In this document: positions 1-64,000 of the stretch, piece after piece
Position numbering within the stretch: position 1 is the first letter of the stretch
Layout: each line of letters begins with the position of its first letter
Source of the DNA: Umbilicaria muhlenbergii
Taxonomy: Eukaryota; Ascomycota; Lecanoromycetes; Umbilicariales; Umbilicariaceae
Length of the DNA: 64,000 nt
Assembly: GCA_000611775.1 (NCBI GenBank)
Contig: KK106983.1
Span: 3,096,808 to 3,160,807 of the forward strand
Direction of reading: 5' to 3'
The notes under the pieces: model-generated
Databases searched by the model: none
Seen by the model: the letters and a program-made list of their open reading frames with translations, nothing else
What the model was told of the DNA's origin: nothing
Program-made: the position numbers and the translations under genes

Positions 1-3000
1 TCTTGTACAGCATGTCACTGAAGCAGTTGAAGTTAATCAAGACTTACCTTGAAAATCACTTGAAAAAAAGTTTCATAGTCCTTAATGATGCTCCTTACAT
101 GTCATCAGTTCTCTTTGCAAAGAAACTTGAAGAGGGGTGATGTTTTTATGTTGATTACTGAAAGCTTAATGTAATCATTAAGAAGGATAAGTACCCCTTG
201 TCTTTAATTGAAGAGACTTTAGCATGACTGATTAAAGTAAAGGTTTTTATCAAGCTGAATGTTAAGCAGGTGTTCTACTGAATACAGATGAAGAAGTTTA
301 TCAAGAATTTAATCACCTTTCAAATGAGGTACAGATTTTACAAATACAAGATTTTATTTTTCAGCCTTTGCAACAAACTCACCTCCTTTCAGAGGTATAT
401 TAATGATATCTTATTCAATTATCTGAATGATTTCTGCATGATTTATGTGAATGATATTTTGATCTACTTGAAGGATCTGTTGAAACATGATGCTCAAGTT
501 AAAAAAGTGCTTCAACATCTTAAGAAAGCAAGCCTACAAGTGAACATAAAGAAGAATGAGTTCAACATTCAATTTATCAAGTTTCTGAGCTTCATCATCA
601 GCACTGAAGATATTATAATGAACTCAGACAAAGTTTTTGTCATCAAAAACTGACTGTTATTAAAATCAGTCAAGGAAATTTAATCCTTCTTAAGATTCTG
701 CAACTTTTATTATTACTCATTAAAAAAATGAGGTTGAGTTGTACATCTGTTGACAAAGTTGACTGCAAAAGGGGCCTGACACCTCTTAGAAGAGCTGAAA
801 ATTCAAGTTTTTGAGAAGGTAAAAAAGCTGATGTTATCAGATGTTATTCAAGCTCATTACTCACCTTATTTGAAAACTTGAATGAAGACAGATGTCAGCA
901 GTGAAGTTGTTGCAAAAGTGCTCACTCAACAACAGAAAGATGATAAGTGAAAACCTGCAATTTACTTCTCAAAGACAATGTCACCTGAGGAAATGTGATA
1001 TGAGATTCATGACAGAGAGATGTTAGCAGTTGTTAAAGTCCTTCAAGAATGACATGACATGTTATTAAATCTACAAGCAGCTCCTTTTGTCACAATTACA
1101 GATCATCATGTTTTAAAGTACTTTATCATCAAGTGATTACTTAATTCATGACAAGCTAAATGAGCTGATATTGTGACAGACTACAACTTCAAGATTACTT
1201 ATTACTCAGAAACAGTCAACATTGTTGTTGATGCTCTGACAAGAAAACATGATGAGTTGATCACTCAGAAAGAAAAGAACATCACTGCATGAACACAGTT
1301 ATTTTTGAATTCTAATTACATAATAACTGCAATAGATGAGGGTTCAATGAATGTTGAAAGTGATTCACTGAATGAGACTGAACAGGTGAAAAATTCTTAT
1401 CAGCTGATGAATCAGATTCTGTAAGTTAATCACTTTCGTGAATCACTGAATCAGTGTCATCAGATGACAAGAAAGGAGGAACAAAGCTGAAAGTTTTAAG
1501 ATAATCTTTTTACATGATTTGAGAAGCTCATGATGCTGAATGTTGATGCTTTGCAGACTCATTTAATTAATGAAGCTCATTCAACACCTGTGATGATACA
1601 CTCAGGCAAGATTAAGATGACAAAGCTGTTGTCAGTTCAGTATTACTGATCAGGTCTGTCAAATGACTGTTCAGTTTTTATTTTAAACTGCTGAACATGT
1701 CATTAAATGCACATACTCTGAGACAAGACCTCAGGCCTACTTCACTCTTTATTAATTGAAGATAAGTGCTGACAGCATGTCTCATTCAACTTTAAATTCT
1801 TCTCACAGGACAAGAAAAGCTTTAATAATATATTTGTTGTTGTTGATCACTTTGAAAAAAGGGTCTTCTCACTGTCATGTCAAAAGACAGTTACAACAGC
1901 TCAAGTTGTGCAATTATATTATAAGTACATCTGAAGAATCTATGAAACATCTGAGACAACAATGTCAGACTGAGGGCCTCAGTTCATCTCAACATTCATG
2001 AATAAACTCTGTAAGCTTGTGAGGGTAAAGCAAAAGCTTTCAACAACATATCACTCACAGATGAACAGAAGCACTGAGGTACTGAATCAGTATATTAATC
2101 AACAGCTTCACCTCTTCATGAATCACTTTCAAAACAACTGATCAGACCTTTTATTAATAATGAATTTCACTCAAGTGGTTCTCACTCATGAGTTCACAGG
2201 CATGTCATTTTATGAGTTAAAGCTGAGACAGACTCCTCATCTACACTTTCATTAAAAAGAGTGAATGCAATCCTTAAACACTGTAAGGGAGCAATTGACA
2301 AGAGAAGAAGCTCAGACCTTCATTATTAAAACTCATGACATAATTAAATAAGCAAAGGAAAACCTGAAACAGGCTTAAAATAAGATGACAGATTAAGCAA
2401 ATAAGCATTGAAGAGAATTGAACTTCTTCATTAAAGACTGAGTTTATGTTACTTGAAAGGATTGAACCACTGAAAGACTTAACTTAAAGTTGAATCATTA
2501 AGCAGCAGGCCTTTATCAGATTCTCAGCATGAAAAATCACTTTTATGTTCTGAAGCTACTTGAACACATGAAGATGAACAACATCTTTCATGCTGATCAT
2601 TTAAGGAAAGCAGTGAATGATTTAATGTCAGATCAAATTCAGGACCTGAAGTCATCAACTGAAGTTAATAATCAGCTTGAGTATGCAGTGAAAAAAATTT
2701 TAACAAGTCAGATTCACAACAACATCCTGTAATATCAAGTGACTTGAGAGGGATATGATTCAGACTCAGAATGATATGATGTCATTAACTTTATAGAGTC
2801 ACCTCAAAAGGTAAAGAACTATCATGATGCTTATTTAAATAAAGCAGAGTCACTGAGGAGGCTACAAGTTTAATTAAATGCTTATAAATCAGGTAAAGAG
2901 CTGAACTCAATAAATGAAGACAACATGACAGTTAATAAAAAATTCAAGAGGCAGTCAAGATGAAAAATTTAAGATGAAAACTGAGAACAGTCCTCCTGTC

Positions 3001-3220
3001 TGAAGAGAGATGATGTTACAACATGATCAATTAACACTGATGAATATTAAACTACCTGATGTTAAATTAAATTGAGACTAGTGTGTCTTGACACTTTGAT
3101 ATTTATGTCATGACTGCACTCACAAGATTACTTTCTTCTTTGTACTTTTCTAGATTCAAATAACTCACCTCTTGCAACAGTTGTAAGCCTGCTTATGAAG
3201 TGAAATAATTAACTGTAACA
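1..3220 (+). mobile_element. Degraded Ty3/Gypsy chromovirus, 3' part (family A, copy 1)
   Basis: This is the 3' half of an LTR retrotransposon cut by the window start. Read on the plus strand through stops and frame changes, the order is reverse transcriptase (about 30-800), RNase H (about 830-1260), integrase (about 1430-2300), chromodomain-like tail (about 2590-2880), a purine-rich tract, then the 3' LTR. The longest clean frame (288-653) is the RT palm, in which the YVDD box reads YVND. RNase H shows the TDVS and KMSPEE-type segments. Pol order RT-RH-IN identifies Ty3/Gypsy, and the C-terminal chromodomain places it with chromoviruses. Stops are mostly TGA at expected Trp or Arg codons. 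It shares layout and clear similarity with the copy at 41.0-47.06 kb. It cannot make protein. Family call is firm; domain edges are approximate. Confidence 0.9.
3014..3220 (+). repeat. 3' LTR of family A copy 1
   Basis: This 207-base segment begins TGTTAC and ends TGTAACA, giving the short TGTTA/TAACA inverted termini of an LTR. It follows a purine-rich tract (3001-3013) that fits a polypurine tract. The segment aligns along its length with 46861-47061, which holds the same position behind the other family A copy. The shared 3' part contains a TTTCTAGATT-CAAATAACTC segment and the CTCTTGCAACAG motif. Boundaries come from the paired copies and termini. No target duplication could be tested because the 5' end lies outside the window. 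Confidence 0.8.
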
Positions 3221-4345
3221 GTTTCAGATGTATTACTTCATAATGATCACATGTTCTGATTAATAATAATGCTGATGAATAAGTTTCACTGTTCAGTTTA
3301 TGCCTGAATGTTCAGAAGACAGCTGATCATGTATTTTTTAAAAAAACTCAATCTGTAGGGATTCTGATACTCATAAAAAGTTATTTTTAAATAGAGCGTC
3401 ATTCACTACCTGACATTCATGAAGGTGAGTGTCATGTAGCTTAATGACATTCTTTGTTATGATTGAACAGTATTCACTGCATAATTCATTTGCTTTATTA
3501 ATTGTATGAACCTGCTTAAAAAGGCCTTCTTTCACTTCTCTGACTCAGATTTTCACACAGTCTGAAGTAAGAAGAGTCTGATAAATCAGGTTCTTATCCT
3601 CAGAGTTGAACATTCAAGTAAGAGCATTAGCTTTATCATTAATCTTGCTTGATCAGAAGATCATCTGAAAGTTGAACTTTAACAGAATGTTTAAATATCT
3701 GACTTGTCAACATGTCAACTTCTTATTCTTCATAAAGGTCTTCAAGGCCTGATGATCAGTGAAGACTTGTATGAGCAAATCAATGTATTCAAGTTCAAAA
3801 TGTCAGTGTTTGAAACAGTGAATAATGATCAGCAGTTCTTTATCATAGATGTGATGATTGCACTCTGCTGAAATCATGCTCTTGTTGTAGAATGTCATCA
3901 GGTGAAGAACTCCCTCATCATCATACTGAGAGAGGATTTCACTTATCATAAAATTAAAAACATCTGTCTTTAGTATGACCTGATAATTAAGGTCAAAATG
4001 CTTTAATATTAAAGTCTTCATCATGATCTGTTTGAGGTCCTGAAACATCTTAAAGCAGTCTTCAGTTCATGCAAAGAGGACCTTTTTCCTAATAAGAGTA
4101 ACAAGAGGTTTGATGATCTTAAAGAAGTCTCATATAAATTAATAATAAAAGTTAACAAAGCTTATGAAGCCTTGAACCTCTTCGAGGTTGATTGATTTAA
4201 CTCAGTTTATGACTGCTTTAATTTTTTAAGAATTCATACACAGTTCTTCTCCTGATATGATGACTTCTAGGAAGATGATCTCAGAGACATTAAATTTACA
4301 CTTTTTAATGTCAACTTGTAATGAAATACTGACTACAGCATTAGA
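3221..4345 (-). mobile_element. Degraded Ty3/Gypsy fragment (family D), RT/RNase H part
   Basis: On the minus strand the clean frame 4048-3803 (81 codons) reads as the RT/RNase H junction of a Ty3/Gypsy pol. It contains a TDVFNF segment, LSQYDDEGVLHLMTFYNKSM and AECNHHIYDKELL, which match the usual RNase H start. Sequence upstream (to about 4.34 kb) fits the RT thumb, and sequence downstream (to about 3.24 kb) is further decayed pol. The fragment abuts the 3' LTR of family A at 3220 and stops at the gene-island border. It runs opposite to family A and differs from it. Only part of pol remains and no LTR was found. Confidence 0.75.
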
Positions 4346-4529
4346 TAAAGCGGCCATTATATAATCTATTACAGTTGTAACATTGAATAACAAAATTGTG
4401 GTTGATTTTGTGTGACTGTTGTGCCTTCATGACTTGAGATTTTGACATGAAGCGTTTTCATATTACAGTCATAATGGGTGTGTGTACAGCTAAACGAAGC
4501 GTTTTCTGGCCTGTTTTTAGAATTACGCC

Positions 4530-4605
4530 CTCAGACCCTCCCCGGAAAACGCACGTAGTAAGCAGTTTTCGCTAAGCCACAGGCTAGCGAGGGGGGTGGT
4601 CTGAG
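4530..4605. repeat. Imperfect hairpin at island border
   Basis: CTCAGACC at 4530-4537 is the reverse complement of GGTCTGAG at 4598-4605. The pairing extends imperfectly inward through CCTCCCC against GGGGGGTGG. An inner pair, AAAAC near 4546 and GTTTTC near 4565, can also fold. The structure spans about 76 bases. It may be a relic of a small inverted-repeat element or a chance GC-rich hairpin; no second copy was seen in the window. Confidence 0.45.
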
Positions 4606-4673
4606 TGACTGAGGCAATCCGAGTGCCAAACCTCAGGCTCGCCACGGTACGAGGTACATGAATAACGACCTAG

Positions 4674-4727
4674 ATGTATAACTACTTCCATGTATACCTA
4701 CTTCCATGTATACCTACTTACATGTAA
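4674..4727. repeat. 16-base tandem repeat
   Basis: Three consecutive units of consensus ATGTATACCTACTTCC lie at 4674-4689, 4690-4705 and 4706-4721, with one or two substitutions each, followed by a partial unit. It sits at the border between the repeat block and the gene island. Function unknown. Confidence 0.8.
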
Positions 4728-5304
4728 GGTACTCTAGTGGTACCACTTTGCGCGCCTGCCTTACTCTATTGCTTCTTGCTCTTCCTCTTGCTCTTGCTTG
4801 GCACGAGCGCAGGCACTGAAGCACTGAATCACCCGAGAACTGGTCGAGGCAGGCCGTTGTCACTCCCAGTACGTTTCAGTCGTGCTGCGAATTCCTCATA
4901 CGCTTGTGCCTTGTTGCGCATGCACTTCGACTTTGGGCCTCCGAACTTAGAAGCCCCCCCCGGGCGGTGCCAGACTCCTATTCCCTGTCCCTGTCGCAAC
5001 TTGCAAAAAGCCTCAGGACGCCAGAACCGACCCGTCGTTGTCATCTCATCTCATCGCATCGCCCAGTTTCACTTTCACTACTCTTACTGTACTGACTGCT
5101 GTCTGCAATCGCATTACTGTCGCTGCCTCCTCGCGACGATATCTGGGTCGCCTTCCCTCCCTACCATCACTAAAATGGGTTTACCGTGAGCCCCCGTGTC
5201 CCCCTGCCTCGTCGCGCTTATAATGTGCGCTCGTCTGTTCGCTCACGTGTGCAGCTGCCTCATTATGCACTCCCAACGTCAGGCCCAGATCTTATGCTAA
5301 CCCT

Positions 5305-6645
5305 ATGCCGTTCAGAATGTTCCGTGAGCCCGATGCTCCCGATTCCAAGGTCGCCATCAAGACCGACCCTTCGGCTCATGCGCGATCTGCCATTCGTCGG
5401 CAGCGCACCGTCAGGTACAATCCTCACATTCATCACGATCACCCTTCCTCATCACGGTCGCGCGTGTACACCAGCCAATCTCGAGATCTCGATCGACGCT
5501 CCTTACTTCAGATCATACGCCGCGATCGCGCGACTCCACCAGCAAATGGCAACAATTCGGCCTCTGACCATGATGTAGAGGCCGAAGCAGATCTTGCGCA
5601 TGCGGAAGCAAGCAATCGAAGGCGGCTCGAGAGTGGCCGAGCCTTATTACGAGATGCTCTCAGCTTTGAGCGTCCAGGAGAACGCATGAGGATACCCGGC
5701 GACTCCACCCTGAGGTTCGATGTGGCTCCATCTCTCCCGCCCGTGCCGGATCCAAGAGACTACGCCGGCCAACGACCTGGGCGAGTTGAGTACTACGTTG
5801 ATCTCTCCAGGTTGGAAGATGGGACACGCGAATCTTCTGATGCACACGCAGCCGCACCCGCCCCTGGCGCTGCATCTCTCACTCCAAGGTTCGCACCTGC
5901 CTATCGCTTCGAAGAGTCATCTCTAAATCCACATCGCCTCCACCCGTCGAGTCACGCGCTTGATGACGCTAGCAGGCTGAGGGGGGGTGATCTGGATGAA
6001 TTGCCTCCGCTACGACGCATGGGAAACAGGAGCTTCCATGACACGTTCTATGAGCGCCACGATCCTAACTTACGCCACCCTGTGGACGGGCTTGGAGACC
6101 GGCGACGGAGCTTTAGCCCAGACGATGACACATGGGAGACTCTTCTCACCACCATTGCACCGGACGAACGTTTGCCAAGTGCTCACTCTTCGTTCACATC
6201 TGCTACGGCCTCCGCCTCCTCTCTCTCGTCCAACTCTGCGTCTTCGTCGGCCACCATCCTGACCGCACCGTCCTCCTCCTCCGCCGAATCCTTTGATGTT
6301 TACCCCACGATCTGTGACAATAGCGACTCCGAGGAGTCCGACGCCGGGGACGAGCATTACGCCATACTACGAACGTCACGGCGGGATGACCAGCGTCCCC
6401 GCGATCTTAGCAGGTATCCGGGCACTGCCCATAATAGAATTCGAGGGGCAGCAAGGCAAATCGATAATCACTCGGTACCCGCCAGGCGACAGGGAGATGG
6501 CGACGACGAACTTCGACAAATACATGCGATCCTTGATCAGTTACCCAGACGCGAGGATGTACCTGAAGAATGGTTGGCTGCAGCTGAACTGCCCCGGCTT
6601 TCTGGAGGGAGAGAAGACCGCGGCGTTGATAGGGAGAGACTTTGA
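5305..6645 (+). CDS. Unknown serine/arginine-rich, mostly disordered protein
   Basis: This single open frame of 446 codons shows no catalytic domain that I recognise. The start is followed after three codons by a second in-frame Met, so either may be used. The N-terminus is basic (an ARSAIRRQRTVR segment near residue 28). The middle is charged and proline-rich. A long serine run at about residues 300-325 follows a short ordered-looking DDTWETLLTTIAPDERLPS block, which looks like the most conserved element. An acidic NSDSEESDAGDEH stretch comes next, and the tail (HAILDQLPRREDVPEEWLAAAEL) could form a helix. I recall similar hypothetical proteins in filamentous ascomycetes but cannot give a function. 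CpG content and codon use fit the island. It is the gene nearest the left AT-rich block, about 1 kb from the border, and shows no mutation leakage. A small intron cannot be excluded. Confidence 0.8.
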   Translation: MPFRMFREPDAPDSKVAIKTDPSAHARSAIRRQRTVRYNPHIHHDHPSSSRSRVYTSQSRDLDRRSLLQIIRRDRATPPANGNNSASDHDVEAEADLAHAEASNRRRLESGRALLRDALSFERPGERMRIPGDSTLRFDVAPSLPPVPDPRDYAGQRPGRVEYYVDLSRLEDGTRESSDAHAAAPAPGAASLTPRFAPAYRFEESSLNPHRLHPSSHALDDASRLRGGDLDELPPLRRMGNRSFHDTFYERHDPNLRHPVDGLGDRRRSFSPDDDTWETLLTTIAPDERLPSAHSSFTSATASASSLSSNSASSSATILTAPSSSSAESFDVYPTICDNSDSEESDAGDEHYAILRTSRRDDQRPRDLSRYPGTAHNRIRGAARQIDNHSVPARRQGDGDDELRQIHAILDQLPRREDVPEEWLAAAELPRLSGGREDRGVDRERL

Positions 6646-7151
6646 ATTACTATTTTTGGGGGGCGTTGACAAGGACGGTACTATTGTGGTGTTTCTACAT
6701 CATCGCTACAGGCGTTCGGTTGTTGGGAAAGTCTTCCCGCATACCTGCGACGCAGCTGCGGTTGGAAGTGGACCGAGAATACCTTTTTGATTTGGATAGA
6801 AGAGAGATTCCATTCTTTAAGCAGCAGCACCAGGTTTTGCAGTGCAGCGCCGGGCTTAATGGCCTTCTCAGTACTCGTTGGTGTTTGATCAAGACTGGCT
6901 AAAGAGCATCTGCGGTCCACTGGAAGCCTTGTACAAGCGCAAAGTTTGTTCGCTCGGTCCGGCCAGGTCGCTGTTGTTGTGGTGGGCTCGAATTCCATGC
7001 GACACTCTACAGAATCAATATAGGCCTTCTCATGCGCAAAGGGTGATCAAGGACTCCACGGTGCTCTCCAAGCATATTCTCTCGTGATTTTGGATATCTT
7101 TGCTGCACGCCCGGTCGCCCGCCTGCTTCCCAAGACCAGCCCCTTTCTCAC
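6646..7151. other. Intergenic, convergent 3' ends
   Basis: This gap lies between the plus-strand gene ending at 6645 and the minus-strand kinase ending at 7152. Short overlapping frames on both strands have no domain-like content. It most likely holds the two 3' untranslated regions; I see nothing else. Confidence 0.5.
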
Positions 7152-8028
7152 TCAGACAACACTTGTGCTCTCTCCCGATGTCTGTGCCGCCAAGCTCCAC
7201 GTCTCATCCTCCCGGCTCACCACCACTTCCTGCACTTCCAACCTCCCGTCGACAATTTCCTTGCCGTTCACCAAATCATTCTCCGTCACCCTCTTTTGCG
7301 CGTCCTTCTCGTCCTTGGCGATGCCGGCCTTGACGTGCCGGTTAACCAATCTCCGTCTCGCCGTGTCGAAGTCCACCTCCACAAACCACAACTCGTCCAT
7401 CAACTCGGCGGCCTCCTTCCATGGGCCCTGATTCAAGCTCAGATAGTTTCCCTCGAAGACAATCACCCGTGCCGTAGGTGGGATGTTGATGTCGTCCTGG
7501 ACGGGGTCTCTCACGGCGTGGTCGAAAGAAGGTGCGTATAGAGTTCTGGACTCTGGGAGGAGAGGCTCGCGCAGTTTCTGGACGAGAGTGAGGAAAGCGG
7601 AGCTATCAAAGGTGAAAGCCGCGCCGCGGCGGGCATGGGCGGTGGTGGGGTCGGGGAGGGCAGACAATTGCGCGCGGGAGAGATGGTAGCCGTCCATTGG
7701 GATGAATGCAGCAATGGGGATGGTTGTGCAGCCGGGAGAATGCGAGTCGTGAAGCGCATTGAGCCGCTTCGATATCAGGCTTGCAAGGGTGGTTTTGCCT
7801 GTTGGAACATGAAGCTTGATTCCCAATGAAGAGGACTGCGGCTATAACTGAAGGAGCGAGACGAGCTCACCTGAGCCCGGAATGCCCGATATAGCTATCA
7901 AGAGTCGCTGCGACGCGGGTGTCTGCTGATATTTATCTAGATAGTGCCGTAAGCGTTTTGTGACCAGCCCAGAACTACACATGCTCACCCCAAGTCTTCT
8001 TGACCAACTTGTCGACTTGTTCCTCCAT
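7152..8028 (-). CDS. YFH7-like P-loop kinase (phosphoribulokinase/uridine kinase family)
   Basis: A P-loop kinase of the uridine kinase/phosphoribulokinase superfamily, related to fungal Yfh7; its substrate is not settled for the family. Exons on the minus strand are 8028-7989, 7936-7871 and 7798-7152 (753 bases, 250 residues). The introns 7988-7937 (52 bases) and 7870-7799 (72 bases) both start GTGAGC and end AG. The Walker A motif GIPGSGKTTLA spans the second intron. Downstream are PMDGYHLSRAQL, a PSFDHAVRDP segment and VFEGNYLSLN, which match the nucleoside-binding and Walker B-like regions of the family. The start was chosen because MEEQVDKLVKKTW joined at the first splice gives the usual N-terminus before the P-loop; a longer unspliced frame runs into intron sequence. 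Likely cytosolic, with no targeting signal. Confidence 0.88.
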
Positions 8029-8796
8029 GTCAGTGACGACGGCATGGAACTCCAAAGCTGTCCCTGGGAGCAGGTTCCTGAGGATGTGAAGAAGCAACGA
8101 AAGTTGCCGTACTTGCCCCGCGTTGCCTTGGCGAAGCGAGAACCCTCTCACGACTCAAGCGTGTCAGCGTGTCAACGTGTCGTCGTCTTCCTCAAAAAAG
8201 GCATTATGTCCACACGCTCGCCGCAAGAGTGTGGCCATGTCAGTGTCGACGATAGGAGTCAGTAGCCAAGCCCCGAAGAACGTGGCGTAGAAGGAGCTAT
8301 ACCCTCGCAGAATCTGAGCTACTGCCGTGGGACTCGACAGAGATCATGGTGAAAAGTCAGAGAGGATAGAACTGTAATGTTTGCAATACAGTTTCTGCAT
8401 GAAAGGATGCGAACATGACGAGCGCATGACGAGTACAATGGATGACCATCTGTCTTACGGATGTCCAGACGGTAAAATGGTCAATCGAAGCTCAAGACTA
8501 AGAGGGAGGACATGAGAATATCGCAGAGCACAGCCCAGCAAGAAATGGATAATAAAAGAATGGTGACCGAGGATAAGTCGTGTTATGTTTAAATACTTCG
8601 TCAGGTTAGATATGTTCTCCTTGCCAGGTATTTGCCCTGCTACATCCTCATATTGAGGCGACTCTCGGAGTAAATGCAATAGCACCGAAGAGCAAAGCCG
8701 CAAAAAACGATTGGAGTGCTCCGCAAAGACACCAAAACCGCTCCTGTAGCATCTTTGTCAAGAGCATGGTCAAAACCTACATGCCGCACTGGATTT
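8029..8796. other. Intergenic, kinase upstream region
   Basis: This gap separates the start of the minus-strand kinase from the stop of the minus-strand ABC1-like gene. Frames in it are short and lack domains. It should contain the kinase promoter and the 3' untranslated region of the neighbour. No RNA gene was seen. Confidence 0.5.
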
Positions 8797-10611
8797 TCAG
8801 ATTGTGGTAGAAATACCCACCGCCCGTTTAAATGAGACATAGTACTCAAAAAGAGAGAGCTTCAGCTCCACCCTCATATATGAACCCCACGCGCTCATCA
8901 ACCGAAAGAAATTGCTCGGCCAAAGGATACTACCGCGCTGGCTGAGAATCTCCATTTGTTCCTGGAAGACGGTTCTGCTACAGTAACGCGCGAGGATCAT
9001 GAAGGTGCGGACAGGGCCTTGTCGAGTATGGAGATTCTCGTCCAGGCTACGGGCTACAGGCGATCAGCAGAGTGTTACGGACCTTGGGGTGGAACATACT
9101 CAGGTCATTGGTCTTTAGTATAAGGAGCATGATCCTCGGCACCCGACCTAGCAGTACAACTAACTGTTGCAACATACCCTCACCCAAAGCCCCCGAAATG
9201 TCTTCTTTCTCTTGATCTGATCTCGTGGAAACAACTGATTTCGTAAGAACTCTGTAATCTCGTCCTGTGATAGCACTGGCAAAAAGGGGGAATTGGTCCT
9301 CTGTGATGCCGGCAACTTCATAAGCGTACTTTCGCATTGCACTCTCATCTGCATCGAGGACAGCAAGCCAAAGCTTGGCGTAATCTCGTCGCAACTGCTT
9401 AGGGATATCCCTGTAGAGGCCGTGATCGTACAGGATGATATCAAAGTTCTGTCTGCGCCTGGCTGTATTCTTACGTACGGCTATGTTTCCCCCGTGAGGA
9501 TCGCAATGCAATGGCGCCCCGTCTCCAAAGATCATTTCGTTGAATATACGTGACAAAGCTGCCGACACTTCGTCGCGATCGATACCGTTGGAATCGATGT
9601 ATTCTAGATCATCCGGCCGGTGACCAGAAATGTACTCCATAACGAGTATGCGCTTTAGCCCCCACTTAACATCAGGTATAATAAGAGGTGTCTCATGAAT
9701 ATCTTTGAAGTACTCCTTCGCTCGCAAAGCGTTTCTTCCTTCAAGTGCGAAATCCAGCTCCTGCGGTAAGGAATACTCCATTTCGTTCGAAAGCCATTCT
9801 AGATCATATTCGGGGAAGAATCGTTTGAGGGTTGAAAAGGTAAGTCTAGTCAGCGCCAAATCTAGAGGTGCCCACTCTTGCAAGCTTGGATGCTGCACCT
9901 TAACAGCTACTTCCTGACCAGTGTCCTTTATTCTTGCACGATGGACTTGCGCAAGAGATGCCGAACCTAGAGGCTCTCTTTCAAACTCGCTGAATAGATT
10001 TGCTATTGGCTGTCCCGTGTCCTTGAGAAACATCTCCTCGATCGATTCGTAGGATGAGACAGGACACCTGTCTTGCAGAGGTATGAAGGTCGTTGTCCAC
10101 TCTTCCGGCAGGAGGTAATTCATACTGCTCAAGTGCTGGCCGAGTTTGATGAAAATAGAGCCATTCTTCTCAAGCACTTCAAGCGTCCGCTCAGCACAGC
10201 GTTTGTGACATGCCTTCAGGAGAGATGTCCGCTCTTCCACGTCTTCAGTCTTGTGATTTAGAGTTACCCGATAACTGGGGAGCGTCAGCCATTGTGTCAA
10301 GCACTCATCATCGCTGCGACCCACTCATTCATACACAATGCTAGCGTACTCAAGACACGCCCTGATCGTTGTACAGCGGCGTAGCGATGCTTGACATCAT
10401 CTGTAAAGGCCAGTGCTCCAGCGCCCACCGCGCCCCCAGTAGCCGCCAGTAAGATGGCATTCCTCCTACCAGTATTACCATATCTTCGCCGGTTAGCTCT
10501 TGTTGTATTCTCGGCGGCTCCGGATGAGGCGCCTCGTCGGTGTTGCAGGCACCTGCGACATGTCCATGGTGCTGCTTGGCGGCGAAGCGCGGCAAAACCC
10601 GTGGGCCTCAT
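8797..10611 (-). CDS. Mitochondrial ABC1/UbiB-family atypical kinase (Mcp2/ADCK1-like)
   Basis: An ABC1/UbiB atypical kinase-like protein of the mitochondrial inner membrane; the Mcp2/ADCK1 branch is linked to mitochondrial lipid and coenzyme Q balance. Exons are 10611-10325, 10274-9100 and 9053-8797 (1719 bases, 572 residues, close to yeast Mcp2). The introns 10324-10275 (50 bases) and 9099-9054 (46 bases) have GT-AG ends. The N-terminus is Arg-rich and lacks acids, followed by a hydrophobic AILLAATGGAVGAGALAF helix, fitting import and one membrane segment. Family motifs are visible: KLGQ (about residue 140), an alanine/serine loop GSASLAQVH, QELDF, HCDPHGGN (about residue 350) and DHG in place of the usual kinase DFG. 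The C-terminal exon (RYCSRTVFQEQMEIL onward) completes the family's tail. All key motifs are intact. Confidence 0.93.
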
Positions 10612-10969
10612 CTTCTCGTGGCTGTCATCGCCGCCGTGAAAGAAAATGAAGAGGATGGATGAAAAGACTCCAGATCATGTTCTCTTTCCACGTTTCGGAA
10701 GAGGCTGAAGTGGAGAAGGCAGGCAGTAAGGGACTTCAATGCGAAAACATTTTATGTGTTCACATGCGTTAAGAAAGATATCGATGTGGATGTCGCGCAT
10801 CGGCTCGTCCCGTCTACCCCTGCCTGATTGACAGGGCTGACAGCCTCCCTCGCCTCCTCAGCATGTTGACCCAACAGTGCCAACCATTGGAAGATGGTGG
10901 ATGACCACGTCTCAAGATGCCTCGAGGACTAAGGTATACACGTCTTCTTGACTTTCGACGTCAGACGTC
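10612..10969. other. Divergent promoter region
   Basis: This spacer lies between the minus-strand ABC1-like gene and the plus-strand small membrane protein. It probably contains both promoters. The 5' exon of the small gene may begin in it, since an ATG at 10917 followed by a GTATAC donor is an alternative. No repeat or RNA gene was seen. Confidence 0.45.
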
Positions 10970-11372
10970 ATGAAGAGCTTGAACATAAACGCAAGAGTAC
11001 TGAGTCTCAGCTATCCGTCACTGATTCTGAGCTAACATATGCGACGGGAAGACCATCGTTGCGCCAATCGCGGCACTCACTATGGCAAGCTTGCTATATG
11101 TGTATTCCAGAACCTCGATCAGGGCGGCCAAACGCAACGCGCAGAAGCATCGGGAAGCGGATGGTGGGCAGCTCAGCTGGCGCAACGAAAGCCTGCGAAG
11201 GCATGGCGCATTGGAGCGGCCAGTGAATCAAGAGCCAGTTCGGCAGCTGTTCACTGGGGCAAATGATAAGGTTACCAAGCTCACCAAGGTTGTGGGGACT
11301 GATGGGGCCAGGACAGAGGCGGAGGAAAGGCTGCTGGCGAAGAAAGCCAAGCGGAGGGATGGGGGTACTTAA
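10970..11372 (+). CDS. Small one-helix membrane protein, function unknown
   Basis: The secure part is 11052-11372, which reads TIVAPIAALTMASLLYVYSR, a single membrane helix followed at once by basic residues, then a charged soluble part with EADGGQLSWRNESLRRHG and a Lys/Arg-rich tail (ERLLAKKAKRRDGG). The acceptor before 11052 is supported by a GCTAAC branch-like site 20 bases upstream. For the 5' exon I propose 10970-10996 joined over a 55-base intron (10997-11051, GT-AG, phase 0), giving 115 residues; initiation at 11082 or a different first exon is possible. The arrangement of a short N-terminal helix and positively charged flank suggests a mitochondrial inner-membrane or ER protein, which is inference. 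I recall similar small fungal proteins of unknown role. Its neighbours are mitochondrial genes. Confidence 0.6.
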
Positions 11373-12080
11373 CGGCTCATCCTCTGCCACAGGACCCATA
11401 CGGTACTATTTTTATGATACCTGATCCACTTAACTCCCCTTGCGAAAGACGTTGAGTGTCTGTGGTTCCCAAGGGATGGGCAGCCTTCTGCTGTTGAGCA
11501 GATGAAGCGAAGCGGAGTCGTGAGACAGCGGGCTGGGTGGGTAGGATAAAATTGATCTCTCTTAATCAGGCTTGCCACGTTTCAAATTGTTTAGAAAATC
11601 GTCTGAGTGTCAAACGTGAGCGCTCCGAGACTGGCGGACAGTGGTTTTACCTCCGAGCTCAGTGCGCTGGGGTTCCTTAAGATCTGCATCTGACGGCTGT
11701 CACTACCTACGTGAAACGGAAAAAGTTCTTGATGAACGCACAGATCCATCAGATAAGCAACAGATCTTTACGTATAGATATCTTATCACGATAGAATAAA
11801 AGCCCGAGATGGATTCTCAAAATACTCGAATCTCTGAAGATCAAGTCGGATGCCGCGCCAAAAATTGATATAAGCCTATCTCCTTGACGCCATGTGCTGT
11901 GATATCGTCAACACCGTTGAAACGCCTCCAAAGTGCACTTTGCGCCTCTCACTGCACGTGATCAACACAAGAATGCCAAAGAACGAAAGTCTGAAGGCCA
12001 TTGAATCAGGACGAGTCCCCCAGTAGCAAAAGGTGGATAGCCCCGCGAACACCGGCGTAATGCCAGCAATTCAAACGAAT
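11373..12080. other. Intergenic, convergent 3' ends
   Basis: This gap lies between the small membrane protein (+) and the NAD+ carrier (-). It has AT-richer patches near 11720-11880 but no frame with recognisable content. It most likely holds 3' untranslated regions; I see nothing else. Confidence 0.5.
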
Positions 12081-13360
12081 TCACATTGTACTTGCTCCTT
12101 CGAATTCTAGTTTGGTCCTTCCCTCTCTCTGATTCCGAAAGATCCTCTCCTTCAAGTACTCGTAGGTGATGATTGTAGTCATTGCCGAAGGCACGGCGCG
12201 AATCAGATTTGTGCCCAGTCCAGCGTAGAACCCACGCCATCCCTCTTCCAAGAGAATTGCCTTACAGGTCTGAATCGTGCCTCGATATCGTAGTATATTG
12301 ATCATGCCATCCGATGAGGCGCCACCAGGAGGTCGACCATGATCTCGCGCTGTTTCTAGTCCCCCTCTAAAAGACACCCCTTCCGAAGAGTGACTCGGCG
12401 CCGATCGTTGCTGTGTTTGCAACCTCGTTCGGACGACTTCGTGCGGATACGTGGCAGTACTCGCGCAGACCTTGCTAAGGAAGACTGCAAAGGATAAGCC
12501 ATACCAGTGGGAATTTCTCTCTTCCTCAGTCTCCTTTTCGCCAGCCACGATACCAGTGAATTTCTCTTTAAAGATCTCGTATAATGGAAACTGTATTGCC
12601 ACGTGTGTCAATCCTAGGAGGGCCGGGGTAAGGCCCGAATAGAACGATTTCAGGCCTTCAGTACGGTACATTTTTCGAGCAGCATCTAGCGTATTGCGAT
12701 AGTGCCAAGGAGGCCGGTACGGGTTGTTCTTCGCTCTTGAACCGGACTGTGACATTAATCTAGTCTTGATCACCCAGATCGGATTGGTGACCATTGTTGA
12801 GCATGCCCCAGCAGTCAGTGAAGCGTACACATTCGCTAGGAATTTCTTCTCTGTGCGCATTGTTAGTCCAGTTGAGCATGAGAGACGAAGCGTTCAATTT
12901 GGAGAAAATTACCGGTCTTCGTATTGAAGTAGCCCTGGGCCTTGTTATACACCGTCAAATAAACAGCCCAAGTCGGGACGTAGCCGAGAAGCATGGGTCC
13001 AAGTCCTCGATACATTCCCCGAAGGCCTTCTTCCCTCCAGATGGTCTCGGCCGTGCCTCGTACACCATGATAGGCGGCGCTGGCTAGTTTTGAGCCATCG
13101 CGGGGGACCTTGAAACCGCCCTGAGCCTGCAACTTGGTCTTGATGACATCCAGCGGACAGCTCACGACACCTGAAACAGCGCCTGCCACCCCTCCCGCTA
13201 CCGGTATAACATACGCATCGGGAAGGCGGGCTGACCAAAGCTCGAACTGTGTTATCGCGACACCAGAGCCCCCACCATCCTTAGCCAAGTGCCCGTCCAA
13301 ATTCGAGACAGTATCTTGCGGATCGCTGATCGAGGATGCTGGATTGCGGTCGAAGGACAT
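12081..13360 (-). CDS. Mitochondrial carrier, NAD+ transporter type (Ndt1/Yia6-like)
   Basis: A mitochondrial inner-membrane solute carrier, most like the yeast NAD+ transporters Ndt1/Yia6; pyrimidine nucleotide or FAD/folate carriers are the nearest alternatives. Exons are 13360-12913 and 12850-12081 (1218 bases, 405 residues). The 62-base intron starts GTAATT, has an ACTAAC branch site and ends CAG. Three carrier signatures appear in order: CPLDVIKTKLQAQ (residues 68-80), NPIWVIKTRLMSQ (about 172) and YPHEVVRTRLQTQ (about 284), each followed by the YRGLG/FYSGL/FYAGLG-type second half. QAQGGF after the first signature and PTWAVYLTVY fit the NAD+ transporter group. After the third signature comes an unusual polar insertion of about 40 residues (rich in Ser, Gly and Arg). 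The start lies 507 bases from the divergent QCR7 start. Confidence 0.9.
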
Positions 13361-13867
13361 TCTGGGACGGGAAATATCCTCAAGCTCCTCACTAGGGAGT
13401 CATCTGCAGTAGAGAATCTTGAGGGAACTTGTCAACCTCAATTGCAGAATTCCAGGTGTCGATGCCCAGTGTGCGGGGCTTCACAACCCACGCAGCACCT
13501 CTAAGACGCGGCTTCTTAACGATTAATGCCCTCCATGGACTCAGGAGTGATGAACTGGGAAAATAGATTGTTGGTAGCTTGCAATATCCTCACCGATGTG
13601 TCCGAGGTGCTGAGTGCTGAGCAAGGAGTGTGTTCAAAGGAAGCAATGGGAGTGGGAATCCTCGTGCGGGCGGCCTAGCAGCATCGGCCAGCGGGCATAA
13701 AGCGCCGTGGCGCTATTCCGCTTCCGCTTCGGCTATCCGCTTAACGCGGCAAGCTCCGCCTCTCCAATGCTCTCGACTCTCAACGTCAACTTTTCGTCAA
13801 CGCTGGCCGGAAGATTGACGAAGACATCTCGCATAACTGCCTTCACGACCACTACCGGTGTGCAAAC
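13361..13867. promoter_or_regulatory. Bidirectional promoter, NAD+ carrier / QCR7
   Basis: A 507-base spacer separates the divergent starts of the mitochondrial carrier (minus) and QCR7 (plus). Open frames here are shadows without domain content. The arrangement suggests a shared promoter for two respiratory-metabolism genes; this is inferred from position, and no specific operator was identified. Confidence 0.45.
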
Positions 13868-14484
13868 ATGTCGGCACCATCATTGACCAGCTACATCATC
13901 AAACGTCCGTGGCTAAAGCGATGGATGACCCCGTTGGCCAAGTGGTACGCCGATGCCGCAGGGTACAGGAAGCTCGGACTGAAGTAGGATTACTCCATAC
14001 CAGAATAGGGATTGAGATGGCAGAGGCAGTCCGGCAATCCCAGCACTTGGTCATTGGGAGTAAGTTAAGTTCTGAGGCCTTGGGCTCATGTATGAATGTC
14101 TGTAGGGCCGATGATCTGATCCCCGAAGAGTCCAACACGGTTATGTTGGCACTGAAACGATTGCCGCCGAAAGAGGCTTACGATCGTGTTTTCCGACTAC
14201 GGCGCGCCTTTCAAGTATGAATCTCTCATCGACCGCTCTTGGTCATGGTACTTAGTTGATGCAGTGCTCGCTTGCGCATCAATTACTCCCAAAGGACCAA
14301 CAGACGAAGCCTGAGGAGGTGAGAAGCTCAAGCTTCCATAAGCCCCTAAGCCTTCCGTTTCTAATGTCTGCTCACTTAGGACTACCCATATCTAACACCT
14401 ATCATTGAGGAGATCGAGGCGGAATCGCGAGAGCGGGATGACTTGGAAGCAATGGTGGTCAACAAGCGGAAAGCTCGAAGCTGA
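13868..14484 (+). CDS. QCR7: Cytochrome bc1 complex subunit 7 (14 kDa subunit)
   Basis: Subunit 7 of ubiquinol-cytochrome c reductase (complex III), a small matrix-side subunit bound to cytochrome b. Exons are 13868-13983, 14106-14214, 14265-14318 and 14380-14484 (384 bases, 127 residues, the usual length). Introns are 122, 50 and 61 bases, all GT-AG. The protein begins MSAPSLTSYIIKRPWLKRW. It then shows the WYADAAGYRKLGLKADDLIPEE junction across intron 1, the ALKRLPPKEAYDRVFRLRRAFQ helix ending at intron 2, and a C-terminal PIIEEIEAESRERDDLEAM helix. All match the family in order. No presequence, as expected for this subunit. Reading straight through the exons hits stops inside introns, so splicing is required. 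Confidence 0.95.
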
Positions 14485-14804
14485 AGGCTCTTAAGCATCT
14501 GCAAATGCACTTTCAGGGTGACGAACCTTGATTACTAGAGATGCTTTAGACTGTATTCTAGTGCACATAGTATATGAAGCAATTGGCGTACGCCGATCAC
14601 CAATGAGAAGATCCTCCGCATTTCAGACTTGTCTGCGCGAACATACCAAGATAGGTCGAGGCATTCGCCTAGGCAATACTCTTGCGTTGTTTGCGAATGT
14701 GGAATTCTTGGGGCGCGGAAGCTAAAGATTCGACCGTGATTTCTGATCATGGTGGACTGTCAACCATTTCCAGCAACAATACAAACATGTCCCGACACCA
14801 GTGT
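14485..14804. other. Intergenic, convergent 3' ends
   Basis: This short gap between QCR7 (+) and the DNA glycosylase (-) should hold their 3' untranslated regions. I see no other structure. Confidence 0.5.
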
Positions 14805-16082
14805 TCAGTTGTCCTGAATAGCAGCTACATCTACGTCCTCGATCCTCCACATATACCACATGAACAGGCTCCTGCACCGGATTAGACTCATGTCAGATGC
14901 GATACGCCAGCACAGAAACATACCGATATGGTGCGAACTTTGCCGAATGGGACAGCATGTCTTGTTCTGACATGTACTTCCACTTCCCTCCGCCTTTTGC
15001 CTTGAGCTTCTTAACATCCTTTCCCATCAAAGCAGCCATGCCTCTCCTGCCCAATTGTAAGTACACTGGACGCAAACTGATGCCGACTGGGCTGAGTGGT
15101 GGCAAACGTACTGTACGCCAAGATCCCCAGTCGAGAAGACGTCCATCCTCTTCAAGCCAAAACATGCAAACATTTCCACTGACCACTTCCCCAACCCTCT
15201 CACCGCGGTCAGTCTTTCCAGCACTTCATCATCACTAGCACTAATGAGCATCTGGGCGCTTAGCTCCCCACTGACAAACTTCTCGGCGAGCCCCTTGATG
15301 TATTCTGCCTTCCTCTCTGAAAGCCCCGCTTGGCGTAGAAAAGTTACTTCGCAAGCAGCAACCTGTGCTGGGGTGGGAAAGGGTGCAAGTCTTACTACCG
15401 GACTACCGCCTCGGCCTGGGCCATCGGTGAACAGCGCAACAAACTTGTTCTTGATAGACTTGGTTGCAGCGCCAGACACCTGCTGGGCCATGATTCCGCT
15501 GGTCAGGCTACGGAACGGGTCGATCTCTTCCGCCAGCCCTTCTGGAGAGAAGACTCCGCAAGGATGCTTCTCGATGAGGGGTCTGAGTTTTGGTTCGACT
15601 TTGATCAGGTGAGCGCAGGCCTCCTCCAGGAGTTGGCCTGTTGTTGTTGTCGCACGTGGGATTCCTGTTTTTGAAGGGGATGTGTCGATATCTTCCCCGG
15701 GGTAAGTCACGAGACGAGATCCTCCTGGGGTCTTCAAGGGGGCATTGGTTCTGTGAGGTTCGGCAGGTCGGTCTGGAGGCAGCGGAGGTGGTTCAGCGTC
15801 ATCAACATCACCCGTGCTATAGAACGTAGCCATCGCCTTCACCTGGACAGGTGTAGGCGTCACAGGTGCCTGTTTGGAGGGCATTACCCTAGCCCGTTTG
15901 CGTGGGGTGACTGGTACATCGGGCGCTGCAGCTGGTCCATGTTCGACTTGGTGGATCTTTCTCGTCTTCTTGACTCCATTGCTCGTCTTCTTTTTTCCTT
16001 GGCTAGTGTTACTATTCGCTCGATGGGCTGCAGGGGCTGCTACTTTCGCCATACTACTCCTTGTGATACGCCCGACCGACAT
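14805..16082 (-). CDS. MAG1: HhH-GPD DNA-3-methyladenine glycosylase (AlkA/MAG1 type)
   Basis: A base-excision repair glycosylase that removes alkylated purines such as 3-methyladenine in the nucleus. Exons are 16082-15112, 15046-14924 and 14871-14805 (1161 bases, 386 residues). The introns 15111-15047 (65 bases) and 14923-14872 (52 bases) have GT-AG ends. The first 100 or so residues are basic and low in order, with KKKTSNGVKKTRK and PRKRAR clusters that could serve nuclear import. The catalytic domain follows: GIMAQQVSGAATKSIKNKF, the hairpin VRGLGKWSVEMFACF and the segment FSTGDLGVQRG, whose Asp (about residue 320) is at the expected catalytic position. The tail PYRSLFMWYMWR across the last splice matches the family end. 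The N-terminal extension is longer than in yeast Mag1. The gene is intact. Confidence 0.92.
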
Positions 16083-18675
16083 CTTGAGGTAGTGTGGTCA
16101 GGCACTGCCAAAACATAAATGTGAAGGTCCTGCTCTGTGACGCTTTTAAGTATCACTACAATTAAGGGTTGGTAGGTGGTGCTTCGATGTTGGACAGTGA
16201 GGATATCCATTGGGTAGTCGTTACAGATGTGGTTACAGGTCGAGCAGGTTTACAAATTCTTGGCAAAGCTAAGGTACAGCTGGTGTGGGAATAGATCCGC
16301 GATACCATCCTTTAGCCAAACAAGCACCCATAGCTAAAACGGAGCTGAAACAACGCCCTTCTGTAAGCTAGAAGTTGCAATCATGAAATGTTCAGATCGT
16401 GTTCATCCCCATGGGTAGCGCTGTCCACGACGTGACGACGGGCCCCCGCGTGACCCGCCGTCTAGTTGTGAGATTACAATCACGTTAGATCGCCGCGACC
16501 AAATAAACAAGGAGATCGAATGCAATTACAGAGCACATGGGCTCTAGGGCCGATTAAGTAAAGAGTGATTAAGATTGACCATCTCGGGGGTTATTATTGT
16601 ACAGATTCCCTAGAGCTAGAACGCTTAGAATGGTGACGAGCAAACAGCGATTGATGGAAGGTGAGCATAACGAAATGCAGCTTCCCACTTGGTTGTAATT
16701 GTTCTCCCTTGAAACAACGTTGTGGTGCCCTGAAGAGCCTTTAGTCGCATTGGTGCATATTCGCCACCGTAGAGCAAGTCGTCGTAAGCTGCTCAATGCG
16801 CGAGAAGGGATGGTCGATGATTGGTGGTTTTGCTGCACGGGTGAGACAGGGGATGTAAACAACGATCCAACCTTCTCCAAGGGTCTCTTTCGGGATTTCG
16901 GTCAACCCATATACGAGAGTGGCATGTGAATGGACGGAAAGCGCCTGCAACAAGTGAGGGCCCAATGCTATTAATACTACTATGATAAATGTTGAAGAGG
17001 GGTTAGAAAGGTAGACGGTGAGGTCGATCAACAATAAGGTAGATAATGCGGCCACGACGCCGGACCGGGGTGAGGGATGCAGGAATAACCGTCAAGAGAT
17101 ACACCATATTGCAGGGATTAGGCCGTCAACCAGACAATGATAACGGGTGAGGGTGAGGGTGAGGGTGAAGGGCGAGGGAATGAGCGAAGAACGTGCGCTG
17201 CATGATTGCCGTGCATGCAGTCAAGAAGTACGGAGTACCTCAAGTACCAGGATGAGAAAAAGAAAGGCATGATGTAGGATTAGTTCGAGTCCATGAATGA
17301 TATCGCTTTCCAACTCTCAATACCATTACCTTATTATTAGTCAAGGTAGGCAGGGCTAAGGAAAAGCGTCTACCTAGGCAGTGACTCCGGCAGAACCCAT
17401 TTTGCCACGCAGACTCCGAAGTACGCAATACAATCATGGCAGGATAAGATGAACCCTCCAGACTGGTGCGGGGACACTAGACTGAAGCCAACTCGACATG
17501 CCCCACGCATCGTCCGGTGCTGCCTGCCAGATGGGATGCGAGGAGCAACTGGAATACGTTACCCTTCCTACGGAGCACTTACCTTAATCTCCCCGGGAAA
17601 TAATCAAGCAGCAACCTTAAGCTGGCTATGCTTCAGCTTCACAAACGAGCGTCCAGCCAAAAAGACTAACGGCCAATGATCATATCGCTTATCAATTATT
17701 CTCTCTGGTGGTCCATCACGGAGGGGATTCGAGCTGCAAGGCCCAGAGCGCTTGATGGGATTTCTGAGGTCTGGACGGAATCTGGTGGTCATGCCTAGCC
17801 ACCTTTTCGCGCCAACCAGAGGGACCAGAAATCGAGGCCGGAGCCACTTTGGGCGCTAAGGGTGCGAAGATGGCAGGCACGACTTAAGCGAGATGCGCGA
17901 CGCCGTTCTGTAGCAGGGGCAGCAGGGATGTGCTCGAGATTTGCTCGAGATTGGGGTCAAACGAGTCAAACCGAAGAGGCGAAGAGCACAACAGACTGCT
18001 GGACACGGAATCGCTCCCCCTAGCTCTGGCGGCCACCCTGGTAGCCACCCCAATGGCCTACCTTAGCTAGAGCATGCAACTATGCCAGTGATGCCAACCA
18101 CCGACGGGCAGCTAAGCAGCTCCGGAGCTACTCCTTTCTAAACAATCCAAAACATAATTTTCTTGTTGCTCCTTCCTTCCATCCCTCTTCCTCCACGACT
18201 TCCATCATTCCATCCACAACCCTCCAAGCCAGCCCTTCCCTTCGTTCACACCTGCTCTCATTCATCGTAGCCACGCCCTCCCCGTGAGATTGATTCGTCT
18301 CACCGAGTTGGCTAGGTAGCCGGTTGTAATCGCGCTTTTCCCCAAAGCTCGCCCTCTCTCTTCTTCTTTTTCTCTTCACTCGCTTCAACACATCCGTTCC
18401 ACACAACACTCGTCTCCAAACCGTTCATCCAGAATCAACATCAACATCTTTCATCAACAAGCAGTGTTTAATCGAAAGTCTCCAGGTGTGTCCATCCATC
18501 TTTGATCCATCCGTGGCCGCCACCAGTCCGGTAGGCCGCGCAATTCCTTGCTTCATGCTGTATTTCTGTCAACAAGTACTGTCGACAGCTCAGCGGAAGT
18601 CACCCACGTTGCAGTGCATCATCAGCTAATCATCTTTCTATCTCATTAGACTCTTATTATCTTTAAGACACCGCG
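16083..18675. other. Long divergent intergenic region without a convincing gene
   Basis: These 2.6 kb separate the divergent glycosylase and ECM33-like genes. The largest frames, 16880-16569 and 17055-16741 (minus, about 104 codons), have no domain; the second includes a hydrophobic STFIIVVLIALG segment but no splice or conservation support. A GGGTGA tandem run lies near 17145-17168. From about 18130 the sequence is pyrimidine-rich on the plus strand and fits the leader of the ECM33-like gene. No tRNA fold was found; a B-box-like GTTCGAGTCC at 17283 lacks stems. Confidence 0.5.
17145..17168. repeat. GGGTGA hexamer repeat
   Basis: About four consecutive GGGTGA units followed by degenerate GGGCGA. 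A simple repeat of purine-rich type inside the long intergenic stretch; it is not a telomere repeat of the common TTAGGG form. Confidence 0.75.
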
Positions 18676-20101
18676 ATGGCCATCACCAGGTACATCCTGC
18701 CGGCATTGGCCGTAGCAAGCTCTGTCGCTGGTGAGTGATATTTCTTACACTGGCGACTTCGTCTGCCCTCGAGTCAATACCTTGTCCTCACCTTCCATCC
18801 GTCGTCAGAGATCAAGAGACCAGAAATGGAATCGGGGACGTGACCGTCCAGCACCCAGCGTGTCCCCAACTGCCAGTCCCGAAGCTGATGGATATCTGTG
18901 ACAGCACAACAATGTAGTGTTGGAATCACTACAATCACAGCTACCTCTCAGAACATTCCCTGCTCGACCCTCAGCGGATCGGTAGCCGTTGCCACAGATC
19001 TTGTAGGCACGGTCAGCATCGACGGGGTTCAAATGATCACTGGAAACCTGAGTGCACAGAACAACGCAGCGCTCACGGGGTTAGAAGCCAATGATCTGCA
19101 GACCATTGGTGGTCTTGCCTTGGGTAACTTGACGACTCTCTCTGCCCTCAATATGCCTCTCCTGAGTCGGGCCGATGTCGTCAATTTCACTGCTCTTCCG
19201 GAGTTGCAAATGTTATCCTTCGGGACAACAATTCAAAAAGCTTCCAGCATCCTAATCACCAACACCCAGCTCACCACTCTGACTGGCATCAATGTTTCCA
19301 CTGTGAACACCTTCAACATTAACAACAACCCTGCCTTGACGACCATTGATATGCAGCTAACCCTGCTCACTGGGCCTTTGGTTATTGAGGGCAACGGTTA
19401 TGGTCACAACATCACCGCATCGTTCGTCGATCTCATCACAGCTCAGAACATGACCTTCCGAAACTGTACCGAAGTTTTGCTTTCATCGCTTGCCAACGTA
19501 ACCCAGGACTTGGGTTTCTACGGCAACAGCTTCGAGACTTTCTCCGCTCCCAACTTGACTACTGCTGGTGGTCTCATCTTCAACGACAATGTTGAATTGA
19601 CCAACATTTCACTGCCCTCGCTTACATCCATCAACGGTACTTACCAAATTGCGAACAACACCCAGCTGAAGAACATCAACGGCTTCGCGAACTTGAAAGT
19701 CATCAGAGGTGCTCTCGACTTCAGCGGTAATTTTACCAAGTAAGCCTTCTCATCCTTCACTCCGCTTTAGACATCAATTTTGAATGACTAACTTTCGCAG
19801 CGTCACTCTGCCTGCCCTTACCGATGTTGCGGGCGGCTTTAACATGCAGACATCTGGCATATTCGACTGCTCTCCATTCGAAACCTACAAGACCAACCAA
19901 GTGATCAAGGGTACGTACACCTGCGCAGGAAGCGAGTCTAAGCCTGGAACTGCGGGCACCACACCGTCGTCCACCTCCACCTCCACGGCCAAGAAGGGCG
20001 CCGCAGGTCAACTCCAGGTCAACGTTCTCACCATGGTGGGTGTTCCTGCACTCATTTGTGGAATCTCATTCGTTACCGGGCTGCTGCGCCTTGTTTTGTA
20101 A
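18676..20101 (+). CDS. ECM33: ECM33-family GPI-anchored cell-wall protein
   Basis: A GPI-anchored surface protein of the ECM33 family, needed for fungal wall integrity and mannoprotein organisation. Exons are 18676-18730, 18905-19739 and 19801-20101 (1191 bases, 396 residues). Introns are 174 and 61 bases, GT-AG. The first exon encodes a signal peptide (MAITRYILPALAVASSVA) spliced directly to the mature Cys-containing start (AQQCSVGITTITATSQNIPC). The body has leucine-rich, receptor-L-like repeats with regular Asn-Leu-Thr and Leu-Ser-Ala units and many N-glycosylation sequons (NLT, NFT, NIT, NVT, NCT). A CSPFE and YTCAG cysteine pair closes the fold. A Ser/Thr-rich linker leads to a C-terminal hydrophobic tail (VGVPALICGISFVTGLL) with a small-residue site upstream for GPI addition. 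Complete, with the family's usual length. Confidence 0.94.
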
Positions 20102-21831
20102 ACGGTGGTTACATAGGCGTTCTTTCTCTGCATGCATAGACCTAATTGGAATCGTCTTTGTGTTTTCCACCTTCGCGACATCTTGTACGGCGGTCGAGCG
20201 AGCTCCATTCTTTCGGATCTTCACAAGACGTGCTCTGCGTTGTCTGGTAGTGAACATTCGGGAAGGAAAGAGTGCGGTCGATGGCATCGGAAGAGCAGAT
20301 AATTTGGTTGGCATAGCGCTTTACATGGTAGAAGCGATAATTGGACTTGAGTGGAGATGCTTCTGCGCACCAGCATTGCTACTGGTGGTTTAATGGCGGA
20401 CCAAAAGCGGCCCTGACTTACGGGGGATTGAATAACCTTCACACTTGTGCCGGAGTTCTCGAAGGCTTCATGTTCATAATTCCATTGCAGTTGTTGTAGC
20501 TTATTACATGAAGAATGCGTTCATTTTCCTCGTTGAAATCGAAAAAGAGCGTTGATGCACTTTATCGCGTGATGCCTGCTGTGCCGACGTACACCGCGAA
20601 CGTTCTTCATTTGGCAAGATGTACTGGCCTCTACATCTCGCTCTCTTTGTTCTGTATTTTTTATAACGGCAGCAAAGCGTCGGTGCATGGCTGTCCCACA
20701 AAGATCAGGAGGTTGGAGAACGCGCCTTACGCGGTCACATCATGTACTCATAACCCCACTGCAAGATATCAGTCGCATTATAAAATGTCGCAAAAGGCAT
20801 GGCCCCTCAGCGAGTCATGGTAGCTTGATGCGGGGCCGTGGTTTGGTGCGGGTGTTAAGATATTGCGCTTCACCTCTGATCAGGTACGCCCAGCCGCGAT
20901 GTATGGCAATATGTGCACATGTTACTTGACAAAAGGACGTGTCATTTTGGAAAGTCTTCGGTCTGTGTCACCCGACAGCGACCGGCAGACCGCTACTCCT
21001 ATCACAGCGGTGCGACTTTCGAACGTACGTTTGTTTTTGTAAATCAGAGTCAAGCGCAGCATCCTCTCAATGTGGATCGCTCATCTACGATCAAGGCTCT
21101 CTCATGGTTACAACCGCTGTGAGCCATTGGCAACTGCTCGGAAAGATATATTGATAGGGTGGAATAGTGGTACCACAAGACTAAGATACGGATGGAGAGG
21201 CGCACGTACAGGAGCCCCGTTATTGATCACATCCCAGAGAAAGTCGGACGATACTTTTCGGCTTCGCACGCCGTGACACCTTTCTACAGTCTCAGGGCAA
21301 TTTCATCCTGCTGCAGGAACCAGGTTCGGCCGAGCTTACTTGTCCTGCTGCTTGTCTCAACCGATCGAAGCAAGGGCAGGGCACGGTCTGGAAGCCACAC
21401 AACCAATAGCACAATACAACAAAAGAAAATTTGATTTATTAGTCCTTTGCGGACATGGGGAAGCGTGCTATCCTCGAGCGTTCCACTCTAAATGACATTT
21501 TCTCTACCTGCCCGTTGCATGCAATGTGGGTCCTTCCGTTTCTCCCTCTCACGTTTGGTGCGGCTGGGGATTCCCGGTCTCCTCCCATGCTGGGTCAGTT
21601 GTTTTCGGCCTCAGCAGTTTATATAAGAGCTCGTTGCAGACTTGCGTCAGCTTCTATATATCAACCATCTCACGCGTTGCTGCTGGCATCTATCTTGCAT
21701 CTAACTTGTACCCCTTTGCCGTTGTCTTTCACTAGACTCCATGCCCTAAGGAGTCCGTAGCCACCGTACTCTACCTTCGGCTTCACTCATCACCAAATTA
21801 TCTTCCTCGTTCGTCTTCCTGTCCAACGGAC
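20102..21831. other. Intergenic region
   Basis: These 1.7 kb separate the ECM33-like gene from the next plus-strand gene. The first 300 or so bases are likely the ECM33 3' untranslated region. Several frames of 60-117 codons overlap on both strands with no recognisable content. A TATA-like TTTATATAAG lies at 21618-21627, with pyrimidine-rich sequence between it and the ATG at 21832. Confidence 0.5.
21618..21627 (+). promoter_or_regulatory. TATA-like element upstream of the bHLH-like gene
   Basis: TTTATATAAG lies 205 bases before the proposed ATG at 21832 and is followed by a pyrimidine-rich leader, a common arrangement in filamentous fungi. Position and sequence only; start-site data are lacking. 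Confidence 0.35.
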
Positions 21832-23256
21832 ATGACTTTGCGCGCGTATCCGGACCATGCTATTGATCGGTCGGAGAATCCCTACAATGTGTAAGTTCCC
21901 TTGGATGCTCTTGGGAGACCTAGTGGTTTTGACAAACGATAATGTAGTAGATTGCCTTCAATAAAAGAAATGTACGACGGGTGGCAAGATGAGAGTACCT
22001 CGGCCCATCCACCACGCCCGGCGTTCTATGGTCATGACCACGCTCCTGAGCCTTCTGACCTCGACCTTGCGACGATCGAACAGCAAGAGCTGTTTGATGA
22101 TGAGGACTGTGGCACGGAGTCCACCGCAGGCTTGTCCCACAAACTCCCAACCAATGAATTGGCATCAGCGAGCTCGTGTCACGGTCCCCAAATGGTTCTG
22201 CTTCCGCCACCAAACACATTACAGGTTCCCCCGATAGCCAACAAATCAGCACCAGCACACCGATACTCATCGACTACTACCGTGCTAATTGGAGCTGGAC
22301 GGCTGGAGGATCAGATAGACCCTTCCCCTTATCGATCCCAGTATGAAAGCGTGATGCAGACCTCGGTAGAAAGGACGATTCCGAGACAACGCATCAAAGG
22401 GAAGTCCTCAGATCGCAGCCAAAACCTCCAGGCGGCCGACAAGAAGGCGCAAGCCGAAAAACATAGAAAGTCCGAACAAGAGCGAAGAAAAGGGGCGAGT
22501 TATGAGATATGTAATATGGAATGGCACATTCCGATGGAGTTCCTTGATCAAATTACATCCAGATCTACCAAGCTACGACACACCAACGATGTATCCGTCT
22601 CTATCTCAAGGCCCTCTAAGAACGGGGTCCTCGGCAAGGGTAACATTCTTATAGAAGCTCTGGAAGACGAGCTGACCATTACGTACAAACACAAGCAAGA
22701 ACTACGTCAGACCATTGCCGCGAAGGACAAGCTCATACAAGAACTCCTTCAAAGACTAGAGGCGCCCGATGCCTTCAATGCCGCTCCCGCAGCGCAGTAT
22801 CCCACACCTCCAGATTCCCCAAAGCTCAACAAAAGCCGCAAGTCCGATGACTCGCTCGAAGGAGGTGGGAATTTTGAAACGCCTTCGCGACCAAGCAAGT
22901 GCTTGAGATATGCAATCTATGATGCAGACGCGAAATGGACCGATTGGAAAGAGGATTCTCAGGAGGAGTGGACCGATTGGGAAGAGGGTTGGCAGGATCG
23001 ACGGCTGAAACCGCATGAAGGGCGAGCCTGGAAGTTCAACGTCCTTGCCCGCATGGAATCCATCCAGCGTCGTCAGCTGCGCCGAAGCAGCGATGTATCA
23101 CCCGCGAGGGTGGAAAGGATGAGCACTCCTACCAGCATCGACGTTGAGGGGCATTTGAGCACTTCGACTGGAGATCCACCATCAGTGCTTTTTGTTACGG
23201 GCCGCGGCTGTACTCCCCCTGACTCTCCACCACAGGCACTGACACAATACCAGTGA
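21832..23256 (+). CDS. Putative bHLH-like DNA-binding protein
   Basis: Exons 21832-21890 and 21951-23256 join over a 60-base GTAAGT...TAG intron to give 454 residues. The first part is acidic and polar. At about residues 180-200 a basic run (KKAQAEKHRKSEQERRKGA) has the H..xE..RR spacing of a basic-helix-loop-helix first helix. After a linker of about 40 residues, SKNGVLGKGNILIEALEDEL continues into a heptad-like QELRQTIAAKDKLIQELLQRL coiled coil, which fits helix 2 and a zipper. A short direct repeat follows (KWTDWKEDSQEE then EWTDWEEGWQD), and the tail is proline-rich. I infer a nuclear transcription factor. The long loop is unusual, so a different coiled-coil protein is possible. The exon 1 join is supported by frame and splice signals only. 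Confidence 0.62.
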
Positions 23257-25871
23257 CACCTGGATTACTGAGTACTGGCCGACGATCACATGCCCCATTG
23301 TCTTTTTGTCTCTCTATCGCCGCCAGCATGCCATACTAATTTGCAGAGTATCGTTATGAATAGCGTGGAGCCACGTCGGGTCTGGTATTGTACCGTCGGG
23401 TGGGTAGGCGTTGCAAATTTCGGGTGGTTGGACGTGAGCCTTTTAGCATCGTCTATTTTCCAAAAGCGTTTGTGATCCTGAATTTTCGAGGCGTGGCCCG
23501 TTTTGCTGTGTATGAGTGATGGGTTTGAGATGGTGGTGAGAACGGTTTGGAGCTACGAAGCAACGAGACCGGTCGAGGAATCTTATTGCCAGACCGTGGC
23601 GTGGTCGATTACCGAGCAGCAAATATTCAGGTAAACTACATCATCAACTCTAGCAGCATTAAGCCTTCCAATTCATGTCATGAACTACGATGACTTGCTC
23701 TCAAAAGCCCTGGCATCAATGTACGGCATCAACGGGAAGGAAAACAACAAGACGTCGTCGGCACTCGAAGGAAGACCAGGAGAAGGGCTACACTCGCAAT
23801 CAAGACCGGCCCTTGGAGTGCATAAAGGTGGTGGCGCATGTCTGCAGAGTAAGGTAACACCAGGATCTACGCTAGCCCCGGGTAACACATCAGATGCGGC
23901 CCCGCAGCTGTCATTCCTGTGGCCCCGACCCTTGTCAGACCTGAGACCTCTAGAGGAACGACGCACATGTCGATTTGATGGTCACACATAAACGCCGTTG
24001 CTGCTGCAAATTGGCAGGTGTAACAGATCTCCTGGTGTAACCCGCCCTTCCACCGTTACCGCGATATATTGCGAAGCCTGCTCCGGTTTCAAAACTACAC
24101 CAGCCCATACTCCTTTTGATGTAACCCTGTCCCCGCACGGTTGGAAGCATGCGGCATGAAGGGAGAGTGCAGGCCCGCAACTCTGCATTCAATAACGGTC
24201 GGCCCTGCACTTGAAGGTGCATGATAGCTCGATCATCCTGCAAAAAAGAAGGCTATTCTTCCCCACATCTCAGGAAATCATACGCTTTGGACGCTGATAT
24301 GCTGGACTCTTGCGTCGTAGGACGTGGCAGAATTGGATCACAGACCTGAGACCCTGATGCTCGACAAGCGAAGAAGCGTTGGGCATCAGTGAGTACAGGT
24401 TGAACGCCATGGATCCCTGGCGCTGATACTGAGTCAAGCTCTCCGGTCTGAGCTTGTGACCGGACATTGGCACTCTGCACAAGCCCCTCACACAATTTGT
24501 ACTTCTAAGGTCGATGCTGTCGTATATGACCATGATCGCATTCATACCGAGTCTTAGATAGCTGGCCGGCTATGTTCAATATGTATCCTCAAAGCATGGC
24601 TTACGACGATTCAATAAATATAGATTTGAGAAAGAAACCCGCTTCTACACCCCACTGAGGATACCAAGTCTTATCTCGAGGATGCCCAAAGTGTCATGCT
24701 CTTCTCTATTCGGCCTCATAGTCTGCCCCAAAGATGCCGTCACAAGACGTTGAGAAGTAACATATCAAATTAGAAAAGGTATATAAGGCACAAGCCAAGT
24801 GATTAGGCCGGTCATCAACACCGGCATCCCACTTGTATCGTGTGCAATGCTGAACAAGTGACATACGCCGGCTTACACGCAGATGCGAAGGATTGGAAGA
24901 ACACTCAAGGAAGCACTAGGTGCGTTGTTGGGAAGGCATAAGGAGTGATGATGAAGATATTGAAGCGACGGCAGGCAGCAAGTATTGAAAGCACGGGAAT
25001 GCGCAAAGTCTCAAATTACGCAGTTGTGTATCATAAAAGAAAAAAGAGCAGGCATTCTCCCCAAGCCTACTTTTCTCTCTGTTGAGTGATATACGACCGC
25101 TTCCTTCCACGCAATTTGCTTTTCAACACTGATGCTGCGGATTGAAGGGCAGAGGTAATGATATGTCTGATTGGAACGGCACGACAAAGTGCTAAAGGTG
25201 TTGTAGGGTGGCAAAGGGGAGGGAAAGAAGGAGGAAAGACACAAGGGGGTTTGTCGTCTATTCCAGATAGCAGGTGATAAATCGCGCGCAGAATGGAGAG
25301 GCTGGAGAGGTTAAACAGACGCTTCCCAACTCGCTCACGTCCCTATCCCCTTGCGCTGGACGAGTAGGAACACCAAGGTAGTCTTACTTACTCCGTCTCG
25401 TCCACACGAGAACTTAAGCGCCGTTTTCCGTGACCGCCGTTCTCGCCGTCCTCGTTCTCGCCGGTGCTGTTCGTGCTCGCTTGAGGCAGCTTGGAGCACT
25501 AGTCCGAATAAAGCGTTGGCAGCTAAATTCGGCGCAATCCAACCGAATTAACCGCTCTAACCTAACCAGGGGCACTCGTACGATTAAGGATGAAGACGTC
25601 GATGCCCATTCGGACAACTACCTCTACCTCATACTAAGAGTCCCCGACCACTGACGACTGACGCAACTGCCAAGTACCTGTCGAGCCTCACCCCACCGCC
25701 CCTCGACACTCGACACTCGGCATTGGCACCATTGTCCCTTTGCCTCAATCCTGAGATCCCGACAGGAGCTAAATTTCATTATCCGTCACCATTGGGAGCG
25801 ACTGCTCGAACGCGGTGGACCGACGGCGGTGAACGTGGGGCCGTCCGCCCATTGCCGTCTCCCTCCACGAC
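23257..25871. other. Long intergenic region without a convincing gene
   Basis: These 2.6 kb lie between the bHLH-like gene and the mannosyltransferase. The largest frames (23680-23991 plus; 24243-23950 and 24545-24270 minus) show no domain and no family I know. The stretch from about 25.3 kb is pyrimidine-rich on the plus strand and may be promoter and leader of the next gene. No tRNA or rRNA signature was seen. A small lineage-specific gene cannot be excluded. Confidence 0.45.
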
Positions 25872-27409
25872 ATGCTGCTGCCCAAAGGTGGTGTCACTTG
25901 GAAGTCGACCAGGGCTCGATTGCCACCGTCGAGAGCCATCCTCCATTTTCTCTTACGAACGCGCTTCCTCCTTTTCACCGCGCTTGCGGGCGTCATCTTG
26001 CTGCTATGGCGAGGCATAAGCACATCTGCCGGAGAGATGCAAAGGTGCGCAATTCACTGCTCACCCGCACCGCGCCCAGATCGCACCGTGCACAATCACT
26101 AACGCGGGCAATGCTTGCTGTCTCTCCAGGTTCTACTGTTGGGGTCCCGCCAAGGCCCCGATGGATATGTCAACGAACGAACAAGCACAGTGGCACGCCC
26201 ACATGCAGACCCCGGTAATATTCAATCACCACGCGCCCCTAGAGATCAATTCGAGCACCATCCAGCACGTGAATCTAAATACAATCAAATCCACGCCCAA
26301 AGCGGTCCTAAACGAGGAACGAGTCCTCATCCTGACACCCTTGAGAGATGCTGCGCCTTACATCAACAAATATTTCGACCTGTTATCTGAGCTCACTTAT
26401 CCCCATGAACTCATCGATTTGGCCTTCCTGGTCGGTGACTGTCATGACGACACCCTCGCTGTGCTCTCGGCCGAGCTGGATCGGGTCCAGAGACGATCGG
26501 ACAAGATACCATTCCACAGCGCCCTGATTGTGGAGAAGGATTTTGGGGCGATCACGGGACAGAACGTAGAGGAAAGGCATGGTTTCGCTGCACAAGGACC
26601 GCGCAGGAAAGCTATTGGCCGAGCTCGGAATTACCTGCTCTATGCCGCGTTGAAGGCCGAGCATTCATGGGTATACTGGAGAGACGTCGATATTGTGGAC
26701 AGTCCGAGCAAGATCCTAGAGGACTTCATGGCACACGACAGAGACATATTGGTACCCAGTACGTAGGGCGTGATCCGGGGTTTGTGGACGGAACCGTGCT
26801 GATCAAGCGCAGATATCTGGTTTCACCGTTATGAGAATGGAATAGATGTCGAGGGGAAATGTGCGGTACCCAGACATCATTTATCACATCTGGAAGTGTC
26901 TACTGACAGATCCCGCAGTTGATTACAATTCATGGGTGGAATCAGAAAAGGGGCTGAAGCTTGCAGCCTCGCTTGATAAAGATGTGGTTCTAGCCGAAGG
27001 TATTAGGGAGAGGGCCACATATCTCTGCTTGACGCTAATAGTGTACAGGGTACAAGGAGTACGACACAGGCCGGGAGTACCTCGTGGCCATGGGCGATTG
27101 GCGGAGAAACAAAGATGAAGAGGTGGCGTTGGACGGAATCGGAGGGGTGAACATACTGGTGAAAGCGGACGTACACAGATCAGGTGTGTTCTGACATGGC
27201 AGCACCAGCCTTACAATTTTATACTCATCATCCACCATGTAGGGATCAACTTTCCTGGTTACGCGTTCGAAAATCAGGCGGAAACGGAAGGTTTTGCCAA
27301 AATGGCAAAACGGGCAGGATATCAAGTGTTTGGGCTGCCAAATTATGTTGTATGGCATATCGACACGGACGAGAAACCGGGAAACCTGGGGAATAGACCA
27401 GCATATTGA
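25872..27409 (+). CDS. ANP1: ANP1/MNN9-family Golgi mannosyltransferase subunit
   Basis: A type II Golgi membrane protein of glycosyltransferase family 62 that acts in mannan polymerase complexes extending N-glycan mannose chains. Six exons: 25872-26044, 26130-26758, 26813-26860, 26919-26999, 27049-27183 and 27243-27409 (1233 bases, 410 residues). The five introns are 85, 54, 58, 49 and 59 bases, all GT-AG. A short basic cytosolic tail leads to a membrane anchor (about residues 30-47, LLFTALAGVILLLW), then FYCWGP. Family segments follow: ERVLILTPLRDA, HELIDLAFLVGD, AAQGPRRKAIGRARN and the DXD-type motif WRDVDIVD (about 241-248). DYNSWVESEKG, GDWRRNKDEEVALDGIGGVN and YVVWHIDTDEKPGN complete the fold. 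ANP1 is favoured over MNN9 or VAN1 on overall likeness; the exact paralogue needs a tree. It may contribute to the same cell wall as the ECM33-type protein. Confidence 0.93.
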
Positions 27410-28230
27410 GTTTGCAATACAGCCATTGTTTCCTTGGATTCCGCTGCGGCCGCTGCCTGCCCGCCGCCTCCCCTGTCTGGCGCATCAACGACCACTCCTG
27501 ACGACCGACGCGATGCAGCCATATACCCATGGGCGGCCCAGACGAACCGGTGTATTTTGTTATTGTTGTTGTCGTCGTCGTCGTCTTGTGGTCAAGTTTT
27601 ACTGGCTTGAACGCAGACGCCCAATGCGTCTAACGTCTGAGACGGGAGTGGCATCAGTACTAATAGGCTTCTCACGGTGGCAAACGGTTCGGTATAATGT
27701 TTACGGCGTTTAAAGGGCTGTCGATGCCACTTTTGCTTCCAGGCCTATGTATATACACTGCCTTTTGTCGCACGGTTGGCTGCCTCACCGAGAGGCGGTG
27801 AAGACAGCTTTCAGCTTGGGCGCACCGCTTGCTTGTGTCCGAAAGCCACGACAGCCACCCAATCGGCCCAAGTGTATCTGCCGGTTGAAGACGTGGCGAA
27901 ACATGTGTCGCATGCGGCTAGCAACACCGGGGCGTGGCCGGGCTCAAGGGCACCAAGTCCCGTGGTCTATTACAAGCTTCTACCATCCTAATATAGATAA
28001 CTACGTCCTCCTTATGTTCCCCCATTGATGTGTTACTATGATTTGGCTCTCCGGCTCAGGACAATTAGTGATGTTCCCACAGCCTTTGGTACTCCATCTA
28101 ATGTCATTGTCGCTGCTGCTGCAGACGCCGTGGGCTAGCTACTAGTATCGCCACCGTCGATGGCTGCTTTCCTACGAGCACCGGGTGACTAAGCGCCAAC
28201 CAACCCCGTCCCAGACTATGGATGCAACTG
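27410..28230. other. Intergenic, convergent 3' ends
   Basis: This gap lies between the mannosyltransferase (+) and SPF45 (-). It contains a TTG/TCG trinucleotide microsatellite near 27558-27586. Frames in it lack domains. Confidence 0.5.
27558..27586. repeat. GTT/GTC trinucleotide microsatellite
   Basis: A run of GTT units changing to GTC units within about 29 bases of the convergent intergenic region. Simple repeat; no function inferred. Confidence 0.7.
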
Positions 28231-30141
28231 TCATGCATACACACCAATTTCGAACTTCTCAGTGTCGTAAAATCTTGCCTTTATCGTATTGCCATTGAAG
28301 ATTCTCCCCTCAAGTGCGTTGACAGCCTACGGTGGGTGAATTAATAAGTCTCCAAGGTAAGTCGGGCGCGGGGACGTACCCGCAGAGCCGATAGCTGACT
28401 AGTAAATTTGACGAAGACCGGAGCATTTGTAGGGCTGCTTCGATCAATGAAGACTCTCTCAACTCGGCCATACTGGAACTAAAGTCAGCCATGCTGTACG
28501 TGATCGAACTCCGGTTGGGCAAGGATTGTATGTGCGTGTGTTGCTGGACTGACCTTCTCGCCGCATTCTTCTCCGATTTCTTGCATCAAACCTCCGTCAC
28601 CTGTGCCTTCCAACTCGGCATTGAGGTCCATTCCATCGACCATTCCCTCTAGTATTATGACCTCGCTCATGACACCAAATTTGCCTCCATCTGCTTCCGC
28701 CGTCCCGCCTTTCTTCTTACCTCCGATAATCTTGCCCCTGCCTCCTGGACCAATGAAACCACCACCTTCGGAGTCGGGCTTCTTCTTCTGCTTCTCTACC
28801 TGGACACGTAACGGATTGACAATGCCAGAGCCACTAGCCCCAAGCCCAGAACCCTTGGTCCATCCGTACTTGGACATTAGTCTCTCCGCGAATCCTCGTT
28901 GCCCTGGCCGAAGCGATCGTGGGACATCATCGGACTCTGGCTCATTCTCGTCTCTGCCCTCCTCCTGCAGAGCTATTTCCAGTTCTGCTTCTGAATTTGG
29001 CAGCTCGGCTGGTGCAGGAGGGAGGTTGTACCGCAACGGCGCCCTTGAAATGGTTGGCACAGGTGGCTGTGCCGATATTCGGGTTGGTTCTGTATGAGGT
29101 TGCATTGGTTGCGGCGAAGACGGTAAAATGTGCGGCGGAGAATGCGCAACCAATTGGTCAGGTACAGCCTGGGGATATCGCTGGTGTGGCTCCTGTTGCT
29201 GCGATAAGCGCATACGCCGGGCATAAACATCTTCACCAGTCGGATCATCTGAAATCGAGGTTGTAGGCAGGCGTCCAGGCGAAGGCGGAGCACTGTCGAA
29301 CGTGGGCGGTGGAGCAAAAGACATGCTAGGAGGGGCAAATTGGACTGTGATATGATTAGCTGTGGTTTCTAACAGCTTTGCAAGACCCACTGTTTATTCT
29401 CGGTCTCGAGCGGTCCTCCCCCTCGCTGTCGGCCCTGCTACTCGATCTCCTCGCCATTCGATGGGCGTAAAGCCTGTCTTTCCATTCTCTCACCTCACGG
29501 AGTTTCTCATCGCTATGCTTGTACTCTTCATAGTTATTGGGTCTCGACGGATCGTAGATATCGTCCCAATTCTGCACCATATGGGATTCCTCCTTGTTCT
29601 TTTTTCGTTTCTTACGACCACCTCGCTGACGCTTCTCACCTCCTCCGTAAAATCCATTGACGTCCTCGTCGTCCCCAGTTGCTGTCCAATCCGCAAGGGT
29701 ATTTTTAGTAATTAGCCGTGCTCCTGAGCTTGGAGGCTCTTGAGCCGCTGCCTGCGGGCTTGCATTTGAAGCCTGTGGACCACGCTTTGCTGAAGACGGT
29801 TTCGGTTTCGGCTTTTGTGTAGAGAGCTGTGGTCTCTTGGTAGGTTGAAACCGCAAGGAGGCTGCTCGGTGAAAAAAAACCCAATACATCCGTGAGCAAA
29901 CCCAATTCGCGTAGAGACATTGCTCTTACATAGGGGCAGATAAATATCTACCGGTACTTAGTTGCTGCTTTTGAGCGGCTGCTTCTTCTGGTCGTGACTC
30001 CGCGCTAGGTGGTTTATTGAAAACAACTGGTGCGCGTGATATGGTACTCGAACCAGAGGTACTGGAAGTTGAGGGATCGAGGAGGTTGGCGTACAGTGAC
30101 AAACCGGCTCGAGTAGACTTTGAAGTGCTCTCAGAAGGCAT
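28231..30141 (-). CDS. Splicing factor 45 (SPF45/RBM17-like; G-patch plus UHM)
   Basis: A spliceosomal protein related to human RBM17/SPF45 and plant DRT111, acting in 3' splice-site choice. Exons are 30141-29952, 29864-29391, 29344-28554, 28472-28380 and 28326-28231 (1644 bases, 547 residues). The first donor is uncertain: a GTACCG donor 6 bases upstream (exon end 29958) keeps frame and gives 545 residues. The other introns are 46, 81 and 53 bases with GT-AG ends. Order of parts: N-terminal SLYANLLDP and APVVFNKP; SLRFQPTKRPQ; NWDDIYDPSRPNNYEEY; a proline-rich middle; a G-patch (about 370-400, FAERLMSKYGWTKGSGLG); and a C-terminal U2AF-homology RRM with KYGRVERVFI, APVFVKF and the RXF-type ARFYD. 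The last two short exons are essential for the RRM. Intact. Confidence 0.92.
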
Positions 30142-30538
30142 TAGGAATATGCGCGATCAAGTCGCGGGTAAAGTAAGAGGCAATCGTAAGATCTAGGTCG
30201 TTCAGCTGAGGTGCCGCGGTTGCAGTATTGGTTTTGTAAGATACGAGTACTGTGTACAGAATAGGTGCAATGAAAACGGTATGGTATGTAACAAGACTAT
30301 CCAACAGCTACTCTATCGGACACATGGAACGCTGTATCATACATGGACTACAACGTCATAGGCTGATCTTCCGCCCGGTGTCAACGCTACCAGCATTCAG
30401 AAGGTTCTGCTGGATATATTGCTTCTTCGTGTATCTCCTGTGCTCAGTGTTACTCCAGTACTTTTCATCGGGTTACTTGTACATAGTTGGTGAAGAAAGA
30501 AGAGCCGCCGTGATTGCATCGCTGGAACTTCAAGGATC
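30142..30538. promoter_or_regulatory. Divergent promoter, SPF45 / acyl-CoA synthetase
   Basis: A 397-base spacer separates divergent start codons. It should contain both promoters. I recognise no specific site. A 128-codon frame beginning at 30252 overlaps into the synthetase in another frame and is a shadow. Confidence 0.4.
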
Positions 30539-32235
30539 ATGGCTACTCTTTCAACCACCTTTCAATGGACGGGACAAACACCAGCTATCATTGTACCCGG
30601 CAAAAGCCAGGCTCTCATTGTCTCGTACCAACAGCTAACGGATCACGTTACGGCATTCCAGAGAAAGCTTGCGGATTTAGGCATCGCTCCCCAGGCCGCC
30701 GTCTCTATTGCGCTACCCAACTCCTACGAATTCATTGTCTCCTTCTTGGCAACCTCATGGCAGCGTGCCATTGCCGCGCCGCTCAACTCTGCTTATAAAC
30801 AAGACGAGTTTGAGTTCTACATCGATGATCTCAGTTCAGCCCTTGCCCTTGTCCCCAAAGGTTCGTTTAATCAAGATGGTGCTGCTGTGCGAGCGGCACG
30901 AAAGTACAAGGCAGCCATTGCTGAGTGTTACTGGAATGGTCAGGAGGTAGTTTTAGATGTCAAAGAAACGGGGAAGCTGTCAGGGAAGGGCGGTCGGCAA
31001 GTGGAGAAAGCTCAACCAGATGACATCGCCCTGGTGTTACATACCAGTGGTACCACTGGAAGACCGAAAGCCGTGAATGGCTCTCATTCCAATAGTAATG
31101 GATTGTCGGTGCTGATGAACTGATTAGGTGCCACTGACTCACCGCAATTTGACCCGGACAATGAGTGAGTGAGCAGTGTTCTTTCTAAGGGAAAAAACTG
31201 ATTGTTTCTAGGGAACATACAGAAGACATATCAATTGACTGCAGACGATCGAACGCTACTTGTCATGCCACTTTTCCATGTACATGGATTGCTCGCCGGA
31301 TTTCTTGCACCTTTGCTCTCCGGCGGCTCTGTCGTTGTTCCCCAGAAATTCTCCGCCTCAGAGTTTTGGGAGCATTTCATTACTTACAAGGCCAACTGGT
31401 ACACAGCCGTCCCCACTATTCATCAGATTTTACTCAAGAATCCTCCGCCGCACACTAAGCCCAACATTCGATTCATTCGGTCATGCTCTTCACCTCTTTC
31501 GCCGAAGACATTCCACGAACTAGAGAAAGCCTTCAATGCTCCCGTGTTAGAAGCTTATGCAATGACCGAAGCTGCCCACCAAATGACTTCCAACCCTTTG
31601 CCACCTGCTAAGCGATATCCCGGTAGTGTCGGAATCGGCCAGGGAGTTGAGGTCAAGGTCCTGGACCAAGAGGGCAAGGAGGTCCCTCAAGGCTCAGAAG
31701 CTGAGATATGCATCCGTGGCGAAAACGTTACCAAGGGTTACCTCAACAACCCAGAAGCCAACAAGGCCGCTTTCACCAAGGATGGCTTCTTCAGAACGGG
31801 CGACCAAGGCAAGCAGGACGAAGATGGTTACGTGATCATTACGGGGAGAATCAAAGAGCTCATCAACAAGGGCGGCGAGAAGATCAGCCCAATTGAGCTT
31901 GACAACGTCGTAGCACAGAATCCTTCCGTTGGCGAAGCCGTCAGCTTTGCCATTCCCGACGAAATGTATGGTCAAGATGTCGGCTTGGCAGTAGTCCTAA
32001 AAGAAGGCAAGAACATGACGGAAGACGAGCTGCGAGGCTGGGTGGCTACAAAAGTCGCCAAATTCAAGGTCCCCAGACGGGTAAGCTCACCATACAGCCG
32101 ACGATCGTTCACCGTAATAACCCTTCTTAGATCTATTTCACGGACAACATGCCAAAGACAGCGACGGGGAAGATTCAGCGCAGGATGGTGGCAGATACCA
32201 TGTCGAAGCAAGATAAGCCGAAAGCAAAACTGTAA
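30539..32235 (+). CDS. PCS60: Peroxisomal acyl-CoA/oxalyl-CoA synthetase (Pcs60/AAE3-like)
   Basis: An adenylate-forming acid:CoA ligase; yeast Pcs60/Fat2 and plant AAE3 convert oxalate to oxalyl-CoA, and older work calls them peroxisomal CoA synthetases. Exons are 30539-31072, 31128-31164, 31212-32080 and 32131-32235 (1545 bases, 514 residues). Introns are 55, 47 and 50 bases, GT-AG; one exon is only 37 bases. Motifs in order: the AMP-binding P-loop HTSGTTGRPKAV (about 168-179, split by intron 1), PLTHRNL, MPLFHVHGL, YAMTEAAH, GYLNNPEANKAAF, FFRTGDQG and GRIKELINKGGEKISP, and the C-terminal catalytic Lys region PKTATGKIQRR. The protein ends in AKL, a PTS1 signal, so it should be imported into peroxisomes. 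Complete. Confidence 0.94.
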
Positions 32236-32685
32236 AAAGCTACAAGAATCTTCCATTTACGCGGCTTGCATTTTTGTTCATGCAGTCTCATTTTATGCTG
32301 CTGGTGTTCACTACTTCTTGTGGCATGTTCTAGAGCAGGAGCATTGGCAAGTGTAACGAGGGGAGAGCCGCCAGGCGTGCGCATCCCTTCTGCGTCATTC
32401 CAGCCTGCATGAATCCCAGTCAAGTCTTCCGATGTGCTAAATGCAAATTGGTCATTCTGTGAGCCAAACCCTTGTAACTATTTCAGATACTACGTCTCCT
32501 TTCACGAGTGTGGGCGTGCTGCGGCTTCCAGAAATATGCTTTGTATATGCATAATTACCAGGCATGTCCACGGTAATCTAGGCAATGCTCATCTACGTTG
32601 TGATTTTATGTACACGACATTGTCAGTGGTCACAGAGGTTTTCGAATTCCCGTCTTGAACTGTCATGGTATTAGTGGCAGGCAGC
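32236..32685. other. Intergenic, convergent 3' ends
   Basis: This gap between the acyl-CoA synthetase (+) and the YCII-domain gene (-) is expected to hold 3' untranslated regions. I see nothing else in it. Confidence 0.5.
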
Positions 32686-33214
32686 TTAGGCAAGGCTCAA
32701 ACGCACCGGATGGACCTGAATCTTGTCCCAATCCCAAACCCCTGTTGTGTGGAAAACATCTTCCCTCAAGGCTTGCAGAACCTGTTCCTTTGACTCGGCC
32801 GACGCAAGCATGACGCTCCCTCTGACTTTCAGGTATTCTCCCGTTGCTTCTGCTTCTTCCAGGAGCGCACCTGTGGTATGGTCAATTGCTGTGGACGTCT
32901 CTGAGGAAGCATCACGGACCTCCAAATGTCCAGAAACCCGCCTCAACACGTGGAATGAGAGCTTTGAGGTGGTCGCTGCCCTCCGTTACTCTTTCACATT
33001 GTCGTCGTTGGAATGAATCTACCTACGGCCGCGCTCTGTTCCTTCGTTCGAATGCTCCTTCGCTGTCCGGAAGAATCACAATCCATTCGTGTTTTACTGG
33101 TTCGTCAATGGCTGAGATATTTCGGCCTTTGCTTAGGTTCGAGGGATATTTCAATGTTCGGGCAAGTTGCAGGTATGCCTGTCGCGTTGAGCGTGTTAAA
33201 GACATCCTGCGCAA
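32686..33214 (-). CDS. YCII-domain protein, possibly with a frame break
   Basis: A small alpha-beta YCII-like protein; the family's biochemical role is poorly defined. Exon 1 (33214 or 33205 to 33027) gives an Arg/Leu/Thr-rich, acid-poor N-terminus that fits a mitochondrial presequence, then KHEWIVILPDSEGAFERRNRARP. A 51-base intron (33026-32976, GTAGGT...CAG) leads to DHLKALIPRVEAGFWTFGG (to 32920). The remaining part, GEYLKVRGSVMLASAESKEQVLQ...VWDWDKIQVHPV (32888-32686), is in another frame. The two frames can be joined only by a 31-base GT-AG segment (32919-32889) or by a frameshift. A 31-base intron is shorter than any other here (46 or more), so the gene may be a recent pseudogene or the assembly may carry an indel. 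It is the last gene before the right AT-rich block, about 200 bases from the border. Confidence 0.72.
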
Positions 33215-33480
33215 GAATAGTGCTGCGATGTTATATGTGGAGAAAACATTCCTCTTTTATTTCGAGTACGATTGCTCTTGTTCTAGGGGCTGTGCCGCAA
33301 TTCGGTGAGCGATAACAAGCATTTCCCCCGGCGCAGGCTGTGTAGATCCCCAAGATGAGCTATAGCCTGCCATCATATCTGATTGAAGTTTGTAGTAGAT
33401 AATTATGAGAAATTACTTCTCCCTTAGGGTCACTTGTTTATAAGAGCTCTTCGATTGAACTAATTATGAAGGGAATATAA
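33215..33480. other. Right border of the gene island
   Basis: Upstream region of the YCII-domain gene. CpG-bearing sequence continues to about 33.36 kb and becomes AT-rich between about 33.40 and 33.50 kb. No coding content was seen after 33.32 kb. Confidence 0.55.
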
Positions 33481-34020
33481 CACTAGTAGTACAATCATCT
33501 CAGATACTGAGATGATTTCAAAATATTCTTAAGATAAAAAACAACTTAAATAGTTTAATTTTATCAATAAATTATTTTATGTAATACAACAGTTTTAAAA
33601 CAATAAGACTTATAACTGTATTAATTTAAAACTGCAAATAAATACTAATTTAAAATTTTTGTATATAATATTATTTTTAAGTCTAAAATCCTTCTTTGCA
33701 AATATTATCATATTTTAAATAAATAATTTCTTGATTTTTTGTTTTATAAATTTTTTTAATTTATTATAATTATATAATAGCTAATTTTAAGATCTAGAAT
33801 TACATAATATTCTTAAGATTAATTAATATAATAAATAAACTAAATTAAAATAATACTTAATATACAGTTTATTATAATATAATAACATATTAAACTTAAT
33901 ATTTTATAAGTGATTTAATATGATAAATGCCTAAAATGACTTCTCTCAACTTGTAAATTTCTGAAATAATTCTTAAAACTTCATAATTCTTCATTTGACC
34001 CTCAGCCTTCTATAAAAGTA
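33481..34020. other. Extremely AT-rich, TpA-rich block
   Basis: About 540 bases with very few G or C bases, many TA, AA and TT dinucleotides and no CpG. No coding frame or repeat pairing was recognised. Its composition differs from the TGA/TCA-rich transposon sequence that follows, suggesting older or differently targeted C-to-T decay, or a naturally AT-rich spacer. Confidence 0.6.
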
Positions 34021-37000
34021 CTTTTAAATTATGAGCATTTAATGTACAGAACTCATCAGGTGCTAGTTTAAAATAAAAAAAATTATATTTAACAACAACA
34101 CAACCTTGCAAAGGTAACTTTCATTAATGAATCAATTTTATGAGAAAGCTCAGTTAATAAATATCACTTCTGACACTTCTTGAAAGTGATTAAAGGAGTT
34201 AACATCATTGATGACATCTCATGAAAATGTGATTCAGTAATGAACACATTGTGAAGGCAGCTTCACTGAGGTGACTGCTTCATGAGATTTTCCTCAAGCA
34301 GGTTAACTTCAGAAGAGATATATTATGAGGTTAAAACATGTTTCACTTTCTTTTTTAACAATAATTCTCTACCTACTAGCAATATTATATTATTGTGAAT
34401 CATCAATTATAAGTTTAAGTCATTATTGTCACATAGCTTCATAATTCCTTAGTTAAGATATTACCTCATAATAGTATGCTTACAGTTTTATTATTTCAAT
34501 TCATTGTAAGAATGCTGTTCAGCAAGAATGATTAAAAACTCATGAGCTTTTTAATCAGCTTTTGTAATAATTTCATTAACTGCTTCTGAAACCTCACAAG
34601 CAACAATTCAAGATGATTTTATTATTTTTAACTCTCAGTCATGACACATCACTCCTATATTCTCTAAGGAGTTCATCATGATGAATATCAGAATTCAACT
34701 TGTGAAGATTCAACTCATGAGTGAGAAAGAATATACTAGGCAGACTGAGCTTAAAACTCATGAATAATTTATATTAAATTCATCTTCAGCTCTGAAATGC
34801 ACCTGTTATGAAAAGTGAGTCAAAGATGAAGATCTTTACTGTATGAAGGACTATTCTCACTTTTAACAGTATGTACATTAAATTAAGCACCTTCTCATGA
34901 AGCTTCATCTTAAAGAGTTAAATCATTATCTGAACTATAAAATTGCAGAGTGATGAGTCACACATTATAAAGAAAAGAGCTTGAAAGATATCTGAGAAAG
35001 TCAGAAGAATTTTTTAAAGTCTTTTTTTAAAAAATCATGATAATCAGATGTACAATGCATGAATGAATTAAATAAATTATCACAAGTTAAGCAGTGAATC
35101 TGATGATGAGTATCTTCACAGGTTAGATGAACTTCTAATTTAAATAAAAAATGAGGTGAAGAATTATTATTAAATTCAGTTAATAATCTTTTTCAAGGGC
35201 TTGAATCATGTCATGAAGCAGAAGATTCATGAACACTCTGTGTTTTCAAACTCTCATGAAGATTTGATTACACTCATAAAGAAACTTCATCTCAGCATCA
35301 GGATTAGAACTCACTCATGAGTAATAATTATGAACAATGACTTCAGCAGAAGCACTTCTGCAAATGTTATGAAGTAAAAGAATTACAAACTTACAATATT
35401 CATCATTATTATATTGCATGATCTGAAACCTTCATGAGAAGTGTTCTTTGATGAAGACTGCAATTATTATGATAAGTGTAAACATAAAGAACTGAACTGT
35501 CTTAAGAAGAAGTTAAACAACATTATGAGCAAGACTCTGTCAATCAGTTCAATTAATGACAGTAATCATGTTATGACAGCCTCTGAAGCTACTGTGAAGA
35601 TCACTGTGAAGTCAAGATCTGAGAAGAGTGCATCATTTAAGATGAAGACATGATTATGACTTATAATACATCTTGCAAAAAGATCACTTTCAGCTGTTCT
35701 TGACAGTGCTAATGACCTCAATCTTCTTCACAAGAATATTGCAGAGGGCTTGTCTTCAGTCTTTAAAATGTTATTACTTCATCATGTTGAAGAAGATACC
35801 TTGCAGACTTATTTTATTTATCATGAAGTAATAAAGGTTCAGGACTCTTTTGAAGTCTGAAAATAAACTTATAAATCTTTTACCTCTGCTGACTTAAAGA
35901 TGTCAGTGATCTTAAAATTATCATGATTAAGATGAAATAATTCAAAGGTTGACTTCATCAATCTTACAGTACAGTGAAGGTCAGATGCAGAAGACTTTTT
36001 AATAATTTCATTATTAAAAAAAATCATCATAAAAGACCTCATAAGAAAACTCAGAGATCTTAAGATAAACTACATGATGCAGAGATTATAAGTGATAAAT
36101 TTTAATGAATTAAAAAACTTCATGAACTTGATTCCTGAAGCTTACAAGAGCCTTATAAAGGTCTTTTCAGAAACTTAAGTGAAAACTTTACCTCCTCATT
36201 GCAAAAAAGATCACTTAATTGATCTGTTGAAGAGGACAACATTATTTTTTAATCTTATGTATAATCTTTCTGTGAAGGAGTTGACTGTACTATAGAAGTA
36301 TTTAAATATCAACTTCATGAATGAATTTATTCAGCTGTTGTGATCTTCTGCAGGAGCATCAGTGCTTTTTATATTTAAAAATGATGAAGGCTTGCAGCTC
36401 TGCATGAATTATCAGAGGTTAAATATTATTACTTAAAAGAACTGATATCTTTTATCATTAATTAATGAGATCATGAATCATGTCTGTGACACTCAGATCT
36501 TTATGAAGATTGATGTTAAAAACATCTATTATCACATTTACATACATGAGGGTGATGAGTGAAAGACAGCATTTTATATCAGGTATGAGTTGTATGAATA
36601 TTTAATTATACTTTTTGAGCTTATCAATGCTTCTGCAAGTTTTCAGTCTTATATTCATGAAGTTCTTCATGAATATTTAAACATCTTCATGATTATATTC
36701 CTGAATGATATCCTGATTTACTCAATGAAAGAGAGTCAGCATGAACAGCATGTTCAGATTATCTTGAAAACTTTACTCACAGCAGAGTTGTTCACAAAGC
36801 TTTTTAAATATTTATTTAATGTGAAGCGTGTGCTCTTCCTGAGATATGTTATCACAGATACAGGAGTTGAAATGAAGATGAATCACATATTCATCATTAT
36901 CAACTGATCAGAGTCAGAAAGTGTACATGAAGTGTAAACATTTTTAAGCTTCATGAATTTTTACTGAAGGTTTATACAGAGCTTCTCATGTATTGCTGCA

Positions 37001-38638
37001 TCTCTCATGAAGATCATTAAAGGGTTTAATGCAAAATTAAATAAAAAGTTAATCTCATGAAGGGCAGACTTTCTGTCTTTGAAGATGCAGACTGCTTTTA
37101 AAATTCTTATGTAAACTTTCATTATCACTCTGTTCCTGCAGTATTTCAACATCACATTATCAATATGACTTGAAATGAATGCTTCAGGGTATGTGATCTC
37201 AGGCATTCTCTCACAAAAGCATCTTAATGAGTGAAAAGTTACAGCTTATTTCTCATGAAAGATGATACTCATGAAATGAAAGTATAAAACTCATGATGAA
37301 GAGCTACTCATGATAATTGAGAGTTTTTATTATTGACAGCACTATTTAAAAGGATTCACTCATTCAGTTGAGATGTTATCAGATCATTTGAACTTGTGAA
37401 GTTTTATAACTACTTATAAGCTCTCATGAAGACAGGTTCAATGAGTGTTGACTTTATTAATTTATGATTTTGTTATCATTTATTAAAAAGGAAATTTAAA
37501 TTTTATTAACAGCTCTTCATGAAGACCTGATCATCAACATGAAGTGAAACAAGAGAATTAAATTAAGAATGCTTTAATATTGCAACAGGTGCTGTTCCTG
37601 ACAGTAACTTTAATTTTAATTAAACTTAAAGATGATTTATTGACTCAGGAGGTACATCTTTATGAGGTATTAATTGCAGGTACAATGAGTTCTCAGCAGT
37701 GAAATCAACAAAAACAGGCCTTTGAGGCTGTTTTAAATAAAAATTTTATGAGAAGATTAATATTTCTCTCATTGAAATATTACCTGAATTCTTGCGGGTT
37801 GATCCTCTCATGAAGCATATGCTGAAACAGATCACTGCTCATGAAGTTAATTCAAGAATGTTAAGTTCTCACTCACTCTGATCATGAAGAAATGACCTTT
37901 TATACTTTAACTTAATACTTTATATACCTCATGCAGAGTCTTTATGATTGAGGATTATTAAGAAGCATCATGATGAGTCATTTGCAAGTCACCTCATAAC
38001 AGAGAAAATCTTTACTTTAATACATGCAAAGTACTACTGATTGAACATGCAGAAGTAAATTCAGAAATATTATAATTCTTATCTTGTCTGTCAGAGAGTC
38101 AGAGTCATTTGTGAAAGACAACTTGAATTATTACAACTCATATTTATCTTGAAGAGACTCTGAGAGATACTCACTTTAAACTTCATAATTAATCTTTCAG
38201 AGAGTCATGCTTATGAGAGTGTGTACAATGTCATATTAATGATGATGTGTAAATTCTCAAAAATGACACATTATATTTCAGTCAGAAAGGACTGAACTGC
38301 TGATTAACTCACAGAGACCTTTGTTAAAAAGATTATTAAATTACATGAAATCACTTAAGCTTTAATTTCAGATCATGAATTTGTTTTTACCTCATGACTC
38401 TGAGTCAACTTGATGTTCATGTTGAAAATTAACTGCTGATTGAGCACTGTCTTTCATTCACAAATTGATGAGCAGACTGAACAGCAGAATAACATGCTGA
38501 AATAATACTTATAAAATTATGTCAATTATCAACAGAACAATTGAGCCTCACTTTTAATATTAACTGAGTTTGTATACAACATGAGCTTACACTCTTCTAC
38601 TGAAAAGGCATCATTTAAGGTTGTTTATGACTTCATAC
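34021..38638 (+). mobile_element. Degraded Ty3/Gypsy element (family B, copy 1)
   Basis: Nearly full internal region of a Ty3/Gypsy retrotransposon, aligned along its length with 59226-64000. Similarity starts at GAGCATT followed by AATGTACAGAACTCATCAG. Gag fills about 34.1-35.65 kb and ends with a zinc-knuckle remnant (CNYYDKCKHKELNCLKKK, frame 35441-35653). A protease-like stretch follows, then RT (about 36.2-36.9 kb; clean frame 36590-36907 whose active-site box reads FLND), RNase H (about 37.0-37.46 kb) and integrase (about 37.8-38.63 kb). Stops are mostly TGA at expected Trp or Arg sites. The element is cut at 38638, where the LTR of family C begins, so its 3' end is missing. It cannot encode protein. 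Confidence 0.88.
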
Positions 38639-38926
38639 TGTTATGACTTAGCCAGGACAGTACTTAGAAGGATGCACTTGTGATGAACAGCTGATACTGA
38701 TCAAAGTGATCAAGATGAGTGAGGGCTTGAACACTTTGATCACCTCAATCAGGGTGATCAAGCTGTTCAGAGTGATTGAGGGTTCAATCATTATGATCAC
38801 CTCAATCACATGAGTCTCATAAAGTTTATATAATCACAGGTAGATTCATAATTAAAAGTTCATGCTCAACTCATGTATTAAAGGCAATCTGCTAATTTTA
38901 TCTTCTAAGTTTTATTCAACCGTGAT
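38639..38926 (+). repeat. 5' LTR of family C with internal duplication
   Basis: About 288 bases from TGTTATG to the CCGTGATA end. Two similar segments of about 35-40 bases begin at 38717 and 38770 and share GAG-G-TT-A and TGATCACCTCAATCA. Such U3 duplications are common in LTR promoters. The 3' end is estimated from the usual TG...CA rule and the switch to gag-leader sequence. Confidence 0.65.
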
Positions 38927-40108
38927 ATCAATAGTTCAGTGAATGACAGTACTACTTCAGTCACTATGACATCACTCATTACACTTTGAGCACCAACTTA
39001 TGAGATATCAGTCATGCAATGAACTGACTCATCAGTCTCATGACATTTAAATCCTCTGATAAAGAAGAATCAGTTGTTGAACACTTTTTTGACAAAGTAA
39101 TCTGAGTTAAGATCCTGTTATCAGATAAGTTTCTTGATGAAAGAAGATTGTTAAATCTGTTTCTCACTCAGCTTGACACATACTTGTGGTTCAACAAGTC
39201 TTTATTCATATCAGAATCAAAGAAGGTGTTGTTCATCTCTTCATTTTTAAAATTAAATGCTTTGAACTGATTTAAATCTATCCTTTGAGATTACTTTAAT
39301 AATAAAAGTGAAGATCAGAATGACCTGACTAACAAGATCTTTCATGAATTGAAAGAATTCAAGAAGCAGATAAGAATAATGTTCAGAACAATTAATGAAG
39401 AAAGAACAGCAAAGTGAGAAATTTACAACATTCAACAGAAAGAAGCAGCTGCTATGTATGCAGTAAACTTTCAGAGACTCACCTCACATATGAATTGAGA
39501 TGATATTGCTTTAACAGCGCAATATTATAAGAGATTAAAGAACATGATGAAAGATGAAATCTCAAGAGCTGAACACCTCATCATGCTCTCAGAAATGATT
39601 GAATGATCAATCATTATCAACAACTGAGCTTACAAATAAAGCTTAAAGAAGAGTCACAAGATTCTTGTATCATGAAGAGCTGAGAAAAACTGTGAGCATC
39701 AGTATAATAATCAATCTTACTGTGAACCTCAACCTATGAAAATCAATGCAGTCACTCAGGTAAATCAGTTTCAGTGAAAGAAAAAATTAAAGAAGAAAGA
39801 AAAGCCTCACAGAAACAATTGTTACAATTATAAAAAATTAAAATGTTTTACCTGAGACTGTTAAATCCCTGAAAAGATCATTCAATCAAGAAAGACATAC
39901 ACTGTCATATAAGAAGTAAAAAAGAAAGACAATTACAAAGTTATGTCTTGAACAGCATGTTATGATGATGACTGTCACACACATCAGAGTGATAAAGACG
40001 GCTCTGAATGATTTTCACATCAATCAAAGAAGACAAAAGAATATATCATGATCTCTCATCAGGATCAAGTCATGAGCTTAAAAAAGTAATAAAATTAATG
40101 AGAACAGC
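38639..40108 (+). mobile_element. Degraded Ty3/Gypsy element (family C): 5' LTR and gag
   Basis: The sequence starts TGTTATGACTTAGCC exactly where family B similarity stops, and reads as an LTR to about 38926 (CCGTGATA, probably a mutated TGACA end). Gag follows to about 40.1 kb. Broken frames show a capsid-like domain (SLFISESKKVLFISSF-type, NFQRLTSHMN, AQYYKRLKNMMKDE, HLIMLSEMI), then QPMKINAVTQVNQFQ and a zinc-knuckle remnant NNCYNYKKLKCFT. This is the retrotransposon gag layout of Ty3/Gypsy elements. The element is interrupted by the foldback element at about 40.1 kb, and I cannot identify its pol beyond that point. Confidence 0.8.
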
Positions 40109-40957
40109 ATTCACAACTTGACAGCTCACTCAAAAATAAGGTTTTAGTTAATAGTACTTTATGCGCTCAGAGCACTCTCTGAGCAGTAAATGAGCTCATA
40201 CAAATCTTACACTTTAAATAACTATTATCCCTTCATGAATAATAAAAAACTTTTTATTGAAAAGTTTTAAATCTCTTTATTCTGTACACTTTACAAACTA
40301 AAAATTTCTTTATAAGTTTTAATTTACAATAGTTATGAATTAAAAAACTTTTAACTAATTATAAATATATTAGCATATTGAATAACTATTGCGCTTTTAT
40401 ACTTATGATATAACTTTCAATTTATAAGTTGTAGAGAATAAGCTGTTTAAGAGTTTTCTAATACAAAGTTTCTTTTTATGTGTTATTGTTGTTGAGTTAT
40501 TCAAAAAGTCATTAAAAGTCTGTTTATTAATGTTGTAATTTTCGTCACTGAAAGTTTGAAATCAATGTAACTTTTAACAACAACAGTTATAAAAAAACTT
40601 TAAATTATAAAACTGTTTAATAGCTTCTTCTCTACAACTTATAAACTAAAAGTTATATCATAAGTATAAAAGCGCAATAGTTATTCAATATGCTAATATA
40701 CTTATAATTAGTTAAAAGTTTTTTAATTCATAACTATTACAAATTAAAACTTATGAAGAAATCTTTAATCTATAAAGTGTACAGAATAAAGAGATTAAAA
40801 ACTTTTCAATAAAAAGTTTCTTATTATTCATGAAGATATAATAGTTGTTTAAAGTGTAAGATTTATATGAGCTCATTTACTGCTCAGAGAGTGCTCTGAG
40901 CGCATAAAGTATTATTAACTAAAACCTTATTTTTGAGCAAGCTGTCAAGTTGCAGAT
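40109..40957. mobile_element. Foldback element with about 330-base inverted repeats
   Basis: The left arm (about 40109-40445) and right arm (about 40620-40957) are reverse complements with only scattered differences. Both carry the CAACTTGACAGCT terminus, CAAAAATAAGGTTTTAG, GCTCAGAGCACTCTCTGAGC and ATTGCGCTTTTATACTTATG. The roughly 175-base loop contains TTTCTTTTTATGTGTTATTG and has no gene. The element is probably non-autonomous (foldback or MULE/hAT-derived MITE type). It sits inside family C gag and is less mutated than its host: several CpG sites remain in both arms. No clear target duplication was found, and the pairing continues weakly into the flanks. Confidence 0.88.
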
Positions 40958-43900
40958 GCTGTTCATTATATAAACTCTCAGTCACAGACTTCTATCATAA
41001 CATGAATGAGATCTTGAAGGACTTGAGAGAGATTTATGAAGACTTAAATAAACCTCTTGCAACAGTTTTAAGCCTGTTTATGAAGTGAAATAACTAGCTG
41101 TAACATTAAAAAAGTACTACACACTCTTTTCAACCTCTGAAGGTGACAGAATATCAGCTGAGATAAACATGTGTATTAATGAAAAAAATTCTTCCTCAAC
41201 ATCATTAAATGTCTCAACTCACAGTCTATCAAGTGATTAGAAGGTTCTTAGAACACTTTAAATTCATTAATTAATTATTAACAATTAATTCTCAAGTTCT
41301 ATGAGAAGTAAGCAACAAATGATTAATAAATACTCTGTCATGATGATGAGTAATTGTGAGAAATCATCAAATGAAAAAGTTCTGTAATGCATAAGCACTC
41401 TTGAAGATTTATTTGTAAGCACAGACAACTGCAGTAGAGGCAGTTGAAAGAGCAAGATTCTGATTTAAATAATCTCAGCATCAAAAGTAAATGTCTGAAG
41501 CATTAAAGAAATTATGATTAAATTACATCAGATGAAGGGAGAGACTTCTTCTTAATTTAAAAAATTAACCTTAACTGAAGAACAGTCAGATGATCATGAG
41601 AGATTAAAAATAATAAACATCATGAAGGTGAACTCTTGAGGTGAGGTGACTCCTGAAAATTTACAATGATGAGTAACATATGATTCAGAGAACACCTATC
41701 ATTTAGTGTTGAAGACACTAAATCAGAGAGATTCATACAAGGCACAGATGCAGAATCTGAAAAAACAGAATAATCAGAAAAACTCTCAGATGAAGAAGTT
41801 AACAACTGAGAAACAAGAATTGAAACAAGATATGTTAAAGTTAATCTGATGATTTAACAACTCTGAAGCAGAGCGGCCAAGAGAAGGCATACTTAAATTA
41901 AACATGAGTGACACAATGAAGAAGCATTCAGTGAAGTTTTTAAATTCATTAATTCTGAATAATGATCTTAAGCTCATGTTTCAGGTATGAAATGATCAGA
42001 TGAAGAGCAAGTTGTGAATCAATGATGATTGATTTAATCAGTCAGATCAAGATGAGGCTGAACATGTTAAAGTGATTTACATCAAGACATGAGTTAATGA
42101 TAAGGCTGCTGAACATCTCTACTCATGACTGAAGGCTCAGTCAGGAAGAGAGATTTATGTTAAGAAGATTATTTAATGCTTGAAGAACATCTTTAAGAAT
42201 TCAGATCATCACTTGAAGGCATGAGAGCAGCTGAAGAAGCTTAAGATATCTTATTTAAAGAATTTCAACATGTTTCAGTCAGAGTTTTTATAATTAATGA
42301 ACTCAGCAAAGATGCTTGCAGATCAGTGAAAGAAAAAAGTTCATGATAAGTTATATAATTCACTTCAAGTTTAAATGAAAAGTTATGTCACTGATGAGGA
42401 CATGTCATTTAACGCTTACTGTAAAAAGACTTAACAATTCATGAGAGATCTTATCAAGGCAGATGAGAGGATCAAGGAATGAAAGAATTAATAAAAGTTA
42501 CAAAAAAAGCAGTCAGTTTTTAAATTTAAAAAGAAGACAATCATGATGATCACTGCTATTACATGAGAAGCAATCAAGTTAATGTTAACTGATGTAATAT
42601 ATTATATCTGCAATAAGAAAAAACACTTAGTGAGGGATTATCCTAATAAGTTAAAGAAGGCTGAGGCAAAAGCTGTAAACTCTGATTATTCAGATTCAGA
42701 AAATGAGTTACTCTAGATGAAGTCTTCACCCTAAAGTCAACAGAGGGAGCAAAGATAAGCAAGATGAGAATGTCAGATATTTTAAGAAAATCATCATTAA
42801 CTTGAGATTATCAACTTGCAGTTAATAATTTAATCATGAGGATAACAGCTCTGCTAGACATTGATGTTGCTGAGAAGACTTTCATTCACAAGAGGCACTT
42901 TAAATTTGTGGAAAAACACCTGCAGTTATACATCAGGACAGCACAGAGGTCAGTTTTTTTAACAGATTATAATAATTAAAATGCTGAGGTGATCTTCAAA
43001 GCATTTACAGCAAACTTAATGATCAACAGGAGATGAATCCTCACTCACTTCTTATTTTATAATATCAGCAGACATGATGTTCTGATCAGAAGAAAATAAT
43101 TTAAAAAGACCTGAATATTAATTAATTATTTCAATTGAAAGCTAATTTGGCCTGAGGAGGTTCAGTATCAGGCAAGCAGAAACTTAATAATGTTAAAGTG
43201 AAAGATTCAACTACTGAAACTCACACTGAAGCATTAAGCAGATGCTGAATGACATGATAATCTGCATGAGATAATCACACTGACTTAAATTCTCAGAAGG
43301 GTACAGGAAAACAGTCATTAATTTAAATCACAAAAGTTGAGAAAGTCAGTTCTGCAGTTATGAGCACAATCAAAGACATGAAGAGCTCAGCAGCAGGTCA
43401 ACATTAATGAGATAAAAAAACAACTGAATAAAGAAGAAGGTTCAATGAATCACATAAGTAATTCAATGAACAAAGATCAAGGTTCATTGAACATGAAGAA
43501 GTTAAAGAATCATAAATTTTCTTTTTATCAAGAAGTGAATATTGCACTTCTGAAAGCAGACAACTTCCTATGCAATGTCAAAAGAAAAGAGGTTGTTATT
43601 AACATCATTAACATTCATGAGGTCAATCACTTAATAGAGGACTGACAAGTCCTCAGCCTTTTATTATAAAATGAGATGAAGTTAAATTAAATCATAAAAG
43701 AGAAGCTACCTCCTCAGTATTAAGAGTTTGCAGAGGCTTTTAGCAAGAAAGTATTAAATCAGCTCTTTTTACATAAGGAAAAAGTGAATCATGATATCAT
43801 CTTGAAGGATGAAAACAATCTGACCTCAAGCCCTTTGTACAGTATGTCATTAAAACAGTTAAAGTTGATTAAAGCTTACCTGAAGGATCATTTGAAGAAG

Positions 43901-46900
43901 AGTTTCATAATCCTCAGTAATGCCTCTTACACCTCATCAGTTTTCTTTGCAAAGAAACTTAAAGAGGAGTGATGTTTTTATGTTGACTACTGAAAACTCA
44001 ACATAATCATCAAGAAGGATAAGTATTCATTGTCTTTAATTAAAAAAACTTTAGCATGACTGATTAAAGCAAAGGTTTTTATCAAGTTGAATGTTAAATA
44101 AGCATTCTACTGAATACAGATGAAGAAGTTAATTAAGGATTTAATCATCTTTTATACTAAATATGAGTTCTATAAATACAAGATCTTATCTTTCAATCTT
44201 TGCAACAATCTCACATCCTTTTAAAAGTACATCAATGATGTTTTGTTTAATTATCTGAATGATTTCTGCACAACTTATGTGAATGATATCTTGATACACT
44301 CAGAGAATTCATTGAAGCATGACACTCAAGTTAAAAAGGTGCTTCAACACCTTAAGAAAATAAGTTTACAAGCAGACATCAAGAAAAGTGAGTTTAATGT
44401 TCAATCAACAAAGTTCTTAAGTTTCATCATCAGCACTGAAGGCATTGTGATGAATTCAGAGAAGATAACTATCATTAAGAACTGATCAATATTGAAATCT
44501 GTTAAGAAGATTCAATTCTTTTTAAGATTCTGCAACTTTTACTGCAGCTCATTAGTGAAATGAGGTCAAGTTATACATTCATTAACAAAGCTGACAGTGA
44601 AAGGAGCTTGACACATCTTAAAAAAGCTTAAGATGCAAGTCTTTGAGAAAACAAAAAAGCTGATGTTATCAGATGCTGTTCAAGTTCATTACTTCTTTTA
44701 TGCAGAGATCAGGATGAAGACTGATGTCAGTGATGAAGTTGTTACAGAAGTACTTACTCAACTGCAGAAAAATGATAAGTGAAAACTTGCAATTTACTTC
44801 TTGAAGACAATGTCACCTGAGGAAATGCAATATGAGATTCATGACAAAGAAATGTTAACAGTGGTTAAAGCCCTTCAAGAATGACATGACATGTTATTAA
44901 ACTTACAGGCAGTCTCTTTTGTCATAATCACAGATCATCATGCCTTGAAATACTTTATCATCAAGTGATTGCTCAACTCACGGCAGGCTAGATGAGCTGA
45001 TATTGTGACAGATTACAACTTCAAGATTACTTATCACTCAGAAATAGTCAACATTATTGCTGATGCCTTGACAAGAAAACATGATGAGTTGATCACTCAG
45101 AAAGAAAAGAACATTGCTGTACATACTCAGTTGTTTTTAAACTCAGGCTGTGTGATAGCTTCAATGAAAGAAGACTTATCAAACAATGAGTGAAGTTTAA
45201 AGAAGCAAATCAAACTCACTGAAAATTCTTATCAATTGATGAATCAAATCCTTCAGGTTAATTGATCTCATGAATCATTAAGTCAATACTGTCAGATGAC
45301 AAGAAAGAAGAAATGAGATTAAAAGCTTTAAAACAGTCTTCTTACATGATTTAAAAAGCTCATGATGCCAGACGTGAACACTTTGTAAACTCATTTGATT
45401 AATGAGGCTCATTCAACATCAGTGATGACACACTCAGGCAAGATTAAGATGGCAAAGCTGTTATTAATTCAGTACTACTGATCAGGTCTGTCAAATGATT
45501 GTTCAACTTTTATTTTAAACTGTTGAACATGCTGTTGAATACATGTACTCTGAGACAAGACCTCAGGCTTACTTCACTTATTATTAATTAAAGATAAGTG
45601 CTGACAGCATGTCTCATTCAATTTCAAGATCTTTTCACTGAACAAGAAAGGCTTTGACAATATCTTCATGATTATAAATCACTTTGAGAAAAAAGCATTC
45701 TCACTACTCTGCAAGAAAACAGTTACAGCAGCTCAAGTTACTTAATTATATTATGAGTACATCTGAAGGATCTACAGAATATCTGAGATGACTACATCAG
45801 ATTAAGATCCTCAATTTATATCAGCATTCATGAATGAGCTTTGCAAGCTTGTAGAAGTAAAGTAAAAGCTCTCAACAACATATCACCTGCAGACTGATGA
45901 GAGTACTGAAGTACTGAATTAATATATTAATCAACAACTACATTTTTTTGTGAATCACTTTTAAAACAATTGATCAGACCTTCTGTCAATGATGAACTAT
46001 ACACAGGCAATTCTCCCTCATGAGTTCATAAGCATATCATCTTATGAGCTGAAACTAAAACAAATCTCATGTCTACACTTTTATTAAAAAGAGTGAATGC
46101 AATCCTTGAACACAGTGAGAGAATAATTCACATGTGAAGAGGCTCAGATCTTTATCATCAAAACACATGACACTGTAAAATGAGTAAAGAGCAGCCTGAA
46201 ACAGACTTAAAATAAGATGACAGATCAAGCAAATAAGCACTGAAGGAAATTAAACTTCTTTATTAAAGATTGAGTATATATTACTCAGAAAGGCTGAAGC
46301 ACAGAGAGGTTTAATTTAAAACTGAATCATCAAGCAGCAGGACCTTACTGCATACTCAGTATGAAAAAACACTCATATGTTGTGAATCTGTCAAAGCACA
46401 TGAAAATGAATAACATCTTTCATGCAGATCATTTAAAGAAGGCCTCAGATGATGCTCTTTTAAAACAGATTTAAAAACTTGACTCACTCACTGAAGTCAA
46501 CAGTCAGCTGAAGTACACAGTTGACAGAGTTTTTGCAAGTTGAGTTCACAACAATATCTTGCAATATCAGGTGACTTGAGAAGGCTATGACTTTAACTTA
46601 AAATGATATAATGCTGAGGGCTTTATTAACTCACCTCAGAAATTGAAAGACTTTCATGATGCTTATTCAGATGAGGCTGAACCACCACAGAGACTGCAAG
46701 TGTGATTGAATGTTTACAGAGATGACAAGGAGCTAAATTCTGTAAAAGAAGACAACTTAACAATTAAGAAAAAAGCAAAGAAGCAGTGAAGGAGGAAGAC
46801 TTAATTTAAAAAGTTAATATTTAAAAACTGAGGACAGTTCTTCTGTCTGAAGAGAAGTGATGTTATGACATGAGCTTCAAGCTCTGATGAATGTTAAACT

Positions 46901-47061
46901 GCTGAGTTAAATTAAGATTAGCGTGTTTTGGCATTTAGATATTTATGTCATGACTGCAGCCTTTGTATCAGCTTTTCTCCTTGTATTTTTCTAGATTTAA
47001 ATAACTCACCTCTTGCAACAGTTTTAGGCCTGCTTATGAAGTGAAATAGTTAACTGTAACA
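40958..47061 (+). mobile_element. Degraded Ty3/Gypsy chromovirus, near complete (family A, copy 2)
   Basis: The most complete retroelement here. The first bases up to about 41040 are of unclear origin. A 5' LTR remnant (about 41041-41105, ending CTGTAACA) is followed by gag (about 41.6-42.7 kb, ending in a zinc-knuckle remnant near 42.6 kb and an acidic NSDYSDSENE tail). Protease-like sequence lies at about 42.8-43.1 kb (ALLDIDV in place of the Asp-Thr-Gly type site), RT at about 43.75-44.56 kb (clean frame 44243-44485, YVND box), RNase H at about 44.6-45.1 kb, integrase at about 45.3-46.1 kb and the chromodomain-like tail at about 46.37-46.69 kb. A purine tract and the 3' LTR (46861-47061) close it. 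Same family as 1-3220. Many TGA stops; not functional. Confidence 0.9.
46861..47061 (+). repeat. 3' LTR of family A copy 2
   Basis: 201 bases from TGTTATGACA to CTGTAACA, directly after a purine tract (GAAGAGAAGTGA). It aligns with 3014-3220. Its last 60 or so bases match the 5' LTR remnant at 41041-41105. The bases after it (TTAAT) resemble those after the 5' LTR (TTAAA), so no target duplication can be read. Confidence 0.8.
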
Positions 47062-47814
47062 TTAATGAGGAGGAAGACTTCATGAAGGTAGTTGATTCTA
47101 AAGATTCAGAGGAGTTCATTAAAAAGAATGATGACATTTAAGCATCTACTCATGAAGAACAGTGATTGAAGACTTATAAAGAAGTATTTAAAGTGATAAA
47201 AGAATCTCCTGAGAATTATGAAAATCATGTAAGCCTGTTGCAGGAATGAATCCTGTGAATGATTAAAAATGCATTCACTTCATCAGCAATTTAGCAAGTT
47301 AACTCTGAGTTAGTTTTTAGCACTTTGAGCGCTCTGAGCTTCTGATCTCATGTCTCAGCTAACAGTCACTCTTAGCACCCTCTGAGCACTTTGAGCTCAA
47401 CCTTAAATCTTGAGCAGAACATCAAAATTTTGTGATAAAAAAACAATTATTAAAACAATTGTTTAAACAAGTACACACACAGTGTTATAATAACAGTAAA
47501 ACTTATAATAAGTAAACTTTTGCTAAAATTCACTTTTCTGCAATAAAAAATCATGATTTGTTGAGTCTGAAAGCACTGTATAAGTGTTGAGTTCTGAATA
47601 TTTAAAGAACTTCAAGATTTTCATCACTTAAAAATTTACACACTTTAATAACTTTTGCAACTCAACAGATATGAAGAAACTTTCAATACATAAGTTATAA
47701 AAAACAGTATTCTCTATTAATGTTAAACTAAAAGTTTCTTCATAACTGCTGCTGTTGTTAAGTTATATTTAATTCAAGTTTTCAATAGCAAAAAATCTTT
47801 CAAAAAAAGTCACA
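47062..47814. other. AT-rich repeat-derived sequence of unclear family
   Basis: Between the family A LTR and the deleted foldback copy. It contains GCGCTCTGAGC and GAGCACTTTGAGCTC segments resembling the palindromic ends of the foldback element, and motifs such as AACTAAAAGTTTCTTCATAACTG resembling its arms. It may be a diverged left arm of the second copy. No gene. Confidence 0.45.
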
Positions 47815-48208
47815 TACTTTGAATAACTATTGCGCTTTTATACTTATAATATAACTTTCAGGTTATAAGTTGTAGAGAATAAGCTGTTTAAGAGTTTTCT
47901 GATACAAAGTTTCTTTTTATGTGTTGTTGTTGTTGAGTTATTCAAAAAGGCATTAAAAGTCTGTTTATTAATGTTGTAATTTTCATCACTGAAAGTTTGA
48001 AATCAATATAACTTTTTAACAACAACAGTTATAAAAAAACTTCAAGTTATAAAACTGTTTATCAATAAAAAGTTTTTTATTATTCATGAAGGTATAATAG
48101 TTATTTAAAGTGTAAGATTTGTATGAGCTCATTTACTGCTCAGAGAGTGCTCTGAGTGCATAAAGTACTATTAATTAAAACCTTATTTTTGAGTGAGTTG
48201 TTAAATTG
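47815..48208. mobile_element. Deleted second copy of the foldback element
   Basis: From GAATAACTATTGCGC the sequence follows the inner left arm and loop of the 40.1-40.95 kb element, then jumps at about 48060 from the loop side to the outer right arm (ATCAATAAAAAG ... GCTCAGAGAGTGCTCTGAG ... CCTTATTTTTGAG), ending near TTAAATTG at 48208. About 190 bases of the right arm are missing, and the outer left arm is absent or very diverged. The shared right end helps fix the element's terminus. Non-coding. Confidence 0.8.
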
Positions 48209-51200
48209 CAGATGTGATGTCCTTCAATGTTGTCAAGAAGTATCATAAAGTGATTTTTATTATTTAATTTATAATTTCAGAGTTATCATCTGTCTGAGGG
48301 TGATATGCTGTTGAAAGTAATAATTTAACTTTCAACTGCTTAAAAATGCTTTTTTATATTTTTGTCATGAATTTTGAGTCTCTGTTTATCAGGATTGCCT
48401 TGAGGAGGCTTTAATTCATAAAAGTTAAATGATTAAAAAACTTTATGACTCATTGTGCATTCTTTCATGTGATTTTGCTGAGGATAAAGCTTATCACTTT
48501 GCTGAATTTATCTGTTAATGACATTATGCAGTTGTATTCTTTCAGCAGGGGTGTTACAGGCAGTCTCAGTATAAAGTTTAATAAAATAATATGAAAAGAC
48601 TGTGAAGACATCAAAATTGATTGAAGAGCACTGTATGATTTATGCCTGAGTATTTAACAGAGCTGACATTGAGGGCATGAGTGAATAAACTCATAAAGCT
48701 TTTTTGAGAAGTTAAAGAAGTATAATTTCTCTGTGAGACACTCATGTATTCTTGTATATTCAGAGTGTTTTAACTCATCATGTGCCTGCTGAAATAACTC
48801 TTTTTTCAAGTCTTTTACACTTAAAATGTTTAATTAAAGGCTGATTTCAGAGTTTTTGTAATAAATTAAGCTGTTTATTACTTTATATAATAAAGCTGAG
48901 GTGTTCTCATGTAGCTTGATGTTAATCTTAATCATTGTCTTAACTCTCATTCACTGAGTGTTCTCATTGTATTCAGCAATAAGGTGCTTTCAGAACTCTT
49001 CATTTAACTTAATTAATAATATTAAGTACACAGCCGCTTCAGTGTTATAAGATCATGTCATGTAAAAGATGTTTAAAATCAACATGTTTGATTCTTAATG
49101 ATAATTTTAATTAATCAGTCTGAATAGTGCATCTGATATCATGTTAAATTTCTCAGGCTTGTAGTGAACATTAAGATGAAAGCATTGAAGATATTCAGAT
49201 GCTCAGATAAGATGTAAATTCATCTTCTCAATTAATGTTATTGATAGGCTTGATTGACATACAATGTTGACAATGACTGAGTGATGAATGTATATTATTG
49301 TGACTTTGACAGTTAACTCAATCATGTGTTGAATCTTCTGAACAACTCATATTAAATCTGTTACTTTCAGTTCAGTGAATCAGTATTTAGTCTTAGCATC
49401 TGTTAGCAGCCTGCTGAGAAAACATATAAACTTCATGTTTTTTTATTTCACCTCTGAAGCTGATTCTGCCTTGATTTCACTGTCACTTCAGCAGTGATAA
49501 ACATGAGCATTGAACTTAAATTCTTTTGACACATCTAAGTTGATGTACAGCTGATGAGTTGAGTCAAAGTGAGTTAATATGATTAACTGAGAGAATATTA
49601 TCTGAAGTTGATTGAATATCTTAAGCTTTCATGAGGTTGACATATTTATCTTTATCTTATTAATTAACTTTTTTTTCATTATCTCTTTGACTGACTTACC
49701 TGACTGTTTTATAATAATCTTGTTTAACAGTGTTTTTTGTTCTTGAAGTGACTTTGAGATTGCTGTGTACTTCAGTATGTATTGTTGAAGATACTCAGTA
49801 AGATCAAGATATTTCTTTAAAGTGCTCAGTGATCTCAAGAACTTCAGGCATGTTATGATTATAAATTTCTTCACTGCTGTGATTAATTCTAAAGCATCAA
49901 CTCTCTGATCAAGTAGTTTCACTGAAGAATAATCAAGAAATGACTTTTTAAGAAAGAGGCAAATGTTCTTTTCAATTAATACTTTGAATACACTGTTTAA
50001 GTGTTGTAGATGCTCATTTAAAGTGATAAAAAATATGACAATGTCATTTACATACACTCATGCAAATTGATGTTGCTCATGAAGGACTTTGTCAATCATT
50101 CTTTAAATATAAACAGAGGAGTTTTAATAATTCATTATAATCACTTTGAACACTTTTTGACCTCAGTGAAAGAACACTGTAAGCTTGTGACAAGTCTTTA
50201 ACTTTACTCTTCATTGATGAAAGAAGCTGCTACAATTTATTATTAATATGTAACTTGACTCATGAACTGCTGTGAGGATTTCAGCTTAAGATGACATGAA
50301 GTAAACATTCAGCATTGTGATCTTGTTTAAAGTTTATATGTTAATTATTACTTTATTTTTACAGCCCTCCTGAGTGTCTCTTCATATGACAAAACAGAGA
50401 TACATGAATGAAATGACAGTTGACACTCATTTCAGATGATTCTCAATGTGTAATTTATTGAACATTTTATTAATTAACTTTTTATCCTGCTTTCTCAATG
50501 AGTATATTTTAACTTACTCAGCCTTGTAGAGCTCTCTTCAATTGTTCAAAAGTGATATGTTTATTCACTTTGATTCAAGAACATTAACAATGTTGTTTTA
50601 ATCTTCTCATAACTGAAGGTATTAATTGATGATCTCAATGATTTGATGTAGGGTGTTTGCATCATCACATACAGTGATTTCATTCAACAGCAAGGTCTCT
50701 GTTGTTAATTCTGATGAAGATGAGGAGTTTGCTGTGAATAAAATGCTCATGATTACATTAAATGCTGCAACTGATGTTAAAATGTTTTAAAAACCTCAGT
50801 GTGTTCAACTTTTATTATTTCTTGACTGAGTTTTCTGAGCTGCAAGTAATGAGGCATCTGAGTGAGCTGAGTAATATTTATTTACTTCATATTTAATTAC
50901 TTATCTCAGGTGAGTCTTCTGCAATAAGATCATCAACTTTTTAAATTTGTTGTAAATCAACACTTCAAATATCACATGATTAATGATGTGAGTGTACATC
51001 ATGAGTTTAATGTTAATATCATTAAATTTAAATAAGAGGTCCCTGTCCTTGAGAAGTTCAATTTCATGAAATGAAGTAATAAGTACTACAATTTGAGCCT
51101 GTGATGAAATCACAATATACTCATTAAACATCACTGTTTTATTCATTCAGGTGTTAAATTTAGTTGTTACATGTAACAGAATGATGATATTTTGATAACT

Positions 51201-52000
51201 TTTTATCACAATTATTAAGTTTTTTAATCACAGCTTAATTGTGATCTTCTTTGCTGTCAGTATATTCATCTCAATAAGCATGTTTGCTTTAAGATTGTTA
51301 ATTAAGTGAAATTCATGCTGACATGAGCTGTCCTGCCATCAGTGCCTGAGAGGTAAATATTCAGAGTGATATACTCATTTGCTTAATGAGTTGTAGTCTC
51401 AAGGCTGCAGATTAAAATTAATGATGCTGTTCATTTCACCTTGTGAGTCTCATTTAAGATTAATTTATGAAAGAATTATTTATTAATGAGGCTCATAATG
51501 CATTTGCTATTAATGCAGATTGACTCTGCAGATGTATTCAGCTTTTTATTAAAATCATGCAGAGCTCATCATGCAGATATGATGATCAAGAGATTAATTC
51601 TAAGAAGTTATTAAGTGATGAGCAAAACTACATATGTGAGTGTTGCAGAATTAGTGAAACACGCTAGGCTCAATCAGAAGTTAATGTAGATCACTTAATT
51701 TTATCATGCTTTTAACATTACCCCTCTCTCTGAAAAAGCATCATTCATGATGTTGTTGCAAAAATAACATTAAAATGTAATATTCTTGCCCTGCTGCTTT
51801 GAATGATTCAGTTTAAACAGTCACTCTGAACAGTTCCTGAACAGTTTAAATTTAACATGACTTGTTAAAATATTTGCAGTGAAATTCCTTCAGCACTTCT
51901 GTTGAGGTATTAAACTCACCTTTGTCTGCATAATATTACTCATTGTTATGATCAATTTTATGTCATTTGACCTTGTATTGAAGCCTGTCATGATATTGTT
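48209..52000 (-). mobile_element. Degraded Ty3/Gypsy element (family E)
   Basis: Minus-strand Ty3/Gypsy pol. Frame 51146-50901 carries the segment between protease and RT (KDRDLLFKFNDINIKLMMYTHI). Frame 50057-49629 is RT palm to connection: YVNDIVIFF where YVDD is expected, then NEHLQHLNSVFKVLIEKN, and LRSLSTLKKYLDLTEYLQQYI, a fungal Gypsy hallmark. Sequence toward 48.2 kb is decayed RNase H/integrase; sequence above 51.2 kb is likely protease/gag but unreadable. The upper limit is uncertain. No LTR was identified. Stops and frame breaks throughout. Confidence 0.78.
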
Positions 52001-55000
52001 TTAAGTCAAGAATGTCATTAATCTCTTAATGCTCTTCCTCATCTTTTATTACAATGAGAGCTGATGAGGGTGTATGTTGACCTGATAATAAGTCATTAAC
52101 AGCTGAATGAAGCAGCTTGAGGCTGAAGACATCATGAATTCACATGATAATAAATAACTTCAGTTGATAAGTGATTTTTATTTATTTTTTAATGCAGAAT
52201 GATCTCAGCTGCTTGTTTTTCAAGTCATGACTTAATTATGTGATTTTAATATTACAGCCTGATAATTATATCATGTCTCTCATCTTATAATTGACATTCT
52301 TTCAATGTTTATCTGCTTGTGCTTTCATAAATTCTCTGCTCTTTTTCAACTGCTGTTTACTGAAATTAAGAATTTTTTACATGCAAGTTGTTATGTCCTT
52401 CACCTTCACTGACTGAAGTCATTCATGAGTGAATTCATAGGTAGTAGTGTCAGAGCTGAAACTCATGCATGAGTGAAAGCCTTTATTAAGGTAGAAAAGT
52501 GAGAGTGAGGTCACTGAGAAGCAATTATTATTATCACTGAACTTAATCATAAGTAATCACTTCACTCAGTCATCTTGCATGTAGTTGCAATATGTTCAGA
52601 GGCCTCATTTAACATTTTAATTAACTCATTCAATTTGATCATCTGTCTCTGAGTGATAAGTGATTGATAGGTTAATCTTGATTTTCAGATGTTTACACAT
52701 ACTCTGTCATAAGTTTAAAATAAACTGAGGGCCTCAGTCTGAAGTAATAACATCAGTGATTTAGTGATGAGGATATGAGTTAATATCATTCACTTAACAT
52801 CAGTGCAATGCACTCTGATCTGCTGATCTCATGTCATAGCTCATGACCGCTCAGAGTGCTTTTATTTGTGTCATTTGTGTATTACACAAATGTTGCTTTT
52901 ATTGATGCTATTATTTCATGCAGCTTTGCCGTGAAAATCCATAAGAGCACATAATGTATACAAGTTAATAACATTGATGATGTCACTTTCAACTGTCAAC
53001 ATCATTATAATTCACTGAGTGCTAGATCTATTTCATCTGATTCTTATGATTTATGTGATGGCGTTGTTGAGTCTGCACATTGTTAATTCAGTGTTATGTT
53101 CATCTTTCACATTTGAAGTACTATAAATGATGAATGTTCATTGAATGTACTTGTTGTTTAATGAACATTGTGTGAGTTCATTGAACTTTCAAGTCATGAG
53201 AGAATATTGTGTATAATGTGAACATTGCAAGATACATTTATACATGATTAACCTTAAATGATTGTAGACTCACTCATCATCCCTTTCTATGAGGTATATG
53301 TGTAATGCAGGTTATGAATTATCTCTTGATCTTTCAATCTGCGCATCATGTGTCAACTTGTAATCATCACCCTGAACATCATCACTGTATGATGCAGCTG
53401 CAATTGCTTGAACAGATCCTCAACCTCATACTGCTTCTGTGACTTCAGTGTCATCATACTCATCATCATCATCACTGCTGAAGTCTCATTCCTCAGCCTG
53501 CAACTTCCTGATGTTGATGTTAATGCTACACTCAGCTCTCACTGAGGTCACACTCAACTTTCATTACTCAAATGACATCTAACGCTCAGGAAAGTGCTGA
53601 ATGATAGAATTAATTCAATAATGTAGACTTTGATTATCAAGAACATATCATTAGCCTGATTTAAGCAACATTAAAATGAAGGAAGACAGCCAAAGAGAGA
53701 AAGAAATAAATGAGTCATGATTTGAGTATCATTAACATTAAGAGTGCTAGTTAGAATGTTGTTATTAATGCATTCACATGTTCAACAAGTTTTTTAAGAA
53801 TTTGAAAAACTTACATGTTTAGTCCTCCTTCTCTTGAATCTTTCTCTTCTCTCATAATGCAGTCATTGTCTTCTTGCCTCTGTGAGTATCAACAAATTTC
53901 TCATAGTTGACCTGATCATCAATGATACTGTTACTCACTCAGAAGTGTTTCATTTTTATAATGTTCAATTTCACTCATCCTGTGAATTGTGTTCAGTTTC
54001 AATCTTAATCAGCAGATTTTTTACATGACTTCTTATGCTTCTTCATTTTTATCAACAGCATATAAGAGTCTGCTCTCTTAATGTTAAGATCATGCTTCTC
54101 AGCATTGTTGAGTTCATTTGTTGATTCAGAACTGAGTCAGTTCTTAATTGTTGAATGTTTAACATGCCTTGTGATGTTCTATGTCACATTAGTGCTTCAT
54201 CATAAGTGACAGCTTGATATGTCTTGCCTTTTTCTTGTCTTCATCATTAATGTCTTCTTCATTCTTATCTTCATCCTCTTCTTCACTTTCATTTTCTTTA
54301 TCATCTTCATTGCTGTTTCTCTCAGACTTTTCTTCATCATCACTATTGTTCTTCTTACTGCTTTTCAACTCTGATCAATCTTTGTAGAAAGTGCTTCTAT
54401 TCAGTGATTCTGAGCTGAAAGAGTTGTTTCAATCCCTTGACAAATGCAATAATGAGCTTGAAAATCACTGACTGTTCATCTCATACATTGGCAGGTCATT
54501 CAACATATCAGCATATGAATTGTTAACTGCTTTAACATTCATTGCTTCTTTAACCTTATTTATTCTGATCTGCTGATGTACCTGATGTAGCAAAATACTT
54601 AAAATAGCAGTTTGTTGAGTCTCAACCTGAGCATACCAAGTGTGCTGTACTTGATTTTATATAATTGCAGCATTATAATGTTAGCACACTCTTCCTGTGT
54701 TTGAGGTCATCACTTACTCATAACTCTTGAGTCATCAAACCTCTTGAGTTTAAATACCTTTGATTCATATTCTCTGATGCAATGTGTGATCATTGTTATC
54801 ATGAAGAGCAATATGTTGATCAGCAGTGAATCAAACATGTCTTTCATATAAGTTAAGTAAATTATACTTGTATTTGTTTTCATGTACATCATCTGTATTA
54901 ATCTGTTGATGATGATCTGAGCACAGAATTTAGCCTTGAGTGACTGCATCTTCATCAGTTAATGATTAACACTCAACACAGGTTCAAGTCACTTGTCTTG

Positions 55001-56799
55001 TCACATGTGAAATTGTCTGCTTTAAGCAATTATTCTGCAAGATTTTTAATGTCCTCATATGACATCTGCAGCTGTCAGTTGTAGAAGCTGATAATCAACT
55101 GTCATATTTAAGTCATTAAGTGACTGTGAAAGGCATTAAATGAGTCATAAAGCTGTTAATGTTAATTATGATTTATATAAGAAGTCAGCTCTTTCTACCT
55201 TGCAGATCTTCACAGCAGTGAGAACATTTTATACCTCAGTATGTTTCTTGCCTGTAACTGTTCTCATTCATCAAGTTATTCTTGTTCAAGCATCACTCAT
55301 CTTGTCATTAAGCCACTGTTTGTTAATATCTGATCATGAGGTGCTTTCTGATTCAGCATTACTGCTGAGTACTCATGCCTTCAAGTATGCTGTACAAACT
55401 GACATCAACAGTTCATGATCTGATGTTGAATGACAAGGCCCTCAACAGGATGCCTTTCTTCATAAGTACTGAGTTGAGATATCTGAGGAATTTTTGCTAT
55501 CATAATCTGAATCAAGGTTATGATTTTGTGAGGTTGACTTTTCAGTAGAAGATGAATGTGAAGTAGAGATCACTTCTCTTATAAAATGCCTCAGTGATTG
55601 TTTTAAGTGATATTCAATTGTTGACCTGAACTGTTAAACTGTTAATATTGAATCACTGCACTCTCTGTGTGATAAACACTTACCCTCATACTGATGCAGT
55701 CATCACCTATGAAACTGAATATGATATCATTATCATGCTGTTTCTGCACCTGCCTTATAATAAGGACTCAACACCTCTTTGATGTCTTCTCATAATTTAC
55801 AGCCTCTGAATGATCATGCTTCACCTGTAAGTAATTAGGTTTTGCGTTTGCTTAAATTAATTTGAAGTAAACAGTGTTTATCATTTGTTCTGTATTCAGA
55901 TCATGACCTTTCATAGTGTTGATGATGCTCAACACTGATTGACTGAGACAGGATGATGTGATAAATATAAAAGATTATTTCATGATGCTGTTTTGAAAGG
56001 TTGTTTTAAAAGATTGTTTTGAGGGGGGTGCTGTTATTTCAATGTGTCACACTGATAAATTAGTGACATGTCAGTGAATTAGCAGGAGTTTATGCAGTCA
56101 CATGCAGAATTATAAGTAACCTGTTCAATGAACATTAAGAAGATGTTGTGAGTCTTGACAGTCACTGATACTAAAAATGTGAGCAGTTGATTAAAAATGT
56201 CATCACAATAAAAGGTGCTGTGACAGAGCCTTGCAGCTTGTAATCTGTGATGCAACTTCAAGACTTTCTCTTCTGATGTGTTGTTTTAATCAGTGATCAT
56301 GGTTCTGACAGGCAAGAGATGTACAAGAGATTAAATGCTATCATTCACAGTTTCTTTTAAACCTTTGTATTTAAAACAGCAACACAGCTGTGTAACATTG
56401 ACTTTCTCTTAAGTGCTGATGCATTGACTGTGTAGTGTATACACATCAGCATAGTGTTTCACTCAAAGGCTTAAGTGTGAGATATTAAAAGAAAATGAAG
56501 CACACAAGATCTGAGGTAATACTGATGATGATGTGTCTTAATAAGTTATGATCACAATCTGATGACAGCAGGTTACATGATGATTTTTAAATTAATAAAT
56601 ATCAGTTTCCTGCTTCTTTGTTCATTGATATTGAGTCAAAACACCTCAGTGAAGGCTTTTTCCTCTCAGAATTAAACCTTTCTTGTAGACTTCATAGCCT
56701 GCTTCATATGATTAAGAATGTTCATTTGATTATGATATCTACTAATAACTTCTGTTCAAAGGCTCATTTTCATCACCGTCTAAATGCAATTAGTGATGA
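52001..56799. other. AT-rich degraded repeats, families unresolved
   Basis: No gene here has an intact frame. The minus strand at about 54.40-54.20 kb reads as an acidic Glu/Asp-rich tract, and frame 54955-54710 is a coding-like 81-codon stretch with no family I recognise. At 53129-53206, ATTGAATGT, AATGAACATTG and CATTGAAC motifs resemble the 21-base repeat at 58.02 kb. The plus frame 55140-55418 is probably antisense to a minus-strand relic. CpG is almost absent throughout, as in the transposons around it. Confidence 0.5.
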
Positions 56800-57960
56800 G
56801 TGAATGATTTTCAGAGTTGGCTTTCTATCTAGAAGTAGGTATTTATACTGTGTTGATGTTAATTTTACAGCAAACATGCATTAACCTGCTGATTGTTGAT
56901 CAGAGCATCTACAGATGATTAAATGACTTAATCTTATGATGATTCTTAAAATGTACCTTGAACATCTGAAATCTCACTCCTTTTGATCATGAAGAAGAAA
57001 TGTATTAACTTTTTAATGTGCATCTCTTTCAGGGCTGTCTTTCATTCCTGCTCATTTATGATGTGCATGCTCATCACTCTCTTACACTTATATAATATGA
57101 CATCCTCATCATCCTGATAGTTCAACTCCCGGGCAATCAATGTCAGGAAGGTGAGGAAGTTCAAATCATTCACAGTAATTATGTTCTTTAATGCTTCAGT
57201 CTTTAACAGATTCTGTGATTTACAGAAGATGCTGTGACATGCATTTTAATGAATCTGTATCATAATATATTAAATGACTTTTGTTGATTCATCTTTCTCA
57301 TTGTCTGTTTGTGGAACAGGTCCTGCAGCTGAACATTGAGATGTATCAGTCACATGACTTGAGATTGAAGAGATTAATTCCTCATGAGAGTTTAATCTTC
57401 TCTTGCTCTTCATCCACCTCCTCTTGTTGTAATTGCACTGTTGTGTCATAAATGTGAGGCATTTGTCACGTCACTTGTTGAAAATGCTGCAGAAGATGTG
57501 ATTAAATTCATGATATATTAATTTAAAAACTCATTATAGTAGTTCTTTGATCCTGCTTATGTTTAGTCAGCCCTCTAAGAGACTCAGGTTTCTCATTTAA
57601 GTCTGCAGTTGTGTTAATATTAAAGCATACACATGATCATTAATATTAAGATGATTATGTATCAGGTCACTTGTTCATGCTGTTGAGTTAACTTTCTCTA
57701 AATTCTTCATCATGTAGTTTGTTGAGGATGATGAATAGATGCTTTTAATGCAGCATTCAGAAACATGCAGTGACCTGATGTTTAAAACAGGAAGCAGAGT
57801 CTTTGATGTTATCAATTCTCTTGAGAGCTTCACTGCATCTAAATCTGATTAATACTTCATCACAGGCAGACGCTGAAGGTTTTGTGACTTCATGAATGAG
57901 TTGAAAATTTCAGTAAAGGTCTCTTTATACAAATGATGACAGTATATCACACGCCTCTAT
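56800..57960 (-). pseudogene. Degraded coding-like tract, function unknown
   Basis: Read on the minus strand, one frame stays coherent for more than 1 kb when TGA stops are passed over. Segments include VKLSRELITSKTLLPVLNI, NHLNINDHVYALILTQLQT, LNFLTFLTLIARELNYQ and HIKKLIHFFFMIKRSEI. The residue mix looks like a folded protein, but I recognise no family. It lies directly downstream of the transposase-like remnant and the 21-base repeats, so it may be an accessory gene of that element or a separate insertion. Confidence 0.45.
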
Positions 57961-58020
57961 TTCAGGGACGTCATGATAATCATCATTATAAACATGTTCA
58001 GTCAAATATGCAGTCAGTTC

Positions 58021-58083
58021 ATTGAATGAAAATCAACATTCATTGAACTAAAATCAATGTTCATTGAATGAAAATCAACATTC
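58021..58083. repeat. 21-base tandem repeat
   Basis: Three units of 21 bases (58021-58041, 58042-58062, 58063-58083); the first and third are identical (ATTGAATGAAAATCAACATTC) and the middle differs at four positions. Partial units flank them. Related motifs occur near 53.13-53.21 kb. Placed just after the transposase-like frame, they resemble subterminal repeats of CACTA-type elements. Confidence 0.8.
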
Positions 58084-58099
58084 AATGAATGTTATCTCT

Positions 58100-59225
58100 C
58101 TTGATTATAATACAACATCACTTGTGCTCCTCACTTAAGAAAGTCCTCTTCATAGATTGAATTGTACATGTCTCAATCACTGAAACTGTTGAGATAATAG
58201 ATAGTCCTCTTATGTTCTCAGGTTTTCTCTGTCATCACTGATATGATGTGTACACTTCTTATGATTGTGAACATCATATAGAACCTTTGACTCCTCACAG
58301 ACTGAAAGTTCTTTGAGGAACACTCTGATTAATCACTCAGTTCAATCATGTCATGTACATCATGTTGACATGCCTTGTTGAGTGGTTTGAATAGATCAAT
58401 TAAAGCATCAGTATGATGAATGTTCTTTTCCTTATCATTTCACTGCAGTGAATTTATCACTGATGCAATAAGTTGTAATTTCCCTGGTAGTCGCCTGTTT
58501 AATATGTTAAGTGCATCAGTGATATGATTAAGCTGTTCTTGAATTAAGACACAGTCATGCCTTCAATTCTTAAACTTGTTTTGTTAATCAGGCGTGCAAT
58601 ATACTCTCTCAGTTATCAGAACTTCAAGGTCATTCACATTCTTCTCATTCTGTTTTCAGCACTTCAGTGACCCGTGTACACATATGTGATATGATTTAAT
58701 TCAAGATGAGTCTTTTGCTTTATGAATCAAATCTCTGTTTAATACTGTGATGCTGTTCATAACATCCTGACATTCTTTTACAAAACCTGTCAGGGCATCT
58801 AATAAGCCTGAGATATTAAGAGTATCAGTGAGAGTTAAAATAAAGCATCACACTTTAAGGTTGAGCTCTGCTGACTGTATTAATGAGGCTTCACTTCTTT
58901 TTAAGAGGCCTTTCAGCTTCTTGAGTGAATAAACTCAGCTGAGTTTGATAATTGAAGTTATCATTACATTACATGATGTTTGACTGTCTCTGATATCACT
59001 GTGTAAGATGATGTCTTTCATAGTCAGTAGTTTCAAATGATGAGTGTTATGAAGTAATAATTGTCATTGAAAGGTCTCCTGCTTGTTTATTCAGTTAAAG
59101 TATGTTTTTATTAAGTACTTATGAGTGACTTCATTATGTTCTGTATCAACATTGTCTGCAGCGCTGTATTTGTGAATGTGTTCAGTGTAGTGAGTCATCA
59201 CATGTAGTTTTAAGATGTTAAAGTG
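58100..59225 (-). pseudogene. Transposase-like remnant, possibly Plavaka (CACTA) C-terminal part
   Basis: On the minus strand a coherent frame runs from about 59190 to 58150 with mainly TGA stops. It begins with an AADNVDTEHNEVTHKYLIK segment followed by a KQETFQ..QLLLHNTHHLKL stretch. This resembles the acidic/His-rich C-terminal part of Plavaka-type transposases, where a TE..H..K.....NK pattern precedes a basic helix. Later parts (NRRLPGKLQLIASVI, ALIDLFKPLNKACQHDVHDMIELSD, YNSIYEEDF) fit an extended C-terminus. The upstream catalytic part is missing because family B copy 2 begins at 59226. The family assignment is from memory of general patterns and is tentative; that it is a decayed protein-coding mobile gene is more certain. 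Confidence 0.45.
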
Positions 59226-62200
59226 TGTGAGCATTCAATGTACAGAACTCATCAGGTGCTAGTTCAGAATAAAAAAGATTATGCTTAACAACAGCACAAC
59301 CTTATGAAGATAACTTTCACTAATGAATTAATCTCATGAGAAAGCTCAGTCAATAGACATCACTCCTGACACTTCATGAAAGTGATTAAAGGAGTTAACA
59401 TCATTGATGACACCTCATGAAGATGTGATTCAGCAATGAACACCTCATGAAGACAGCTTCACTGAGGTGACTGCTTCATGAGATCTTCCTCAGGCAGGTT
59501 AACTTCAGAAGGGATATATTATGAGGTTAAAGCATGTCTCACTCTTTTTCTTAATAATAATTCTCTACCTACTAGCAATATCATACTATTGCAAACCATC
59601 AACTATAAGCTTAAGTCATTATTGTCACATAGCTTCATAATTCCTTAGTTAAGATATTACCTCATGATAGTACACTTACAGTTTTATTACTTCAATTCAT
59701 TGTAAGAATGCTGTTCAGCAAGAATGACTGAAAGCTCATGAGCTCCTCAATCAGCCTTCACAATGATTTCACAAACTGCTTCAGAAACTTCACAAGCAAC
59801 AGTTAATGATGATTTTATCATCTCTGACTCTCAGTCATGACATGCCACTTCTACATTCTCTGAGGAGTTCATCATAATGAATATCAAAATTCAACTTGTG
59901 AAGATTCAACTCATGAGTGAGAAGGAATGTACTAGGCAGACTGAGCTTAAAACTCACAGATGATTTACATCAGATTTATCTTCAACTTCAAAATACGCCT
60001 GCTATGAAAAGTGAGTCAAAGATGAAGACCTCTATCATACAAAGAACTACCTTCACTTTCAGCAGTATGTACATCAAATTGAGCACCTTTTCATGAAGCT
60101 TCACCTTGAAGAGTCAGATCAATATCTGAACTACAAGATTATAAAGTGATGAGTCACATATCATGAAGAAAAGAGCTTGAAAGATACCTGAGAAAGTCAG
60201 AAAGACTTTTTAAAGTCTCTTTTAAAAAATCATGATAATCAGGTGTATAACACATGAATGAATTAAATGAATTGTCACAAGCTGAGCAGTGAATCTGATG
60301 ATGAGTATCTTCACAAGTTGAATGAACTTCTGGCACAGATAAAAAATGAGGTGAAGAATTATCATTAAATTCAGTTAATGATCTTCTTCAAGGGAATGAA
60401 TCATGTCATGAAGCAGAAGATTCATGAACACCCTGTGTTTTCAAACTCTCATGAAGATTTGATTACACTCATGAAGAAACTCCGTCTCAGCATCAAAACT
60501 GAAACTCACTCATGAGTAATAATCATGAACAGTGACTTCAGTGAAAGCATCTCTGTGAACATCATGAAGCAAAAAGATCACAAACCTACAACATTCATCA
60601 TCACTACACTGCATAATCTGAAACCCTCATGAGGAGCATTCTTTGATGAAGACTGCAATTACTGTGATAAGCACAAATATAAAGAACTGAACTGTCTTAA
60701 GAAGAAGTCAAACAACACTGTGAGCAGGACTCTGTCAACTGATTCAGTTAATGACAGTAATCATGTCACAGCAGTCTCTGAGGCTACTGTGAAGATCATC
60801 ATGAAATCAAGATCAGAGAAGAGTGCATTCTTTAAGATGAAGACATGATTATGACTCACAGTACATCTTGCAGAGAGATCACTTTCAGCTGTTCTTAATA
60901 ATATTAATGACCTTAATCTTCTTCATAAGAATATTGTGAAGAGTTTATCTTCAGTCTTTAAGATGTTATTGCTTCATCATGTTGAAGGAGATACCTTGCA
61001 GACTTATTCTGTTTATCATGAAGTAATAAAGGTTCAGGACTCTTTCAGAGTATGAAAATAAACTTGTGAACCTTTTACCTCTGCTGACTTAAAGATGCCA
61101 GTAATCTTAGAATTATCATGATTAAAAAAAAATAATCTGAAGGTTGACTTCATCAATCTTACAGTACAGTGAAGGTTGAATGCAGAAGACTCTTTAATGA
61201 CTTTACTGCTGAAAGAGATCATCATAAAAGGCTTCATGAGAAAACTCAGAGACCTTAAGATGAATTACATGATGCAGAGATTGCAGATGATAAATCTTGA
61301 TGAACTGAAAAACTTCATGAACCTGATTCTTGAAGCTTACAAGAGCCTCATGAAGGTCTTTTTAAAAACTTAAGTGAAAACTCTGCCTCCTCATTACAAA
61401 AGAGATCACTCAATTGATCTGCTGAAGAGAACAACATCATCTTTTGACTTTATGTACAATCTTTTCATGAAGGAGTTGACTGTGCTATGAAAGTATTTGA
61501 ATATCAACCTCATGAATGAGTTTATTCAGCCGTCATGATCTTTCACAGAAGTGTCAGTGCTTTTTGCACTTAAAAATGATGAAGGCTTGCAGCTCTGCAT
61601 GAACTATCAGGGGTTAAATGCTATTACTTAAAAGAATTGATACCCTTTATCATTAATTGATGAGATCATGAATCATGTCTGTGACGCTCAGATCTTTATG
61701 AAGATTGATGTCAAAAACACTTATTATCACATTCACATACATGAGGGTGATGAGTGAAAGACAGCCTTTTGTACTAGGTACAAGCTGTATGAATATTTAA
61801 TTATGTTTTTTGAGCTTATCAATGCTTCTGTGAGTTTTCAGTCTTATATTCATGAAGTCCTTCATGAACATTTAAACATCTTCATGATTATATTCATGAA
61901 TAATATACTGATTTACTCAATGAAAGAGAGTCAGCATGAACAGCATATTCAGATTGTCTTGAAAGCTCTGCTCATGACAGAGTTGTTCACAAAGCTTTTT
62001 AAATACTTATTTAATGTGAAGCGTGTGCCCTTCTTGAGATATGTTATCACAGATACAGGGGTTGAAATGAAGATGAATCACATATTCATCATTGTCAACT
62101 GATCAGAGTCAAAAAGTGTGCATGAAGTGTAAACATTTCTGAGCTTCATGAACTTTTATTAAAGGTTCATACAGAGCTTCTTGTGTATCACTGCACCTCT

Positions 62201-64000
62201 CACAGAGATCATTAAAGAGTTTAATGCAAAATCAAACAAGAAGTTGATCTCATGAAGAGCAAACTTTCTGTCTTTGAAGGCACAGACTGCCTTTAAAGTT
62301 CTTGTGCAAGCTTTCACTACTGCTCTGTTTCTGCAGCATTTCAACATCACATTATTAATACAGCTTGAAATGAATGCCTCAGGGTATGTGATTTTAAACA
62401 TTCTCTCACAAAAACATCCTGATGAGTGAAGAGTTACAGTTTATTTCTCATGAAAGATGATACCTGCAGAATGAAAGTATGAAACTCATGATGAAGAACT
62501 GCTCATGATAGTTGAGAGTTTTCATTATTGACAGCACTATTTAAAAGGATTCACTCATTCAGTTGAGGTGCTATCAGATCATTCAAGCTTGTGAAGTTTT
62601 ATAACTACTCATAAGCTCTCATGAAGACAGGTTCAATGAGTGTTGACTTTATCAACTTATGATTTTGTTATCACTTATTGAAAGGGAAATTTAAATCTTG
62701 TTAACAGCCCTTCATGAAGACCTGATCATCAACATAAAGTGAAATAAGAGGATTAAACTGAAGATGCTTTAATGTTGCAACAGGTGCTGTTTCTGACAGT
62801 AACTTTAATTTCAGTTGAGCTTAAAAATGATCTATTGACTCAGGAGGTACATCTTCATGAGGTATTAATTGCAGGCACAATGAGTCTTTGACAGTGAAAT
62901 CAACAGAAACAGGCCTCTGAGGCTGTTTTAAATGAAGGACCTTATGAGGAGGTTGACATCTCTCTCATTAAAATGTTATCTGAATTCTTGTGAATTGATC
63001 CCCTCATGAAGCATATGCTGAAACAGATCACTACTCATGAAGTTAATTTAAGAATGTCAGGTTCTCACTCACTTTAATCATGAAGAGATGACCTTTTATA
63101 CTTTAACTCAGTGCTTTATATACCTCATGCAGAGTCATTACAACTTGAGATTATTAAGAAGCATCATGATGAGTCACTTGCAAGTCATCTCATGACAGAG
63201 AAAATCTTTGCTCTGATATGTGCAAAGTACTACTGACTGAACATGTGAAAGCAAATTCAGAAATACTGCAATTCTTGTCTTGTCTGTCAGAGAGTCAGAG
63301 TCATTCATGAAAGATAATCTGAATTATTACAACTCATACTTATCTTGAAGGGACCCTGAGAGGTACTCACTTTAAACTTCATAATTAACCTTTCAGAGAG
63401 CCATGCTTATGAGGGTGTGTATGATGTCATATTGATGATGATGTGTAAATTCTCAAAGATGGCACATTATATTTCAATCAGAAAGGATTGAACTGCTGAT
63501 TAACTTATGAAGACCTTTGTGAGAGAGATTGTTAAACTGCATGAAGTCACTTAAGCTTTAATTTCAGATCATGAATCTGTTTTTACCTCATGACTCTGAG
63601 TCAACTTGATGTTCATGTTGAAGATTAATCATTAATTGAGCACTGCCTTTCATCTGCAAACTGATGAGCAGACTGAATGACAGAATAACATGCTGAAACA
63701 GTATTTATGAAGTTATGTCAATTATCAACAGGACAATTGAGCCTCACTTTTAGCATTAATTGAGTTTACATACAACATGAGCTTACACTCTTCTACTGAA
63801 AAGGCATCATTTGAGGTCATCTATGACTTCATACTTAAATCAGATATGCTCACTGCAGAGAAACTCATGAAGTACTTTGCAGTTAAAAGAATTATCACTG
63901 AAGCTGAGCAGCTTGTGAAGTGTCTTCATAAGACTTAAATAAAAGTCTGCAGAGCTCTTATGAAGTCTTAAGAGTATCAAGTTAAACATTATAATCAGTC
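59226..64000 (+). mobile_element. Degraded Ty3/Gypsy element (family B, copy 2), cut by window end
   Basis: Same family and orientation as 34021-38638, starting at the shared GAGCATT-AATGTACAGAACTC junction. Gag occupies about 59.3-60.85 kb with a zinc-knuckle remnant near 60.65 kb (CNYCDKHKYKELNCLKKK), which keeps the Cys that copy 1 lost. Protease-like sequence follows. RT lies at about 61.4-62.1 kb (clean frame 61803-62102, active site reading MNNI where a YLDDI-type box is expected), RNase H at about 62.2-62.66 kb and integrase at about 63.0-63.84 kb. The sequence continues past the point where copy 1 was interrupted, into the integrase C-terminus, to the window end. A few CpG sites survive (near 59.99, 60.48, 61.53, 61.68 and 62.02 kb), so this copy looks less mutated than copy 1. 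Confidence 0.88.

Follow-up and report, generated by a model that had tools for sequence, protein, structure and literature searches.

In descriptions of RIP, target choice is usually given as one neighbouring base, and genomes are screened by CpA-based indices; the usual cut-offs are a TpA/ApT of at least 1.1 and a (CpA+TpG)/(ApC+GpT) of at most 0.75. CpG-biased hypermutation of repeats occurs in Tuber and some basidiomycetes, and Coccidioides is also named among the fungi that have it. In plants, CMT2 methylates CAA and CTA, while CCA is not its favourite. In the portions of the sources covered here, RIP is described as CpA-directed (PMC12543289), CpG signatures are tied to a Masc2-like enzyme and CpA/CpT signatures to RID (PMC4352252), and CpG targets, plus TpCpG in Pucciniomycotina, are given without a base after the G (PMC4352252, PMC4014442).

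The repeats in the window, which is the whole 64,000-nucleotide stretch of Umbilicaria muhlenbergii DNA that was analysed, share several features with RIP in Neurospora and other Pezizomycotina: C:G to T:A change, action on both strands, mutation of repeats with sparing of the adjoining gene block, and the presence of RID-like and DIM-2-like genes. They differ in that CpA, the preferred target of RIP, is the least affected context, that TpA/ApT shows no rise, and that an A two bases after the cytosine (+2) counts. With CpG-biased fungal hypermutation they share CpG loss and TGA stops, but here there is a strong non-CpG component with a +2 A rule. The TpCpG hypermutation of Microbotryum/Pucciniomycotina also combines CpG with a third context base; however, the preceding T defines the target there, whereas here the -1 base counts little and TCG sites show no preference for change of their top-strand C. 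Plant CMT2 has the same preference for A two bases downstream, but it methylates rather than mutates and belongs to another enzyme family. The literature search results and the source portions covered here describe no +2 A or CCA rule; one may yet be stated in Clutterbuck 2011 or in the genome paper on Coccidioides.

The window contains the following features:
1..4450, unstranded: repeat block depleted of CpG and CCA, with an edge that spans 100-200 bp
3..3220, plus strand: family B copy, 78% identical to 43835-47061 and outside the B alignment
282-650: reverse transcriptase (RVT_1) piece of that copy (E 4.4e-8, a stop-to-stop piece)
4500..33400, unstranded: gene block in which CpG and CCA are at normal levels, the internal control (counts on 4800-33000)
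34032..38639, plus strand: family A copy A1, matched by 29 other excised loci at 86-88%; truncated on its 3' side, as the copies compared extend beyond its end point
43835..47061, plus strand: family B copy, aligned with 12 further copies
47501..59000, unstranded: other decayed retroelement pieces with the same signature (CCA 13 versus TCA 1024, both strands)
48654-48830, minus strand: Integrase_H2C2 piece inside that block
59228..64000, plus strand: family A copy A2 (locus L015), 87.6% identical to A1 across 4610 columns and running out of the window

Near 40.1-41.0 and 47.8-48.2 kb lie short repeats that are 92-96% identical.

In the repeats (34,069 bases), CpG was observed 42 times against 887 expected from base composition, and, with both strands counted and dinucleotide expectations, CCA was observed 33 times against 392 and TCA (equal to TGA) 3,066 times against 2,441. 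The (CpA+TpG)/(ApC+GpT) ratio was 1.62 in the repeats versus 1.26 in the genes, indicating that CpA/TpG was spared or raised, and TpA/ApT was 0.68 versus 0.67. The near absence of CpG and abundance of CpA/TpG, TGA and TCA noticed at the outset were thus borne out. None of the 67 500-bp repeat windows passed the RIP index cut-offs, and the composite RIP index was above zero in three. Across the gene block (28,201 bases), CpG (1,692 versus 1,895 expected) and CCA (1,046 versus 975 expected) are normal; single-copy neighbour DNA in this window is unaffected while the repeats are mutated. The original prediction had spread the signature over positions 1 to 64000, which stands for the repeats (1 to ~4,450 and ~33,400 to 64,000) and fails for the gene block between them. 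The repeat/gene boundaries of this window, near 4.45 and 33.4 kb, are 100-200 bp wide; in the 100-bp profile, GC and CpG number are 0.28 and one at 4301-4400, 0.39 and two at 4401-4500, and 0.54 and six at 4501-4600.

The aligned Ty3-type copies, 30 of family A and 13 of family B, are the best-scoring ones of a single genome (for family B, 40 of 594 preliminary candidates were scored), and they differ mainly by C:G to T:A. RVT_1 and Integrase_H2C2 were found in pieces of family A copy L030. Terminal repeats, sought in six family A loci, were not found; homology reaches the locus end in five compared pairs, so the family A loci stop inside the element. In family A columns where one base reached at least 80%, there were 1,307 C>T changes versus 58 transversions and 268 T>C changes, and the pairwise Ti/Tv was 34. 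Pairwise A/G (98,411) and C/T (94,137) differences were similar, and the two strands were therefore mutated equally, with C:G to T:A change on both as in RIP. Strand-processive blocks were sought in family A and not found, both by the agreement of adjacent CpG sites (2,292 of 4,634, versus 2,270 +/- 24 when shuffled) and by singletons (126 of 256, versus 136 expected).

The probability that a C is a T in another copy was computed on columns with conserved +1 and +2 bases. It followed the same order, CGA > CCA > CTA > CAA, in both families, with values of 0.98, 0.735, 0.328 and 0.165 in family A (29 copies) and 1.00, 0.80, 0.53 and 0.22 in family B (nine copies). Without A at +2, the family A values were 0.193 for CCT, 0.092 for CTG, 0.073 for CTT and 0.047 for CTC, and, within CpA, 0.047 for CAT, 0.040 for CAC and 0.020 for CAG, so that CAG and CAT are almost untouched; the other CpG contexts, CGT (0.26) and CGC (0.90), had just three columns each with conserved flanks. 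Target positions accordingly show G > C > T > A at +1 and, at +2, A far above the other bases. In the family A regression, the deviance was 2112 at +1, 1699 at +2, 510 at +3, 169 at -1 and about nil at -2 and -3, making the upstream context examined weak or nil.

Ordinary CpA-directed RIP is rejected by these alignments, as A at +1 has the lowest of the four base coefficients in families A and B. TpCpG hypermutation is rejected by the small deviance at -1 relative to +2 and by the sites classed as TCG, where TCA exceeds TTG (1271 versus 375 in family A; 106 versus 86 in nine B copies). The copy alignments match the original prediction that CpG and the first C in CCA undergo C-to-T change while CpA is spared; its sites were right, but the CCA sites belong to a broader +2 A effect, which includes CGA, CTA and CAA. 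A majority of changes at CpA would have counted against it, and CpA proved the least affected class. Beyond the families, 20 pooled low-CpG upstream flanks, some of which contain A or B sequence, did not follow the family A ranking across 12 non-CpG contexts (Spearman 0.29, p 0.35); they did so across nine contexts (0.82, p 0.007) when the +2 G contexts were dropped, a post hoc exclusion made because TNG is likewise a target, on the opposite strand.

Family A codons were counted in the fewest-stops frame, picked in copy L030 and run along the whole 4.6 kb (29 copies, 1,530 columns), so some non-coding sequence may be included. The counts were 1,295 TGA, 466 TAA, 40 TAG, 1,312 CAG, 607 CAA, 28 TGG and 80 CGN. 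TGA occurs in at least two copies in 66 columns, of which 40 show CAA or CAG in at least one copy, as the other-strand product of CGA/CGG, and 10 have TGG (five of them among the 40), in keeping with the proposed origin of TGA stops at former TGG or CGA; in the remaining 21, no copy has CAA, CAG or TGG. Of the Gln runs said to survive, SQHEQHVQ is legible in copy L030. A C-N-A target rule turns TGG and CGA into TGA, and TAG into TAA; TAG is scarce also because it reads CTA on the other strand, and CTA is a target too.

The +2 base also bears on which strand of a CpG was changed. In family A, the strand with A at +2 beats those with G (142:60), T (624:162) and C (405:67). The choice is weak in nine family B copies (3:5, 51:39 and 7:2, respectively), where ratios are drawn towards one half because two copies per state are required among nine, and it is weak with 13 copies too (69:46, 90:67 and 47:34). 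Further, at former CCG sites, a paired within-site comparison shows that the upstream C was lost more in CA-state than in TG-state copies at every informative site (114/114 in family A, 30/30 in family B); the control one base further out was not significant (42:31 and 9:4).

Different copies were mutated separately. In family A, there are 176 dinucleotide columns in which some copies have CA and others TG, and TA occupies just 263 of their 5,191 cells; the control splits were GA/AG 135 and TC/CT 110, as GG and CC would produce, GC/AT 69 and AC/GT 34. Former CCG sites likewise divide into CTG and TCA. A master element already poor in CpG and CCA, without mutation in place, would account for the 21 of 66 TGA columns lacking an alternative among 29 copies; the CA/TG splits with scarce TA, as expected from separate CpG mutation, and the divided CCG sites lead us to reject it as wholly improbable, and they oppose the notion that TGA was ancestral, since the mutated states were reached independently. 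Moreover, between two copies that are 99.2% identical, the 32 differences in 4,193 sites are all C:G/T:A. They affect 10 of the 194 C with A at +2, 13 of the 1,023 with C/T there, and nine with G (Fisher, A versus C/T, p 0.0014). These duplicates of one mutated copy, which carry 1,382 bp of identical flank, thus acquired further change of the same kind. An APOBEC-like cytidine deaminase acting on single-stranded cDNA in reverse transcription would suit retroelement families with C-to-T changes, but both the equal mutation of the strands and the differences between these duplicates contradict it, and it is rejected as having next to no probability.

Methylation of repeat cytosines, of the MIP type, by a DIM-2/Masc2-like or other DNMT at CpG and then C-N-A, followed by slow deamination with no dedicated mutator, is unlikely. 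In its favour, DNMT1-type methylation typically prefers CpG, the genome has a DIM-2-like gene, and a methylation-then-deamination route is proposed for CpG signatures in the covered part of PMC4352252. MIP alone, as methylation without mutation, is insufficient because the sequences are mutated. Family A has 0.0029 pairwise transversions per site, yet its copies retain 0 to 14 CpG apiece and CTA and CAA losses are far along; vertebrate 5mC raises mutation ten- to fifteen-fold, and a rise on that scale is too small for these losses. A combination of CpG methylation-decay with a separate RIP-like process, whose targets would be C-C-A, C-T-A and C-A-A, is unlikely too, though slightly less so. 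It would fit a CpG loss much more complete than the others, the feeding of CCA by CpG decay (CCG to CCA to TCA) and the weak +2 A influence on CpG strand choice in family B; in family A, however, the choice of CpG strand depends strongly on this +2 A preference as well, so one rule there covers CpG and non-CpG sites.

The changes are probably due to a RIP-like mutator that is directed at repeats, turns C into T and acts on both strands with an altered target. In the copies compared, the cytosine is changed according to its next base (G > C > T > A), with an A at the second base counting nearly as strongly. The proposed search for RID, DIM-2 and DIM-5 homologues yielded a RID-like gene, a DIM-2-like gene and one Pre-SET candidate, possibly DIM-5. 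The predicted RID-like gene (L003) would encode PCQ and EQT triads, contains an intron-like gap (GTAAGT...TTTAG) and so has the EQT or EET triad looked for in a RID homologue; the EQT triad is described for RID/Masc1 in the covered part of PMC6709928. In an additional DNMT (L004), GFSC replaces the PCQ motif. A RID-type enzyme, with or without DIM-2, may be the agent of this mutator, and, by analogy with Neurospora RIP, it might act before meiosis in response to copy homology. More specifically, the target could be three bases, C-[G>C>T>A]-A, with classical RIP's A displaced by one base, read by a RID of shifted recognition or by the additional DNMT; this version is plausible, though short of probable.

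The second-base rule, with the same direction at all informative former CCG sites, offers a handle on how RID or a partner reads DNA, and makes enzyme specificity testable through part swaps. Surveys based on TpA/CpA indices can pass heavily mutated genomes as clean, and, if the three-base target is true, CpA-based RIP indices would be blind to such a mutator anywhere.

The 34.8 Mb assembly of 7 contigs places the window at G000:C3:3096808-3160807 (contig 3), where two repeat blocks enclose genes. The gene block has CpG observed/expected ratios of 0.67-1.10 per kb (5-33 kb), and the window encodes an ABC1-family protein 92% identical to a Lasallia pustulata protein; both repeat blocks have a GC of 0.25-0.35 and CpG ratios mostly below 0.1, with a maximum of 0.33. 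The window repeats are retroelement remains. Of six stop-to-stop pieces taken either from the window or from L030 (a family A copy), five match RVT_1, RNase H or Integrase_H2C2, and we read them as Ty3-type; one further window piece had no domain match. The features are:

About 4.45-33.4 kb: gene block between the two repeat blocks, GC about 0.5
15027-16082, minus strand: match to an HhH-GPD DNA glycosylase, a base excision repair enzyme, within the gene block
33501-33900: AT-rich extreme (GC 0.09-0.17) at the gene block's right edge
40102-40964, also 47819-48214: inverted repeat of 389 nt with an 85-nt spacer, GC 0.15-0.38

Short copies of this inverted repeat within the window are 92-96% alike, the long elements being less similar; short repeats may escape the mutator.

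Copies were drawn from the best-scoring ones, so that the sample is not random. For family A, 491 first-look candidates yielded 30 scored and 30 excised loci, two being the window's own; in family B, 40 of 594 candidates were scored, and one window copy was aligned with 12 fetched copies, three from its close subfamily and nine others, leaving out the second window copy (3-3220). The family A copy L032, a duplicate of L014, was retained in the column change counts, CA/TG split counts, pairwise transition/transversion counts and first strand-choice count, and excluded from the context-rule, codon and residual-C, composition and flank, and paired-CCG analyses and the strand-choice recount. C:G to T:A is the main change between copies of both families, with pairwise transitions to transversions of 34 to 1 in family A, 1,911 to 21 among the four close family B copies and 14,751 to 861 among the nine others.

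Context dependence was measured as the probability of T in another copy given C in one copy, at columns where the first and second following bases (+1, +2) are conserved. The original prediction placed the changes at CpG and the first C of CCA, and family A bears this out: CGA 0.98 and CCA 0.735, followed by CTA 0.328 and CAA 0.165. Outside CpG, contexts with C or T at +2 ranged from 0.04 to 0.19 (CCC not estimable), where CCT (0.193) slightly exceeds CAA; with G at +2, CTG was 0.09 and CAG 0.02. Only three columns each were available for CGT (0.26) and for CGC (0.90). The nine family B copies gave CGA 1.00, CCA 0.80, CTA 0.53, CCT 0.29, CAA 0.22, CAT 0.11 and CAG 0.04. In a six-position regression, nearly all the information lies in +1, +2 and, to a smaller extent, +3, and among the bases at +1 the coefficient is lowest for A; the neighbour-context count indicates that CpA is not the main target. 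Canonical RIP favours A at +1, whereas here it ranks lowest, the reverse order.

Because CpG presents a target on both strands, the choice of strand could be compared internally. In family A, the strand with A at +2 wins 142:60 against G, 624:162 against T and 405:67 against C (138:59, 606:155 and 391:67 without L032); the family B preference is weak (69:46, 90:67 and 47:34 in 13 copies; 3:5, 51:39 and 7:2 in nine). Further, a former CCG becomes CTG by top-strand change and CCA by bottom-strand change, after which the upstream pyrimidine can be compared. It is T in 1,545 of 1,605 family A cells with CA, versus 148 of 1,333 with TG at the same sites. The per-site difference has the same direction at 114/114 sites in family A and 30/30 in the nine family B copies, the p-values being descriptive since the copies are related, though the comparison itself lies within sites. 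The control base one step further out, lacking A at +2, showed no significant difference (42:31 with one equal in family A; 9:4 in family B).

Trimer composition on both strands was compared to a first-order Markov expectation. The 34,069 repeat bases contain 42 CpG versus 887 expected, as near to absent as originally predicted, together with 33 CCA (392 expected), 310 CTA (989) and 1,289 CAA (1,848), and an excess of CCT (656 versus 333) and CCC (84 versus 56); in 28,201 gene bases these ratios are 0.84-1.10. The proposed calculation of RIP indices by 500-bp window found that 0 of 67 repeat windows pass the usual RIP cut-offs; the composite index exceeds zero in 3 of 67, with overall values of -0.94 for repeats and -0.58 for genes.

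The rule also accounts for the predicted TGA bias among stops, with which family A codon counts agree. TGG becomes TGA because it is CCA on the opposite strand; CGA becomes TGA or CAA, and CGG becomes TGG then TGA, or CAG, which the mutator spares. Likewise, TAG becomes TAA because it is CTA on the opposite strand. Among the 150 scored of 877 RVT_1 candidates genome-wide, TGA is by eye the commonest stop, and a single match is stop-free (G000:C3:3998714-3999376, open frame of 544 aa).

Residual C in the most GC-rich versus the poorest of 29 family A copies (11 shown) was 0.47 versus 0.07 at CCA, 0.68 versus 0.29 at CTA, 0.89 versus 0.60 at CAA and 1.00 versus 0.89 at CAG. One pair is closely related:

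G000:C6:2226517-2234122: L014, near a contig end
G000:C5:896763-903955: L032, its duplicate

They are 99.2% identical over 4,194 bp and then 100% over 1,382 bp, with 148 bp between the L014 segments absent from L032, which looks as if a copy had been duplicated after it was mutated. All 32 sites at which they differ are C:G/T:A, with an enrichment at +2 A. Two looser pairs, with 12 and 52 transversions, show the same enrichment (60/240 versus 100/1,083; 58/225 versus 83/1,032).

Of 29 upstream 1.45-kb flanks of family A copies, 27 were kept (the window copy L015 and L032 were left out), comprising 20 CpG-poor flanks and 7 with more CpG. Pooled, the CpG-poor flanks have the greatest loss with A at +2 in every +1 class; they are only partly independent because at least 6 of the 20 carry family A or B sequence (55 to 1,003 bp). 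Outside CpG, their context ranking shows no correlation with that of family A when +2 G contexts are included (Spearman 0.29, p 0.35), and is correlated without them (0.82, p 0.007, nine contexts). Not all DNA beside family A copies is mutated, since seven 5' flanks (L008, L012, L017, L022, L028, L031 and L035) keep CpG (observed/expected 0.55-1.08) and CCA (21-53).

The genome has four PF00145 (DNA methyltransferase) places, named by motifs and domains rather than by a tree:

L002: DIM-2-like; PCQ and ENV; BAH match slightly below the Pfam threshold
L003: RID-like; PCQ and EQT; in-frame stop inside a GTAAGT...TTTAG gap
L004, G000:C5:2347718-2351029: further methyltransferase type; GFSCVDFS where PCQ is usual; ENV triad
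L005, G000:C1:6525876-6529178: relative of L004; TGA inside its match

The L003 gap looks like an intron, and the RID piece shares 69% identity with a protein of Lasallia pustulata. Together with the ABC1-family protein, this points to an Umbilicaria/Lasallia-like lichen fungus as the probable host. L004 has 151 relatives at E <= 0.001, most of the 120 listed being unnamed. With one Pre-SET match as a DIM-5 candidate, putative counterparts of RID, DIM-2 and DIM-5, which the original prediction proposed to seek, are all present. We infer that RID is the agent of mutation.

In the portions available, a 2025 kingdom-wide survey describes CpA preference as common to RIP-like defences, and Cladonia rangiformis repeats are reported to have low GC alongside RID and DIM-2 homologues. 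A paper on the transposons of Umbilicaria pustulata (PMC8773270) makes no mention of point mutation, methylation or CpG in its main text, and a +2 rule is not given in the available parts of that paper, PMC4352252, PMC12543289, PMC12542154, PMC7882544, PMC6709928, PMC4014442 or PMC5381629. The signature is real and well defined. Because its target differs from CpA, the defining feature of RIP, we file it as a variant and not as canonical RIP, and judge the process in Umbilicaria muhlenbergii to be RIP-like, a variant working like RIP.
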